Shown here: piece by piece, positions 1 to 64,000 of the stretch
How positions within the stretch are numbered: position 1 is the first letter of the stretch
How the letters are laid out: every line of letters begins with the position of its first letter
Source: Asterella californica
Taxonomy: Eukaryota > Streptophyta > Marchantiopsida > Marchantiales > Aytoniaceae
Direction: 5' to 3'
DNA length: 64,000 nt
NCBI GenBank assembly: GCA_036924285.1
Contig: JAYKYS010000019.1
Coordinates: 744,001 to 808,000, forward strand
Notes under the pieces: model-generated
The model's input: only the letters and a program-made list of their open reading frames with translations
What the model was told of the DNA's origin: nothing
Database searches by the model: none
Translations under genes and position numbers: made by a program

Positions 1-420
1 GTTTAGCTTCTCCTCATATTCTGGTGTGCCTTGCGTTGTCCCTTCAAAATATCCCGCGATTTCTAGCCCATCCTTGAACTGCTCAACCAGAGATTCCTCC
101 TGGACCTCGACCCCGACCGCGGGCACAGCACGAGACTGGGATGGTTCGCCGACAGGCGTTCTCGGCGCACTCGGCGCATGCTCATTTCCATTTGGTGCCT
201 GGACTGCCGCCGAGCTAAACAGGTCGATCAAAGAAACAAAACGAGTCTGATCGTCGGGCCTGCGATTACCGATTCCAAAAACCTCAGCCAGGCATTGCGC
301 AGCCACTTCTATCCCTTCAGTATCTTGCCCCGGTGCCGCCTCAACCGTGCTCAAAAACTGCAGAAATGAGTTCACTATGCTCCGACTCAATGGAGAATCG
401 GTCCGCAGGGATGAGACCAT
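1..420 (-). CDS. SGT: SGT/SGTA-like TPR co-chaperone, N-terminal exon (3' part beyond window)
   Basis: Reading leftward from an ATG at 420-418, the frame stays open for 140 codons to the window edge. It begins MVSSLRTDSPLSRSIVNSFL and continues with a segment reading EVAAQCLAEVFGI. This order (a short helix with SRxIVxxFL, then a second helix with EVAxxCLxEVF) is the N-terminal homodimerisation domain of small glutamine-rich TPR proteins (SGTA/Sgt2), which pass tail-anchored proteins to the GET pathway and work with Hsp70/Hsp90 in the cytosol. A Pro/Ser linker and an acidic stretch (EEKLN at the edge) follow. The TPR repeats and glutamine-rich tail would lie outside the window. The start is chosen because the dimerisation helix begins ten residues later. 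Seen: frame and motif. Inferred: the chaperone role. Confidence 0.72.
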   Translation of the reverse strand, partial: MVSSLRTDSPLSRSIVNSFLQFLSTVEAAPGQDTEGIEVAAQCLAEVFGIGNRRPDDQTRFVSLIDLFSSAAVQAPNGNEHAPSAPRTPVGEPSQSRAVPAVGVEVQEESLVEQFKDGLEIAGYFEGTTQGTPEYEEKLN

Positions 421-960
421 TTTCAACCCTCTTCCCTCCGTCGTCTTCTCCGTCTTCCTTCTCCCTCGAATTTATCGAATCATATTATCCTCCATCTCCC
501 TCTTCTCTTCTCTTGTCTTCGCTCTAGCTTCAATTCACGCCCGGCTCCTCACGATTTCCTCGCTCTCTCGCTCTCTCTGTGTCTGCTCTCACAGATGAGT
601 TCAATTCGTTTCGGGCCCGCTCAGCAAGACACAAGACTAAGGTGGTCTAGTTTCCTCCGCAAAGCTATTTCCCGACTGACAAGGTCTATTTCCCGACTTC
701 AGCGTTAGATGGGACGGGCGTTTGAACTTTGAACCCCGAACCCTAACGTAAGACGGAGAGAAAAGGAAAAGGAAAGGAAAGGAAGGGACGAGCGAGAAGG
801 AGCGCGCTCGAACGAAAGAAAACATGCACATGCACACGCATGACTATCTCTCCTTTCGTTTCTATTTTCTATGCACGCTGGCACTGGCACCTCCGGACAA
901 ACGTGTTTCCGTCTCTTTCTCTCTCTCTCACGAGAGCCAAGACAGGCCACTGGATCGGGA
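421..960 (-). promoter_or_regulatory. Upstream/leader region of the SGT-like gene
   Basis: Immediately upstream of the SGT-like start, the minus strand is rich in GA and the plus strand in CT (about 430-600), as is common in plant 5' leaders. A second purine-rich block lies at 750-820. No convincing TATA box or transcription start can be assigned. Short open frames here have no recognisable protein motif. Confidence 0.35.
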
Positions 961-1194
961 CGATAGAAGGTGACTTGACTGGTGCTGCTTAGGTTCGGTT
1001 CAAACCGGCTCCGTCAACTTCGGACTCTAGACCGAACCGGACAGAATCTGAACCTTATATGGTCGGGAAACCATATAAACTGGAGCACGAAGTCGTTTAG
1101 CTCGAACCATCTATTTCAACAAACTATTTAGATTAAATTACATAAACTTTTATTTTAAACCTCTCGTGCGGGTATTTTATTTGGATATTTTCAG

Positions 1195-1238
1195 GCATGC
1201 GTAGTCACCTCCTCCATCTTGAGGTGAGGTGCGTGCAT
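1195..1238. repeat. Dispersed CTCCTCCATC hairpin element, copy A
   Basis: CACCTCCTCCATCTT is followed directly by GAGGTGAGGTG, and the unit is bracketed by GCATGC and GTGCAT. The right arm is shortened compared with other copies, so only CACCTC/GAGGTG pairs here. Same family as the copies at 1961, 2400, 3202, 5615, 35921 and 43751. Confidence 0.6.
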
Positions 1239-1960
1239 AATAATCACCTAGCCTTAGTTTGATCCTTATTAGAGAAAAAATTAAACATTATTAGTGTATT
1301 CTGAGCCGAACCAGTCTAATGAAAAGACCACTTACGCGGCTTTTGTCGTGTCGGTTATTGCTCCAGACTTCTTTAAACTTATTTAAAATTTTATTATTTT
1401 TTTGTATTTTTTATCAAATTCTTCATACTTTAGTCATAAGTGAAAGAAAAAAAGAAAAATATTTCATTTCTTGATAAACTAAAGTTTTATAATCCAGACC
1501 AAGTGCTTAGTACGGTAATGTTTATTGGTTTAGTTTTTTCACTGCCAACTGTTCAAATAATAAAATCTTGCTTGGTTCGTGTGATTCATGGATGCCAATT
1601 ATTGACTTTTTGTATAAATAATAGTTTTATTTATTGTATTTTTATACTAATTGTTTCTTCATAAAATCTGATCGGGTTTTTACTTTCTTTAGAAATTTAG
1701 ACATAAGTATTTTAGATCTTTTTATATAATAAATATCTTAACTTTATTTTATTTTAAATTATTTTCTTGTAAACTTTCGTGGATTTTAGTAGTAAGTTCT
1801 CTCACTTTTGATTTCAGCGGTTTTAGATTTTATTATTAATATATTTACATTTTCTCTTCCAAGTCTGTTCTAAGTCTCATGAGAAACCAAGACATTCTAT
1901 ATTTTTTTCTTCGAACGCGGCTTCTGTAGTCTTCTCCGCATTCTTCAAGAAGGCTCGTTT

Positions 1961-1999
1961 GCATGCATATCACCTCCTCCATTTTCAGATGGAAGAGAT
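1961..1999. repeat. Dispersed CTCCTCCATC hairpin element, copy B
   Basis: GCATGCATAT precedes CACCTCCTCCAT; the right arm is GATGGAAGAG. The outer GCATAT flank is the one also found at 43751. Followed by AT-rich sequence with a TAAATTAAAT word that recurs beside copies F and G. Confidence 0.6.
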
Positions 2000-2399
2000 T
2001 TTATGTAACTTTTTAGCTTTTTAATTTATAAACTAATTTAGATGATAAATTAAATCGAATTATAAATAAATTGTATTATTTATTATCATAAATTTATACG
2101 AAAAATATATTGTGTCCAGAAGCAATACTTACCGTTTATTGTCTAAGCGCATATACAAAGTCAAGTAAACTCACATGCTCCACATCCTCATGACAGGAGT
2201 GTCGTGGACCGTGCTGATTATGTGGAGTTTTTTTACATATGACATCCAGTTATAAATATTAATCTCGTTCTTGCATGTTAGCAGAAGAGGTCGTGAAGAA
2301 ATAAGTATGGAATTTTTAACACATGAGTCTTAGCCGACTGTAAGATTTATTATTAATACTTATAGGCACTAATCTGATTCTTAGGCTACGCAGGGAATA

Positions 2400-2456
2400 T
2401 TAAGGTTGTTTATTCACCTCTTCCATCCCGAAGATGGAAGAGGGTTGCAACCTTAA
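2400..2456. repeat. Dispersed CTCCTCCATC hairpin element, copy C, two-tier cruciform
   Basis: Inner stem CCTCTTCCATC (2417-2427) pairs perfectly with GATGGAAGAGG (2433-2443) around a 5-nt loop. An outer stem TTAAGGTTG (2400-2408) pairs with CAACCTTAA (2448-2456). Downstream, GGAAGGGTTAGGTAATAAATTAA is the reverse-orientation counterpart of the sequence upstream of copy G, so C lies in the opposite orientation to E and G. Confidence 0.72.
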
Positions 2457-3201
2457 TCTTGATTTATTATTTAATCTTTTCGATGGGAAGGGTTAGGTAA
2501 TAAATTAATATATTTATATATTCATGAATTCAGTGCAGCACCCTCCCGCACTTGTACCCTGTAAAGCGCAAAGAACCACACTCCACTTATGAGTATTTTA
2601 AGGAGGTTTCCAACGTTCTTGGAGCAAGTAACAGTTAACATTTAAATATTATTTTGATTTTTAATTTTACTTAATCTAGAATATTTATATAACACTTACA
2701 TTGTTTTTTATATCTTAAAGAGAGCAAAAGTACAGAAGTTGATTAAGCATTCTTATAAGCACTAATCTGATTCTTGATCAGAGTTCTTTTCTCTATTCCG
2801 TCCTTCTTTTTCACTCTCCATTCCCTATGTTTAATTTTTCTTCTGTTTATTGCTTGTTTTTTTTGTTCTTGGTTACCAAGAGCTCAAGAAGCATACATAT
2901 TTATTTTGTACTCTTGCGGTGCAAAAACTGACTATAAAAACGCACGGATAACGGACCTAGAGCCAGAACCGATTAATGGCTGAACATAACATGGATTTTA
3001 GAGATCCATTCTTTTTATAATTTTGACATCAAAGAAACGTTTTGCAATGATCTTGCTTTTGAGATATAGTTTATGTCAAAATAAGCCATAAGTAAATAGA
3101 AGTCCAAACGAAGAAGAACTTCAATGACATTTAAAATTACAGCAAACACTTTTAGAAATTAACTTCTTTCAAGCATGTGTATATATATATATATATATAT
3201 T

Positions 3202-3236
3202 CACTTCTCCATCCAAAGACGGAGAAGCACCATATG
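3202..3236. repeat. Dispersed CTCCTCCATC hairpin element, copy D
   Basis: CTTCTCC (3204-3210) pairs with GGAGAAG (3221-3227), extended inward by TC/GA. Preceded by an (AT)n run ending at 3200 and followed by CATATGC, the outer arm seen in other copies. Confidence 0.6.
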
Positions 3237-5346
3237 CCTAAAGTCGAATTTAATACCAAATCGTTCCTCGTGGAAAGGTTCGGTACAAAATAACTTTATA
3301 TTGTATATGTAATATTTGTTAATTTTCTCATGGTCTATTTATTCTTACAGTCCAGTCTCTCCTTGTGGATTGATTGTCAGATGCTCTCCAGCTGGCTGAC
3401 CCTACTATCTACTGGGACTAAGATTGACTGTTCGATCAATGTTCTAAAACAACTATAGACTGATCATAGTAATCTGATTCATATCCATTTTCGCTATATG
3501 CAGTTGACTTGACTCATTTAAATGATTTACTTTAGAATTTATGCTTAATGGTTTTTCTTAGGAGGGTTAGATCATCAATTAATAAATAAAAGGAATGAAT
3601 ATTGTAATTCGTGCATAATTAATATTTGTATACTAGGAAGGTGAGTGTTTCACATCCAGTCACTTACAAGTTTTATGATAGCAGGAGCTAAATGTAGGAA
3701 AAATAGTTTTCTTTATTTATATATTTTAACTTAGTAAGTAAAATCTAGCTATTTAGATTTACTAGAATATAATTATTATTTAGCTATTCAAATGAAATAA
3801 CTAAATTTAGAAACCGATTCTTAATGTAGTTTCGCTTCTCTCCTGTGTACTAAATGAACTATTTTTTTCCAAGTATCCTTCGAAACCAGTCGTCATGGCC
3901 ACTAACAATTTGTGATAAATTTTGATTACATCTCCGCTTGTCTTCTTCCTTGTCCCGGTCAGAAGTTCATGTATATGCATATTCGGCTTAATGGCAAACA
4001 GAAAGAACATAAATGATGTATAGAGTATTATGTATCAAATAAATATTTTGAAATTTATATCCCATTCTTTAGTTTTGCTTTTGTTTTCCTCTTCTATGAC
4101 GAGGAGAGTGGAGATTCATATCCTTCTGGTTTGAGCCCGCTGAGTTGAATGTAACGTGAAGCTTGTATATCCCCTAGCACATTATATATCCGCACCAAGG
4201 GTTTAAGCCAATAAATCAAATCGATTTGGAAACTTTAAATCTAAACCATATTCAACTAAACCGTTTTCCACCCAACTGTACAAATCGTGGTTCAATCGTT
4301 TAAACCGTGAGTCTCGGCATCTGGAATGCAAAAACTCGTGAGTTAAAATCATGTGTTTTGACACATCAAACCAGCTAAGCTTCTCAACCACAGTTTCGAC
4401 TATGTAAATCTGAACTGAACGGTTTTACGTGATCTCTGAACCGGATTGATTACGTACCAAACAGTTGAAATCTATATCATAATGAACTGAACCATTTAAA
4501 CTCGAACTCGTTAATTTCATAACCAGTTTTACAAGTTGTGATTCATCTGGGAAGCAATTACTTAGTATTTACAAAGAAATGTTAAGATGAAAATTTTGAG
4601 GTATTTTGAGCAAAAGAGAATCTTTTTTCATATTCAAAGAACACTTCATTGAGAAAAGAAATATTTCTTTTTTTTCTTCTATACTCATATTCGGTGTTTA
4701 CATTATTATTTAATAGTAAATTCTTATGAAATTGAACCACATATTTTTATATTTGAACCGAAAACCGCTTTAAGTTCCACGGTTCGATTAAAACTGAACT
4801 GAGGTCGATGCTTATACTAGGGACCGTACAACTAAGTGGAAGTTGATGGGGAGCGGAAAGGTCGGTCCGTTTTGTGGTTTTTGTATCTCAGTGGCGGACT
4901 CACAGTCTGGACTGTTTCGGGGGAACCGGGGGCAATATTGGTCGGTGGATGTATATGTGTACGGAGAATGACGTAAGTCAGATATTTAGATCGGCTCTTC
5001 ATAATATGAACTCTTCCCGCCCCTGAAAGTTTCTTTTTTTTTTTTTGTTTAGATTTGTTTTTAGGCCTCTTTTCGCTGTGGGGCTTTCTGCAGCCGTTTA
5101 CTGCTGCCCTTGCACAGCATGAGTCCCCCCGCCAGGCGGACTCGACCCCACGCCGCCCGGGCAACAGGCGGATGGGGTAGCCAACAAGCTATTGCTTGTT
5201 GGCATCTGAAAGTTTCTCTCGCCCATCCTTCAAAGAGGAAGCCGGAATCGAGCCGTCACTTCCACTTTGGGAGATCAAAGTTTTCTCAAAATAATAAATT
5301 AGATAATGAATAAAATATTAAATAAAATAAAATATGCATGCAATAT

Positions 5347-5658
5347 GAACTTCTGGGGAACGTTTGCAGGTGTTTTATTATTGAAAAAAATATTATTACT
5401 ATATATAAAATATTGAATTGAATTAATAGATGAATTAATTTTTAAATATAAATATTAAATGTTAAATATATCAAAACTTGCGAGGGTGGTCCAGACTAAC
5501 CTATAATGAAGTGCATATATGAGAAGTTACTAAAAATATTAAAAACTTTATTGAAGTATACAATTATTATTTATTACTTCCCCATAAAAAGGTAAGGTAA
5601 TAAAGTACAGTTTTGCATAGTTGCCTCTCCCATCGAAAGATGGCGGAGGCAAAAATGC
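5347..5658 (+). repeat. Composite repeat: GAACTTCTGGGGAAC head with terminal hairpin (copy E)
   Basis: GAACTTCTGGGGAAC at 5347-5361 is followed about 260 bp later by AAGGTAAGGTAATAAA and then hairpin copy E: GCCTCTCCCATC (5623-5634) against GATGGCGGAGGC (5639-5650), bracketed by GCAT and ATGC. The same head, spacer motif and hairpin occur in the same order and with similar spacing at 43459-43790. That suggests a roughly 310-330-bp non-coding mobile element with a structured 3' end. No coding capacity. Confidence 0.55.
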
Positions 5659-7342
5659 CAAGTTGATGCGATGTAAACTCAACTGAAAGGTTCTCGTAAT
5701 GCTTGTTATTATCATGCATATGTTTCACGAATAATCAAGCATGCGTTATTATTTAATTATCTGGAAATTCTATAAGTATTAAATTAATATTTTGAATTCA
5801 CTCGAGAATTTACTTTCATTCGCATTATCACACATATGCTGCATGAATAATTAAACATGCACGATTATCGAATTATTTAAACCCCTATCTCACTATTTAA
5901 ATTAATCAACTATTTTCAAAATCTCTTGGAGTGTTCGTTGTCTTGCTCGACTGCAGATCGGAGCCACATGGCTGTGCAACCCTAAGCGTTTGCTACTATG
6001 ACCTCGAGTCGCATCTATTGTGAAGAGGGTTCAACAGATCAGAGATTGCTTTTGGTGTGCTTTGAGCGATCGATGTGTCGGACTGATTGTGGTCAGATTG
6101 CTATGACGTACTGTTGCTACCCGAGGCGTGCATCAAAGTGACAACATGAACGACAGCAAGAAGTATGGGTGGAGATCTAAATTTGGTGACAAAGATCACT
6201 GAAAATGAACACGCACATATTGTTGATTCGGCACGTTTTATGTCGTACGATCACTTAATAGATAATCACGATGTGACATCCATCACACAGTTCAACGAGT
6301 GATGCGATAGGTTCACGAGACATAGAAAGAAAACACATCATAAGTTCTACGAAAATTTCACACAAGAGTCATATCACAACACGACAAAGAACCCACCCAA
6401 CTATTGTTCTTCTGATTCGCTCGTGCCTATCTCTTATGATAAAACTTCTTCTTGTGTCTTGTGTTTGAGTAGTTTGTTCCACGAGATATACTCATAATCT
6501 TGTAGATGTCCTTGCTACTAGTAGCCCTACATGCAGTAGTTCTTGTTGCACACGTGGTAATCTAATAGCAATGATTTTTTATTTGTTCTTGTCTTATTAG
6601 TCGTAGATGTCATTGTTCGTGCATATGGAGTACACAATCATGCTATTGTCAGAAAGCATCTCATTTTTTATTGTATTCGTCTTTGTGCGCATGAATCGTG
6701 TAAGTGCGGTACTGAGATCATCGTTCCTCTATCGTAAGATAAGACTTGAGGATGGATTGATGTTGTTGTCTTGATCTCAAAAATAATGCATTGATGCAAG
6801 CAATACTACTAGCAAAACTCGGAAGCCAACGTCATTCATTAGGCTAACTAACAAAGATAATGACGGAGCATTGTTATTATCGCGACGTCGGAAAGAATTA
6901 TGTGAGTCGAGCAATATCGCGAGCTAAACTCCGAAGTCGACGTCAATCTGCAAGGTTACTAACGACTACCATGGTGGTACTTGGGAGGTCACATGGGGTT
7001 TGTTGTAGGAACACGTAGTGAAGGTGCGTGTAATTGATACGAAAAGGTGATATCCTCGATTTACTATTGATGTTCTCATTTATATGCCATTATTTATTGT
7101 CATGCCACAAGAAGACGGGGAGCAGCCATTATACATTTTACGATCAATTAGACTTGATTATGTGCATAGCTTCATCGATGATTCAGTTCCATAAGACGAG
7201 AAGAGACGTTTTATTATCTACAAACAACTTATATTCAATTAGGTTACGAGATCAAAACCAAGATGTCTCCTATTATCAAAGCAAGAGTGAAGGCACAATG
7301 GTATGATCATGTTGAGACATATGTCAAACATGTAGATTAGGT

Positions 7343-7822
7343 CACGATGGACCAAGATACTATTTCATGATGTGAAATCTTCAACAACTAGATGACAACA
7401 ACCTTTAGTGAAATAACTTAGTGAAAAATGCAGCGAAGAGCACAAAGTCACGGGTTGTTAGTTTCAATGAAAAATAAAGATTAGTGAAAAGTGCATTGAA
7501 GACTTCAAAGTCATTGGACATGATTTGCAAATGGTTACTTCAGTCAAAGTTAGCTTCGTTGAATTAAAATATCAAATTTAGAATAACAAATTTAGATTAT
7601 ATTCTGTAACTTGGTTACACATGTTCACTCCAGCTAGACAAAACTTATAAGTGTCTCAAGAGAACATAACCTTTGTTTGGTATAAAAATCTCTGACTCTC
7701 ACGAGTAAAAATATTTCTAAATTATAATTTTATAAATTTTATGTTCTAACTCTTCTTAAAAAAAGAGTTAGAACATAAAATAAAACTCATCACATCGTGA
7801 AATAGTATCTTGATCGATCGTG
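7343..7822. repeat. Inverted repeat pair, 33-bp arms, about 415 bp apart
   Basis: The 33 bp at 7343-7375 and the reverse complement of 7790-7822 match at 30 of 33 positions (core GAAATAGTATCTTG on the right arm). The spacer includes the perfect 18-bp hairpin at 7737-7780. The pattern looks like an inverted duplication or an old foldback element. Confidence 0.6.
7737..7780. repeat. Perfect 18-bp stem hairpin
   Basis: TTTTATGTTCTAACTCTT (7737-7754) and AAGAGTTAGAACATAAAA (7763-7780) are exact reverse complements around an 8-nt loop. A second perfect hairpin of 11 bp (CCACAAGAATC / GATTCTTGTGG, loop CATCAA) lies at 7833-7860. No coding context, and no T-run placed as in a terminator. Confidence 0.75.
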
Positions 7823-9849
7823 GTATAATATACCACAAGAATCCATCAAGATTCTTGTGGTTTCTCGACAGATGTTGATGATCATTGTAGAAGAGACTGA
7901 GAGCCAACACGAAGATGAGACTATTGGTCGTGTTCATCGAGCGAAACATAAATGGTAGCTTATGAGACATGCTCGATGACTTTCTTGACAAACCCTATCG
8001 CATTCACGTTGAGGTGGTCTCGACATTCTATGTTTCGTCATGGCAGCACTAATATATCATCACTTGGTTGGAGTGAATGTTTTGAACGTCTCTATTGATT
8101 CTTTGATAGTATGTGTCATGTATAGCTTTGGAGTAGTTGGATCCGTGGCTAAGAAAGAGGTAGTGCGACAAGCAGTATTTGTTGCATCGATTGTGCTAAC
8201 ACATCGATGTTACACCTTGTTATTGAAAAAACTCTTAGTGTACAGTTTGACAAGTAGTATGTGATCAAACTATGTCCATCGACATGCTGTAGTCACTACT
8301 AAACAACTAGATTTTATAGAGGTAATTTTGATGAGAGAAATTTCACAAGTAGTCGATACTATATCTCTTAATTTTCTCTTATTCACCGTCATTAAATGGA
8401 TAGTTGATCCCCTTCTCGTTCTCCAAATTCATTTCTAGTATCTTTATGTTTTCTTGTATGGATATGGACTTTGTATGCGTTCATGCATAGAATGATCGCG
8501 ATACTCGACAATTGAGAGCGTTAGGACATGTAGTCCATGAGAGATTATATGATGCTTCTCTATGTACTATATAAAAGCAATAGCTAACAACTGTCATCGA
8601 CTTTGCTTATCTTTTCTCTTTTTGTTCCTATCGTGTGCATTGTGAGATGTTGGAGGGTGACATTGATACTTCTAGTCGCTGTCTTATGGTTTGTGGAGAG
8701 GAGGAGGAAGAAATATTGACCTTAGATGGTGAGGTGCAGTTGCACAAGTTCAATTCTCGACAATGATGTTTGCAGAAAACTCAATATGTAGAGGGATTTA
8801 TAGTCTTTATTCTCATCAAATTCATGATATACGGATGTACAATTGGTGTTCAATCAAACAACAAGTGTCATATTAGTTTTCCATGTAGTTGTCTTATGGA
8901 CGAGACATCTATTTGTGGTTGATCTTTTTAGGACGATGGTGTGATTTGATTTTTTGATGTAGACAATTTTCACTTCACTCTAGTATTCTTATTCCAATCT
9001 AAGGATGTGATAGGCAACCAAGCATAGTGGGTTTTCTCCCAATGTGTGTGTTTGGATGCGTACTTGTTGAAGTATGCATCAGACATGAAGTTTTCTTGGA
9101 TCTTGATGCATAACTTCACTTTAGACGAGGTAATGTATTTGCAGAGGAAGTCTTCACTACCACATGAGTGGTAGAGTCTGTAATAAGATCAACCATTAAG
9201 TATATTTTAATGATAAGTAATTTGTTTCTTATCTACCTACGAACTCGCATGATGTAAGGTTCAAGGACATACCTATCGTATATTTTGTGTGTTGCGTATC
9301 ATTAGTTTCCCAAGACTCCAGAACACATTTTCAGATCTCACGCAAAAGATGACAGATCGAGTGATCTCATACCCAATGTTTTGCTGCGTTGGTGATATAT
9401 GTCGTAAGCAATCCATGAGCTTCATCTTGTATGCAACAAAATATGTGCCGGGTTTATGACAACACAGAGGTGTGTTTCGTAAAATAGTGGTTACTTGATC
9501 AATTGAGAACTCACCTTCTAGCTACAACATACGCGTAAGTATATATCCAAGACTTCATTTTGTATATGATGTCGTGTTGTTGCAGTTATGGATATAGTTG
9601 TGGACGAGACCATGTTGCCTATATGACATCGTTCTCTATTGTCAAGAAAGTGACGACATGTAAAACTAGATCCGTTTTGTTGTCAGACATTTGTAGATGT
9701 CTGTCTCTTAATCACTATATCAAGAAATAGTGACGCGAAGGGACTACATAACTAACTAATATGTGTTCTTCACGCGTCAATTGTTGTATCATGAGGTCTT
9801 ATTCTTATCATGTAACTACTCTTTGAATCTAGACATGATATTTTTGCAT

Positions 9850-10130
9850 TTGTGTAACAGATCGTTCTGTGACACATGTCTTAGAGTACACCATCCACAA
9901 CAAGGTTGTCGTAGTGGACAACTTCTAGTGTTCGAACTCATGTAGCTTGTAGATGTGCGATACCTTTTGTGATAAATGTTGTCTCAGTTCGCATGAACTA
10001 CATGGTTTGACTATGGTAAGAGTGCACATTTTGATCAAGCGGTCATATGCAATATTTATGAAAGAAATCGTGTCATGATAACCTGACCTTGACGAGTCGA
10101 AGTGACAATCAACATACAACACTACTCCTT
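9850..10130 (-). pseudogene. Possible degenerate DDE-type transposase fragment
   Basis: On the minus strand a frame reads LYVDCHFDSSRSGYHDTISF and then INIAYDRLIKMCTL. A buried strand with an aspartate (VDCHFDS), followed by a second strand and a change of direction, resembles the first catalytic strand of RNase H-fold DDE transposases. A shifted frame further along gives VVHYDNLVVDGVL, which could hold the second aspartate. The frame is broken in several places and the superfamily cannot be named. It could also be a chance open stretch. Confidence 0.28.
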
Positions 10131-12299
10131 CATGTGCATAGTCAAATGTTTAAAGTCTTTCGTTACACACTGCAGTGTATGCTTCAATGTCGTAAGTATA
10201 TAACATAAGTCGAGGTTGTCAATCTAACGCTTGAGATACTTACAATTTTCAGCAGATAATATCATTTGGAGGCTCTACTTCTTTGTTGTCCATAACTCTA
10301 CCGCCGCATCAATCCAACCTTTCATTCTATTTCGATCCCGCTTGGAGGTCATAGAAGTATCGTCTTTGAGACACTTCAATCCAAGTTCCCAACATAATGA
10401 TTGAAGATTTGTGTGATTGAGGCCCGAACTAAGAGCGGAGTGGTATAGATGGCATGTATATATGGCGTGTTACATCAAGAACACCATTGTGATTTTCTAA
10501 TTCCTTAGTTATGAATCTCTTTTGGTGACCTACGTCGCATCTAAAGTACAACGTCTAGCATTGCTAAAACTCGACAATAATCGGCGGATACACAAATAAA
10601 CTGCAATCGACTGAAGATGATTCTGCTAGAACCTTCTGAAAAACTCGGCAAGTTTCATCCCAGACCATAACGTTGTCAAGCATCACGATTCATATTGATT
10701 GAAGGAGCAGTTGAGGTAGATACGCTAGATGTGGGAGAAACTTACGAGTTTAGAACTGAAGTGACGAGTAGGTCTCAATACTTTGACCTTCTACCTCCAT
10801 GTCAGCATCTTGACCAAGCTCTCGCAAAATTCCATCATCATCATCTGAAGCTACGATTCAACTACTACTGCTTCGCTATCATCCTCCATGTCGTCTGGTT
10901 GTTGTTGAACATCGTCTAAGGGTGCAACTTGTCAAGCATCTTGTTGCTCTAGAACCTCATTTATGGCAAAATCTGCTACATCAATAAAAAATGAATTGCA
11001 TCGACGTGAGAGCTTTGCAATGCATCTTTCAAAGAGTAATAGTGTAACAAGCATTATTCAAGTGCAAACTAAATGTATGACATTTGATGCTCGTTGACGA
11101 TGATAGTTGATCTGATCATTGGGGTACTTGGGTCTCGGGAGTCTAGACATTACCAATGTGTCCATGGTGTTTTGAATCTAATGCAACAATGGATATTTGC
11201 TCGAACGTGTTGTCAGTGCATACACACTGTGAACAATGCTGCTCAAAAGTAAACCTTCATTGTCATCTCTGAAAAAATCCATGCGAGTTATGAATTGTCC
11301 TAGTCTACCCGTCTTTCAACACAAACCCTTCCTAGTTACAAATTTCGTCCTTTTGGACTCGTTAGAGTTCCAATTTGTTATGCGTGGTTGTGCTAGTTAG
11401 TTTTAGCTAAGGACTTGTACATGGATGTTATTTTGATCAGGGTTTGAATTGTGTAATATTGGTGCAAAGTTTTTTGTTAGCAAATAGATGTTTGGTTTGT
11501 GTTGAGCTATGCTTCGATAGTTTTGGATTTAGGTCGGGATTCATAGACTTATTTTAAGAAGTTGGGTGTAGATTACAAACCACTCAGGTCCGTTTCTCAA
11601 TTTTGTGTTCACAGAGAAAAAAAAGATGTATATAAAGTGAAGGTTGATATATCTTCGTGGTTGTTTCTCTTTTTCTTACCTCTTTTCATCACATGATATC
11701 TCCATAGTCAGTAATCTCGCATATTCTTGGATAACCTTCATGCAAAATTTGATATAATACAAGTTTTCACTACGATCCTTTCGTCTTTTTCGTTAATCGA
11801 CAAGAAACTCTCATATTCTTTTTTTATTTTTACAATATATGTATCAATAGCTTCCTTCTTCTTGGCTTTCTCTTTAGCCTTCTTCATCATGTTTCTTCAG
11901 GTGGCCATCCTTCATCTCCGTGGTCTTCCACTCCTCTAAGTCCATCTTATGCAGTTGTGCTTTCGTGGGACGTTCTATCTTGGGATCAAAGCGAACCCCT
12001 TGTTTCAGTGCGGGTGGGTTAGTACAATCTACAGTGGCATGTCATGATTGATGACATCTTCCACAAAGTGCTACGTATCATAGCTGTCTCTTGAGATGTA
12101 AGCAGTTTGATGAATAATGATCTGTGCTGCCACAATTAAAACAAGACCCATGTGGTGGACTCATTATATATATTCTCTTGGCACTGGATCAATAGAAATA
12201 GTTTTCACTTTGTATCAGGCAAAAAAGATGTATGTAGTTTCCAAAAAAGTTGCATGAGAATCTTTATTATTGAACTTACACAAGACTAACCAAGAAAAT

Positions 12300-13071
12300 A
12301 AACAAAAAACTAATTATTAGTCTATTTTTTAAGAATTTTAATTTTAGAACAATAACATTCAAATACAAGAAAAGAACTGAGCTGTGGAGAATTATGCAAG
12401 TAATCTCTTCTTCTTAGAACTCGAGTAACTGGGTAAGGTGGAACAATTCGACAAATAACCAGAACAACATGGTAACAAACAGAAGGATAGTACAGTATTG
12501 AATAGCGGTACCTTATAATTATACCGAGAGATACATATGGTGTTTGTGGAGATTGTGGATACATACACTTCCGTGCATCCATAATGATGACATGACGTGT
12601 CGATGGAGGCGGAACTAGACTCGGGTGTTCGAAATTGGAGTGGATGCCTCTTCGCGTGGCAGCCCCGCTTTGGACCAAGACTGAAAGTACCAGACGACGC
12701 ACAAGACTTGCAAGGGAGAGGCCAGATGGCTCGGTGTCAACCAGCACCTGCGCCTGTCTCTGCAGAGGGACGACTCGGACGAGAAGCCGTAAACGACGAA
12801 GAATCATAAGCGAAGGCCGCGAAGCCCTACTGGTGGATGAGCAGAGATCGGTCACGCCTCGCATGAGTCGGTGCAGTGTAATCGGGGAAGGAATAGGAGA
12901 GGGGAAATATGACGCTGCTGGCAGTTTGCTCGTTCTTGTGTTGAAGGACTGTTTTAGACGAGTGTCTTAGGGGACGAATTGATTGGTTAATATCGAAGGA
13001 GAAGTTGGAGGAGCCAGCAGCGAAAGAAGGCGAAGTAGTAGCAGAAGAAGACTTGTGGGCTAGGTTAGAGG
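12300..13071 (+). promoter_or_regulatory. Upstream region and leader of the CNOT9-like gene
   Basis: GC content rises from about 12.6 kb, just before the CNOT9-like start at 13072. Overlapping frames on both strands at 12322-12970 have no recognisable motif and look like non-coding GC-rich promoter or leader. The start context GAGGATGGCG is a good plant initiation context. No confident TATA element. Confidence 0.35.
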
Positions 13072-16000
13072 ATGGCGAGTGCAGAGCAGCTCGTTTTAGA
13101 GTTGATCGTGCCCGAACAAAGGGAAAACGCTCTGCTTGATCTTTCTAAAGTGAGTTCTTTCATGGAGAGAGTAGGTCTACGGTCTAGCATGTGGCAGAAA
13201 TTGAGGAATTGCATTCCGTTATGTGTGAGTTGATTTTTCCCCGCACTGGCAGTTGATGGCTGCAGGTGTCTCTCTGTTTGCCTGAAGGGTCTAGGGTTTG
13301 TGAAAAGAATAGGTTTCTGAAAATGAATTTCTTGTCTGCTTTGATCTTCAGAAACGTGAAGCTTTTCCTGATTTAGCTCCTATTTTGTGGCACTCATGCG
13401 GAACCATAGCAGCGCTCCTTCAGGTTAGTTTCGCCAACACAGTGCCGGAATGTTGTGGGTTACACGGGGTGACAGGAACCAACTCTCTACCATCATGATT
13501 GTTAGGCGGGATGTTTATATGTGTGGAATTGAACTCGGGTAGTCTTGTAGCTTGTTTTTGCGGTTTCTGTTGGGAATTGGACTTTTGTAGGTTCTATCTT
13601 AGGGCATGTTTTTTAGTGTCCATTGTTGTGGTTGTTGCTGCTGGATCCGAGTCCCGACCCGGACGGCAATAGGTTGGGTCTCGAATCTATATGCACTTAT
13701 CTCATTTCTTTTGTTCACGCGGATTTAAAAGTTGTTCCGAGTGTCTAGTGGGGGAGATACTTCCTGGTGGTATTTCTAATGAAGACTAGCACTGTTTGTG
13801 ATAACTAGAACACAGATGATAGTGTGTGTCTGCTGAGAGGAGAATCGAGCAGTTCCCAGTAAGAGTAGAGTAGATAAGTGTTCGACTGTGGCAGCTGCCA
13901 TCAGTTGAGTCTTGAGGTTTGTGTCTTTCAAACCTCAAGACACGTGTCCTTTTACGCGTTTCAGGTCTTCTTAGAAAGGACTTTCAAGTTCAGTTGGAAG
14001 ACACAAAAGAAACCGAAAACCATCGGTATAGCCTTGTCCAATGTGTCTAAACTATCCTTAGGGTTAGCTCCATATGACAGGTACTGTGGTATGCTACTGG
14101 GAAGTGGGTACAGGTGCAGAGAAACCTCTCTTTCTCAGTACTGTAGTTCCATATGAGAATCGAAATCGTGACATTGTTTGGACTTGGAGTCAGAATTATG
14201 AACCAGTTACCCAAACGCTGGAGCAGACTTTGTTTGATCAAAACGTTGTCATTTCTCCAGGAGATCGTTTCCATCTATCCGATGCTGTCTCCGCCGACTC
14301 TTACTGCTGGTGCTTCCAATAGGGTCTGCAATGCGCTGGCGCTTTTACAGGTGGGATATATGCTCGCTGAAACTGTCACTGTACACACCTTGTATTAAGT
14401 CGTGAAGTTGATTCTCACATTTCTACTGTAAGATGGGGCGTAGCCGCTGGAGTTGCTATGGGGGATTGTTTGCGGACCATACTGGGTTAATCACTTATTA
14501 CGGATAAGATTTGTATCGTAAATGTTTCCAGGACTAACTTATCTTTTCATTGATGAAGTGTGTCGCGTCTCATCCTGACACCAGAGCGCACTTTCTAAAT
14601 GGTAAAGACTTCGCCACTAAACATTATTGTGTTCAGGAGTGTCTCTTCCTTAAATTGTATACTGGTACATATTCCTTTCGTGATCTGGGAGTGAGTGCTT
14701 GCTTTAATGTTCGCTCGTAACGGACTTGGAAGGATATAGCTACCTGTCGCTACATGTTTACCAAAATGATTTTGTTGCTTGCTTGTTGTGGTTTAGGTTG
14801 GAGACCTAGGTTGTTTCATAGTTCACTTCTCTTGCATGTCCCGGAACATGTGTGCATGCTAAGGATAATAGGAACCACTTGAGGCTTGTCAGTAGGAAAT
14901 AACATATGTCTTAGTTGATCAAGATAATCAACTCGAAGCTCCAGACTTGCCCATGCTTATGTCATGATGTTGTTTTTGTGCAGCTCATATTCCCTTGTAT
15001 TTATACCCTTTCCTCAACACTGTAAGCAAAACTCGCCCATTTGAATATTTGCGCCTCACCAGCCTCGGAGTGATTGGTGCTCTTGTGAAGGTTCGCTCTT
15101 TATCTCTGCTTTACCTTCTTACTGTCCTCACCATTGTCTCTCTTGATTGTTTCTCTCTACTTGCACATATTTGACCAAGCGGGTTTGTGACAGTTTCTGA
15201 TGCATCATATTAGTGTGTGCAGGTTGACGACACTGATGTTATCAACTTCCTCCTTTCTACTGAAATCATTCCACTGTGTCTACGAACAATGGAAATGGGA
15301 AGCGAGCTTTCAAAGACAGTAAGTATAGTTTCCGTGTATGAATATTTGTACTCTTCTAGGTTCTACATTCTTGGGCTACCTAAGTGTATATAGGTGGTTC
15401 TTGCATTGTGCTGCTGTCCGCGTAGAGTGAATGTATCTTCGTTCCTCTTGTGGTTGACCAGTCAGGGTTTTCAACTTAGTTAATCACGATCATTGGATGT
15501 TGTAGGTTGCAACATTCATCGTTCAGAAAATACTGCTGGATGATGTGGGTTTGTCATACATATGTGCCACTGCCGAAAGATTCTTTGCAGTAGGTGCTGT
15601 CCTCGGCAATATGGTCAATATACTTGCAGAAACCCCCTCGGTCCGGCTCCTGAAACATATCATAAGATGTTATCTTCGGCTCTCTGACAACCCGAGGTGG
15701 GTGGTTTACACTAGAGCTCAAGATGTATTCTGGTTTGAGTTTTATGTACAAGTCTTGATTAACGAGGTGTACAGCGGAAGGTGATAAACATGTTTTTTTT
15801 TTTTTCTTTTCATTTCATTAATGTAAATGCTTACTAGATAGAAAAACTGGCTGTGTTATTGCATGGCCATGGTTGTGGAATGGCAAGCCTTGGAATCAAC
15901 TGAAGAAGGAGAAAGAGCGCATTATGAAGGGTTTCGACTTTGAGTCCAAGGGTCTCTATGCAGAGATTTATATTTCGTATTTAGAGCATTATGAAAGGGT

Positions 16001-18905
16001 TTCTAAAGCTGAGCCAAGGGTCTGTATGCCGAGCTGTATATTTTCTCCTAGAACATTCCACACGGTACAAGCGTTCGAGCTGTTCCTTCTTGGAGACACA
16101 GGGGTGCTGCTGAAGTCAGGGATAAGATTGTGGTGCAGGCTAAGTCCCTATAATCTTTGTGCTGCGCCTTAGAGGCTTCGGTATAGTTCGATGAAGTCAG
16201 GGACAAGGTTGAGGTGCACGCTAGGGAAGCGTGTGGAGGTCTGCATACTAGGCTGCATACTGGGCGGGTATGTGGTAATTAGGTACTGGGTGCACACTTT
16301 CGCGTCACACTGCCGCACGCTGTGTAAATCTGGCAGAAGGTGGATCAACATGAGTCTATGCTTGTTGCTTGCTATATGTATAATGTTTTGCATCTTGTCC
16401 AACTGTGCTTTGCTAGTTGTTATGTTCATACCTGTCCGATATACACAACATATGATGAGGAAAAGAAAAGCTTGCAGCTACAAACATAACAACTTGCTTT
16501 TCCGTGCCTCCCACTCTTGGTTGGTAGTTTCATTTAACTATTATTCATGCCCTTTGGTTCCCAGAGTTACCACCTTTTCGGGTGAGTTTCCACGTAAGGG
16601 TTGCTTAGAGTATTTTTGATATTGGGCAATATATTACGCTAACCTAGGAGGAGTCCCACACGTGCCAATAGGCATCACTACATCCCCGGTAGGACTAAAT
16701 TGGCCGGCATCTCAGCTTATACCTTTGATGTACTTAGTGTTCCATCCCAGGGTTCTTGATACTAGAAATGTGCTCCTGGGTTATAGGATGACAGTGGATT
16801 AGATGCCTAGCTTAGTCAGCATCTCATCTTATATAGGTTACTTTTCTTTTTCTTCACACCAGGGGTTCCTGATATGCAGAATCTCAACATCAACAATTGA
16901 CAACACAATCTCAATATCCTGGACCTGGCACACTTCTCGCTAAAAGTGATTGGCAATCTTAGTACATTGATTCCAGTTTTACTTGCAATGTACTTTGCTG
17001 GGTTGTAAATGGTCAGGCGTATGTGGTTGGTTCCTTTGCATCTGACTCGTAACCCCCATTCTACTGTTGGGATGTTCTCCCCCGGGTTCGACTTTAACGG
17101 TCTTAAGTGAATGTGGCCAGTTAGTGGGTTTGTGGCCTTCGATCTGAGTGAAGAAATTAGTTGAGATAAGAACAACCAGCTGAGTTAGAAGAACGACTTG
17201 TATAGACCAGTTGTAATTTGGAAGTGTATTTTGTTGACGAGAGATGACAAGTGCTACTTTGCCGTTTTAGCTGATTCTTTGCCAATAGCTCCTCGTTTCT
17301 ACTCTTGGTAGATTCTTGAGGTCGCACATGCATTCTTAGTTGAGATAAGGACAACCAGCTGAGGTTAGAAGAGCGACCTGTATATGATGGAGAGATAAAT
17401 GACCAGTTTTAATTTGAAAGTGTATTTTTGGGCCTGGAGATACTACTTTGCCGGTGTAAGCTGATTCTCTGTCAACAGTTCCTCGCTTCTACTCTTGGTA
17501 GATGCTTGATGTCGCAGATGCGTTCTGGTTTTATGTGTAGCAGGAGGCCCTGTTTAGGAGGCTTTCCGCGTTATAAGGTCCCGGGCGAGAGCGAAGGGTT
17601 CCTTACATAACACGGGAAAGGCCCGAGCAACAGGGCCTCCCGCAGCTTAGAACCCGTGTCTTTATATTTTTGCAAGTGTTAAGATTAGTCGCTTAAACTC
17701 TTATTAAGTATTTTCTGACCTTTTTCGTTGCCGATGGACGAGCTAAAGATGAAAGTATTGTCAAGTTCTCTAAATCATGTGTAACATGAGGATCGTCATG
17801 TGCACAGTGATACACTGAGAATATCATGACTAACCTGTACACTTACAGAGTAAATACGTTCAATTCCGTATAGCTTTACACAAAGATAATAAAGTTCAGT
17901 TCCATATAGCTTTACACAATGATAATAAAGTCAACCTTGCGAATAGACGATTGACTTAGGACTTTTCACCCTAGTGGAACAGTTGAGGACCTGAAAAATA
18001 ATCCGCTTTCTCCATGCCATGGAGTTGTCCCGTACCTTGCTGAGATGCCTGGTCTATATGTGTTGCTCTGCATCATACTGTCGTTCATAACATCTCGTAT
18101 CCACTCTGCTGACTAGTTTCGGTTGCGCTTACTGCGTTTGTTGTGAACAGGGCCTGTGAAGCTTTGAAGACGTGTCTTCCAGACCTACTCAGGGATGGAA
18201 CATTCAGTGCTTGTTTACGGGTGAGTTGGAAGCGGTCACAACCTTATTGAAAGTGCTAATTTGGCCTTTCTGCTCCATTTCCTAGTAATGTCATGATTCA
18301 TCTATACCAAAAAAGCACCAGGCGTGGAGTTGTCTTTATTCCTCTCTTATTGCTCCTGCCACACGTATCTGTGATATCTAGTCAAAGCACGGTATCTTGT
18401 TAAACTAAATTAAATCTTCACTTGCATGTCAAAATCATGGAAGATTCTGCGGGGATAGCATATTCCTTGTACTTTACAAACGCAGAACGAACTGGGACTT
18501 AAGGGCACTCTGGAACTGTGGCTTTTAAGTCCCAGTTCTTTCAGAGGGGATTCAGTTACCGGTTATCGTAAGCGTTGTACTTCTCGGAGAAACTTCGTAT
18601 ATTGTGGTGTTGTGAAAGTGCTTGCGGATAGCTCTACACGGTCTACAAGTGAATGACACAACAATTTACGCAATATAACAGTTGCGTAGATGTGTCGTTT
18701 GATCGTTGTCGATTCAGATGCATTTTATCTGAGGTCTTGCTGACTATGAAATGAACATGTGTAGGAGGATCTGACCACTAGGAGGTGGCTCACTCAGTTA
18801 CTCATAAACATAGGGGGTGGCCAGATGCATCCATCTCAACGAGTTCCGGCAGGTATGGCTGGTGGTCCGCTTTCTTCGATGGAGCAGTTAATTGGTGGAC
18901 AGTAG
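13072..18905 (+). CDS. CNOT9: CNOT9/RCD1-like subunit of the CCR4-NOT deadenylase complex
   Basis: Nine exons can be joined at GT..AG sites without breaking frame: 13072-13149, 13352-13423, 14261-14350, 14559-14601, 14984-15090, 15223-15318, 15506-15696, 18151-18220 and 18765-18905, giving 295 aa, close to the usual family length of about 300. The protein starts [20 protein letters not shown] and contains family signatures in order: [115 protein letters not shown] and a C-terminal [10 protein letters not shown]. The fold is an armadillo-like helical repeat that docks on NOT1 and supports mRNA deadenylation and decay. The short tail [14 protein letters not shown] follows. The second half of the gene is split by a 2454-bp intron 7, unusually long here. 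The exon borders are read by eye but are mutually consistent in phase. Confidence 0.93.
13909..13941. repeat. Perfect 13-bp hairpin in CNOT9 intron 2
   Basis: GTCTTGAGGTTTG (13909-13921) and CAAACCTCAAGAC (13929-13941) are exact reverse complements around a 7-nt loop. It lies inside the intron between 13424 and 14260. Confidence 0.75.
17159..17530 (+). repeat. Two-copy tandem repeat, period about 179 bp
   Basis: Unit 1 starts at 17159 and unit 2 at 17338; both begin AGTTGAGATAAGRACAACC and share the later phrases TACTTTGCCG, AGCTGATTCT and CTTCTACTCTTGGTAGAT. Identity is high but with several small insertions. Confidence 0.75.
17543..17640. mobile_element. Short foldback MITE in CNOT9 intron 7
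   Basis: Terminal inverted repeat GGAGGCCCTGTT (17543-17554) / AACAGGGCCTCC (17629-17640) is exact over 12 bp. Inner arms (AGGCTTTCCGCGTTAT against ATAACACGGGAAAGGCC) pair imperfectly, so almost all 98 bp fold. GGCCCTGTT resembles ends of some Tourist/Harbinger elements, but the expected TAA duplication is absent, so the superfamily is open. Confidence 0.6.
17858..17929 (+). repeat. 36-bp unit repeated twice
   Basis: 17858-17893 and 17894-17929 are adjacent copies differing at three positions; the shared core is TATAGCTTTACACAA. Inside CNOT9 intron 7. Confidence 0.8.
18489..18538. repeat. Perfect 14-bp hairpin in CNOT9 intron 8
   Basis: GAACTGGGACTTAA (18489-18502) and TTAAGTCCCAGTTC (18525-18538) are exact complements around 22 nt. 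A decayed MITE or a small structured intronic RNA are both possible. Confidence 0.7.
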
Positions 18906-21900
18906 TTCCTGTACAAGCTTCTTTCTCAGGCGTTGCAGCCTGTTGCTGTAAATGTGGTTCACACATCCGATGGTAAGCTATTGGGGTACTACTGTACGTG
19001 AATGCCCGTACTGTTCCATAAATGACTGATAATCCACAAAAAAACCAGACATTCACAGTTCCATAAATGACTGATCATCCACAGAATATCCACGTCCTTT
19101 GGTGGAACATATATCGACTTTCCTGTCCCTTCGTCATCACCGCAGGTGGGACCTTGTAAATCGGAAATGCGTTTCTAGAGAGTCTTAAATAAGAGGTGGA
19201 GTTTCTCTTAAGCACAGGATTGCGCGACCGATGCCAACAAGATACTAAATACCGATATGGTGGAGAATTTATTGACGTTTCATACATTGTGGCATTGGTC
19301 GCGGTCTGCACCTTCTTGAACATGCGTTGGACATGGAGGGCGAGGACTCCCCGTGTCTTTGACCCTAGTAATGTGGTTGGTACGGGTACTTTGTACTATA
19401 GTTGCGGGCTGTTGCCCTGTGTAACAGCACTCTTGTGTAACAGCACAAGAAATGAAGCCCATAAAGTGAGATGGGATCCCGATTACGAGAAGGAGAGAGA
19501 AGTGAGAATCGTCAGAGGTGTTAAGTGACCAGCTTGTATCATGCAAACAGTTTTGTGATTAGTCATCAGTTCACCATAATGCGGTGAATTGGAAAGCCGT
19601 AGGGCCTCTTGATACAGTTTACTAGATGTTATCTCGTTTCTGGCTTTGGGCTGGGTCCAGTCAGATTAAAGATCCTGAGCCAGATAAATCTGATTCAGTT
19701 TTGAGTAATTTTGAAAATCTAATTTTCTACTTAAATTTTTTCCTCCTTGATGTTTCAGACTATGGGTCCCTGGACATTGATAGGCTTTTGAGATCGTCGC
19801 CCTCATTGTCGGCCCGATAATACCAAGTAATGGACTAGGAGAAGTTTCAGGGCTGTATCGAGTACGGATCAAACCATCTCCCCGCGTGGTGAACTGGCTT
19901 ATAGTGTGAACTTTTGGCAAGTTGGTTGTTCTCTGGAGAATATTGTTGTGATTGAAGATTTCTTGGTTTAAAGGCATGAGATATAGATTTAACTTCAAAT
20001 GAGATATCTGTCTGCCCGTTTACTCTGTCTGACAAATCATAATGACCCTAGTGTCTTTAAGTAGCTATGATCTAACGTTTAGCTTGAGGGTAGCGTCAAG
20101 CTACCCTCAAGCTGCTTAAGGGTAGCTTGACGCCATCTTGCTCTAACTAGACGCTTAAAGTTCGCTCAAATTCACACCCGACTACTTACTATGCTACTTA
20201 CTATGCACTCATCTGGGTTCAGTTTTGAGTTGCGGAAAGTGAGGATAGTTCTTTCATCGAACTGTTATACTCATCGACCGGAATCTGTATGTATAGGATG
20301 CTCGTCTGACGAGGTACTGTTGGTACCAACTATCTTCAGGACTTACATGTAGGAAGAGACATGTCAGTGTTCAGATTCCTAGTCTGTGGTTCTTGCCGCC
20401 ACCATGTAGTTTTGCTACTGAGTTTGAAAGCGTACTAATGGAATATGTTATATGTATTTTTCTTATAGTTAGGAACTGAGGGGCCTTCGAAGTTGTCTTT
20501 GAAAGAGGGTGAAAGAGATATCACGAAGTCTTGGCATCACAGTGGAAGTATTTGATTTTAGGAATTTGCGATGTTATAATTTATACACACATGTTAGATG
20601 TTCTGAGCGGAATTGCTTCCCGGGGATATAATTCTGGGATGTATCTGGGATGTCCTTGCGCTTCCTGATTGAGGCAGATTCTACTCATATCACTTCTCAG
20701 ATCTTCACAGAACGGTTTGGAAGTTGCTAGTAATATCCGTTGGTGAAAGATTTTGTACATGGTAGTGCCCCAGGCGGACTGTTTGTTAGCTCATACTGCG
20801 TCGTTCATTCTTGAAATCGAAAGGAGTAGAAGTTATTTAGTGTACGTGAATACGAGTGGCAGACTAGAGGTTCTTTATGGAGGTTGACTTCTGAACTTGA
20901 GAGTTGGTTTCGTAAAACGCGCATCGTAACTCTATGCGATCAGGTGAAGTAACAATGAGATCAAGTATATGAGGAAACAGAGAAAACGCTACAGAAATTT
21001 GCTGATCACAGCCCCAGTAGGTTTTCTGAACTTGATCATACCTCTCTTAATGATATATTGCTATTGCCAAGTTACATACTGGACTTAAACACATTTAAGA
21101 GCATGTATCAGTCTATATTAAACATTCTGATGGCAGAGGTTGTTTAATGTGTTCTTAATATTAAATATGTTGAATTGCAGAGGAATTTAATCTCTGTTGA
21201 AAGTAGTGGAATGGAAGAGGATAAGAAAGAGTGATTGGTTTCAGTTATTAGTAACCATCCAAAGGTGTGATAGAGCAAAATGATAGAAGGACAACAAAGA
21301 CTGATTCGCTTTTACTCTTAATAAGGGTGTGATAAAGCTATACAACGTTAAAGAAGGGTGATTTCAAGCTCAACGAACCTACTGGGGTGTGCTCAAGCGA
21401 ATTTCTGAAAAACTCTACAGTGCATCAAGGAAACTCCAGGAAAGAGTGAGTCCGAGTGAGATATCCTTAACTACCCTGAATCGTGCGGTACTGAATATCA
21501 CAGCGGCTTCTGACCAGGGAAATCGAGATGTGTAGCAGCGTCAGTGCCAGCACCAGCACGAAGCTTTCTGGTGATCTTCTCTGAACAAGACTAGTGCATC
21601 AACGAAGCGAAGCCTCCCTGCCCGACTACGTCCTGGAAAACCGTGCCTTCCAGAGTACAAACTCCCTCGTTAGTCTCTCAATAGCCATAAGATCTATCCA
21701 ACATGGTATTGTAGCTTACTTTTGTCAGTTTAGATCCAATCAATCAGCAGTAGAACATTAGTATGCTGTTCTGTCCGAGTGCTGTGCTCTTTCCTCTTCA
21801 CGCCTGACCGACCGAAAACCGCAGAGGACCATCTTACACCACCCTAGCAGGAATGAAACGTTACCTCGGATGTTGTCTCCTTTCTTGTTGCTTGGCGCGC

Positions 21901-21993
21901 TTGGCATTTCATCTCCAAAATGACCCAATTTGAATCGTTGTCACTTATCCTCCTCCATTACGGAGTTTTGGAAGAATCGGACATTGCTCATTC
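18906..21993. other. CNOT9 3' region and intergenic DNA, no further gene seen
   Basis: Begins with the presumed CNOT9 3' UTR. A 25-bp phrase GTTCCATAAATGACTGAT... occurs twice 46 bp apart (19012, 19058), and TGTGTAACAGCAC is doubled near 19420-19450. The two overlapping hairpins at 20081-20133 are listed. Open frames at 19196-19546 lie on both strands and show no domain. The MULE target duplication starts at 21994. Confidence 0.5.
20081..20133. repeat. Two overlapping, mutually exclusive perfect hairpins
   Basis: Hairpin 1: AGCTTGAGGGTAGC (20081-20094) with GCTACCCTCAAGCT (20100-20113), 14 bp, 5-nt loop. Hairpin 2: GCGTCAAGCTACCCT (20093-20107) with AGGGTAGCTTGACGC (20119-20133), 15 bp, 11-nt loop. 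They share the central CTACCCTCAAG strand, so only one can form at a time. Equivalent to three alternating copies of an AGGGTAGCTTGA word. Confidence 0.8.
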
Positions 21994-22002
21994 TTGCTGC
22001 CC
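21994..22002 (+). repeat. Target-site duplication, left of MULE
   Basis: TTGCTGCCC lies immediately outside the left inverted terminus and is repeated in the same orientation at 30885-30893, immediately outside the right terminus. Nine bp is the typical duplication of Mutator superfamily elements. One extra base of ambiguity (8-9 bp) exists at the left edge. Confidence 0.85.
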
Positions 22003-22295
22003 AAGCCCGCAGCTGTGACACAGTTCCGCTAATTACGTCACGGTTTATACGTGCGAATTGATTAATGATGGATTTTAGATTTATAGTCAATCGAATCGAC
22101 TCACCTGTAATCGGGTTTCGAGCTCATTTCCGCAGTCATCGAGCTCTGAACTGCAGTCATGGTCACGGTCACGGTCCGAACTGCACGGTCTGAACTGCAG
22201 TCACGGTCATCGATGCAATCATTGAGCTCTGAACTGCAGTCAAGGTCGTTCTCCGTCATTTTGACTGAAGTCTGTTGTCCGTTCGTTTTGAATTA
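22003..22295 (+). repeat. MULE left terminal inverted repeat
   Basis: Pairs with 30600-30884 in reverse complement. Near-identical blocks include GCTAATTACGTCA, CGAATTGATTAATGATGGAT and TTTCGAGCTCATT. The inner half is built from short subrepeats (GAACTGCAGTCA, CACGGTCA) that differ in number between the two ends. Overall identity by eye is roughly 75-80 percent, so the insertion is not recent. Confidence 0.88.
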
Positions 22296-22501
22296 GGCAC
22301 AGTTTAAAAACAATTTGTTCTTTGTTCATTTTTGAATTCGGTACAGTTCAACAAAAAATTGTCAATGGTCTCAAATGTGCTCAGGAAGTAAAGAACTACG
22401 TAGTCCATAGTCGCACAATGCGCAATGTTAGACTTCACTTATGACAAAACACTGTGCATTAACATCAATCTTTTCATCTGATCTTCGCTAATACAGCTTG
22501 A

Positions 22502-23018
22502 TTGCGTTTTGCAGTCGTGATGTTCTGTTCTTTTGCTACAGTGGGCAGCTACGCGAGACGTAATATGCAGTACTTGGTTGACTGCTTGGAAACTAATATG
22601 TGTTGCTCTGATCAATTATTGAAAGTTTCTGTCTTAGCGTATGTGAAAACTGGGTTCAAGACATATGACGGATGCGACAGATGCAGCAACAAATTGTCCG
22701 GGTTGTTTTGTTCGAGATTGTGTCTTTGAAAAAATGTTTCAAATTGCAGCTTTTGGTAGCGGACGAGAGTGCCAACGCGTGGACCATAGCATGGGAAGCT
22801 GGGAGAGATTTTCTAGACGTAAGCGCCTCAGCTTATAGTCTAATGGAAGTGGCTCATTCTCATGAAATCGACTCCCGTGCAGAGGGGAGACATCAAGTAG
22901 CTCATTCTCATGCCAGCGATGATTATAAGAGTAGTTTTTTCGTGAGATTTTCAGTGAGATCTTTGGCCGTGTTGTTATCGATGGTTACGTTCGCATCTGC
23001 TATATTGAAGTGGTGACG
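22502..23018 (+). pseudogene. RPA70 C-terminal (DBD-C)-like ssDNA-binding gene inside the MULE
   Basis: Two frames together give the RPA70 DBD-C layout. The first (22502-22729) ends VSVLAYVKTGFKTYDGCDRC then SNKLSG and FCSRLC: a beta strand into a CxxC zinc ribbon with a second Cys pair. The second (read from about 22735) gives CFKLQLLVADESANAWTIAW and then EAGRDFLDVSASAYSLMEV, matching the family pattern YxLxLxVxDxTGxxWxxAFxEAAExLLGxSAxEL. RPA70 binds single-stranded DNA in replication and repair. A frame change near 22730 separates the halves, so the gene is broken unless a very small intron is used. It points toward the transposase gene. The same arrangement recurs at 62478-62807. Confidence 0.6.
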
Positions 23019-23229
23019 GTGATCGATTATTTGATCATTATGAACATGGACTGTCTTTGTGGACCGTCATGATGGACTGTCATATGCGTTTGACAGTCCA
23101 AATGAATTGTTTACATTTTTAAAGTGAATGAATAGAGATGGAAGTCTTCACCTATTGGTATATTGATGTATATTCTGTGATTGAAAGAATCGGTGATTTT
23201 TTGTGCAAGGATCGCAGTAAACGATAGAC

Positions 23230-23545
23230 TCTTGACTTTGGTAGATGATTTTGGTGAGAAACAGATCGCACAGAGCGCAATGCGACCGATTAGAGACTCG
23301 CACTTAATGCGATCCTGGACCCGTCGCACTGAACGCGAGGCCTTAACTGCGACCTAGGCTGTCAACTCCTTTTCCACCTTTCCAACAAAATGATGTTGGG
23401 TGACTTAGGACCGATCGCACTGATCGCAATCTTATGGTCTAGGCTCAGTACGAAACTTTAAGACCTCGCGCTCAGTGCGATTTTCGACGGATCGCACTGA
23501 GCGCGAGATCTTAACTACGACCTAGGCTCAGTGCGACATTGTCAA
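23230..23545. repeat. Palindromic CTCAGTGCGAC / GTCGCACTGAG units, cluster 1
   Basis: Several units such as GCGCTCAGTGCGAT and GATCGCACTGAGCGCGAG lie head to head (for example near 23467-23505), forming stems with spacers of about ten bases. Same unit as clusters 2 and 3. Confidence 0.75.
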
Positions 23546-23845
23546 CTCCTTCTACATCTTTCCAACGAATAATGATGACATGTTCTATTTTACAGCGGAG
23601 CTGTGGGGTTCGAGGAGAAGAGTTGAACAAAATCAAAAAATAACACACTGAGAATAAGAAAACAACACACTTTATTAACATGATTTTAATTTCTTCATAA
23701 AGTCGATCGCTTGAAGGACAGTGCAAGAACGCCATATCAAGTTGATTTCCTCGTGTGACATAGTTTCCCAATAGTTTTTAAGAGCGGCGTAAAGATCTCT
23801 TCCAAAAGTCTGTCTATACTTTGCGGTCACATAACTTGGGGTATC

Positions 23846-24813
23846 TTAGGTGTTGCTTGCCCATGATTTCAGCCATGGTAAAAGTACATTCATAAAATAA
23901 TCGTCTCTGTCCATGTCATCCGACTCTGGCATGAAAGGGGGGGATGGATTGCATTGTAGGGATGATTAGTACTATTTTTCTCAGGAGAATCATCTATCAA
24001 CAACACATCTCGTGTACATAAGTTAAACGCGAATAATCGAGAAAAATCCTTCAGATACAAGTAATTACCCGTGGTAGCTTCTCTGGTCGTCTTGAAACGA
24101 GTACATATGGGTTGTCTGAAGATTCTACAGATCTACATAGTACAATTTTGCGAGAAGAAGTAGAAGCAAAGTAAAAACTGATAACATCTAAAATGATTTT
24201 AATAGTATTGAGTTTATCTAATTTATCTGACCTGATGCGATCCCTATAGACAAGTACTTTTTGATCTCCATGGATCGAAGGATGGCGTTGCAGGTGCTCA
24301 GAGTACGCAATGTCCATATCAGCACTTGAAAATCTTGACAGCATATCTTCATGAACTCTTTAACTCCCTTCTGTGTCACGTAGAATAATTCTTTTTTGGC
24401 ACTCTCAACTTGGTAACCTCTCTCTTTAGCTCCTTGGAGCTCTAAGTCATTACGTCTCGTTCTTATCAACAACTTGTTCAGATCTAAAATCAACATCTTT
24501 CTCCTGATCATAGTAGGATTTCTCAATCTGGGATAGAAGAGTTTCGAAGAACGAAGCTGAGTGACATCCGTTTTTACCTCTCCAACTCTTCCTCTTGTAT
24601 TTGCAGTTGCTCGTACATGTCTTCTTCTCTCTGGTTCGCTTTTGCTATTCGGAGGTTCAAAGTTTCTTCTTCTTTTTCTCTTCTGATCGCGAGCCGAGCA
24701 TCTAAGTCTTCCTCTTTTTTCCTCTTGTTGAATAGAGTATCCGATCCTCCTAGATCAGATGTTCGATGCGATGTATAAGATCTAGGCTTAATGCGACATA
24801 AGGCATGTCGCAC
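23846..24813 (-). pseudogene. Coiled-coil plus FCP1/NIF-type HAD phosphatase carried by the MULE
   Basis: Reading leftward: a charged coiled-coil exon (24813-24574, ending EDMYEQLQIQEEELER), a donor GTAAAA, then a frame with MLILDLNKLLIRTRR followed by FYVTQKGVKEFMKICCQDFQ and VLIWTL. This is the FCP1/SCP/NIF family layout: DLN/DxDxL nucleophile motif, then PGVxEFLxxCxxxFxVxIWS. Further left a frame reads DVLLIDDSPEKNSTNHP and NAIHPPPF, with DDSP (23983-23994) as the family's metal-binding motif IV. It ends at a TAA at 23846. The family removes phosphate from serine or threonine, for example on the RNA polymerase II tail. Plants have FCP1-like proteins with DLN in place of DLD. The middle part (24.05-24.34 kb) changes frame, through small introns or decay. 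Most likely a captured host gene. Confidence 0.6.
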
Positions 24814-25480
24814 TACATCAGATGTCCGATGGAATGTATAAGACCTAGGCTCAATGCGAACCGGAGGGAAGCGGAAAGATCGTACTGTTCAGTGTCTTCA
24901 AAGAGAAAGATCGCGCTCAGTGCGACATAAGGTCCGTCGCACTGAGCGTAATGCGAAACGTTAAGACCGTGCACTCAGTGCAAAGGGATTGGGTCGCATT
25001 CAGTGTGAAGGGAAAGATCTCGTGCTCAGTGCGATCCTGGTGCGGTCGCATTGACCGCGAGGCCTTAAGCTTTCTCGTAGTTAAGACCTAGGCTCAGTGC
25101 GACATAGTTCTCGTCGCATTGAGCGCAATGCGATGCCTTAAGACCGCGCGCTCAGTGCGAAGCTGAAGGAAGCGGAAGGGTCTGACTGTTTAGTATCTTC
25201 GAAGAGAAAGATCGTGCACATTGCGACCTAAGGTTCGGCGCACTGAGCGCAATGCGAAGAGAAAGGATCGCATTGACCGCACGCTCAGTGCGAATACGAA
25301 AAGATCACACTGTTCGGTGCGTAAAGAAAGACCGCGTATAGTGCAATTGGACCACGGTCGCACTATGCGCAAGCTTTGAGCTGAAAGCTGTGAGCTCAAT
25401 GCAACCGAGGACTCGTCGCACTGTGCTATCAGCTTAAAGCTGCTCAGAGCGACCTAGGGCTCGTCGCATTGTGCTATCAA
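24760..25480. repeat. Palindromic CTCAGTGCGAC array, cluster 2 (largest)
   Basis: More than fifteen half-units in about 700 bp, alternating orientation: for example GCGCTCAGTGCGAC then GTCGCACTGAGCG at 24910-24950, and CTCAGTGCGACATAG then CGTCGCATTGAGCGCAATGCGA at 25090-25130. Variants CAATGCGA and ATTGCGA show divergence. The array lies between the phosphatase exons and the candidate upstream exons. Confidence 0.8.
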
Positions 25481-25538
25481 CTGCTGCACTCTGTCAACAA
25501 CACTTTACTGCGAGCGAACACTAAACTTTCACTGAACT

Positions 25539-26499
25539 TTACACAGAGAGCCAACGTAACTCAAGCAAAAAATAGTGAAACCGCAAGTAAGCAAATAGTA
25601 CACAAGTAAAGAGAAAAGAAGTACCTCCATCATCGTGGTCCATGCCAAACTCTTCCTGGTGGATATTTTGATGATGAGTACTCTCTTGTACTTCGTGTTC
25701 AATGGAAAATACTAAGGCATCCTCGCTCAAGATACCCAAGTGTCGCATGAGATGAGTTAAAGTCATCCTGCAGAAAGTTTGTACGGATCCTCTTTTCCTC
25801 TGGTCTCGGATGTGCTTTTGCATATGCAACACTTATGCCTCCAGGTTCTCGAACGTGAACAAAGATCAATCGTAATCTTTATCTTCTCCTTCCACTTTAG
25901 ATTTTACATACAAGGCGAATTGACTTGTAACAGCTTTAGGCCTTCTTCTCACCAGGAGAACCACATTCAAGCACTGAAAAGCATATCTCAATCCCTCGAA
26001 AGCTCATTCTCTTGCGAAGTATCTTTTCTCGACTTTTATCGTTCTCAAAAAATCAATCGTCTATTCGGATGTGTCTCACTAAGGTAACATCACAGATCCT
26101 TCAAGAATAACAAAGGCTTTGCGGATTAAGTCAAGGGTCAACTTGAACTCCCGATCCTCAATTTTTTTTGACCATTCGTGTTTCTGCATTATAGAATTAG
26201 ATGAAAGCAGCACAAAGTCCAATCTGACATAAACAAACATTACAATAAGTAAAGGTACAACCAACCAGGACCTAATACTTAACTTGAGTTTACTTAGGTT
26301 AGTTACATTTGAGCTTATTATAAACGAGGATCGAGTAAACTGTAAACAAGGACCGAGTAAACTGTAAACGAGGGACTAACGGCAGAGTACTTACGTCAGG
26401 ACGAGAAAATTCGAAAGAGAAAGCAATTGATAATTCCAGCTTCTCTAGCGCGTCCTCGTCTATTTCACTCAAGGCTCGACTGATAACTTCTTTATCCAT
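25539..26499 (-). other. Candidate upstream exons of the MULE phosphatase gene
   Basis: A frame from 26499 reads MDKEVISRALSEIDEDALEK then LELSIAFSFEFSRPD and meets a strong donor (GTAAGT) at 26394. A following segment reads KHEWSKKIEDREFKLTLDLI after a TGCAG acceptor. A third frame ending at 25.62 kb reads MTLTHLMRHLGILSEDALVF and closes at a GTACTT donor. Phases of the first two fit. The sequence is not a family I know. These may be 5' exons of the coiled-coil/phosphatase gene, which would place cluster 2 of the palindromes in an intron, or a separate gene. Confidence 0.3.
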
Positions 26500-26589
26500 C
26501 CATTGTCTGACGATACGTCGATGTAAGTCGTGTTGGGAAGTAAATGTAATTAAAAAAGGTCCTTTTCTCGCGGTGCCATACTTATACCT

Positions 26590-27065
26590 CGTTCACTCAC
26601 TCCACATACATGCCAGCTCGTTTCACAATTACTCGAAAGATAAAGTCACAGTTTAGACGCGAGAGATGCTTGTACCTCGTTCACTCACTGCATGTACATG
26701 CCAGAGTCTCATTCACTGCACATACATGCCAGCTCACTTGCCAGATCGCTTCACAATTACTCGAAGGGATCACTCTGATAAGAAAAAAAGAAGCAAAAGT
26801 CACAGTTTAGACGCGAGGGATTGAAGAGCAAACAGCAGAAAGACTCAAAAGTCCAAGTGCTCGAGAGAAGAGCGAAACTCCAAGTGCCCGGGACAAGAGC
26901 GAACAGCAGAAGGACTCAAAACTCCAAGTGGTCGATCGCTTATACTCCAAGTGGTCGATCGCTGTCCGTAGAAAGTACTCAATACTCCAAGTGCTCGATC
27001 GCTGCCTCTCAATACTCCATGTGGTCGATCGATAATACTCCAAGTAGTCGATCGTTGCACGCGAT
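26590..27065 (+). repeat. Two short tandem-repeat fields in the MULE
   Basis: 26590-26820 is a diverged duplication: CCTCGTTCACTCACT, ACATACATGCCAGCTC, TTCACAATTACTCGAA and AAAGTCACAGTTTAGACGCG each occur twice or more. 26850-27065 is a minisatellite of about 20-40 bp around ATACTCCAAGTGGTCGATCG, with six or more copies. Confidence 0.8.
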
Positions 27066-27134
27066 GACAAATCGATGTGTAGAGAAAATCGTTCAATGCG
27101 TCCGGCGAAAATCGCATGGCTTCGTCTTCAGTGC

Positions 27135-27460
27135 GGCGGAGTAAATCGCAGTCAGTGCGACGGTGGGCGGAAGCGCATTCAGCGTGAAAGACTTTGGAAC
27201 ATCTCGAGTGGTCTCCTAAATACCTGCAAGAGCTGTGCGCTCAGTGCGACCTAGTTTCAGTCGTATTGAGCGCACGAATAAGTGGTCGCACTGAATGCAC
27301 GGCTCCAAGCGGTTGCACTGCGCTCAGTGCGACATATTTTCAGTCGCATTGAGCGCACGGTTAGAAGCGGTCGCGTTGCACTCACTGCGACCGAGCCTAG
27401 GTCGCACTGAGCGCGCAGCTAAAAACGATCGTGCTGCGCTCAATGCGACCTGAACACGTA
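27135..27460. repeat. Palindromic CTCAGTGCGAC array, cluster 3
   Basis: Units such as GCGCTCAGTGCGACCTA and GTCGCACTGAGCGCGC recur every 40-60 bp, with a particularly tight inverted pair at 27375-27415 (ACTGCGACCGAGCCTAGGTCGCA). It lies just beyond the 3' side of the transposase gene. Confidence 0.8.
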
Positions 27461-27848
27461 GCTATACATTTTATTAAGGTTAAGAGTCTTAGATTACTTT
27501 TCATTAGAAAATGACATTGGCTTCTTAATTATAGTGAACTTATGTTCAACTTATAGTTAGTTCACCATGTGAATGTGTTCAACTCAGAATCAACTGTATT
27601 CACTTTTTAGAGGTTCAGAGTCTCAGAGATCATCCACAACTGTAATCATTTTTTAGAAGTTCAGAGTCTCAGAGATCATCCACAAATTAGAGTCACCCTC
27701 CACGGAGTTGAACTCAGGCAGTCCAAATCGATCTGGTCCGACAGGATGTCATGCACAAAATGAAACAAAAATCACAAGCTTAAAAACAAAAATTAACGCA
27801 ACACAATGAGAGGTCAGTAGATGCCCACGTATGTTGCTGTCCTCGAGA

Positions 27849-30269
27849 TCACAAAACAGTTATACAATGACGGACTTTTCTCTCAAAAGATTGGAACGCC
27901 CTGTCAAGTGACTTCAGAAAAAGAGGGTTGTCATGTTCACGATTGCAAAGAGTTCTGAGAAAGTCAAGAATCTCTTGACATCGCTCGATCAAATTCGATC
28001 TTTCTGTGTCTTCTGATGCTCCTTGCGAACGTACATGTGCATCTTCTTCACCCTCTGTAAAATCAAAGTGAGTAGGACAATTTGACATTTCTTTGTTTAC
28101 ATATACATGACCTGGTTCAAACCATGGGTTCAGATCATCTGGTACAAATTCTCTGTTGAAAAAGCTCTCCGAACTAGTGAAAACATAAAGTGGGTACGTG
28201 CAGCGCCGGAACGTAGATGAGAACACGAGTTGTATCGCAAACTTCTCAGCATAAGCTCCGACCAAATGCTTACATAACAAGTATGGGCTATTCAAAAATG
28301 AGTAGCAAGATGATATCCATCTCTCCACGTCTGTAAAGTGACTACCTGGAAGAGAGACATCTTTACTCAAATATTTGCGCCAAGTGACACGAAACTGTTC
28401 CCACCAGCTCAAAAATAAACGTCCGTGACTGATTTGATGTAGCGATACTTACATATCTGCCACAAGACTTTCACATATGATTAGCATCAACTTATCTAAA
28501 CGAAGACGATTAAGGTTTGTAATCGTGCTTTAATTTTCTCCAATGACTCTCGACAACATTCGTAATACGCGATAAGCAAAGGAGAGGTTTTGATGCTATG
28601 TTGTCTGGATGTACCACTCTAGTCAGAGATATATCCACAAAGACAAAAGGTTCGAACTCTTACAAAACTCATAAATCTCACGAACAACCGTAAAGTGTAA
28701 TACACCGAGAGTAAAAAATTTCCCTTCAGCGGATGGTATAAGTGAATGCAAGTTGAAATATTTGATGATCATTTCAACAACAACCTTTCGTTGTTCAGCA
28801 TTACACAACTGACCAACAACTCCCACACTGTCTAAAAACCAATTTACATCAATAAAAGAGAAAGAATTACTTGCCTCCACACTGTTGTATGATCCTATGG
28901 CTCGAGCTAGTACACATACATCGAACTTCGATCGCTGATTGAGCATGCTTCAAACAAAGTTGAACATACATAGCAGTAAAGACAGAGCGTAATGTCGAAA
29001 TCTGATCAATGTCTTTGTCAGTGAGTGCGAACATCGGACGTAGTCCTTTATCTCTTAATCTCTTGAACCACATCATAAGAACCGTCTTTCTATATTGCTT
29101 CGTGACTGATCTGGAACTCTTTTTTGCATCACCTTGTCTCAAGTAAAACATGTACGATAGAGGCATACCAAAACCTCCGAAGTTTGCAGCAATAACGAAC
29201 AGCTCAAAGCACATCGAGTTAGTTTTGAAAGTACTATCGATAATAATTTCTCTGACACTACTTATATGCTCAAAAAAAGATGTGCATATTGCGAAAGCAA
29301 TGTATTCGTCAGTCTGTTCATACAACACCTCAACAAAACCTTTTTGAGCTAAAGATTCGCTGCGTATTAACAAAGATGTAGACTTCACTTGATCATCTAT
29401 ATCACGAAGGTATTGTCTAGACTGAACTTCAGCGATCCAGAAATTTACCTGCGCCCGAGTTATATAAGGACTAATGAACATTTTTTCACATAATATACGG
29501 TACACCTCAGGCTTCCGGAGATTCAGTCCAGATATCTACTCCAAAAACGTGACAGCAATAGTAGGAAAACAATGCAACTTATGCGTCGGCTTCTCATGTG
29601 ACAGCAAATGTTGACACGTTTAATACATAAGCTTCTGTTGTACGTCCACTGTTACTCGTAAAGTTCCATTGCACTCAGATCAATCTATCTTTCATTTCTT
29701 CTCTGGTTGTCTCACCAAAGATGTGGATCCTTCACCCTTATCTCTGAATTGTGTCTTGTCAGATCGTGAGATACACCATAATGTTGCCTTTTAAGATTGA
29801 ACAGTCTTTCACAGAAACACGCGGGTTACATACTTCCGAATAGTATCCAGAGGCTACCTTCATATTCAGAATGATGCTTGTCTTCAGCCAAGACATCAAA
29901 CACACAGACAAGTTACTGGAGTTCATAGTCTGCAACTCATGCATGCTACTCTCTTCTGAAAGGTGGACTTTCAGTCGGAAAAACACAAACCCATCTTTGT
30001 CATCCTCATCCTCGAAGCACTCTTGCACAACATGAATCATTTCTGAATGATCACACTCCACGGTCACTATGAATGCGTTGTCATTCATCAGTCTCATTCT
30101 CCATAACCGCTTCGTACGTAGTACCGAGGTTTAATTTGTTATAGCACTGGTTACACTGCTTGAACACAGCTAAGTCAAGAGGGTTATGTCTCTTGCGAGC
30201 ACGCGTGAATGTGCTGATTGACAACGTTCGATTACATCGATCGTAGTAAACCATCTCCATGATAAGCAC
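27849..30269 (-). pseudogene. Mutator-superfamily transposase with SWIM zinc finger, degenerate
   Basis: From 30269 leftward: a Cys-containing N-terminal module (DRCNRTLSISTF ... QCNQCYNK), an alpha/beta segment, then YRILCEKMFISPYITRAQ. The DDE core shows IIIDSTFKTNSMCFELFVIA (first Asp, about 29240), MFALTDKDIDQI (second Asp, about 29020) and QLCLKHAQSAIE (the C-x2-H motif of MULEs). A later frame gives RITNVVESHWRKLKHDY, the conserved TTNxxE region near 28550, and the C-terminal frame has a SWIM-like SSCYSFLNSPYLLCKHLV. In-frame stops at 29620-29622 (TAA) and 29536-29538 (TAG), and a frame change near 30090, break the gene. The first SWIM cysteine is Ser here, while the copy at 61.4 kb keeps it, and one N-terminal Cys is Tyr. 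A catalytic protein is therefore unlikely. Confidence 0.85.
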
Positions 30270-30599
30270 TCAACAATGAGGACTCAGAAAATTGCAAGCT
30301 TTCAGGTCTATCAGACTTACTGTCAACAAGCTCTCTACACAGACGATCCAGCGGAATTCAACAACGAAAAACGACCACAGAAATGAAAGTGAAACGTCGA
30401 ATATGAAATTCGAATTCAAGAACAGCGAATTCAAGAACAGCGAATTTCTGCCAAATTCAGTCGTGAGGACAAGAGTTGAATGAACGCAAAATTTTCTTCA
30501 CGAACTTCCGCCGCCTCCAACTGTAACATGGTAACAAGGCGCCTCCAGACGTCTTCAATGCCACCGTCCTAGAACAAGACGCGGTGAATTATGGATGAA

Positions 30600-30884
30600 C
30601 AAACGAACGACGACAACGGACTTGCAACGGACGGGTGAAGAGAACCTTGACTGCACTCAATGACCGTGACTGCAGTTCAGATCGTGACCGTGTGGCTGCG
30701 GTTCATGATCGTGACTGCATAACCGTGACCGTGAATGCGGTAATGAGCGGGATGATTGCGATAATGAGCTCGAAATCAGGTTACAGATGAGTCGACCGAC
30801 TATGAATCTGAAATCCATCATTAATCAATTCGTACGTATAAATCCTGACGTAATTAGCAAAACTGTGCCACAGTTGCGGGCTTG
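30600..30884 (-). repeat. MULE right terminal inverted repeat
   Basis: Reverse complement of the left terminus, ending TTGCGGGCTT next to the target duplication. Its inner half contains the short ACCGTGACTGC subrepeats in a different copy number from the left end. Confidence 0.88.
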
Positions 30885-30893
30885 TTGCTGCCC
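30885..30893 (+). repeat. Target-site duplication, right of MULE
   Basis: TTGCTGCCC, same orientation and sequence as 21994-22002. Confidence 0.85.
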
Positions 30894-31261
30894 GGTTGTG
30901 ACTACGAATTCAATGTGTGATCTATTATTTATTAATTCTTAAACCTGTCGGACCAGATTGTTAGTAGAGAGACAAGAATTTTAAAACAGAGGTAGTTTGT
31001 CCAGCGCTCGAGGCTAATCGGCATTCTTTGTATTCTCAACCGACTGGAATTCGGAAAAAGTCGAGTTGAAATGGTGTCCAGCTGGATATTTTGCAGGTTA
31101 AAGTTTTACAAAATGATAATTTACCTGTTAAGAAAACTGAGAAGACTAATAAGTGATTGAGAAAAATCGGTTCCCCTTCATTGCCGTCGGATAATTTATG
31201 GTTCTCAAAATTTTTTATCTATAGCATTGCGTTGGTAGCATGTTAATGTCAAGTCGATTCA

Positions 31262-32240
31262 TTAGATGAGAAATAATTATTCATTAACCGTAGTACTTGG
31301 CTACGATAACCTAAATAAGGGCTAGTGTTTAGAGGTAAGTGTATTAAAGTGCTAATGCGCTCGTTCATTTATCTATGTTTGTGATGGATGGATGGAGGAT
31401 GTAAGAAAGAAAACGAATGCTTTGAAAGTTCATTTATTTCTTGTTGTGATGTCATGATGAATCATAGTTTACTGTGTGAGGACTCAAAAGAGGCTTGCAA
31501 GCATGAGAGAAAGCATGAATGGTACATGGAAACAAACAAAAATGGTAAAGTTCTCAATAGCTTTCAGTTCAATCTTCACATCTTAGATTCCATGATCAAA
31601 ATGAGAAGGTCACAAATGAGAAACATTTCTCAGTTAGCGTTCCTTTTTAAGTGCTCAGTGATTGCTAACTGGCAAGGGAAAGACTTTGGGAAGCAATAAG
31701 CCAATTATGCTCTTGTTTGTGCTTTAAGTGACAATGCATTACGCCCAAGTGTCAAAAATCAATAAGCAAACAATGGACAACTGGGTGTATAATGAAAAAT
31801 GATTATTCAAATTTTTGACACTTATCCTCCTCCATTAAAGAGACATCAAACCGTGGAACACCGTAAAGGGGTGTGATGAATCGGGCAAGAGCACGAGAAT
31901 ATCAGTTATTACTATACAAATTTTTCATCCTGTGAAGGTAATGTAGTGGTTAACCTTCAAAAATAATAACTCTGGGTCACATGTTCGAATCTCGTGTTAA
32001 TTTTTTTTCTGTTTTTGTCTTAGGGTGCTCAGTATCTTAACTTACGACTTGCACTATTTTCTATCTTAAGGTGCTCGGTATCTTAATAGGTTCCTAATGT
32101 GAGCTCACTAGATGGTAAATAAATTCTCATTAAACACAATACTTGACTACGATAACCTAAGTAAGGACTAATGGATAATTATGACATGTATTAAAGTACT
32201 AATGCGCTCGCTTACCCAACTTTAAGTTTGTGATGGATGG
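31262..32240 (+). repeat. Direct repeat pair, about 135 bp, 846 bp apart
   Basis: 31262-31395 and 32108-32240 share CTACGATAACCTAA, TATTAAAGT, CTAATGCGCTCG and GTTTGTGATGGATGGA in the same order, about 80 percent identical by eye. The tRNA-like unit lies between them. They could be remnants of a short LTR/TRIM-like element or of a segmental duplication; no primer-binding site was identified. Confidence 0.6.
31930..32010 (+). mobile_element. tRNA-derived SINE head or tRNA pseudogene
   Basis: TGTAGTGGTTAA at 31942-31953 resembles a Pol III A box and GTTCGAATCT at 31983-31992 a B box, spaced as in a tRNA. An eight-T run at 32001-32008 follows as a Pol III terminator. No acceptor stem can be formed, so it is not a working tRNA. 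Confidence 0.5.
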
Positions 32241-32465
32241 ACAAAATTAAAGCTGTTGTGATGTGACGAGAAACAGAAAATAGTTGTGACGCGAGAAGAT
32301 ATTCAAAATGAAAGAAATGTATTCAAAATTATTGAGAACTCACATTGCTTTTAACAATAAAACCTAACCACTATCACTATCAGTGCTATCGTTTCTCTTG
32401 ATCAAGATCTCAGTGTTGGCATCTATAATCTACGATTTTGTTGCATTTCTTCATATGGACAAAGT

Positions 32466-33102
32466 CTAGTGTGCATGTAGTCGAGAAACTGATTTCAAAC
32501 CAATTGCTCGACCTCTAGTGTTTCTTGTAAAGTCAGGCTCCTGAGTAACAACACCATCCGCATCAGCTGCCATCTTGCTTTGAAGTTCTGACTTCCATTT
32601 TGACATCAAAATCAGAAGAAGTCGAGCTCGAGTCAATCTCTTGTTCATCCACATGTTCATCCTCGTGGTTGTTTGAGCCAGCAGTCACAAACTCTAGCAC
32701 ATACATTGACGGTTCATCATCCTCCAGCTGGGGTGCATCGTGATCTGTTGTAGAGTTTGAAGCGCCAGCAGCTCTGTACGAAATGTTTAATGTCAATCCG
32801 GTCTAGAAACTGTCATTGGGACTATGTTTGATCACATGTCCATCATTGTCGTTGACTGGATCATCTTCATCAAAGTCATCTAGACACCAACCTGCCGCTG
32901 CAAATCTGAATATATAATCTATAGTTGAGAAGAAGTGATTGAGCTGCGAGAGAGTTTCAGACCTAGAGAGTAATCGACCTGAACACCTCTCATGAGAACT
33001 CTGCACTAAACTAGAGATCAATTTGAGGACGTCATAACCTTGTGAATTTGAAGACATGTGGAGCTCACTCACTAAGTGAAGTCTCATCAACCAGGGCCGC
33101 AA
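32466..33102 (-). CDS. Unassigned ORF pair, acidic, probably exons of an element-borne gene
   Basis: Two adjoining minus-strand frames. The upstream one (33102-32803) reads ELHMSSNSQGYDVLKLISSL and then LNHFFSTIDYIFRFAAAGWC, LDDFDEDDPVNDNDGHV. The downstream one (32796-32563) is very acidic (LEDDEPSMYVLEFV, HEDEHVDEQEIDSSS). I do not recognise a family. The composition, an aromatic helix block followed by Asp/Glu-rich tails, is protein-like rather than random. The block ETLSQLNHFFSTIDYIF faintly recalls REFKLTLDLIRKAFVIL in the MULE at 26.2 kb, which would hint at a shared accessory protein; this is speculative. No intron border was confirmed between the frames. Confidence 0.3.
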
Positions 33103-33117
33103 AATGAACTCACCTTA

Positions 33118-34090
33118 GTCACTCGTTTAAGACGAATGACTTAACTATGTCATTCACAACGGTGGTTATGAATTTAAGCATCTAACTATGGTCGTGGAAT
33201 GACAAGACACTTGTCATTCTGCAGTAAACTATGATAGCGGATTGACACACTTTGTCATTCTTAGGAGCAATGACACGTTCTTGTCATTCATGAAAAATGC
33301 GTACACACTGAATAACGAGTAACATTTTATTCAAGTGTTGGTGAAAGACTAATGTCATGGCCCTTGTCATTCATTGTTGTAATAACGTGATGAATAACAT
33401 GGAGATTGTCACTCAGTTTTAGATAAAATATTTCATCGAGTTTTTAAGCAAGTATACAAAGGATTGCCATGTGTTGAAGCGCTAGTGTAGTAGCGAGAAT
33501 GATATGCCCTTGTCATTTGAGGACTTATGTCAAGACACAAATCGTTGTCAATCACGATTACAAATTATATTTTGAGAGAATTTTTAAGATAAATATACCT
33601 GGGCTTGCCATGTGTCTACAGTATCAATTGACAAAACTATCGTCATTCCGTCTGAATGAAGCAAGAGTTGGAATGACACTAGCCGCATCATTCTTACAAA
33701 GGGTGGTCATGTGTCGGCAACTCATAGTGTAGTGGTTTGAATGCTAGTGATCTCGTCATCCTCATAGAAGGTTATATGGTGAATGACTATGACTGTGTCA
33801 TTTAGGATCTAAAAATATATTTTGGAGCATTCTTAAGGTAAACATGCTAGTTGTTGCCATAAGTCAAAACTCTCAAGGAGTAACAGAAATTATTGACCTC
33901 TTGTCCTCTATCGAATAAAAGTACCCTTGTCATTCATGAGTATTTTAAAATGAATTATATTGGTCTTGGTATTCGATGAATAATATCGTGTTTGTCATTC
34001 CGTCTCATTGTTTTATGTTTTATATGTAAGTGCATGAGAAGCATATCGTCATTCTTTTTGTCTCTCATAGGTTGAATGAAATGAGTTCAG
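33118..34090. repeat. Field of TTGTCATTC / GAATGACA words
   Basis: About 25 occurrences of GTCATT or its complement in under 1 kb, often as inverted pairs such as GAATGACAAGACACTTGTCATTC at 33198-33220. Spacing is irregular (20-80 bp), so this is a motif field rather than a tandem repeat. Confidence 0.65.
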
Positions 34091-34860
34091 ACAATAGAAG
34101 TTGTCATGAATTCTGGTAACACGTCTCATGCTGAAGCATACGACTGAACAACTTGTTGTAAACAAGTTGCAACAAGTAACCATAATATATGTAGCTAAGA
34201 CAACTACAAATCCGCTTTTAGCTTTGCACTATGTATAAGCTTGCATGACACCATTTTCATAGTGTTATTCAGCCGTAAAAAACCAATCCATGCCTACTAA
34301 AAACTGAGGATGATAGTTAAAATGACGAGTCAATCACTCGTCACTTCTTTTCTATACTCGATGGGTATTATATGTCTAACATCTTATCTGTTAGATGTAT
34401 TTCATGCAAGGTCGATGAAATTAAACATATCATGTGCACATCGCACTCATTTACACCACGTTTAGTTGCCATGATATGAGTTTCCACTGCAACTTGTGCA
34501 TGGTCCAAACAGAGCTATATGTAGTCGTGAGAGAAAGCACATCTCACAGCTGATATTTATCTTGATCTTTATCGCTGACCACAAAAATTGAACACAGTCC
34601 AAGCTTTTGTAACGACAGTAACGATTACAACCACATGACTATAGTACAAGCTCCCGGTCCCACTACAAGCTCCTGGTTCCACTATGTTACAAGCTCTTGA
34701 TATTATGGAGTCGAGAAGTTGTAGTGAACAATGAGATTGGTATAGAAAGAGAAGCATAAAGTTGAAATTAGATCATCTTTTTTGTGTGAAAATAAACATA
34801 TTCTTTGTGACCTAGAATATAAAATGCGATGCAAGAAGAAACAAGGAGCTCCGCTTGCAA

Positions 34861-35504
34861 TGAAATTGCGAAGCTATGCATTAGTGATTTTTTGGATTTA
34901 TCTCTTATCTTTTTTTTATGATTTTCACAATGACTCCATCGATATGTTCTCACGATTTCACTTTTTGGTTTTCACCACAACTCTATCTGTGCGTTACACT
35001 ACACGACAAAACCTTTCTAATTTTCACAATCCACGTATAGCTATATTACCGAATAGCAAAAAGAAATATTTATTATTTATCTTTTATATCCATGAGGTTT
35101 AAGAATGTGAAAACCAGAAAAAAGAAAAAACAAGATAAATAAACAGCTAACGCATAGCCACGTAGCTTCTTGTTATGAGTTTTGAAATTACGGAGCTATG
35201 CATTAGTGATTTTTTGGATTTATCTCTTATCTGTTTTTACGATTTTCACAATGACTCTATCGGTCTGTTCTCACGATTTCACTTTTTGGTTTTCACCACA
35301 ACTCTATCTGTGCGTTACACTACACGACAAAATCTTTCTAATTTTCACAATCCACGTATAGCTATATTACTGAATAGCAAAAAGAAATATTTATTATTTA
35401 TCTTTTATATCCATGAGGTTTAAAAATGTGAAAACCAGTAAAAAGAAAAAACAAGATAAATAAACAGCTAACGCATAGCCACGTAGCTTCTTGTTATGAG
35501 TTCT
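34861..35504 (+). repeat. 322-bp unit in tandem duplicate
   Basis: 34861-35182 and 35183-35504 are nearly identical (about 95 percent), differing by single bases and one short T-run. Each unit starts near AGCTATGCATTAGTGATTTT and ends ACGCATAGCCACGTAGCTTC. The end is a near reverse complement of the start (CTATGCRTTAG), so each unit may itself be a MITE-like foldback. Confidence 0.85.
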
Positions 35505-37140
35505 ATTGTTTCTCAACAATTTCTGAGTAACAAAATGATTTGAGAGTTTGACAAAAAGCCTTCTAACTTGAATACTAATCAAGAAATTAAATTCTCGGTT
35601 ATACTTTATGTTATGCTGAATGTGGGATAAGTTTTCTAATTTTCAGTATCATTATTTTAAAAATATAACATTTGCATCCCTTAGCATAAATGGAAATCAT
35701 GGTTTATAGAAGAAACAAGTGGATGCAAATGCAATATCTTGGGAGGTTATGCATTTCTTTCGATTGTTACCCATAAGCGAAGTGTATAAAATATATATAT
35801 GCTTCTTACTATAAGCACAATGATAGATGAATGGTAATAATATATATTTATAATAATAATTTATGATTTAATTCTTCTCAAAAAAAAACAATTGATAATA
35901 AATTAAATTAAACATACACAAATACCTCCTCCATCTTAACGTGGAAGAGGTGACGATACATGCTTCAGCGAAAATGATATACATCCAAAGCAACCTCTGA
36001 AAAGAAGAAGCGATAGATAGAAAATATAGAGAAAGATTGATGATAACTTGGTCTAACTACCTTCGAAGAAACTGTTCGAGAAGTACGTTACTTCAGACAA
36101 ATCTTAAGTAGATTATACTTTCTTTTCGTTCCTTCACAAGGGAAAAAGCAGGGAGAAGAAGAAAATTAATCATTCTAAGTATGGACAGTTTCAACCTAAA
36201 ACATTTTTATGTTGTTAAATTTTGTTTTTTAGTACCACACAAGATGTGACATTTGGAAGTAAATCCCTCACAAACTGCAATAGACCCATAAGTGTAACAA
36301 AGAAGACATTCAAATTCTAAAATAATAACCTTTTTGGCGCTAGCATCTTGATGTTTATTTTAATTCTTGAGAGTGGTACGAGGGGTGACAAGAAAAGAAA
36401 GATGGGCAAAGAAAGGCCCGAAATCTCTTTTTATCTCCTTTAATGGTTCTAAAAATAAACGTATTTGAGTGTTTTTTTCTTTTATGGTAACTAACATCCG
36501 ACTTCGACTAAGTGAAGAGAAATGCATGGATAATATCTCTCATTTCTCTATCAGTACGAAACAGTTGGTTTAGAAATGAATTATATAGTATAAAGCTAGT
36601 GGAGAATTCCGATCTAAACTATTATTTTACATATTATGGCATGTCAAAGCTAAAACAAAAGAATTCTCTAACGTCCAAGTGGAAAAAGGCCATAATTTAT
36701 CAAGCGAAAGCTTTGTTTGGAACCGTGTATCGCTTAGGACTTTGTCTTTGTATCGTTGAAAATATTTTAATATTTTAATATTTTAAAATTATAATTAAAT
36801 TTTTATAGAATCAATTTACTTATGGTTGAAACGGATGTCCAAATCGAACAAAAGATGAATTAGAGATTCTTTTGATCGACGAATATTTGCGAGATGTTCC
36901 AGCTTTAACACGCACTATTCTATCAAAGAATAAAAGTTTTATCATCAAAAGCATTCCATTTGGCTCTCTGAAAGAGAACTCGCGAAAAGAGCTACTCCTG
37001 GTTACAGGAGTTCTTACACCGGTAAGAACCGGGGTTTACCGAAGTGATTGGACTGGACTGGACGGCAACCTCCCTTCAACTTCAAGGCTCCCCAGCTCGG
37101 GGCTAACCTGAGTTACTTGGAGGATAAACTCATGGTGTAC
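35505..37140. other. AT-rich intergenic DNA, no gene
   Basis: Low-complexity A/T DNA with hairpin copy F at 35921. Frames at 36512-36778 and 36872-37111 have no recognisable domain. Dense small palindromes lie at 36990-37050 (for example CTCCTGGTTACAGGAG and TTCTTACACCGGTAAGAA). Confidence 0.45.
35921..35963. repeat. Dispersed CTCCTCCATC hairpin element, copy F
   Basis: TACCTCCTCCATCTT is followed by GTGGAAGAGGTGA and then ATACATGC. Upstream, ATAAATTAAATTAAAC matches the sequence in front of copy G. Confidence 0.65.
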
Positions 37141-37148
37141 CGTCGCCA

Positions 37149-37185
37149 CCCGATCTTTTTCTTTCTAGAAAGAAAAAGACTCGGG
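37149..37185. repeat. 26-bp perfect palindrome with extended arms
   Basis: 37154-37179 (TCTTTTTCTTTCT then AGAAAGAAAAAGA) is a perfect palindrome with no spacer. With a one-base bulge the arms extend to CCCGA and TCGGG. Confidence 0.75.
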
Positions 37186-37189
37186 ATTA

Positions 37190-40100
37190 TTTGAAAGATG
37201 AACCGGAAACGAGTTGAAACTGTAATCTGCCGGATCTCGGAAAAGCGGGTTGGAACTATAATTAGCAGGGTTTTCACTAAAAGGAACTAACAAATAGAGA
37301 CAAGCATCCGTCAGACCAGAAAACAAAGCTGATCCATATAAACCAGCTGTTACTTAGCACCATCGGATATTTATTTACCGGTAACGAAAACTTTTCTCCC
37401 GAGCATTTACCCACTAGGCTGGTTAGGAAGCACGATAACTCTGGTTAGCCCCCCAACGTCACTTCCGCTGTGCCGTTATTTCGAGAAGTCTGCAGCGAGC
37501 AGCTCGAGCAGCTCGACGGTACAGTACCGGTATTTGGCACCGTGAGATCCTGACCTGACACGGACTGGACTTGGACTTGTAACCGAACCTCCTTAGCTGA
37601 CTCGTGGCAACTAGACCCTGATCACATCTGATCTGACTTGTATCACCTGACCAGGCTGACCTCCCGGTCCTTTGCTAGTCCCTTGCCGTGGCCGTATCAG
37701 TCCGTATCTGCTTTCCATAGCATGCAGGGCCAAAGCGGGCAGGGTACGGGCGCGGCAGGCCTCATAATGACGAGAGGCTGCACTTTCGTTCACGTGAAAA
37801 GAATTGGAGAAATTTTGAAGCAGAGCTCTGCAGTCTGGAGTCTGGGCTCGGCAGAGCGCGTTGATTGAACTTGATTCATCTATGAGACTATGAGATGAGT
37901 GAGCTTCGCCCGACCTCTGACATCATAGGGTCTTCTGCCCTCCAGTCTTGGCAGTGTAAATCTTTCACAGGATAACAATCCCACGAGGTAGGAAGAGTTG
38001 AGAGGCTGATGCGGCATTGACCTCGCCTCCTTTTACGTACAGCTAAAAGTGAACTTTATCCTTCCGATTCAAACCTGATTCAGTGCAGACGTCATTTCAT
38101 CGCGCACTCTCCGGGCTGTAAAAGGTATTTGACTGCATATCAGGACGTGTTCGATAGAGTTGTACATGTTCTTTCAGTTTTTTACACTAAATAGTAAGTT
38201 CTGGTCTCGTATGCTTGATCTGGATTTGATGCCATCGAGTGCTGCAGGAACCTGTGAATGTATGTATCCATCGCTAAAGATAAGTCTTTCCATCTCTGGG
38301 ACATTTAGGGTTTTAACTATGATACAGGGCTGGAGCCATATACTGATTCGACGCTATCTGGAATGTGTCATCGGTCACGCGGTGTCGGGTAACCAAAGCA
38401 ATGAATGGAGAAGTATACATCCTTGATTCGAGACCACGGTGGGTTGAGAGGTACGATGGTTGCACAATCTGATGATGGCGTGAGCCATTGGGACAGATAT
38501 CGCACGAGCAGCGTTCAGTTCCGAGGAGGAAGCGCATGTAGTTGCATGTTCCTAAGCGAAGATCAACTCTGGCATGGCATCACATGACTGTCATGTCACG
38601 CTTATGAAGCAGGCCCTTCTATTTTCCCTTTTTGTTTGATTTGTTTCTAGAACTGTTTTCGCCTTGGAGCTTAGCCCTTCACGGATTACACCACCCCCTG
38701 CAGCTCCCGGCTCACGCGAACCCCCGGTCGACCATGGGGAACCCATCCGATGTGTGACCGCCGCAAGCAGTCAAGCAGAGGCTGTCAAAGCTAATGAGCT
38801 AATGTTATATTTCAAGGATGAGGCCAGGAGTAACGAACCATATCCAGAATTTCAGAGGACGAGATTGGAAAATAAGCCTAGCACCATGCTCGTAGATTGT
38901 TGCTTATGATCAGTTAACTCAATCGCGAAGGGCAGAACCTTTCCCTGAATTTACGTGAATGCAGGGATGGACAGTCTACGAGTATGAGGCGGTTGGGTTA
39001 ATTATTTAAGCTCGGGTGTTCAACAGTGTTATCGACGAGAACCTTGTGGAAGTGGTCGTTGCCTAAAATGGAAATGTTTTATTCGGAATGCGGTCGTTCT
39101 GCGGCACCTCGAGGCTGTAACAGCAGGGGACGGCGTGAGGGCCGGAAGTGAAGTTTGAACATTGTAGGTCAAGATGAGCTCAAACCGAGACTGAACAGGT
39201 GCCCACAAGGAGTCAAGGACTGAGAGATTCATCCTAGGAGAATCCCTCATTGAGTCACCGACCTGACTTGACTGCAAGCGTATCTCTCATCTATATCCTA
39301 ATCCAATCTGTCTGCATTCTCTGAGAAGTCTATCCTCTTCGTGAAACGACTGTTCGTCTCGTCACTCTCGTGCGCTTACTTCCCAAAAGGTTTTTGCCTC
39401 ATTCCAGCTCTTGATCAGGACCGTACGCAACCTCAGATTGTCACGATTTGTCAGACTCCCATCTCAGCTTGACGGTCTCCACAGTACAAGCTTGCTGAGC
39501 TTTCTATCAGTTTCTTCTGGTGGTACCGTTCTAAAGCAAGTGTATGGATGCTTAGAAATTTGTTTTGTGCCTAGATTATGGTAGGTGTGTTTCAGAACTG
39601 CGTGCATTTCGTCAGCGAAATCATGTATCTTATCTGAGTTCAGAGGGAAGAACTACTTACTCCACTCCCTATAAACAATGCACAATTCGAAGGAAAGTCT
39701 GACTAGACCGTTGCGTTCAGTACCAGGGTCTGTTGCTGCAATGAGGTTTGGTGAGGGCACTAGATCTAACTCATTCTTCAACTATTTTGATATTCTCAAC
39801 AGCTGAACTCGAGTGTACGTGCAATTCACTGCTTCTTTTAGGTGAAACTCATCTTTGCTACTATCTGGCCACGTGGCGAAGACGATGGCACCGATTGCGG
39901 TTTCACCTACAAGAAGCCACGGCTTTCCTTTGATCTCTTTGAATCAACACCGAAAGAAAACTGCTAACAGGCAAGCTTACATGAGCACCACGTGACTAGT
40001 TGGAACCCAAGGTAACGCCATGGGAGTGAAATCACATGCACGTCTTTCATGGTTAGTCTCATTTCCTAAGCTTAACTGAGACACAAAGCAGAACGCATTC

Positions 40101-43100
40101 AAGAATGACAAGTCAAACAAAAGGTTGAATTCTGTGTATTCGAAGCTTCATGCCTTATCGGTCTGTGAACGCTGACAGAACACATACCTCAGGGAGCGTT
40201 TGCAGTCTCTTGAGCCTTCTACTCCGCCATTCGTAGATGCCAAGCACACATCAACTCGTAATCAGACAGTGACTTCATTCCTTCCCGTGTTGAACTGACC
40301 CCTTCTTGCTTGCAGAGAGTGTGGTGGGCTTCTATACAGTTAAACCGAGTGAAACTATGCTAGCATCACAATCCTTATCAGCCTCGTGGATGGGTAGAGA
40401 AGTTATTACGCTGTTTCTGACGAAAGCTGGAGTTAAGGAGAACTGATGAGGCAGGGATGTCCTGCCGGTTGTAGCTTCTGTGGAACTGTATATCTCTGAA
40501 GCAGTGAATCGTGAGGGAGACGTTCGAATATTGTATCTGCCTTCATCAGGGAGGTGAGACCGACTAAATAGTTTTCGGGTTTTAGTTTTAGTCGTACATA
40601 TCAGCTTATCAAGCTGACGCATGATTACTTTACACCAGACTTGACTTCGGACACTCTCTTGAACTGAATTGATGAGATGGGTGAGAAGAGGAGACAAGAG
40701 TGTGCGTGTACATTGACAGTATGGCATCTGGCTTTCAGAGATCCATGGAGACATTTCTGAGAAGAAGAGTAGATAAGGAGAAAGGATAGCTGTATGTGGG
40801 CTGGAAAGGTCGGAGATGTCTGGCAGCATGGGTAGAGCATAGTGTCTGATTAATCAAGCAGGTTGACAACCTTCACCGGAGTGCAACTTCTGTGTCTCTC
40901 TACCTAATGTTCCTGACCTCTCTGCCACCATTATTAAACCAACCAGAATTCTGCAGGTTCACTGATTGATATCCAAGTGGTGTCTTGCCTGAAGAGCACA
41001 TGCAACAGTGTATGCATCTCGTGCCTCGAGTATCCATGGACAGTGGACTTGGGCCGTGTTTTTATCAAAAAGGGGGAAATTAGAAAACGCACACTCACGA
41101 AAAGTACTGGCAGTCTGAGACAATCAACCCTTATACTGAGCTGCATTATCTGGACAATGATCTCCGCCTGGAGGGGGATGTTTCCAGTCTCCCCACCAGA
41201 CGAAGGAGAGCCACATTGCTGTCAAACTCTGCCAAACTGTTGGCAGAGGCTGGTCAAGCTTGTTAAGGACCGGCGTGCACTTCGGTAAACGGCCTGGATG
41301 CTCTCGTATGAAACCTCAGCCCTAGATCGAAGTCATCTCCCTTGCCATTACTGGTGACCAGCGGGCTGAAGCCAGTCCGTCTTCGTCAAACCTTATCTGA
41401 AAGAACATTGTACTTCTATGTGTTCCGGACTCCGGAGCCAAGGAGGGATGTTTGTACATTCCCCATCTTCCATGAACTGGTAAATTGGTGTCGTCTGCTG
41501 CGACTACTGAAAGATAGACGAGTAGACCCAGCGCGGCCAGCGCTCATGCATTGCTCACTCTAAACCACGGTCGGCTTGTCGTCGAGCACAGGTCTACTAC
41601 TAAACTACACCCACTAGCTCAGAGTACTGGAGCTGAAATGTGGTCTTGGATGAAGGGGGACGGACGGCAGAGGGGCTGTGTCTGAGATTCGATTCACAAC
41701 CCATGCCACATCTCCTTGCTCTTCTACTCACTGTGGCTTGAATGACCCACCACCTCGTCATGATCCATCCATAACCTCCTGTTTGAGATCTTCACATACA
41801 ATCATCAACACCTATATATTTCGCATGCAATCTGAGTAAAAAGGCTAGACTCTGGCCGGAGAAGTGCTCGAGGTACAGGTAAGAAGTGCTGTGTGTGTTC
41901 GTTGTGTGTTTACCGCCGAAGAGGCGGGCATTCCACTCTCGTACGGTCCGTTTTGCAGGCATTGACCTATTGGGAATTGAATGGTCTCAACCCCGACTGG
42001 GTACCCCAAGGGAGAGCGCTCAGAAATCTGGCGGTGTTCTCAAGTGCTGAAGATTCCTTGGTGATGAACGACGAGAACGTGGTTGTCTCCGAAAAGCAGA
42101 TGCCTGCGAACATTCTATGAGATCTCAGGAAGCGTGATCGAACATCCAAAAAGCTTCGATGAGGTGTCTGTGAGAGCGCGTGCTATTTTGGCAGGCAGCG
42201 GGTGGGTGCCTCACTCCACTCATCTCGTCTCGTCTGCCTGTCTGGGGAAGAGCAGACGAGGGGGCAGAGGGTGAGCCGAGAAGCAAGGTGCGGCAACTAG
42301 GTCATGGTGAGTGAGTGAGTGCGATCGATCAGATGCCATGGATCGGATTCAGTGGAGTAGATACTCTCTCTTTCTTTTTGGAAAGGAATGAAAATGCTAA
42401 GGTGCTTGGGAGTGCCTTGATCATTTCGTGCCTCCCTTTTCGTGCACCCACGGCTCATATAGAGCCACCAGTAACAGAACAGCAAGCATCCAAGGCTGGC
42501 GACATGGTTTGGAGTGCAATGCATAGGATTGCTTGTACCAGTGGTAGCTCTAATTCATTCGAATTAGAATTGATTGACGACAATTTGTCGGACAACACTG
42601 CGACAGACAGTTAACAGAATGAGCGCCGCAGGCGACGAAACTCATTTCTTTCTCTCTCTCTGTCTCTTAGAGGTAACAGTAACACCTTCCGTAAGTCTTC
42701 GGTGGGTAGAGAAGTCACTGCAGAAAAGACGGGGGTAAGTTACGGAGATAGAAGGAAAGAAGAGAGGTGAAAAAGGAACTCTCTCTCACCCCACTTTTCC
42801 CAAAAAGCAAGAGCAGTAGCAGAAGCTACGGTACTAGATCTCTAGTTGCTGCAGCTGACCTCTGAACCACCTCGTAACAACTGCCCAGGCCTTCCTGCTG
42901 CTCCGGGCACACGAAACGCCTCGACTCCACCGGTTCTCTTGTCCCTTCTCACCACTTGCATCTCTCTCTCTCTCAGACTCTCTCTCACAGTCTGCCCTCC
43001 CTAGGAGTCCCCTTACAGCGCCTGAGCAGACCAAACGTATAATCAATACCGTAGTCACAGTTCAAACCGCAAATATATGACTTCCCGGCGCGTTCTCTCA

Positions 43101-43450
43101 CCCTATTATTAGTCCTCGGAATGATAATACGACGAAAGGTGAGAACTGGAAGGAAAGAGAATTTATTAATTATCACTTTAATTTATCATCAGACACATTA
43201 ACTATAATTATCCAGTAATAAACTGATTATAATTACGGTCTCCGCGAGAGATTAGGGTGAAATAGACATGTTTGTGATGCGGACTACCTGCACCTGGATA
43301 AAAAGACCATTTGAAGTTTTACTGTTCCCTGGGATTTACTTAATAATAATAATAATCAATTAGCTGTTGTCCGAAGATTTATAAGAGTTAACTTATTACA
43401 GAAGATTTACACTAGCTGGATCTTCCCTGTGTCAAAGCTGGAGAAAATAT
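37190..43450. other. Long intergenic region, mixed composition, no recognised gene
   Basis: Both strands were read for conserved motifs and none was found. The longest frames (40829-40332 minus, 165 codons; 40977-41288 plus; 41893-42120 plus; 42315-42614 plus) overlap others on the opposite strand and show no domain, signal peptide or codon pattern like the CNOT9 or invertase genes. CT/GA-rich stretches occur at 42640-43000. Non-coding transcripts cannot be excluded. Confidence 0.4.
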
Positions 43451-43458
43451 ATATGCAT

Positions 43459-43790
43459 GAACTTCTGGGGAACTTTTGTTCCTTTAATGATAGAAGAAAG
43501 TATATAAGTGTAAAATAAAATTCATACACTAAGTGGATAGAAATAATCAAAATAGTTTAAATATTAACTGTTAGTCTATTCCTGGAAACAAGGACAGACC
43601 AGGATCTAAATCATAAGGCATTAGTACACAGTCGCGATACCAATAGTACAATTCCGGGAACCTGAAGTTGTTTATACATTATTTCACAGTGACTTTAATT
43701 TACTACCCAACCCTTTCTGTCAGAAGGGTTAAGTATTAAATTAAACTTTTGCATATCTCCGTCATTGAAAGATGGAGGAGGTGAATATGC
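43459..43790 (+). repeat. Composite repeat: GAACTTCTGGGGAAC head with two terminal hairpins (copy G)
   Basis: The same 15-bp head as at 5347 (43459-43473) is followed by a first hairpin AACCCTT/AAGGGTT (43709-43730) within a longer A/T palindrome, then TTGCATAT and hairpin copy G (43751-43790; CTCCGTC ... GATGGAGGAG, bracketed by GCATAT and ATATGC). This is the best preserved copy of the terminal structure. Confidence 0.6.
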
Positions 43791-45559
43791 ACGAGTGCTC
43801 ATTGAATATGAAGCTGGAGAATCTGATTCTCTAATGACCAAAGACAAAAAGACCATAATTCTTTTACTACAGCTGATATAAACTTTTATAATCAGTTTTG
43901 GATAGAGCTCGAATGCTCTAGCCTCTGCTTTCGTAGATGAGATCATATAACAAAAAACTACTAAGTAATTTTGGATGCTCAACTTGTCTTATCGCTGGAA
44001 AGTAACAACCACGACCAATCCAGGCAGCAGCCTCAGGAGGTTGACCTCAGCCGTAACCTCTGGCCGCAACCATCAAATAATTTCAGAATATTTTAGCTTT
44101 GACACGCCCTGATAGTAACAAGGAGTAGAAAATACGACAGCAGATGAGTAGTCGAGAAAGTTTCATGCTACTGTAGATTTAAATTTTGTAGATTTTATTA
44201 TTAAACTTTAGAATTTCAAATAGTGATTAACTTCTGAGAGTTGATGGAATCAGATCTCTTTTTATCTGAAACTGAAAATCAAATCCTGCAATATACAGCA
44301 ATATTCTTGAAAGAGAAAGAGTAGCATGTGAGCATTTTCTTGCCGTTCATAATTTGGATGCGATTAGAATATACTATAGTCAGTCTTGTGGAATTCTGGG
44401 GTTTGGTGTTGTGAGGATTTTGGTGTTTCGGTTGTTCTCTATAAAATTTAGTGTTGAACAAAAATCTTCCAGAAACTTTCTTATGCAAGAGATAAATCAG
44501 CATAAAATTTTGTAACTTATTCATCAATTATCGACTAAAATAATAATTTTCATTTTCTTGTATTAAAATCTGTCAATTTTTATCTCGGACCTCCCCGAGC
44601 ATTGGGAATCAAGAGCGGTTTACTTCGTTAGTTTTTCTATATTTTTGATAATGTTTGACATTTTTTTTCTTGCTTTGTTACTCTTCTTTGATGCTCACTT
44701 ATCATGTCCAAAACTCACTTCAGGATAGATCTACAATACTTTATTGCTCCCGAGTGTAAAGTCCTTCAGTTTCTCATGTGTAAAGCAAGTAGAAAATAGT
44801 AGATTGAATAGCCACATCATGTATAATTTTAACCACAAGTTGGAGTATTAAAGAGGTCAGCTCGCAAGAGTCTTTTTTTACCACTATAGCACTTCCGAGT
44901 GAGATCGGAGCACATCTCAACAAGTTCTTGATGAAGCGATTTTGTACTTTACGTTACGTAAAGGTTGTCCAAGACCGCATTAGGGTGGTATTGGTTGTGG
45001 AGAACTTGTTATTGGAAGAAGAGTGAAGAAACAATTAAAATCACCTTGTTTCCAAAACCAAAATCAAAATATTTACAATTTTCACTATCACCCAAAATAC
45101 AAAGGAACCTCTAAGGTTTGTGATTTCTGCCCTAAAAGTTGATCCACGACATGACATCGAGAGAATCTGTCGATCTTGTTGGAAATAGGACATGTAGGGC
45201 TCTTGGATGAGATTGAAATCAGTTGATTTGGAGTTGTACAGAGAAAGTTGAGGTTTAAAGTTGATTGTATTGGGAGGATCATTGCGGCAATATACATGCG
45301 TACTTTTGCAGTTTACCGTGAATTTTGTTGATGGGAGGAATGAAGGTCTTCTAGTGATATAACTCTGTCTTGAGACTTCTGCTTGGGATCATTGTGTAGG
45401 GCTCGCTGTATAGATCAATTTTCGTCTTTCAACGGATGCAAATAGAGCTCAAAAGAAAAACATATTGGAGTTTAAATTTTTGACAAGGTGATAGGACGGA
45501 GATGTTCATGTGGCAATCTGAAAAGTGCTGACATGTGATACTTTTTCTGAGATGACAGA

Positions 45560-45720
45560 AATCCAAAAAATGCTGATGTGGCACTTTGCTGACTCTACAT
45601 TTTTGCTGATGTGGTGCTGCTGATTGTACATTTTGCTGATGTGGTACGGTTGACTATATGTATTGCTGATTAGGCTGATAAAGTGACATGGTGCTTACTT
45701 AGCACATGATGACGGACAAT
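45560..45720 (+). repeat. TTTGCTGATGTGGYAC short tandem repeat
   Basis: At least three clear copies (about 45571, 45604 and 45634) plus decayed ones, period about 30 bp. Inverted relatives (TGCCACATCAG, CCACATCA) lie at 48779-48860, so the two fields may be arms of one inverted structure about 3 kb apart. Confidence 0.6.
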
Positions 45721-45819
45721 TAGGTTGATGTGGCTACCTGCATGTGGAACCTCCTAGATGACAACCATGTAGTCAACTAGCGTGTTACATGCGAGCCATG
45801 TGATAAGGTTTTAGGATTT

Positions 45820-47010
45820 TGATGCATTTTTGTCCATTTTTTATGTTGCAAGCAAAAAGCCTTCGTGCGCACAGAAGTTTGTGAGTGGGGTTTTGGAGAA
45901 GGAATTTGGAAGGGTTTGCAAAAACCTCCATGTACGCTGAAATGTTTACTCTTGGGAAGTTGGTCACATACTTTGTAGAGACATTACTCTTTGTAGGAAG
46001 CTCAGTTTCGAGTGAAATTGATCTTGTTGGATAGCTATTCTGAAGAGCGTCCCATTGATAAAAAAAAACTCTTTGGAGTTGGTATGACGGAGGTATGAAG
46101 GTTTAAGTTTTCTGTTGGCATTTAGGATTTCTGTGAAGTCGGAAAAAAACCTCCGTGCATGTGGAAGATTTTTGGCTACAGTTTTGGTTACATGTATCAG
46201 TTGGGAGTGAAAACGATCTCATTGGAAAGCTTACTTTGCTAGCTTTTCAGTGCCACCAAAAACACAGGATTTGGAGGCTCACGTAGAAAACGGCAAAGGT
46301 TAGAAGTTTGGGTATCTTCTCGGATTTCTGACAAAAAGCTTTTCAGTTACTGCTTTGGAGGGCATATAAGACAAAGCTGATTGAGATAGAGTATGAAAGT
46401 TAACTTCGACATCTTTCTAACATCACAAGTTTCACGTGTTTCGAAGTTACATGGAGAAAACTACAAGTCTCCAAAGTTGACTGTAAATTTCAAAGAGGTT
46501 CTACACATGAGTTGGAGGAGTACACTAGGACTCACCATAGCATGACCCGTAGGTGTCCGTTGGAGACGAAACTGATGTCGTTTCGAACTGTTTTCAACAG
46601 GCTTGCCTGTTGTGTTGTCAAAACTGAAAGTAAGTTTGGGTGAGATGCTGAAAAAAACCTATGCACGCGTGGAAGCTTTTCATATGTTAGATAAGAGGAC
46701 AAAATGAGAAGATTGTTACTTGGACTACAGAAGTATGTTTTCAACGTCTCGGGAATCACCGGAAAGGATTTTGGCAAGGTTACGCTGCTGTGTTGTCAGA
46801 CTTGGGAGGAGAAGTTTTAGGTTGGGTAAAAAGCCTCCGTGCACACGGAAGCTTTTCTGAGCAACCAAGATTTGTTGAACTTTGACCGGCTGTAGTAGTT
46901 GCTAGAGAGCTCAGTTTTGAGTGGTCTGGGTATTACTGGAAAGAATTTTGCAAAGGCTCTCCGACAAGATACTAAGTTGTTGATTGGAACCGGGAGGAAG
47001 AAATTGCACG
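45820..47010 (+). repeat. Degenerate tandem array, unit about 170-250 bp
   Basis: Each unit has a small palindromic word AAACCTCCGTGCACACGGAAGC (copies near 45855, 45922, 46147, 46655, 46831) and a second phrase like GGAGTGAAATTGATCTCATTGG followed by AAAGCT (near 46008, 46207 and, weaker, 46383, 46565, 46908). Units are strongly diverged. Confidence 0.55.
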
Positions 47011-47700
47011 TAGTTTTGCTAGTGAAGGAACATAAGAGAATTTAAATTTCAACACTTAAGCAAATTTTGGAGTAGAATGTTTATCTTATCTTAATTCTAC
47101 TGACAGACCTCAGTTTGGGGAGTTTAAGGTACAATTGGATAGGGTTTCATGAGTACTACATGTCGAGGTTATTTATTTTGGATTTGGAGTGAAGTTGCAG
47201 ATATTGAAATTAGATCATGTTTGCAGGTGTAAATAAATGATACATTTAGAAAGGTTCTTTTGTGTGCTTGTGTGTGTTCCTCAACACACCTTCTTATCTA
47301 TGGGAGATCTCTACAGCCAAGAACTCCATGTTTTCTTGAACATCTTTCATGCATTCTCGTATGGTGATCTCACCATCGGGCTAATGATGTATTTAGTGAC
47401 AAGTCAATATGACGACGATATTGTGATTACAGAGGTTACATAGAGTATTCAAGGTTTAGGATGATGAGACGTTGTTGTGAAGCTTATGTTAACAAAGAGG
47501 CATTTTCCTTGCTTTCAGTTACGTTTCGGTGGATCTTGTTCTAGTGTTGGGTTCAAAGATTGATATAAGGATTTGGGTTGTAGTTTACAAAAGACTTACG
47601 TCTATGTTTCAGTTTTATTTTCATAGCAGTATCATATCGTCACGATTTTTGCACGTGAAAGTTGTCCAAGAATACGCGGGGTATATGACTGTGGAGATAT

Positions 47701-47710
<10 letters not shown>

Positions 47711-47760
<50 letters not shown>
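47711..47760 (+). repeat. (GA)n microsatellite
   Basis: A near-pure GA run of about 50 bp following TGTGTGTGTGTG. Confidence 0.95.
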
Positions 47761-47762
<2 letters not shown>

Positions 47763-49099
47763 GAGGTCGGTCACTCTGCATGCAGAATGCAAAAAGCAGC
47801 AGCTAGCATGCAGCGCTGTCGACGATTAAGATGTAAATATTCTATGCTCTCAACATCGAGAGAAGATGACTCTTGACATTTGTACACTTTATGTATCGTA
47901 GATTCAATGAGGATAGTTGAAGATGTTTGATGCATATCTAACTTCTCGATTATCGAGAGCTCGTGATTTATGTCATGATCATCAAATCTACAGAGATATA
48001 GACAAATATAACAATGACAAATGCTACATATTATATAGTTTATAGTCTTCAACTCTTGATTATCAAGAGATAAAGAGACTACATGGATGGATTAGTAAGT
48101 AACTGATATAGTCCAGTTTACTATAAATGTTCAGGTAGTTAGTTAGTACCCGTACTAAATCAGTTATACAATAAATGTAGACGTACTAAACTTGTATGTA
48201 GTATTTAAGATGGTGGTCGAGCAGAATATGACTTTTATATTAATATATGATTGAATCTGTTATCCAATTATTGATTTGAAAGATGTTGTTAGAAAATTAG
48301 CTAATTATGGCCAAGTATGATGTTGTTGATGGACAATCATTTTGCCATTGACGCGTAACACAAAAAATTTCAACCATGGACATTGCATCATATCACATCA
48401 TATTAATTAATGACAATTTTAGACAAAAATCAATGTTGTTATATCGTGTACTCGGAACAGATTATCAGTAAAATCTGAACGTAAAATTACATTTTTACAT
48501 TAGAAGTAGAAGAAAAATATGAGAAAGATAGTATATCTTGTAAAAAGCTATTAAATTTCTGAACTAGCTTTCTCACGATGCTACGCGTTTTCTGTCATGA
48601 TAGTAGAGAACTAACGGGAAGGATGAGTTGACAGTATGTCTCAAGAAGTGATCGACTGATAACTTCAGGAAGGATAATTACACAAAGAAATACAAGCAGA
48701 AGTTATCGATCGATCACTTCTATAAGCGAAAAGAATACTGCCATCTCATCGTCACATCATCTTATCTTGAACATTTGACCACATCAATTTTATGACAAAT
48801 TAGTATTTGCCACATCAGCTTTTTGGTACCATCCTCATCAGTGAGTGCCACATCAGTATTCGATGCCATGTCAACCTTTGTCATGTCACCGATGTCTTTT
48901 GTCATCACACAAAATCTTTGAATCATCATAACTCTCTCCCTACAAGTCTGTTTGTAAAAAATCTCAAAAGAGAATCTTTGTTGTGACATTCGGTAAATAA
49001 TTTATTACAAAATTGTATTAGATTAAAATTAACAAATAAAACTAGAAAATTCACAACAAAAATTGTTCTCTATGTTAGATATAACGTTAGGTCGAAAAA

Positions 49100-52000
49100 A
49101 CTTCATGACAATATGTTAGATTAAGAGAAAAAGAGAAGAAAAACTTCAAGCGTAAGTAAGTGCGTGTAGAGGTCGAATCATGTCAAGTAAGAATGAAAGA
49201 CTGTTTGTGGCGCTTTCCCTCCATGGACGGACCAAGGTTTTAGGAACTGTTAGTCTCAAGTCAACTGTGAAAGAGTCAAACTGTATATCTCACTCACTCA
49301 CTGGTTTGTCAAAGTTGGAATATGGTCACCTTTTGTCTTTTCTCTCTCTCTCTCTATGTTCCTTCGTGGCTTTTGCTTTCAAGAATGGGCACATGCGAGG
49401 CAGGGGACGACCTCCCTTTCACATGTCACCAAAACAAATAGGTAAAAAGTAGAACAGAACAGAGCAGGAGGAGGACGGGACGAGGGGAGATTATTATTGT
49501 TTTCGGGATGAGGGTCGGTGCTTCTTCTATACACGTAGGTAGATTAGATTAGGTTAGGTTGCAGAGCATAAAGTCTAGAATGGTGACTACGTAGACAGTC
49601 TGATCAGAATCAGAATCTAGCTTCTGGCTAGCAGTATAATATTATACTGAAGTTGGAAACGTTCCTTCTCTTCCCTTCACTGAGAAGAGACTTGCTTGCT
49701 GCTGGAAGGATGGTGCTCGATAGAGAAAGATAAGGGAAAGAAGGATCAAGGGGTTTGAGACAAAAGGACAAGGGAACGAGAAGGTGCACGGAGGGGAGGT
49801 GGTGCCACGCATGCAGCGTGCCCCTCTCCTCCTCTCGGTAGAGATGGTGGTTGGGGTCAAATGTACAACTACGGTACTACTACCTACTGTAGTACTACTA
49901 CTAGTCGGAAGAAGAAGAGCCAGAACGGAACAAGACAAAGAGTATCGTACTGTTTGTTGTTTGTTTGTCTCTCGTATTCTACTATTCTTAATTTCTTATT
50001 TGTCTCGACTTCACAACTTTCTCCTTCCTGCAGATTCCATTTCCGCATCTTCTTGTCTTGTCTACACACTCGAGGAGAAGCCGCACTAGCTAGGGGTTCG
50101 ATTGTACAGTAGCAGCAGCTTCTGCGTGTAGGGGTCCATAGGTCCGGTAGCATAGCTACCTGCCTGCCTGCCTAACAACTACGCCGCCCATGCAAACGAA
50201 AGAGCAGAGAGAGATAGAGCGCGTGAGTGAGTGATGCTGTAGGCTCTCTCGATTCCTATCCGCCAGGGAATTGTTTATTTATCCTGTATGACGACTACGT
50301 ACCGTGAGACTTAGAAATGCGGCTAAGGTTTCTCGATCGCCTTCCTTTCCCAGATTCGAGCGAGAGAGAGAGAGAGCATGCGACGAGAGGAGAGGTCTTT
50401 GTGTGATTCTTGTGCAGCAGCAGCAGTTGATGAAAAGCTAGAGAGGGAAGGAAAGAAGAAAGCGACAGAGAGGGAGGGGACAGAGATACATACATATGCA
50501 ACGCCGCCAACAACAACAACAGGAACCAGGTGCAGCCGGCATGGGTTGGGATCTCTCTCTCTCTACTTTAGATACCAACACTCTCCACTTGAACGACGAC
50601 TACTGGCTCCGGGTTGGACTCCTTTTTTGTTCGGGGCCAGTTTGCGGGAGCACTCACTGGAGTGCTCTTTTCTCGAGTGCCACGCTCACTGGCAGGTGGG
50701 AAAGCGAGAGCGAGAGAGAAAAAGGAGGTTGGGCTGGAAAATTAGATGTCTGCTGGTTTCGAGAGAGATTTGACTAGAGCCCGTGTCACTGTATACCACG
50801 CAAGATCCACATCGCCTCCAACCGGCCAGTTCTTTTCTGCTTATACGCTAGACGACGACGAGGACGCAACGCTCATGACGGTGCTGACCTTTCCATCCGG
50901 CAGAAAGCTCCTCCCGTGTAGACAGGAAGACAAAACAAGTTTTAGCAGAAGAAGATAGATATTGTGGCCCCGCCAGACAGTCCAGAGTGCAGACCTGACC
51001 CTACCAAATCGTCATTCGGTTTTCCTCGGGAGAAAATGGTTCCGCAGCACATCATCCATGGCTCCCTTGCCGGCCCCCTGCCCTCGGGAAAAGGTGAATG
51101 AATGAAGCGCCGTGGGATACACAAGGGAAAAGGACAAGACGGCGGAAGGTAAGCCTGACAATGTGGAACTGAGCTAACAGAGCAGTTCTCCTCCAGCATA
51201 GATCTCTCCTCGTGTGGACCTTGCGACTGGTGATGGAACTTGTATCATTGAAGAGCTCAGGGCAGAGTTACCAGACACATGCAAGCGATTTTTATACTCT
51301 GTCGCTTGTATCTGTTGCTGGCTGGAAGAAGAAAAGTGCGTGTCGTTGCCTGTCTACGCTGTTCGAAATTCTTCACGTAAATGTGGACGGCACGGCACGA
51401 GCTGGATACAATACGGAAACAGAGCGCTGGATAACAGAAATCATCAGCGACGTTCGAGTGTAATGGCTGCGTACGGCATCCTGTCGATGCATTCGGGACG
51501 CAAGGACAGATTTCTCTCGTCTGTCAAGGCAGGCAGCCTGGCTGCAATGGTCCAAAGAATCGCTGTCGCTCTCATCGACAAAGATTCCGGGAGCACCATA
51601 CTAACGACGATGTCCTACGACAGTCCCGAGTCGAAACGCTAGTCGAGTGTAGATCCAACGGTGGCTAAGCGGCGCAAAAGTAAGATATGCAAGAAGGAGC
51701 GTTTCAACTCTTCGTATTAGGTTTCTCCGGGCCCTCCCTTTCGTCCTTTCAGCCACTCTGAACGAACAAGACCTCCTACCTTAGTATGATAGTGCATTCG
51801 CAAGACTGGGAACTTCGCCCAGATAGGTTTCACATTCACCCCGTCCTTCTTGTCCCATTAAGCGCTCTTTCGTTGTACTGTGCAGTACAGGCGGCATTTC
51901 AAGCTTCAAGGTTGGATCAAAACTAACGCATACTCCCCTTGCTCACTGCTCACCGTGCTGCTTATCTTCCATGTCTGCAAGGGCGTTAGACCGGCAGCAT

Positions 52001-53136
52001 GGCTGGCTGTGCTTCGGGATGAGTGGGGTAGACATCTGATGAACGCTAACCGGAAGGCGATATGCAAAAGCTCAACGCGGAATTCTATCATCTCCGAGAA
52101 GGGGGCCAAGAAGGACAGAGAGGAACCGCGAAGACTCCCGTCAACTCAACTCACTCCCTCACTCGGTGGCGTGGATGGTCGTGAGAGAAAAGGGGAAAGC
52201 AGAATTTCCTCTCGTATGATCGTGCCCGGCCCTCCTCTTCTTCTCCTTGATGTAAAAGGATTCATAATGCAAGGGGCAGAGAGTACTGGCGGGGCGGCCA
52301 AGCTTGCCCATGATGATTACAGGAGCGTCCACATTCTTCTTATCGGGCTGGACAACAATCATCATGGTTATGACTACTAGCACCGCAGATATCATGTGTC
52401 AACTCAGTCAGGAGGCGAGCGTGAAAGCCAGGGAGCACGTGTTGATACCAAACGACATTTGACATTCCAAAACTCATCCACAAGCTCGTACGATACGATC
52501 GTCCATCCAACCAACCACTAAAAACATAAAACACCAACAACAACGAGGACCGATGTGGAGTGCAGTGACTGATAGGTAAAATCCAGCCTCCAGCCTCCTG
52601 CATCTAACACATTGCTCTCACCCAAGTCTGAGTCATACGGAGAAGAAGATTTTTATGGTAGCGTTGCAATGGGGACATCGACAGTGTTAAAAAAGAGCCA
52701 CAGATAAGAATTTTTTAAGCTTCTGAAATCGCTAAGGTAAGCAAACCCCAGGAGACCACATGGAACTGAGGCGGTTGGAAACCTTCTTCAACTACTACTA
52801 GAGTACTAAAATGTAAGAAAAGTACGTCAGTACAACATATAGACTTAGTCGACCTGGCAACATTGATTGAATGGGCCCACCTTTCCCTTGTGAAGGGCAG
52901 GCTGGTAATGGCGTAAGGGCCTCTTGACCCACCATCTACTCCTAGTGCTGTCACTCGCAGCAGCTTTAGAACCAACAACACAAATGACATGGTACAAAGT
53001 GATTCTCTCTAAAAGTTCTTCACACTGATCATCCCTCTCCACCGTACTGAGGGTCCACTACAATGTTACACAGAATTCATTTTAATCTACACACGAAATT
53101 TCAGAAGGAAGTTACCGCGCGCGCGCTAGCTAAACT
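49100..53136. other. Intergenic region downstream of the invertase, no recognised gene
   Basis: GC content is higher than in the repeat blocks and CT/GA-rich tracts are frequent (49.3, 50.2, 50.37 and 50.7 kb). Several frames of 80-166 codons (for example 51214-51642, 51880-52380) overlap on both strands and carry no domain I know. They may be parts of an unannotated transcript, but the sequence alone does not support a protein. Confidence 0.4.
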
Positions 53137-55578
53137 CTAAAAGCGGTGCGGAGGCCACGATGCCGATCTCGTCAGGGAAGGCTTCATCTTCTTGTCCTCC
53201 TCCAGGCTGATCATTCCCAAATGCGACGGATCCTCCAACATCATTTTCGCCACCAGGTATCCGGCTATGGACCACGTCTGGTACTTCCTGGCTTGCTTCC
53301 CGATGTAGCGCCCCAGCTTTCCATCGTAGTACTCGGGCCAGCCGTCCTTCGCCAGCCTCTGTTCCACTAGGTCAATCGCTCGCCGAGCGATCTGCGGTCG
53401 GCCTGTCTTGATGCAGGCTGCTGTCAGCATCCAGAGCAGAACTGCACGCAGATGAGCAGAAAAAGAATCCACACCCTGGCGTAAGTAGCTGGAGAACATT
53501 TTGTGACTGACCTGACCTGACCTGACCTGAACTGCTCCTGCCCTGCCCTGCCCTAATAAGCCACCTCTGTTCGGACATGATCATCAAAACCCCCTCAAAA
53601 GCATTGACAGGTGAAGGTAATGCGTCAAAATTCTGAAAACCCAACCCTCAACCACACGCACCGAATGTGGAAAGTCAGGTACTTCTATTCTTCTACTGGA
53701 GTCAAAACGCAACACTACTGCAAGGAAAGGAACGGAAACTGAAAAACGCTGAAGCACTCTCCATGAACATCGGCATTAATGAAGTACCAGTGGCTTTCAC
53801 GTTGCGAGGTCAAGAATGGGGACCCTAAGCCACAGCTTCACATAACTCGGGGAATCCAATCATGCGCAGTCGTGGCAGCAGGCTTTTAGACATTGCGCCC
53901 CTGTACCTGGAACCCTAAAAGGTACAGCCTACGTGAATGAATTCATCCCCTACCCGTGGCCGATCGTTGTAACGAGAAAAGATATCTCGAGATGTCCAAC
54001 CGACCAACAAACAACGAGTTTGTGCCCCTACTGAGGCCTCTCGAACATTGAAATAAAGTTCGTGACCTCGTGATCTCCATACGGCCAATCCACCGGGAAT
54101 GTGCCAAACAGATCAATTCCGACAGAATTCCACGACAGAGTTCTTACCTGGCCAGGATCCACCGTTATGGTAGCTCCATCTTGTGTTCTTCGGGTCGCAT
54201 CCGGTAACAATTCGCCACTCATGACCTTCTAATGCCGGATACGACACTTTGAGGGGCATGTCCCCGACCAGTTCCTGCCATCTTTCCTCAAAAAGATCCA
54301 TGATAGCTGATGATTGTTCCGGGGTAGCCAAAGCTGACAGGATAGCGCAGCAATTGCCGATGGCAAACCAACGGAAATCCAGCCGGGCAGGACTCACGTT
54401 TCCGATAAAGTAGCCTCCCTTCATTGGCATGAAATCAAAAACCCAATCCGGGATGGATTCTGGTATAACGTTGAATTTATTTACAGCTGTATGGGAATAC
54501 TCCTCCGTTTTGAATCGGTAGATATTGTTGAGCTGTTCGTGGTCGAGCCAAAAGTACTCGCGCATGTGAAAGCTCAATGCTGTTAACCTCTTATCTATAC
54601 GTTCATGCAACTCTTTTCCTCCATTCTCAGGCTTCAGCAAAGTCCTGGCGCACCTAAGCGCCATAAAGAACAAAGACTGGATTTCTATGGGGTACCCGTA
54701 GATCCCCTGACACCAGACAATGCCAAAAAAACCAAACATTGCTGTCAGTGCGACTTCTAGATCAGTCTTCCAGGGACTCTCTAAACTCATCAGAGCGCAT
54801 GAGGCCAAGAAACACATCCCCTGTAAAGCTAGCTGCCCGAGAAGCCACAACCACGTTTGAATGACCTGATCTTTTACCTCGAATGACAACAGAAACGATG
54901 CATAATAATGAGGATCGTAGAGAAGACTTACCATTCTTCTATCGATCATTGCACATCCATCTGCGCAGAGCAGGGTCGGGAAGGTATCGAACCCGTCTGC
55001 AAGGCAAAGGTTAAGAATAAGCGTCATGCCCCGCTGGAAATCGGGCGTGTCCGCAAGGCTGTGATCTCCAGTAGATTTGGTGTAGGCTCGGAGCAGAATG
55101 ATCCACCAGAACCCTGAGTCGACGGGTGCAACTCTTCCAATGGCACTCTCTCCGAAATCTGCTATCATCGTGTCACTATTCCGCACCGGATCGTGCAGTA
55201 CCTTGAAGCTAGCGGGCATCACTCCTTCACCCAACGTGAAACAATCAATACGCTTCTCCCATGCCTGAAGACGGAGAGCTTTGTTCAAAAAGTTCCTGAC
55301 AATCTCGGGTTCCCCATTCATGAGAAACGCCAACCCGCTTGGAACGAAGTCCCTCACGAACACCTGCCAAATCAACCCACCCGCGTATCAGTCAGTATAC
55401 AGTCATGCCTACCTAAATCCAAATTTCTTGGTCAAAAACCACCAAGACAAATTAACCAGTCCCCAACCAGTCCGTGACAGACACAATTAAACCCCGATGT
55501 GGAAATTCAGCTCGCATAACTACTGCCGAAAAGAAAGTCCAAACTCGCCTTTCCCGGGAGACAAACGGTCTGCGTGTG

Positions 55579-55636
<58 letters not shown>

Positions 55637-56334
55637 AGAAGAAGAAGAAGAAGAAGAAGAAATCGACGTAAGTAAGTAACTCGACAATCACAGAAATGGT
55701 GAGTGCGAATGGTGAGTGCAATTCGGAAGAGGCAAACCAGACAAAGGTAGTTTGTCACAAGCCATCCTAGTTGGTAGAAGGAGGTCCCACCTACGAGATC
55801 CAAGTATGAACGAGTATTCCGCTGCAATAATTCAACATCACTAACAAGCCAGCTGCGGCGTACCTGATTGTAATTGAGGGAGTCTTCCGAAGGATCCATC
55901 GCTGCAATAGTTCCTACGGGCTTCCCACGGAAGTAGACTAGAGATCTTCTCAATGCATCCCACGCGTCGGCTATCATCGGATGCGGCTCAAAGGGATGTC
56001 TCGGTGTGTTCAGAGAGCCCCGGGGGGTACCGCGAGGAGTGTTGGTGGCCGATCGGGAAGAAGGTGTTACCATGCCATCCAAGCAGTCGGAGCTTTTCAC
56101 TGTCTCTAAAGTGTGCCGCATTCGAGGGGAGGAAAGTAACTCACTAAACGATCTCTCGTCAAGAGAGCGTTGTGTTTCAATTGTTGGATGAGCGGGGCGA
56201 GGCTTGACCTCCAGAAGCTTGGAAAAATCGAATCCATTGTCTGTAGCTGAGCGGTAGCCATCCACATTCCTCCCATGGGACTCATTTGCAGTTTCCATCG
56301 ACAGGGAGCTTACCGAGAGCATGTCTACAGGCAT
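53137..56334 (-). CDS. CINV: Cytosolic alkaline/neutral invertase (GH100)
   Basis: Four exons on the minus strand join in frame: 56334-55864, 55363-54932, 54706-54148 and 53441-53137, giving 588 aa, a normal length for cytosolic plant members. The enzyme hydrolyses sucrose to glucose and fructose at neutral pH in the cytosol. A low-complexity N-terminus with many Ser/Pro sites ([20 protein letters not shown]) precedes the family start [20 protein letters not shown]. Then come [88 protein letters not shown] and [20 protein letters not shown], ending in [20 protein letters not shown]. Acidic residues in VDSG and in the TEEYS or LEGHEW region are candidates for the catalytic pair. No transit peptide is visible. 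Intron 1 (500 bp) carries GA/GAA microsatellites. Confidence 0.96.
53505..53560. repeat. Pentanucleotide tandem repeat in invertase intron 3
   Basis: (TGACC)n, four units, followed by (TGCCC)n, three units. Intron 3 runs 54147-53442. Confidence 0.85.
55585..55662. repeat. Compound (GA)n-(GAA)n microsatellite in invertase intron 1
   Basis: About 48 bp of GA followed by GGGAGGGA and seven GAA units on the plus strand, so CT/TTC-rich in the transcript. It lies toward the 3' half of intron 1 and may act as a polypyrimidine-rich splice context. Confidence 0.92.
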
Positions 56335-58620
56335 CCGATGGACTCCAAACGCCTCCTCTTCTCTCCCTTTACGAGACTTTAAGAGCTTCCCCCGCCTTGG
56401 ACCACTGCGTTCCTCAACACCTTCCGTCTCGTCACCGATCTAACCCTAGACTTCTCAGGGTGCAGCGATGGTAAATAAAACAGTCGGTCAAACTTCCTTG
56501 AGACTGCATGCAACGACCCGGGCACCTCTCTCGTGTGCGGAGAACGTGGTCTGTCAGTGGGAGCCGCTGATAACGGAGGGTTTTGGAAACTTAAGCCTGT
56601 ATCAAATCAACTTCTCGTGTAATCGTGTGGGCTCTGATTTCCAAATATTTTTTTCCACAATTTTCTATCGAGCGTTTTGAGTGAGTAGCGTCGACTGGGC
56701 CCAGCACAAGTGGTCTTCGATGAAATAATTATCGATATGACGCGGGAGGGATCGAAGGCTCTGTCACACTCACTCACTCACTAATCCCCCGCGTGTCCGA
56801 GGTTCAATTAGCTCCCAACAACCTTCGAAACTCGGAGCAGACCGAGGGGATGTTCGTGCAGCAATCGCGGGCGGGTGGCGGGGGTCCAAGCCAGCCTCAC
56901 CGAGCCTGACGAACGTCACCCCGCACTGGTGAGAGGAGCAGAAACAGAGGCGACTGCGAAGATCTTATAAGACATCCACTGAAGATAGTAGGTAGTCTGG
57001 TGAACAGATGTGAGATGGTTCCCGACACAGACTTGGAACTACTGGACGGGCATTCACTGCGTCAAAACGACGAGCGACCTTTCCAACTATGTAGCAAACA
57101 ACAACGCCTGGGACCTTAACACTCTCACTAGGATCGAGGCAAGTCAAGTCCTCCCGCGCGAACGGGGCGGTGCCCAAAGATAGCAACCAGCGAACCCAAT
57201 GCTCCTTCTGAGCCCCAGGGGAGTGTATGTGTACTCGGTCCCAATTTGCCCCTCCCCTCACACTCTCTCTCTCTCGCCCCCTCTCACGCAGACGGCTGGG
57301 GAAGACGAGATGCGATGCCGGCGTGACGAAAAGCCCGTGGGATCGATCGAGCGAGGAAAAGCACACACTCGTGAGTGAGTGAGAAAGGCAGGCGGCTATT
57401 CAGTAGTTCTGTTCCGAGTCCGGTAGTAGCAGCAGTCCAGTCCTCACTGCTAGTAGCAGTAGTAGTAGCTGGCTGGAAAGAACCAACGAACGAACGAACG
57501 AGGTGAATGCTCGCGTGGTAAGTCTAATAACACCGCCCGGTGTGTAGATTGTCCCGACTGGTCGGCGGTCGTCGTCGTCGTAGGAGGAGGAGGAGGGAGA
57601 ACCGTGGCAGTGCGGTCGGACAAGTGGTAGTGAGGTAATGGTGGTGGTAAGTATCCGGCAGAGGCACTGCTTGCCTGGTATGGTGGCGGTGGTGGTGTCG
57701 GATGATAGGCCCAGCCCAGCCTTGCCTCCCTGCCCTGCCCTTCCCTTCCCTTCCCTTCCCAGTAGGAGGAGAGGGGCTCTAGAAGAAGTTCGCAAAAGAT
57801 CCCGGCCGACGGACGGGATGGGTGGGACGGGAAACAAGGGGACTCAAAGGAAGGTGAGAGATCCACTAGGCGCGTGCTGTTCCACCAGCACCAACGGTTG
57901 TCACAACAACGACAATAACGCGAGGCCCCGGACACACACAAATCGCACTGCCCCTTTCACAATCGAGCGAGCGACACAGCAGAGCAGAGCAGAGAAGAGA
58001 GACAGTGAGAGAGAAAGAGAGACGGAAGAAAAAAGCTCTCGAGGATCCTCTCAGTAGTAAAACTGAGTGGGAGAAAGAGAGAGTGAGAGAGAGAGAGAGA
58101 GAGCGACGGACTCACTCAGAAAGAAGATACGAAGAGAGGAGAGTGTGAGTGAGTGAGTATGATATGTGTGCTGGCAGTCCTGGCTCGAGCGGATGCAGAA
58201 GAGAGGACACGCAAGGGAATAGAAGAGCTTGTGAGAGGGGGAATATAAAGGGGAGCAGGCGGGTGCGTGCCAGCTAGATGCACGCCGTTGTACAGAGCAT
58301 GGGTAAGGTCGGTAGACGCGGATATGATGCGATTGATGGGAGAGAGGGTCTTCCTCTCTCGTGGTGGGCCCCGTCCCGTCCCCTCCCCCTCGAATGGGCG
58401 ATTCGAGCGAGAGAGAACGAGAAAGAGTGTATGTCCTAAACAAGCAAGGAAAGAAGTAAAAGATGAATGAAGAAGAAGAACCGCAACCCCCTCCACAAGA
58501 ATACCTCCCACGCTTACAAAGCACCACTTCAGAAAACTCGAAAAGATAAAAGTCAAGTAAAAAAGAGGATTCCGAAAGCTCATGCTACCAGGTTTCATCT
58601 CACCGATGCTCAATTAATTA
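56335..58620 (-). promoter_or_regulatory. Upstream region of the invertase gene, pyrimidine-rich
   Basis: Upstream of the invertase start, on its coding strand, long CT tracts lie at about 57260-57290 and 58068-58105, with further CT-rich runs to 58150. Such Y-patches are frequent in plant core promoters and leaders. Frames across 57.4-58.6 kb overlap on both strands, are low in complexity and are not credible genes. A 5' leader intron is possible but cannot be placed. Confidence 0.4.
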
Positions 58621-59537
58621 ATACACCACTGATCGTTATTTAAACTTTGTTCTTCTTCTCCTTCGATTCAGCTTCTCTTTTCTAGATTCGAGGTTTTCTC
58701 TTTTGACATCTGAGAGCATGTCAAAACGGGTCTCGACCTATGACTAGTACTACTGATTTAGGCTTCAGAGAAGAAGATCAAAGTTGAACAGTCGGACTTC
58801 AAAACTGATGATTGGGAGACCAAAACAAAGACTCGAAACTGTCAAGACTCTCAAGTTTAGAGGACTATTCACAGATGATTAATTTGGTTTTCTGGTACTC
58901 ACACTTTGCCAAACTAATGTGTGCGTGCAGGGTCTGAATATAATGGCTAAGCGTGCCGTCAAATGTCCTTAATTGCTTGGCTAAGTTACTAATACGGATG
59001 CAACGACAGGAACACAACTGAACTCGTGAAAGAAATAAACGAGGTTACTAGCCGTTCATGAACGAATCTGACGAACCGGGTCATTTCTGGACTCATGTCT
59101 CTAAAGCATGGCATTGCATGAAATAGCAACATTCGTGTTTTCTAATTCATTCATTCGCGTGCTTTATTCTGGTCGAGCTGCTCTCCGTTCACACTGACAG
59201 AGGTTTACATACGATGTTAGCTCATCCAGATCGAGTTGTGAATCAACGATAGAAGGTGCAAGCGATATCGTTGTTGGCACGCAATCTACTAGCGCATCCC
59301 TCTCATGAACATCCACGGAAGTTACAAACGTCAAGCAACAGTCTTGTGTAAGTGGTTCTTTGAATGTTTGTAGCACTGTTTAAATCTTTCAGCATCTGTC
59401 CATCTAGTATGTTCATTGTCTGTTCGTTTTATTAATTGCTCAGATTTGTCGCTGAACTCTCTAAATCTAGAGTATTGCACAAACAAGAATCTAAATCGTG
59501 AAGTCTTGCGATCATTATAAAAAATCAGCTTCTATTT
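58621..59537. other. AT-rich flank of the second MULE copy
   Basis: No gene. Probably the 5' non-coding part of the MULE at 59.5 kb and its insertion flank. The left terminus could not be recognised: the AAGCCCGCA end of the first element is not present. Confidence 0.35.
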
Positions 59538-61545
59538 TTGTATGTTTGGATAGTGTGGAGAGATCAAGATATCCGAACAGAGGTTGGTGGTGCGAGAATG
59601 GAACTGCAATGTTGCACGAGGTGCAACAAGAATATGTCATTAAGCAAATTCATCAGTCAACGATCTAGGAGTAAATCGCTTCATTCTCGCTTGTTCAAGA
59701 CTTGTAATTCTTGTTTTGCAAAACGGCACAAAGGTCCTCATGAGATAATTGAACTTGAAGATACAATTCATGTTGTCGACAGTGTAGAATGTGCCTTAAG
59801 TGGATTTTTCGATGTCATGATTGAAGTCTTTGAGTCTGAAAAAATAGATAATGTTGATGTGTGTTACTGTATCATTATCAGATGATGTGTTAAACGAGTC
59901 AAAGTTGAACTCACATAAAGTGCATGAGGAAAGAAAATGTATATTGAAAAAATAATGCAACAGAGATATTCTAATTTGATTAGAGACTGGTTGAAGCTAG
60001 ACATTGAGTGTGGTTCAAAGTATTACTGGTACTAGCAATACTATAGAACTTTTGTAGTTCATAAGAACTGGAATCTGTGTTCTAGTTCTCTAGCTTGCGT
60101 CTCACGTGATAATTTGAGTTTCAAAAAGACTCATGAGGATGATGTGAGTAGTAGTGCAGATCTTATTAGCTTCCGAAGACAATCAGCTAAAAGAAAAACA
60201 ATAAATAGATATCCTTGTGGAGGTTCAATCTTGATCACAGTGGATATAGATGCACGAAAAGAGATCCTTTTGTTTCATCACCTAGTATTGCACGATGGTC
60301 CTAGTTACAGAGATCATGCTATGCTCGAACCAGCGATCCAGTACTTGGAAAATGTAGTTAATTTCGACATTCGGAAGCTTTAACTATATAGAAGTCTTTG
60401 TCAAGAGAAGTTGATTGTTCCTTCACTAATAACTCGATCACAAATGAATTCCCACATAAACAATATACTAGCACGTACTTATGTGCGAGATGTCAATGAT
60501 CAATTACACAGTGCATGTTGTCTTCTTAAGGTGAAAAGTACTCAACTCAAGAGTTCAAAACTGTGATTTATGTGAACGAATAATCTTGTGCAATGTTTGC
60601 TTTTATTACACCCTTCTTTCAGTATGTTTCGAGTATGCTGATACAGTGGATGAGTGCAGAACTGAGTTTGGATTTAAAAAGCTTTTTTTCTCATAGATAA
60701 AGACCAAGGTCAAATCAATGCAATGCAGAAGGTCTTTCTTAAAGCCTAGGTCCAACTATGTCTTAGGCATGCACAAGCAGCGGTAGAAACTCGAATACTT
60801 ACTTTATAGAGAGGAGTAGGTCCTTACAATGCTGATGTCACTCACAATAGGTTCTCTTTCATAGATGTTGCATGAAAACTAGACAGTCAACATGTTACAT
60901 GTCATATCATACCTTGAAGCTTGAAGAAGGAGGTGATAGGTTGGTTCACTAAGCACTTCAATGTGCATTCTTTGATACTAGTAGGTTTGAACACTTACAT
61001 GATTGGTGATCACCTGGATGAGCTATGCGTTCGAGAGGTTTGCGAATGGTGTTATGCTAGAAGCTTTTTGCACTTTTGGACATACATCTAGAACGAGTGG
61101 TATGAGTCTTCAAAGTGGATCTTATTTGCACGTATTGCTAAACTATTTTTGTCTTTTTCTAGGACTACTAATATTATAGATACACTGATAAAAGTTAAAA
61201 TTAGACTACAAATATACATCAAACCGTCCTTGCTTAGATAGACTATGTGAGTTGCTTGTAGATACAATGATATCAGATTTGCAAATATCGTTGTGACAAA
61301 TGTAGAATGGTAGAGAATACACATCTTGGTGGAAGGACTTCTGTTGTCGATGGATAGAATGCTTGGAAGGTAAAGTGGATGAGGTCTCAACTCATAAATA
61401 TGAAATTAACGTCCAAAGGTGGGTGTGCAGTTGTCTTTCATTCTTGAATTACATGTATCTATGCTGCGAACATCTCGTGCAAGCTTATTACGCTAGAAAC
61501 AAAGCTTGGCCAGAGTTTTGTACTTCATATACACGTCATGACTAG
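59538..61545 (+). pseudogene. Second Mutator transposase of the same family, deleted and broken
   Basis: Colinear with the transposase at 27.8-30.3 kb. The N-terminal module keeps both Cys pairs (CCTRCNKNMSLSKFISQRSR ... KTCNSCFAKRH). A later frame reads RYPCGGSILITVDIDARKEI then LFHHLVLHD, and LYRSLCQEKLIVPSLITRSQ matches YRILCEKMFISPYITRAQ. After AFITPFFQYVSSM the sequence jumps to DKDQGQINAMQKVFL and QLCLRHAQAAVETRIL. The roughly 100 residues between the first and second catalytic Asp are missing, a clear internal deletion. Then come FLHFWTYI, ARIAKLFLSFSRTTNIIDTL, and an intact SWIM finger RWVCSCLSFLNYMYLCCEHL near 61420-61490. Many stops and frame changes show it is dead. Confidence 0.8.
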
Positions 61546-62477
61546 CTGTTGTTTAATTTCAGTGAAGAGGCTCCTTTATTCTGTTGTTTGTGCAAGTAGT
61601 AATCCTTGGCAAGAGCTATGTGACATAAGATAAAATACTGTAGACAACGACTCCCATGATACTACATACCTTTACTGTAAAGATCTTGAGAAGAGAATTG
61701 ATGAAGCATATGAGTTAGAGGTTTCACTTGGTGGTAGAGAATCAGACAACTTAGTGTTTTTATGAAGATTGGAAAAGTTCTTCTTTGCATATGAACGACA
61801 CTTGTGAGATTGTTAATGGGTCCTCAACTCCTCTCGGCAACATAGAACTTGGACAAACAATGGTCCAGTTGATTTACTCTGCTAGATCATTTATGTTTCT
61901 GCAGTATTTGTATGTTTATTAGTAGAATAGATCCGATACATGGTCCCTAATGGAGGGACTAGATCCTAGCAAGTTCATGGGTATTTGTTTTCAAGTTTAG
62001 CACGTAAATATTTATAACAGTTTCAGTCCTAGTACGTGAGTAATGTTTCATTCAGTGTCTTAAACAAACATCAGTAAAGACTCTACTACAAATTCTAGCT
62101 TGGAATTGCAGAAATAAGAACTCTGATGTACACATATTGTAGAACACATTGGTACGCAGAGAGAACACAAATGTTTATAAATATTACGGTTATACAAAAT
62201 AAGTTTACAAATCCAGTTGATTGCTCCTGCACTGTCAAGAATTTTGCATCTACTACACAAAGTAAAGCTATGAAAGTGAGTAGAACTCATTTCTCTTTAA
62301 GCATATCATAAATATCTGTCAGAGATCGTCTCACTTCTTTGAACTCTTCTAAACTCACATTGAGACGATGATGATCTCTCAGTTTTATTCTGACTTGGTC
62401 CCATTTTCTTGTCTAGAGGTCTAGACAAAGATTATATTTTCTCCATGCATTCTATAACTTGACTACTGCTTTGTATC
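61546..62477. other. MULE 3' remnant, no intact gene
   Basis: Sequence between the SWIM end of the transposase and the RPA-like segment. Frames are short and without domains. The palindromic CTCAGTGCGAC arrays of the first MULE are not present here. Confidence 0.4.
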
Positions 62478-62807
62478 TCAAATCCATAACAAGACACGAG
62501 GAAAACTCAACACGGCACTACGTACAATCTCGTCTTGTCGTTCATTACTCAACTCACAAAATTGACAAGCGTCCATGTTGAACAACTTTGATGCTTCATC
62601 AAAAGTAGTTAACTGCAATGGTAGACCATCCATTGAACTATCGCATGCATACAACTGGAGTCTGAACGCAAAAGTGCTCTTCACGGACTGGTGATAAGTA
62701 ATGGATTTTCTTCTGCTCAACATGCATTGTCTACCATTTGGATCCGGGTGCGAATTTGTCGTGTATGTATAGTTCCATGGAAATATTTGAACACTGCTAT
62801 AGTTCAC
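62478..62807 (-). pseudogene. RPA70 C-terminal (DBD-C)-like segment beside the second MULE transposase
   Basis: The frame reads SVQIFPWNYTYTTNSHPDPN, then STFAFRLQLYACDSSMDGLP and LQLTTFDEASKLFNMDACQF followed by CELSNERQDEIVRSAV. This follows the RPA70 DBD-C order: FPWxYxxC zinc-ribbon entry, YxLxLxVxDxT strand, then LFDxEAxKLLGxSAxEF helix. The zinc ribbon has lost most cysteines (only one Cys is left where four are expected). It faces the transposase at 59.5-61.5 kb, exactly as the RPA-like segment at 22.5 kb faces its transposase. A frame at about 63060-63270 minus (YFGAVSLDVENEPCSGLTLC) could be upstream coding sequence. Confidence 0.52.
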
Positions 62808-64000
62808 AATAAGTACAGAAATGGATCCAAATTTTACACCCTACAGTTGTTGTAGTGCCTTGCTTGGTGATAACAAGCACTCCTTCGTCATCGTAGTCTC
62901 ATCTATCTATATCTCCTTGTGGACTGAAATCTATCATAACAATGTGCACGTGTTTTGGTTCTTGCAAAAGAAAAAACACGAAGAGTTCTGGTATGCATTG
63001 CCGCATACTGTGAAATACAAATTCACTTCAAGTCACGATATCGACAGAGATACAACTTGATCGCTCCGTCCATCAGACCCCAAACGGCTCTGTGGATAAG
63101 AATCTCACTCCATCTACTGGAATCATATTAGCACGGTAATACACATCACGCTTGATCATTATGTTCAGACTCGACACGCGTGCATTAGATTGACAAAGTG
63201 TGAGTCCACTACAGGGTTCGTTTTCTACATCCAAAGCGACACCGCTCCAAAATACTTCTTATCTGGAAGAAGTGAAGTCTAGAGCTCAGAAGAATGTTAT
63301 AACAACGATGATACTTCATTCGTTACCTTGAAGAATAAGAGAACTATCAATGCATAGCATAAACATCATCATGTTCCAATGAAAAACAACTCTACAATCT
63401 TTTGAACGCGTTTAAAACTGCACTGTGAAGTACTCAGCAACTTGGATATGTCGCTACTCTTTATGATTCATAAGACATTTGGTGTGTGAACCTCCAAGTT
63501 ATTGAACGTAAAGCATTCAGAAACTTGAGAGAGACGGCTTCATGAGAGAAGTCTCCATGTGAAATCTTAACTACTAAATGAGTTCAATGATGGGATACCT
63601 ATGAGACGGTTCTCTATGATGCAGCTGGAGAGAGTATCGAGCAAGTGATATATTACCATATGTGAAATATTTTGAATGAAGTTTGAATCTTCTTCATTGA
63701 TACTTGTCAAAGTGTCTATTCTCTTGCTGTAAGATTTTTAATATTATCTCCACCTAAATAATCTCTATGTTAATATATACCTTCCATTAGATATAAATAT
63801 TAGTGATAACTATTTTAACCATCAAGAAATCATCGAAAGGAGATTTTTTGTTAGTCTTCAAGTTAACTACTTCATTCTATACAACAAAATCACTAGTGTC
63901 GTGTCTTTCATGTCCTTCTTCCGTAAAGAAATCTCATTTCATAAAGAAGTCTCATGTCTGACAGTGCGCACCTTTGGACCCATAGGCACGTAGTGCTTCA
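62808..64000. other. Right-hand remnant region, no intact gene
   Basis: AT-rich with short frames only. It may include upstream parts of the RPA-like gene on the minus strand and the missing right end of the second MULE. Nothing further is supported. Confidence 0.35.

Follow-up and report, generated by a model that had tools for sequence, protein, structure and literature searches.

Does a MULE bring along, next to its transposase gene, an RPA-like gene of its own, and how regular is the association? The question is raised by a 64,000-nucleotide stretch of the genome of Asterella californica (contig JAYKYS010000019.1, positions 744,001 to 808,000; hereafter the window), in which two MULE copies each appeared to pair a transposase with a segment resembling domain C of RPA70. 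We confirmed that both elements of the window are MULEs with inverted-repeat ends, holding a transposase gene and a convergent RPA70-C-like gene (Table 1). Some members of the MULE families concerned have been mobile recently; both window copies are dead.

Table 1. Features of the two elements, in window coordinates.
Feature	Position	Strand	Evidence
Element 1, decayed 8.9-kb MULE, L036 family	22002..30884	.	TIRs and collinearity with L036
Element 1, left target-site duplication TTGCTGCC	21994..22001	.	sequence
Element 1, right target-site duplication TTGCTGCC	30885..30892	.	sequence
Element 1, left terminal inverted repeat	22002..22221	+	arm alignment
Element 1, right terminal inverted repeat	30648..30884	-	arm alignment
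Element 1, MULE transposase, decayed	27804..30269	-	PF10551, E 1.7e-5; tblastn with L036 transposase, 69-81%
Element 1, RPA70-C-like pseudogene (type I)	22520..23016	+	type I HMM; tblastn with L036 RPA
Element 1, NLI-interacting-factor (NIF)-like phosphatase gene, decayed	23654..24755	-	PF03031; collinear with L036
Element 1, ORF with matches in other loci	25676..26593	-	comparisons with eight loci
Element 2, decayed 4.3-kb MULE, second lineage	58894..63219	.	TIR arms, right terminus GAACCCTGTAGTGG
Element 2, left TIR arm	58897..58955	+	arm alignment
Element 2, right TIR arm with terminus	63147..63219	-	arm alignment, terminus sequence
Element 2, MULE transposase, decayed	59598..61858	+	tblastx against element 1, E 1e-61
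Element 2, RPA-C-like ORF (e2-type), convergent with transposase	62478..62840	-	RPA-C HMM, rank 1

The terminal inverted repeats (TIRs) of element 1 agree at 75.6% over 242 bp (88% over the outer 96 bp), and both flanks carry the exact 8-bp target-site duplication TTGCTGCC. Element 1 is collinear over its full length with a related locus, L036 (12 blocks, 71-87% nucleotide identity), where the frames for the transposase and the RPA-like protein are both open and likewise lie inside TIRs. As the preliminary description had it, the RPA-like gene is downstream of the transposase and points at it. The transposase scores 25.6 bits with PF10551, slightly below the cut-off of 27.6; by eye it has an N-terminal CxxC motif and a SWIM-like C-terminus, and a Riccia sorocarpa protein aligns to its joined frames at 38% identity (E 2.1e-92). 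In the RPA-like gene the frame shifts near 22715, and compared with L036 an internal part has been lost; the L036 RPA protein matches it at 82% over residues 1-66 (tblastn). When 2145 window ORFs of at least 20 aa were searched with a type-I HMM built from nine relatives without element 1, its two pieces were found at E 1.8e-20 and 1.1e-16. The last cysteine pair is spaced differently from that of the type-I proteins, and the hydrophobic C-terminal tail is retained at about 22924-23016. A frame-1 stretch at about 22965-23030 was dropped as a candidate for the last OB strand, as comparison with L036 revealed the hydrophobic tail in another frame.

Element 1 also bears a NIF-like phosphatase gene, for which PF03031 exceeds its cut-off at 24218-24754, and an ORF (25676-26593) that has matches in L014, L017, L021, L022, L026, L027, L036 and L056. 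The pieces of this ORF that were compared with Pfam gave nothing over cut-off; it may be plant-mobile-domain-like. The short elements (L010, L013, L016, L018, L020 and L023) contain no match to either gene, so that we regard both as cargo and rejected them as core genes.

Element 2 had been described as a decayed copy at 59.5-62.8 kb. The arrangement of its genes holds, but its real span is 58894-63219. Its TIR arms (58897-58955 and 63147-63205) agree at 80% over 59 bp and the right end, GAACCCTGTAGTGG, is near the GAACCCTRCAG termini of five relatives; the left terminus is eroded, the ends were placed by eye, and the flanks share GTTTTCT at 58887-58893 and 63220-63226 (7 bp only). The transposases of the two elements are collinear. 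The RPA-like ORF of element 2 ranked first of 792 window ORFs with a three-sequence RPA-C HMM (P 4.5e-4); by profile it is weak (E 0.18 with the type II HMM, 0.97 with the RPA-C HMM, 2 with the type I HMM) and has no match in Pfam, nor did direct BLASTP match the RPA pieces of the two elements to each other. It belongs to a family, the e2-type, of 114 genome matches at E<=0.1 including itself, the next being 82% identical. An AlphaFold fold of this ORF with no alignment supplied reached pLDDT 47 and was set aside.

How far the pairing extends was followed in the host genome, which measures 516.7 Mb. Of the 170 transposase places, 71 have one of the scored RPA-like genes within 12 kb and 99 have none, a number that is partly a ceiling because both searches took in a limited number of places; the count includes the second RPA type, with 85 of the 114 e2-type rows used after weak rows and second pieces had been set aside. 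The gene is downstream and convergent in 63 of the 71 neighbouring pairs and otherwise oriented in 8, with 1.9 pairs in any orientation expected by chance. The placement foreseen for copies across the genome is seen in those 63 pairs. For type I, followed out to 20 kb, 33 of 60 transposase places have a convergent RPA gene on their downstream side and 3 have one in another orientation (two rows of one transposase being merged, from 61 to 60). From the host-genome search with a 128-aa piece of the element 2 transposase, the best 150 of 546 candidates were scored; in the set formed by this transposase and the 10 relatives closest to it, 10 of 11 have a convergent gene of the second RPA type downstream within 12 kb. 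An intact 839-aa transposase has no RPA-like gene in the 3.2 kb downstream, a span that a gene 5 kb off would escape, and nine of 20 fetched RPA loci have no such transposase within 5 kb, three of them still none after 4.5 kb more. At L055-L057 e2-type genes stand beside another RPA-like gene, with no such transposase within 6 kb.

Better preserved relatives place both genes within the same mobile unit. In all five completed type-I elements TIRs enclose the transposase and the RPA gene (97-99% identity in four of the pairs), and in these five and L036 the RPA gene lies near the same end. Target-site duplications are exact over 8 bp in L013, L020, L023 and L036 and have one mismatch in L018 (7/8) and L010 (8/9); in L022 none was found in register. 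PF10551 is over cut-off in four of ten transposase relatives (P0001, P0005, P0008, P0010) and below it in the other six; the L036 transposase scores 27.2 bits against the cut-off of 27.6. SWIM matches, all under cut-off, occur in six of the ten.

The small protein itself is best explained as RPA70 DBD-C-like, with a predicted zinc ribbon and OB fold. Profile searches had been proposed as the check: the window pieces, single-frame or frame-joined, gave no RPA match in Pfam or PDB, and the profile succeeded only with relatives that had been found with the same Rep_fac-A_C profile. A search of 5.8 billion proteins with the frame-joined element 1 piece and a scan of viral contigs with the type-I alignment also gave no match. 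The genome search with PF08646 returned 50 rows, of which 4 presumed host RPA1 rows were skipped, the next 20 were fetched and 26 stayed unfetched. ORFs of nine fetched loci were tested and all nine exceed the Rep_fac-A_C cut-off, which is not independent evidence because the loci were picked with that profile; L036, of element 1's own family, reaches 20.2 bits, under the Pfam cut-off of 28.5. Neither the four e2-type proteins profiled (no RPA match) nor the type III protein (Rep_fac-A_C not over cut-off) passes. In profile-profile comparison with canonical RPA-C (36 of the 120 listed proteins from an RPA alignment search that found 373; PF08646 is present in 120/120 listed), type I reaches 96.8%, type II 94.2% and type III 2%. 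The element 2 type attains 92% with type III, 81% with type II and 49% with canonical RPA-C, and its gene is only moderately supported as of RPA-C type. The cysteines C42, C45, C56 and C59, putative zinc ligands by alignment, are invariant in 9/9 aligned type-I proteins, and the four-cysteine pattern is altered, by eye, in e2-type proteins.

These data also bear on a different identity for the domain, namely a zinc-ribbon OB fold other than RPA70-C, such as CDC24 OB3, which would give no ground for assuming an RPA-like function. PF17244 (CDC24_OB3) matches six of the nine proteins tested at E<=1, one above cut-off; the type III protein has no other match, this one being below cut-off, and the values of the e2-type and type III against canonical RPA-C point the same way. 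Yet Rep_fac-A_C beats CDC24_OB3 in 9/9, types I and II come close to canonical RPA-C, and the C domain of the host RPA1 matches the type-I HMM (E 5.6e-11). We consider this reading improbable.

The two genes seem to share a history. Distances between RPA-like genes follow those between transposases (Mantel r = 0.91, p = 5e-5) at 10 of 13 loci, L009, L024 and L026 being left out for missing pairs; the distances of L009, outside the Mantel set, did not fit. The correlation indicates that the RPA-like gene and the transposase diverged together. Pooled pN/pS for the RPA frames is 0.34 over 39 non-independent pairs, 35 of them from one family and close pairs reaching 0.84 (stop-free frames only, dS of 0.02-2 counted, L046 omitted for a frame shift in its tail), and intact RPA frames look constrained. 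Together with the prevailing convergent orientation, joint divergence and apparent constraint uphold the proposal of an old MULE lineage with a convergent RPA-like partner.

They sit badly with the view that the gene is passenger cargo taken from the host in the style of Pack-MULEs, which we think very improbable. MULEs do often capture genes (PMC6446971), and element 1 also carries a phosphatase gene. The elements here resemble Pack-MULEs in bearing extra gene sequence; unlike in Pack-MULEs, it is common to diverged transposase-bearing elements, its frames are open and constrained, and it co-diverges with the transposase in a largely uniform orientation. The RPA part is about 22-32% identical to the one host RPA1 compared, where BLASTP is significant, which is too little for a recent capture or a readily recognisable copy of that gene. 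Helitrons are rolling-circle elements without TIRs, and the segments might have been Helitron RPA genes inserted in or beside MULEs. Plant Helitrons do encode RPA homologues (PHRPA, e.g. in Mothra), which are likewise transposon-encoded and distant, and which have been reported from monocots and dicots only (PMC4683698). The Asterella elements, in contrast, encode a DDE transposase and show both TIRs and target-site duplications, and their RPA genes sit within the TIRs; no Rep/helicase was seen among the L036 ORFs, part of which were profiled. Their proteins also differ from PHRPA in having one RPA-C domain, to which type I adds a hydrophobic tail. An origin from Helitrons is hardly credible.

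The reading that we favour, and hold to be fairly probable, is that the usual gene set of these families includes the RPA-like protein as the transposase's ssDNA-binding accessory. We infer that the protein would bind ssDNA and take part in transposition: as an element-encoded partner of the transposase, it may coat ssDNA at the cut element ends, in the staggered gaps at the target or in the donor gap, and an element that owns such a protein would be spared the wait for host RPA. The type-I protein might be held by its tail in a membrane, probably that of the nucleus, and act from there: all 21 type-I frames of at least 230 aa end in a hydrophobic, anchor-like stretch, a feature beyond what the preliminary description could see. 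By eye, a linker and this tail seem to replace the C-terminal RPA32/RPA14 trimerisation helix, and Pfam revealed no RPA domain in the tested ORFs beyond the RPA70-C-like/OB domain. Against the accessory model, besides the transposase places at which no RPA-like gene was scored, stand the membrane tail, which one would hardly expect in a protein that simply coats ssDNA, and the weak ssDNA binding of RPA's DBD-C by itself. A bolder version is doubtful: that the tail-anchored RPA70-C-like partner is obligate, that the MULE reaction takes place partly at the nuclear membrane, that MULEs gained RPA more than once, with at least two types having different tails, and that a MURA-like element may have two RPA-like genes.

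One might speculate instead that the protein targets the host as a decoy, by competing with host RPA on ssDNA, by binding RPA/ATR partners and so weakening the damage response, or by anti-silencing as with VANC of VANDAL MULEs; the membrane tail would then sequester its target. We know of no host target. A lone RPA70-C-like/OB domain with a membrane-like tail would suit such a role, and VANC is a precedent for an anti-silencing MULE accessory gene (PMC6446971); co-divergence with the transposase suits a transposase partner at least equally. We regard the decoy as rather unlikely, and less so than the other alternatives.

In having, beyond the transposase, a second gene that faces it, 63 of the 71 neighbouring pairs follow the plan of two-gene MULEs of the MuDR/Abermu type. 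In MuDR of maize, mudrB is convergent with mudrA. MuDR (mudrA/mudrB) and Abermu of barley (ORF1/ORFR) are both two-gene MULEs with the second gene opposite; type II Abermu has this gene between that for the transposase and the 3' TIR (PMC9168764). These accounts give the function of mudrB as unknown, though apparently needed for integration (PMC6446971), and that of ORFR as not clear (PMC9168764); the second gene here, unlike mudrB and ORFR, is RPA70-C-like. In yeast Mutyl (mutB) and in VANDAL elements (VANC), accessory genes of MULEs likewise have a DNA-binding or anti-silencing role, and the passages of PMC6446971 on them do not describe RPA homologues. No report of a MULE-encoded RPA was found among the literature matches listed, and an RPA-like partner gene is, as far as could be found, apparently new for MULEs. 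Because its domain, RPA70-C, is recognisable, the role of a MULE second gene becomes testable: does the element need an ssDNA-binding protein of its own, and why a membrane-anchored one? A transposon-encoded RPA would then not alone mark a Helitron. The closest named transposases found are MULE proteins of Riccia sorocarpa and of Glomeromycota (among P0001-P0015).

Across the 516.7-Mb host assembly, 50 matches to PF08646 (Rep_fac-A_C, the RPA70 C-terminal domain) were found at E<=0.001, of which 20 (rows 5-24) were sampled with 10 kb around each. A related MULE transposase lay within 5 kb at 11 of these 20 loci and was absent within that distance at 9, including 4 with a type II RPA-like gene and a NIF-like (NLI-interacting-factor-like) phosphatase gene nearby; at L014, L022 and L027 it was still absent after 4.5 kb more sequence. 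The two genes were convergent, with the RPA-like gene downstream, at 10 of the 11. At the other, L009, a transposase fragment and the RPA-like gene share a strand, and because their distances to other loci disagree, this locus is probably two elements. ORFs of all nine loci tested from the 20 exceeded the Pfam cut-off of 28.5 bits (29.9-35.2 bits), which confirms the frames and is no independent test, since the loci were found with PF08646. BLASTP identity of the type-I gene (the kind in element 1 and locus L036) to one host RPA1 was about 22-32% where significant, so the gene was not captured recently.

The layout recurred genome-wide. When the best 60 of 1135 transposase candidates were joined with 150 scored of 530 type-I RPA candidates, a type-I gene lay within 20 kb at 36 of the 60 places and not at 24; 33 of the 36 pairs were downstream and convergent and 3 otherwise arranged. 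Where convergent partners lay no more than 12 kb apart (32 pairs), the gap was 1.5-2.8 kb (8), 4.9-5.9 kb (21) or longer (3). The RPA ORF of element 2 had 114 genome matches, and 150 of 546 candidates for its transposase piece were scored; among the places scored, a convergent RPA-like gene of the element 2 kind (e2-type) lay within 12 kb in 10 of the 11 cases formed by the transposase of element 2 and the ten nearest to it, and about 14.5 kb off in the remaining one. Merging the two sets gave 170 transposase places, and at 71 of them one of the 235 RPA places used lay within 12 kb: 63 of these pairs are convergent, in 5 the RPA-like gene is upstream with the strand shared, and 3 are divergent. 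Uniform placement would yield 1.9 pairs in any orientation. The non-random placement proposed in the preliminary description is thus upheld, but constant presence is not: 99 of the 170 places scored had no neighbour among those 235, which partly reflects the limit of both sets to the best-scoring candidates. Downstream of one intact transposase from a more distant clade, five HMMs detected no RPA-like ORF over 3.2 kb, a span that a gene 5 kb off would escape. The RPA-like gene is widespread among these MULEs; universality does not follow.

Judged by its sequence, the RPA-like segment is a gene and not debris. RPA and transposase distances were correlated over 10 loci (Mantel r=0.91, none larger in 20000 permutations), 3 of 13 having been left out for missing pairs, including L009, whose distances do not fit. 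Pooled within-group pN/pS was 0.34 (39 overlapping pairs, 35 from one family; single pairs 0.19-0.84), a value tilted toward constraint by the use of stop-free frames only. Both genes lay between the TIRs in all five completed elements (L010, L013, L018, L020, L023), with TIRs of 258-586 bp and 80.6-99.1% identity (at least 97.4% in four) and termini GAACCCTRCAG. Their target-site duplications, read in register since longer matches for L018, L020 and L023 extend into the termini, were exact over 8 bp in L013, L020 and L023 and had one mismatch in L018 (7/8) and L010 (8/9). L036, a long form with TIRs 97.9% identical over 140 bp and an exact 8-bp duplication, contains a 263-aa RPA frame, a two-piece NIF-like phosphatase, a match to the minus-strand ORF at 25676-26593 of element 1 and an 835-aa transposase frame; it is adjoined by a presumably chlorophyll a/b-binding-like frame. 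Judging by the high TIR identity, some elements of these families appear to have moved recently.

No RPA piece of the window, single-frame or joined, matched Rep_fac-A_C in Pfam or RPA in PDB, so the profile match called for in the preliminary description did not materialise. When a three-sequence RPA-C HMM was run on 792 ORFs of the window, that of element 2 came first (P 4.5e-4) and the pieces of element 1 came 14th and 30th, which taken alone is weak support. A type-I HMM, built from nine proteins with element 1 left out and run on 2145 ORFs of the window, matched the element 1 pieces with E-values of 1.8e-20 and 1.1e-16. In type I, a short N-terminal stretch precedes an RPA70-C-like zinc ribbon, with four invariant cysteines, and an OB fold; a linker then leads to a hydrophobic segment at the C-terminus. 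This segment is present in 21 of 21 frames of at least 230 aa, with Kyte-Doolittle means of 2.0-3.4 over 19 residues, although L046 reaches it through a frame shift. Among 10 shorter frames it occurs in L047 and is missing in 9. Most segments carry an FVG-like motif, absent from L011; by eye, e2-type and type II have no such tail. In profile-profile comparison with canonical RPA-C, type I reached 96.8%, type II 94.2%, e2-type 48.6%, type III (one sequence) 2.0% and tandem A 0.4%; type III reached 96.3% to type I and 97.3% to type II. As e2-type scores higher via types III (92.2%) and II (80.7%), its assignment to RPA-C is moderate and indirect. Reversed-profile controls stayed below 1%, except types I (19.1%) and II (4.1%) against their own reverses, and the NIF and 25676-26593-type controls at or below 1.0%.

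Element 1 has terminal inverted repeats and is flanked by the 8-bp duplication TTGCTGCC. Its end-to-end collinearity with L036 (12 blocks, about 6.1 kb, 71-87% nucleotide identity; 83-85% for transposase, NIF and 25676-26593-type ORF, 71% for left TIR with RPA start) indicates a dead copy of a family whose member L036 has open transposase and RPA frames. Its transposase, frames joined, has 15 protein matches at E<=0.001, the best from the liverwort Riccia sorocarpa (38% identity), the others metagenomic or Glomeromycota. The named non-plant relatives (P0006, P0008, P0009, P0012, P0014) belong to the arbuscular mycorrhizal fungi Cetraspora, Gigaspora and Rhizophagus, which hints that this lineage of MULEs may have passed horizontally between plants and the fungi associated with them. 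Many copies of a GCTCAGTGCGAC-type repeat are dispersed inside element 1 in both orientations. Element 2, earlier placed at 59.5-62.8 kb, extends further on both sides, as its inverted arms and right terminus GAACCCTGTAGTGG, near the GAACCCTRCAG of the five relatives, indicate. The two transposases are collinear, but most tblastx pieces are only about 30-50% identical, so that, in agreement with the preliminary description, neither transposase was recently copied from the other. A gene at about 53-56 kb we take to be invertase-like; like the frame adjoining L036, it points to a land plant as host.

Features of the window and of two comparison loci
Feature	Location	Coordinates	Strand	Remark
Element 1	window	22002-30884		MULE
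MULE transposase, decayed	element 1		-	PF10551 E 1.7e-5
RPA-like gene	element 1, near end opposite transposase		+	type I
Dispersed repeat	element 1	23275-27455	both	
NIF-like gene	element 1	23654-24755	-	
ORF	element 1	25676-26593	-	
Invertase-like gene	window	about 53-56 kb		
Element 2	window	58894-63219		MULE
Inverted arms	element 2	58897-58955/63147-63205		
RPA-like ORF	element 2	62478-62840		e2-type
10.7-kb element	L022 (with L033)	1134-11811		
Convergent ORF	L058	1861-2244	-	coiled-coil-like by eye

What sequence comparison establishes is the gene content of these MULEs and the position and constraint of their RPA-like gene. On the favoured reading, the protein would be an element-owned ssDNA-binding accessory of transposition, anchored to a membrane in the type-I families; the chief alternative would have it act as a decoy, aimed at host RPA or at checkpoint or silencing functions. 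Passages on MuDR and type II Abermu (PMC6446971, PMC9168764) describe, as in these MULEs, a second gene opposite in orientation; there its function is unknown or unclear, and here the second gene is RPA70-C-like. Plant Helitrons are described as carrying RPA in a passage of PMC4683698. The extras tabulated in a 2019 MULE survey include PMD, DUF and FAR1, and its main text lacks the words 'RPA' and 'replication'; no MULE-encoded RPA or OB protein was found in the literature searched, which left preprints and most subscription papers outside its scope.

Other arrangements were also seen. The L022 element, with TIRs 94% identical, carries two RPA-like genes, type II on the strand of the transposase and type III convergent with it, together with a NIF-like phosphatase and a 25676-26593-type ORF; its transposase, without a Pfam match, is presumably MURA-like. 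Three loci (L055, L056, L057) have a same-strand tandem pair of RPA-like genes, of which the leading one is RPA-like solely via type II/III profiles, and no element 1-like transposase within the 6 kb examined. The convergent ORF of L058 lies downstream of the intact 839-aa transposase lacking an RPA-like ORF in 3.2 kb. The NIF-like (CTD-phosphatase-type) gene recurs near RPA-like genes, convergent in element 1, L017, L021, L022, L027, L028 and L036 and on the same strand in L056.
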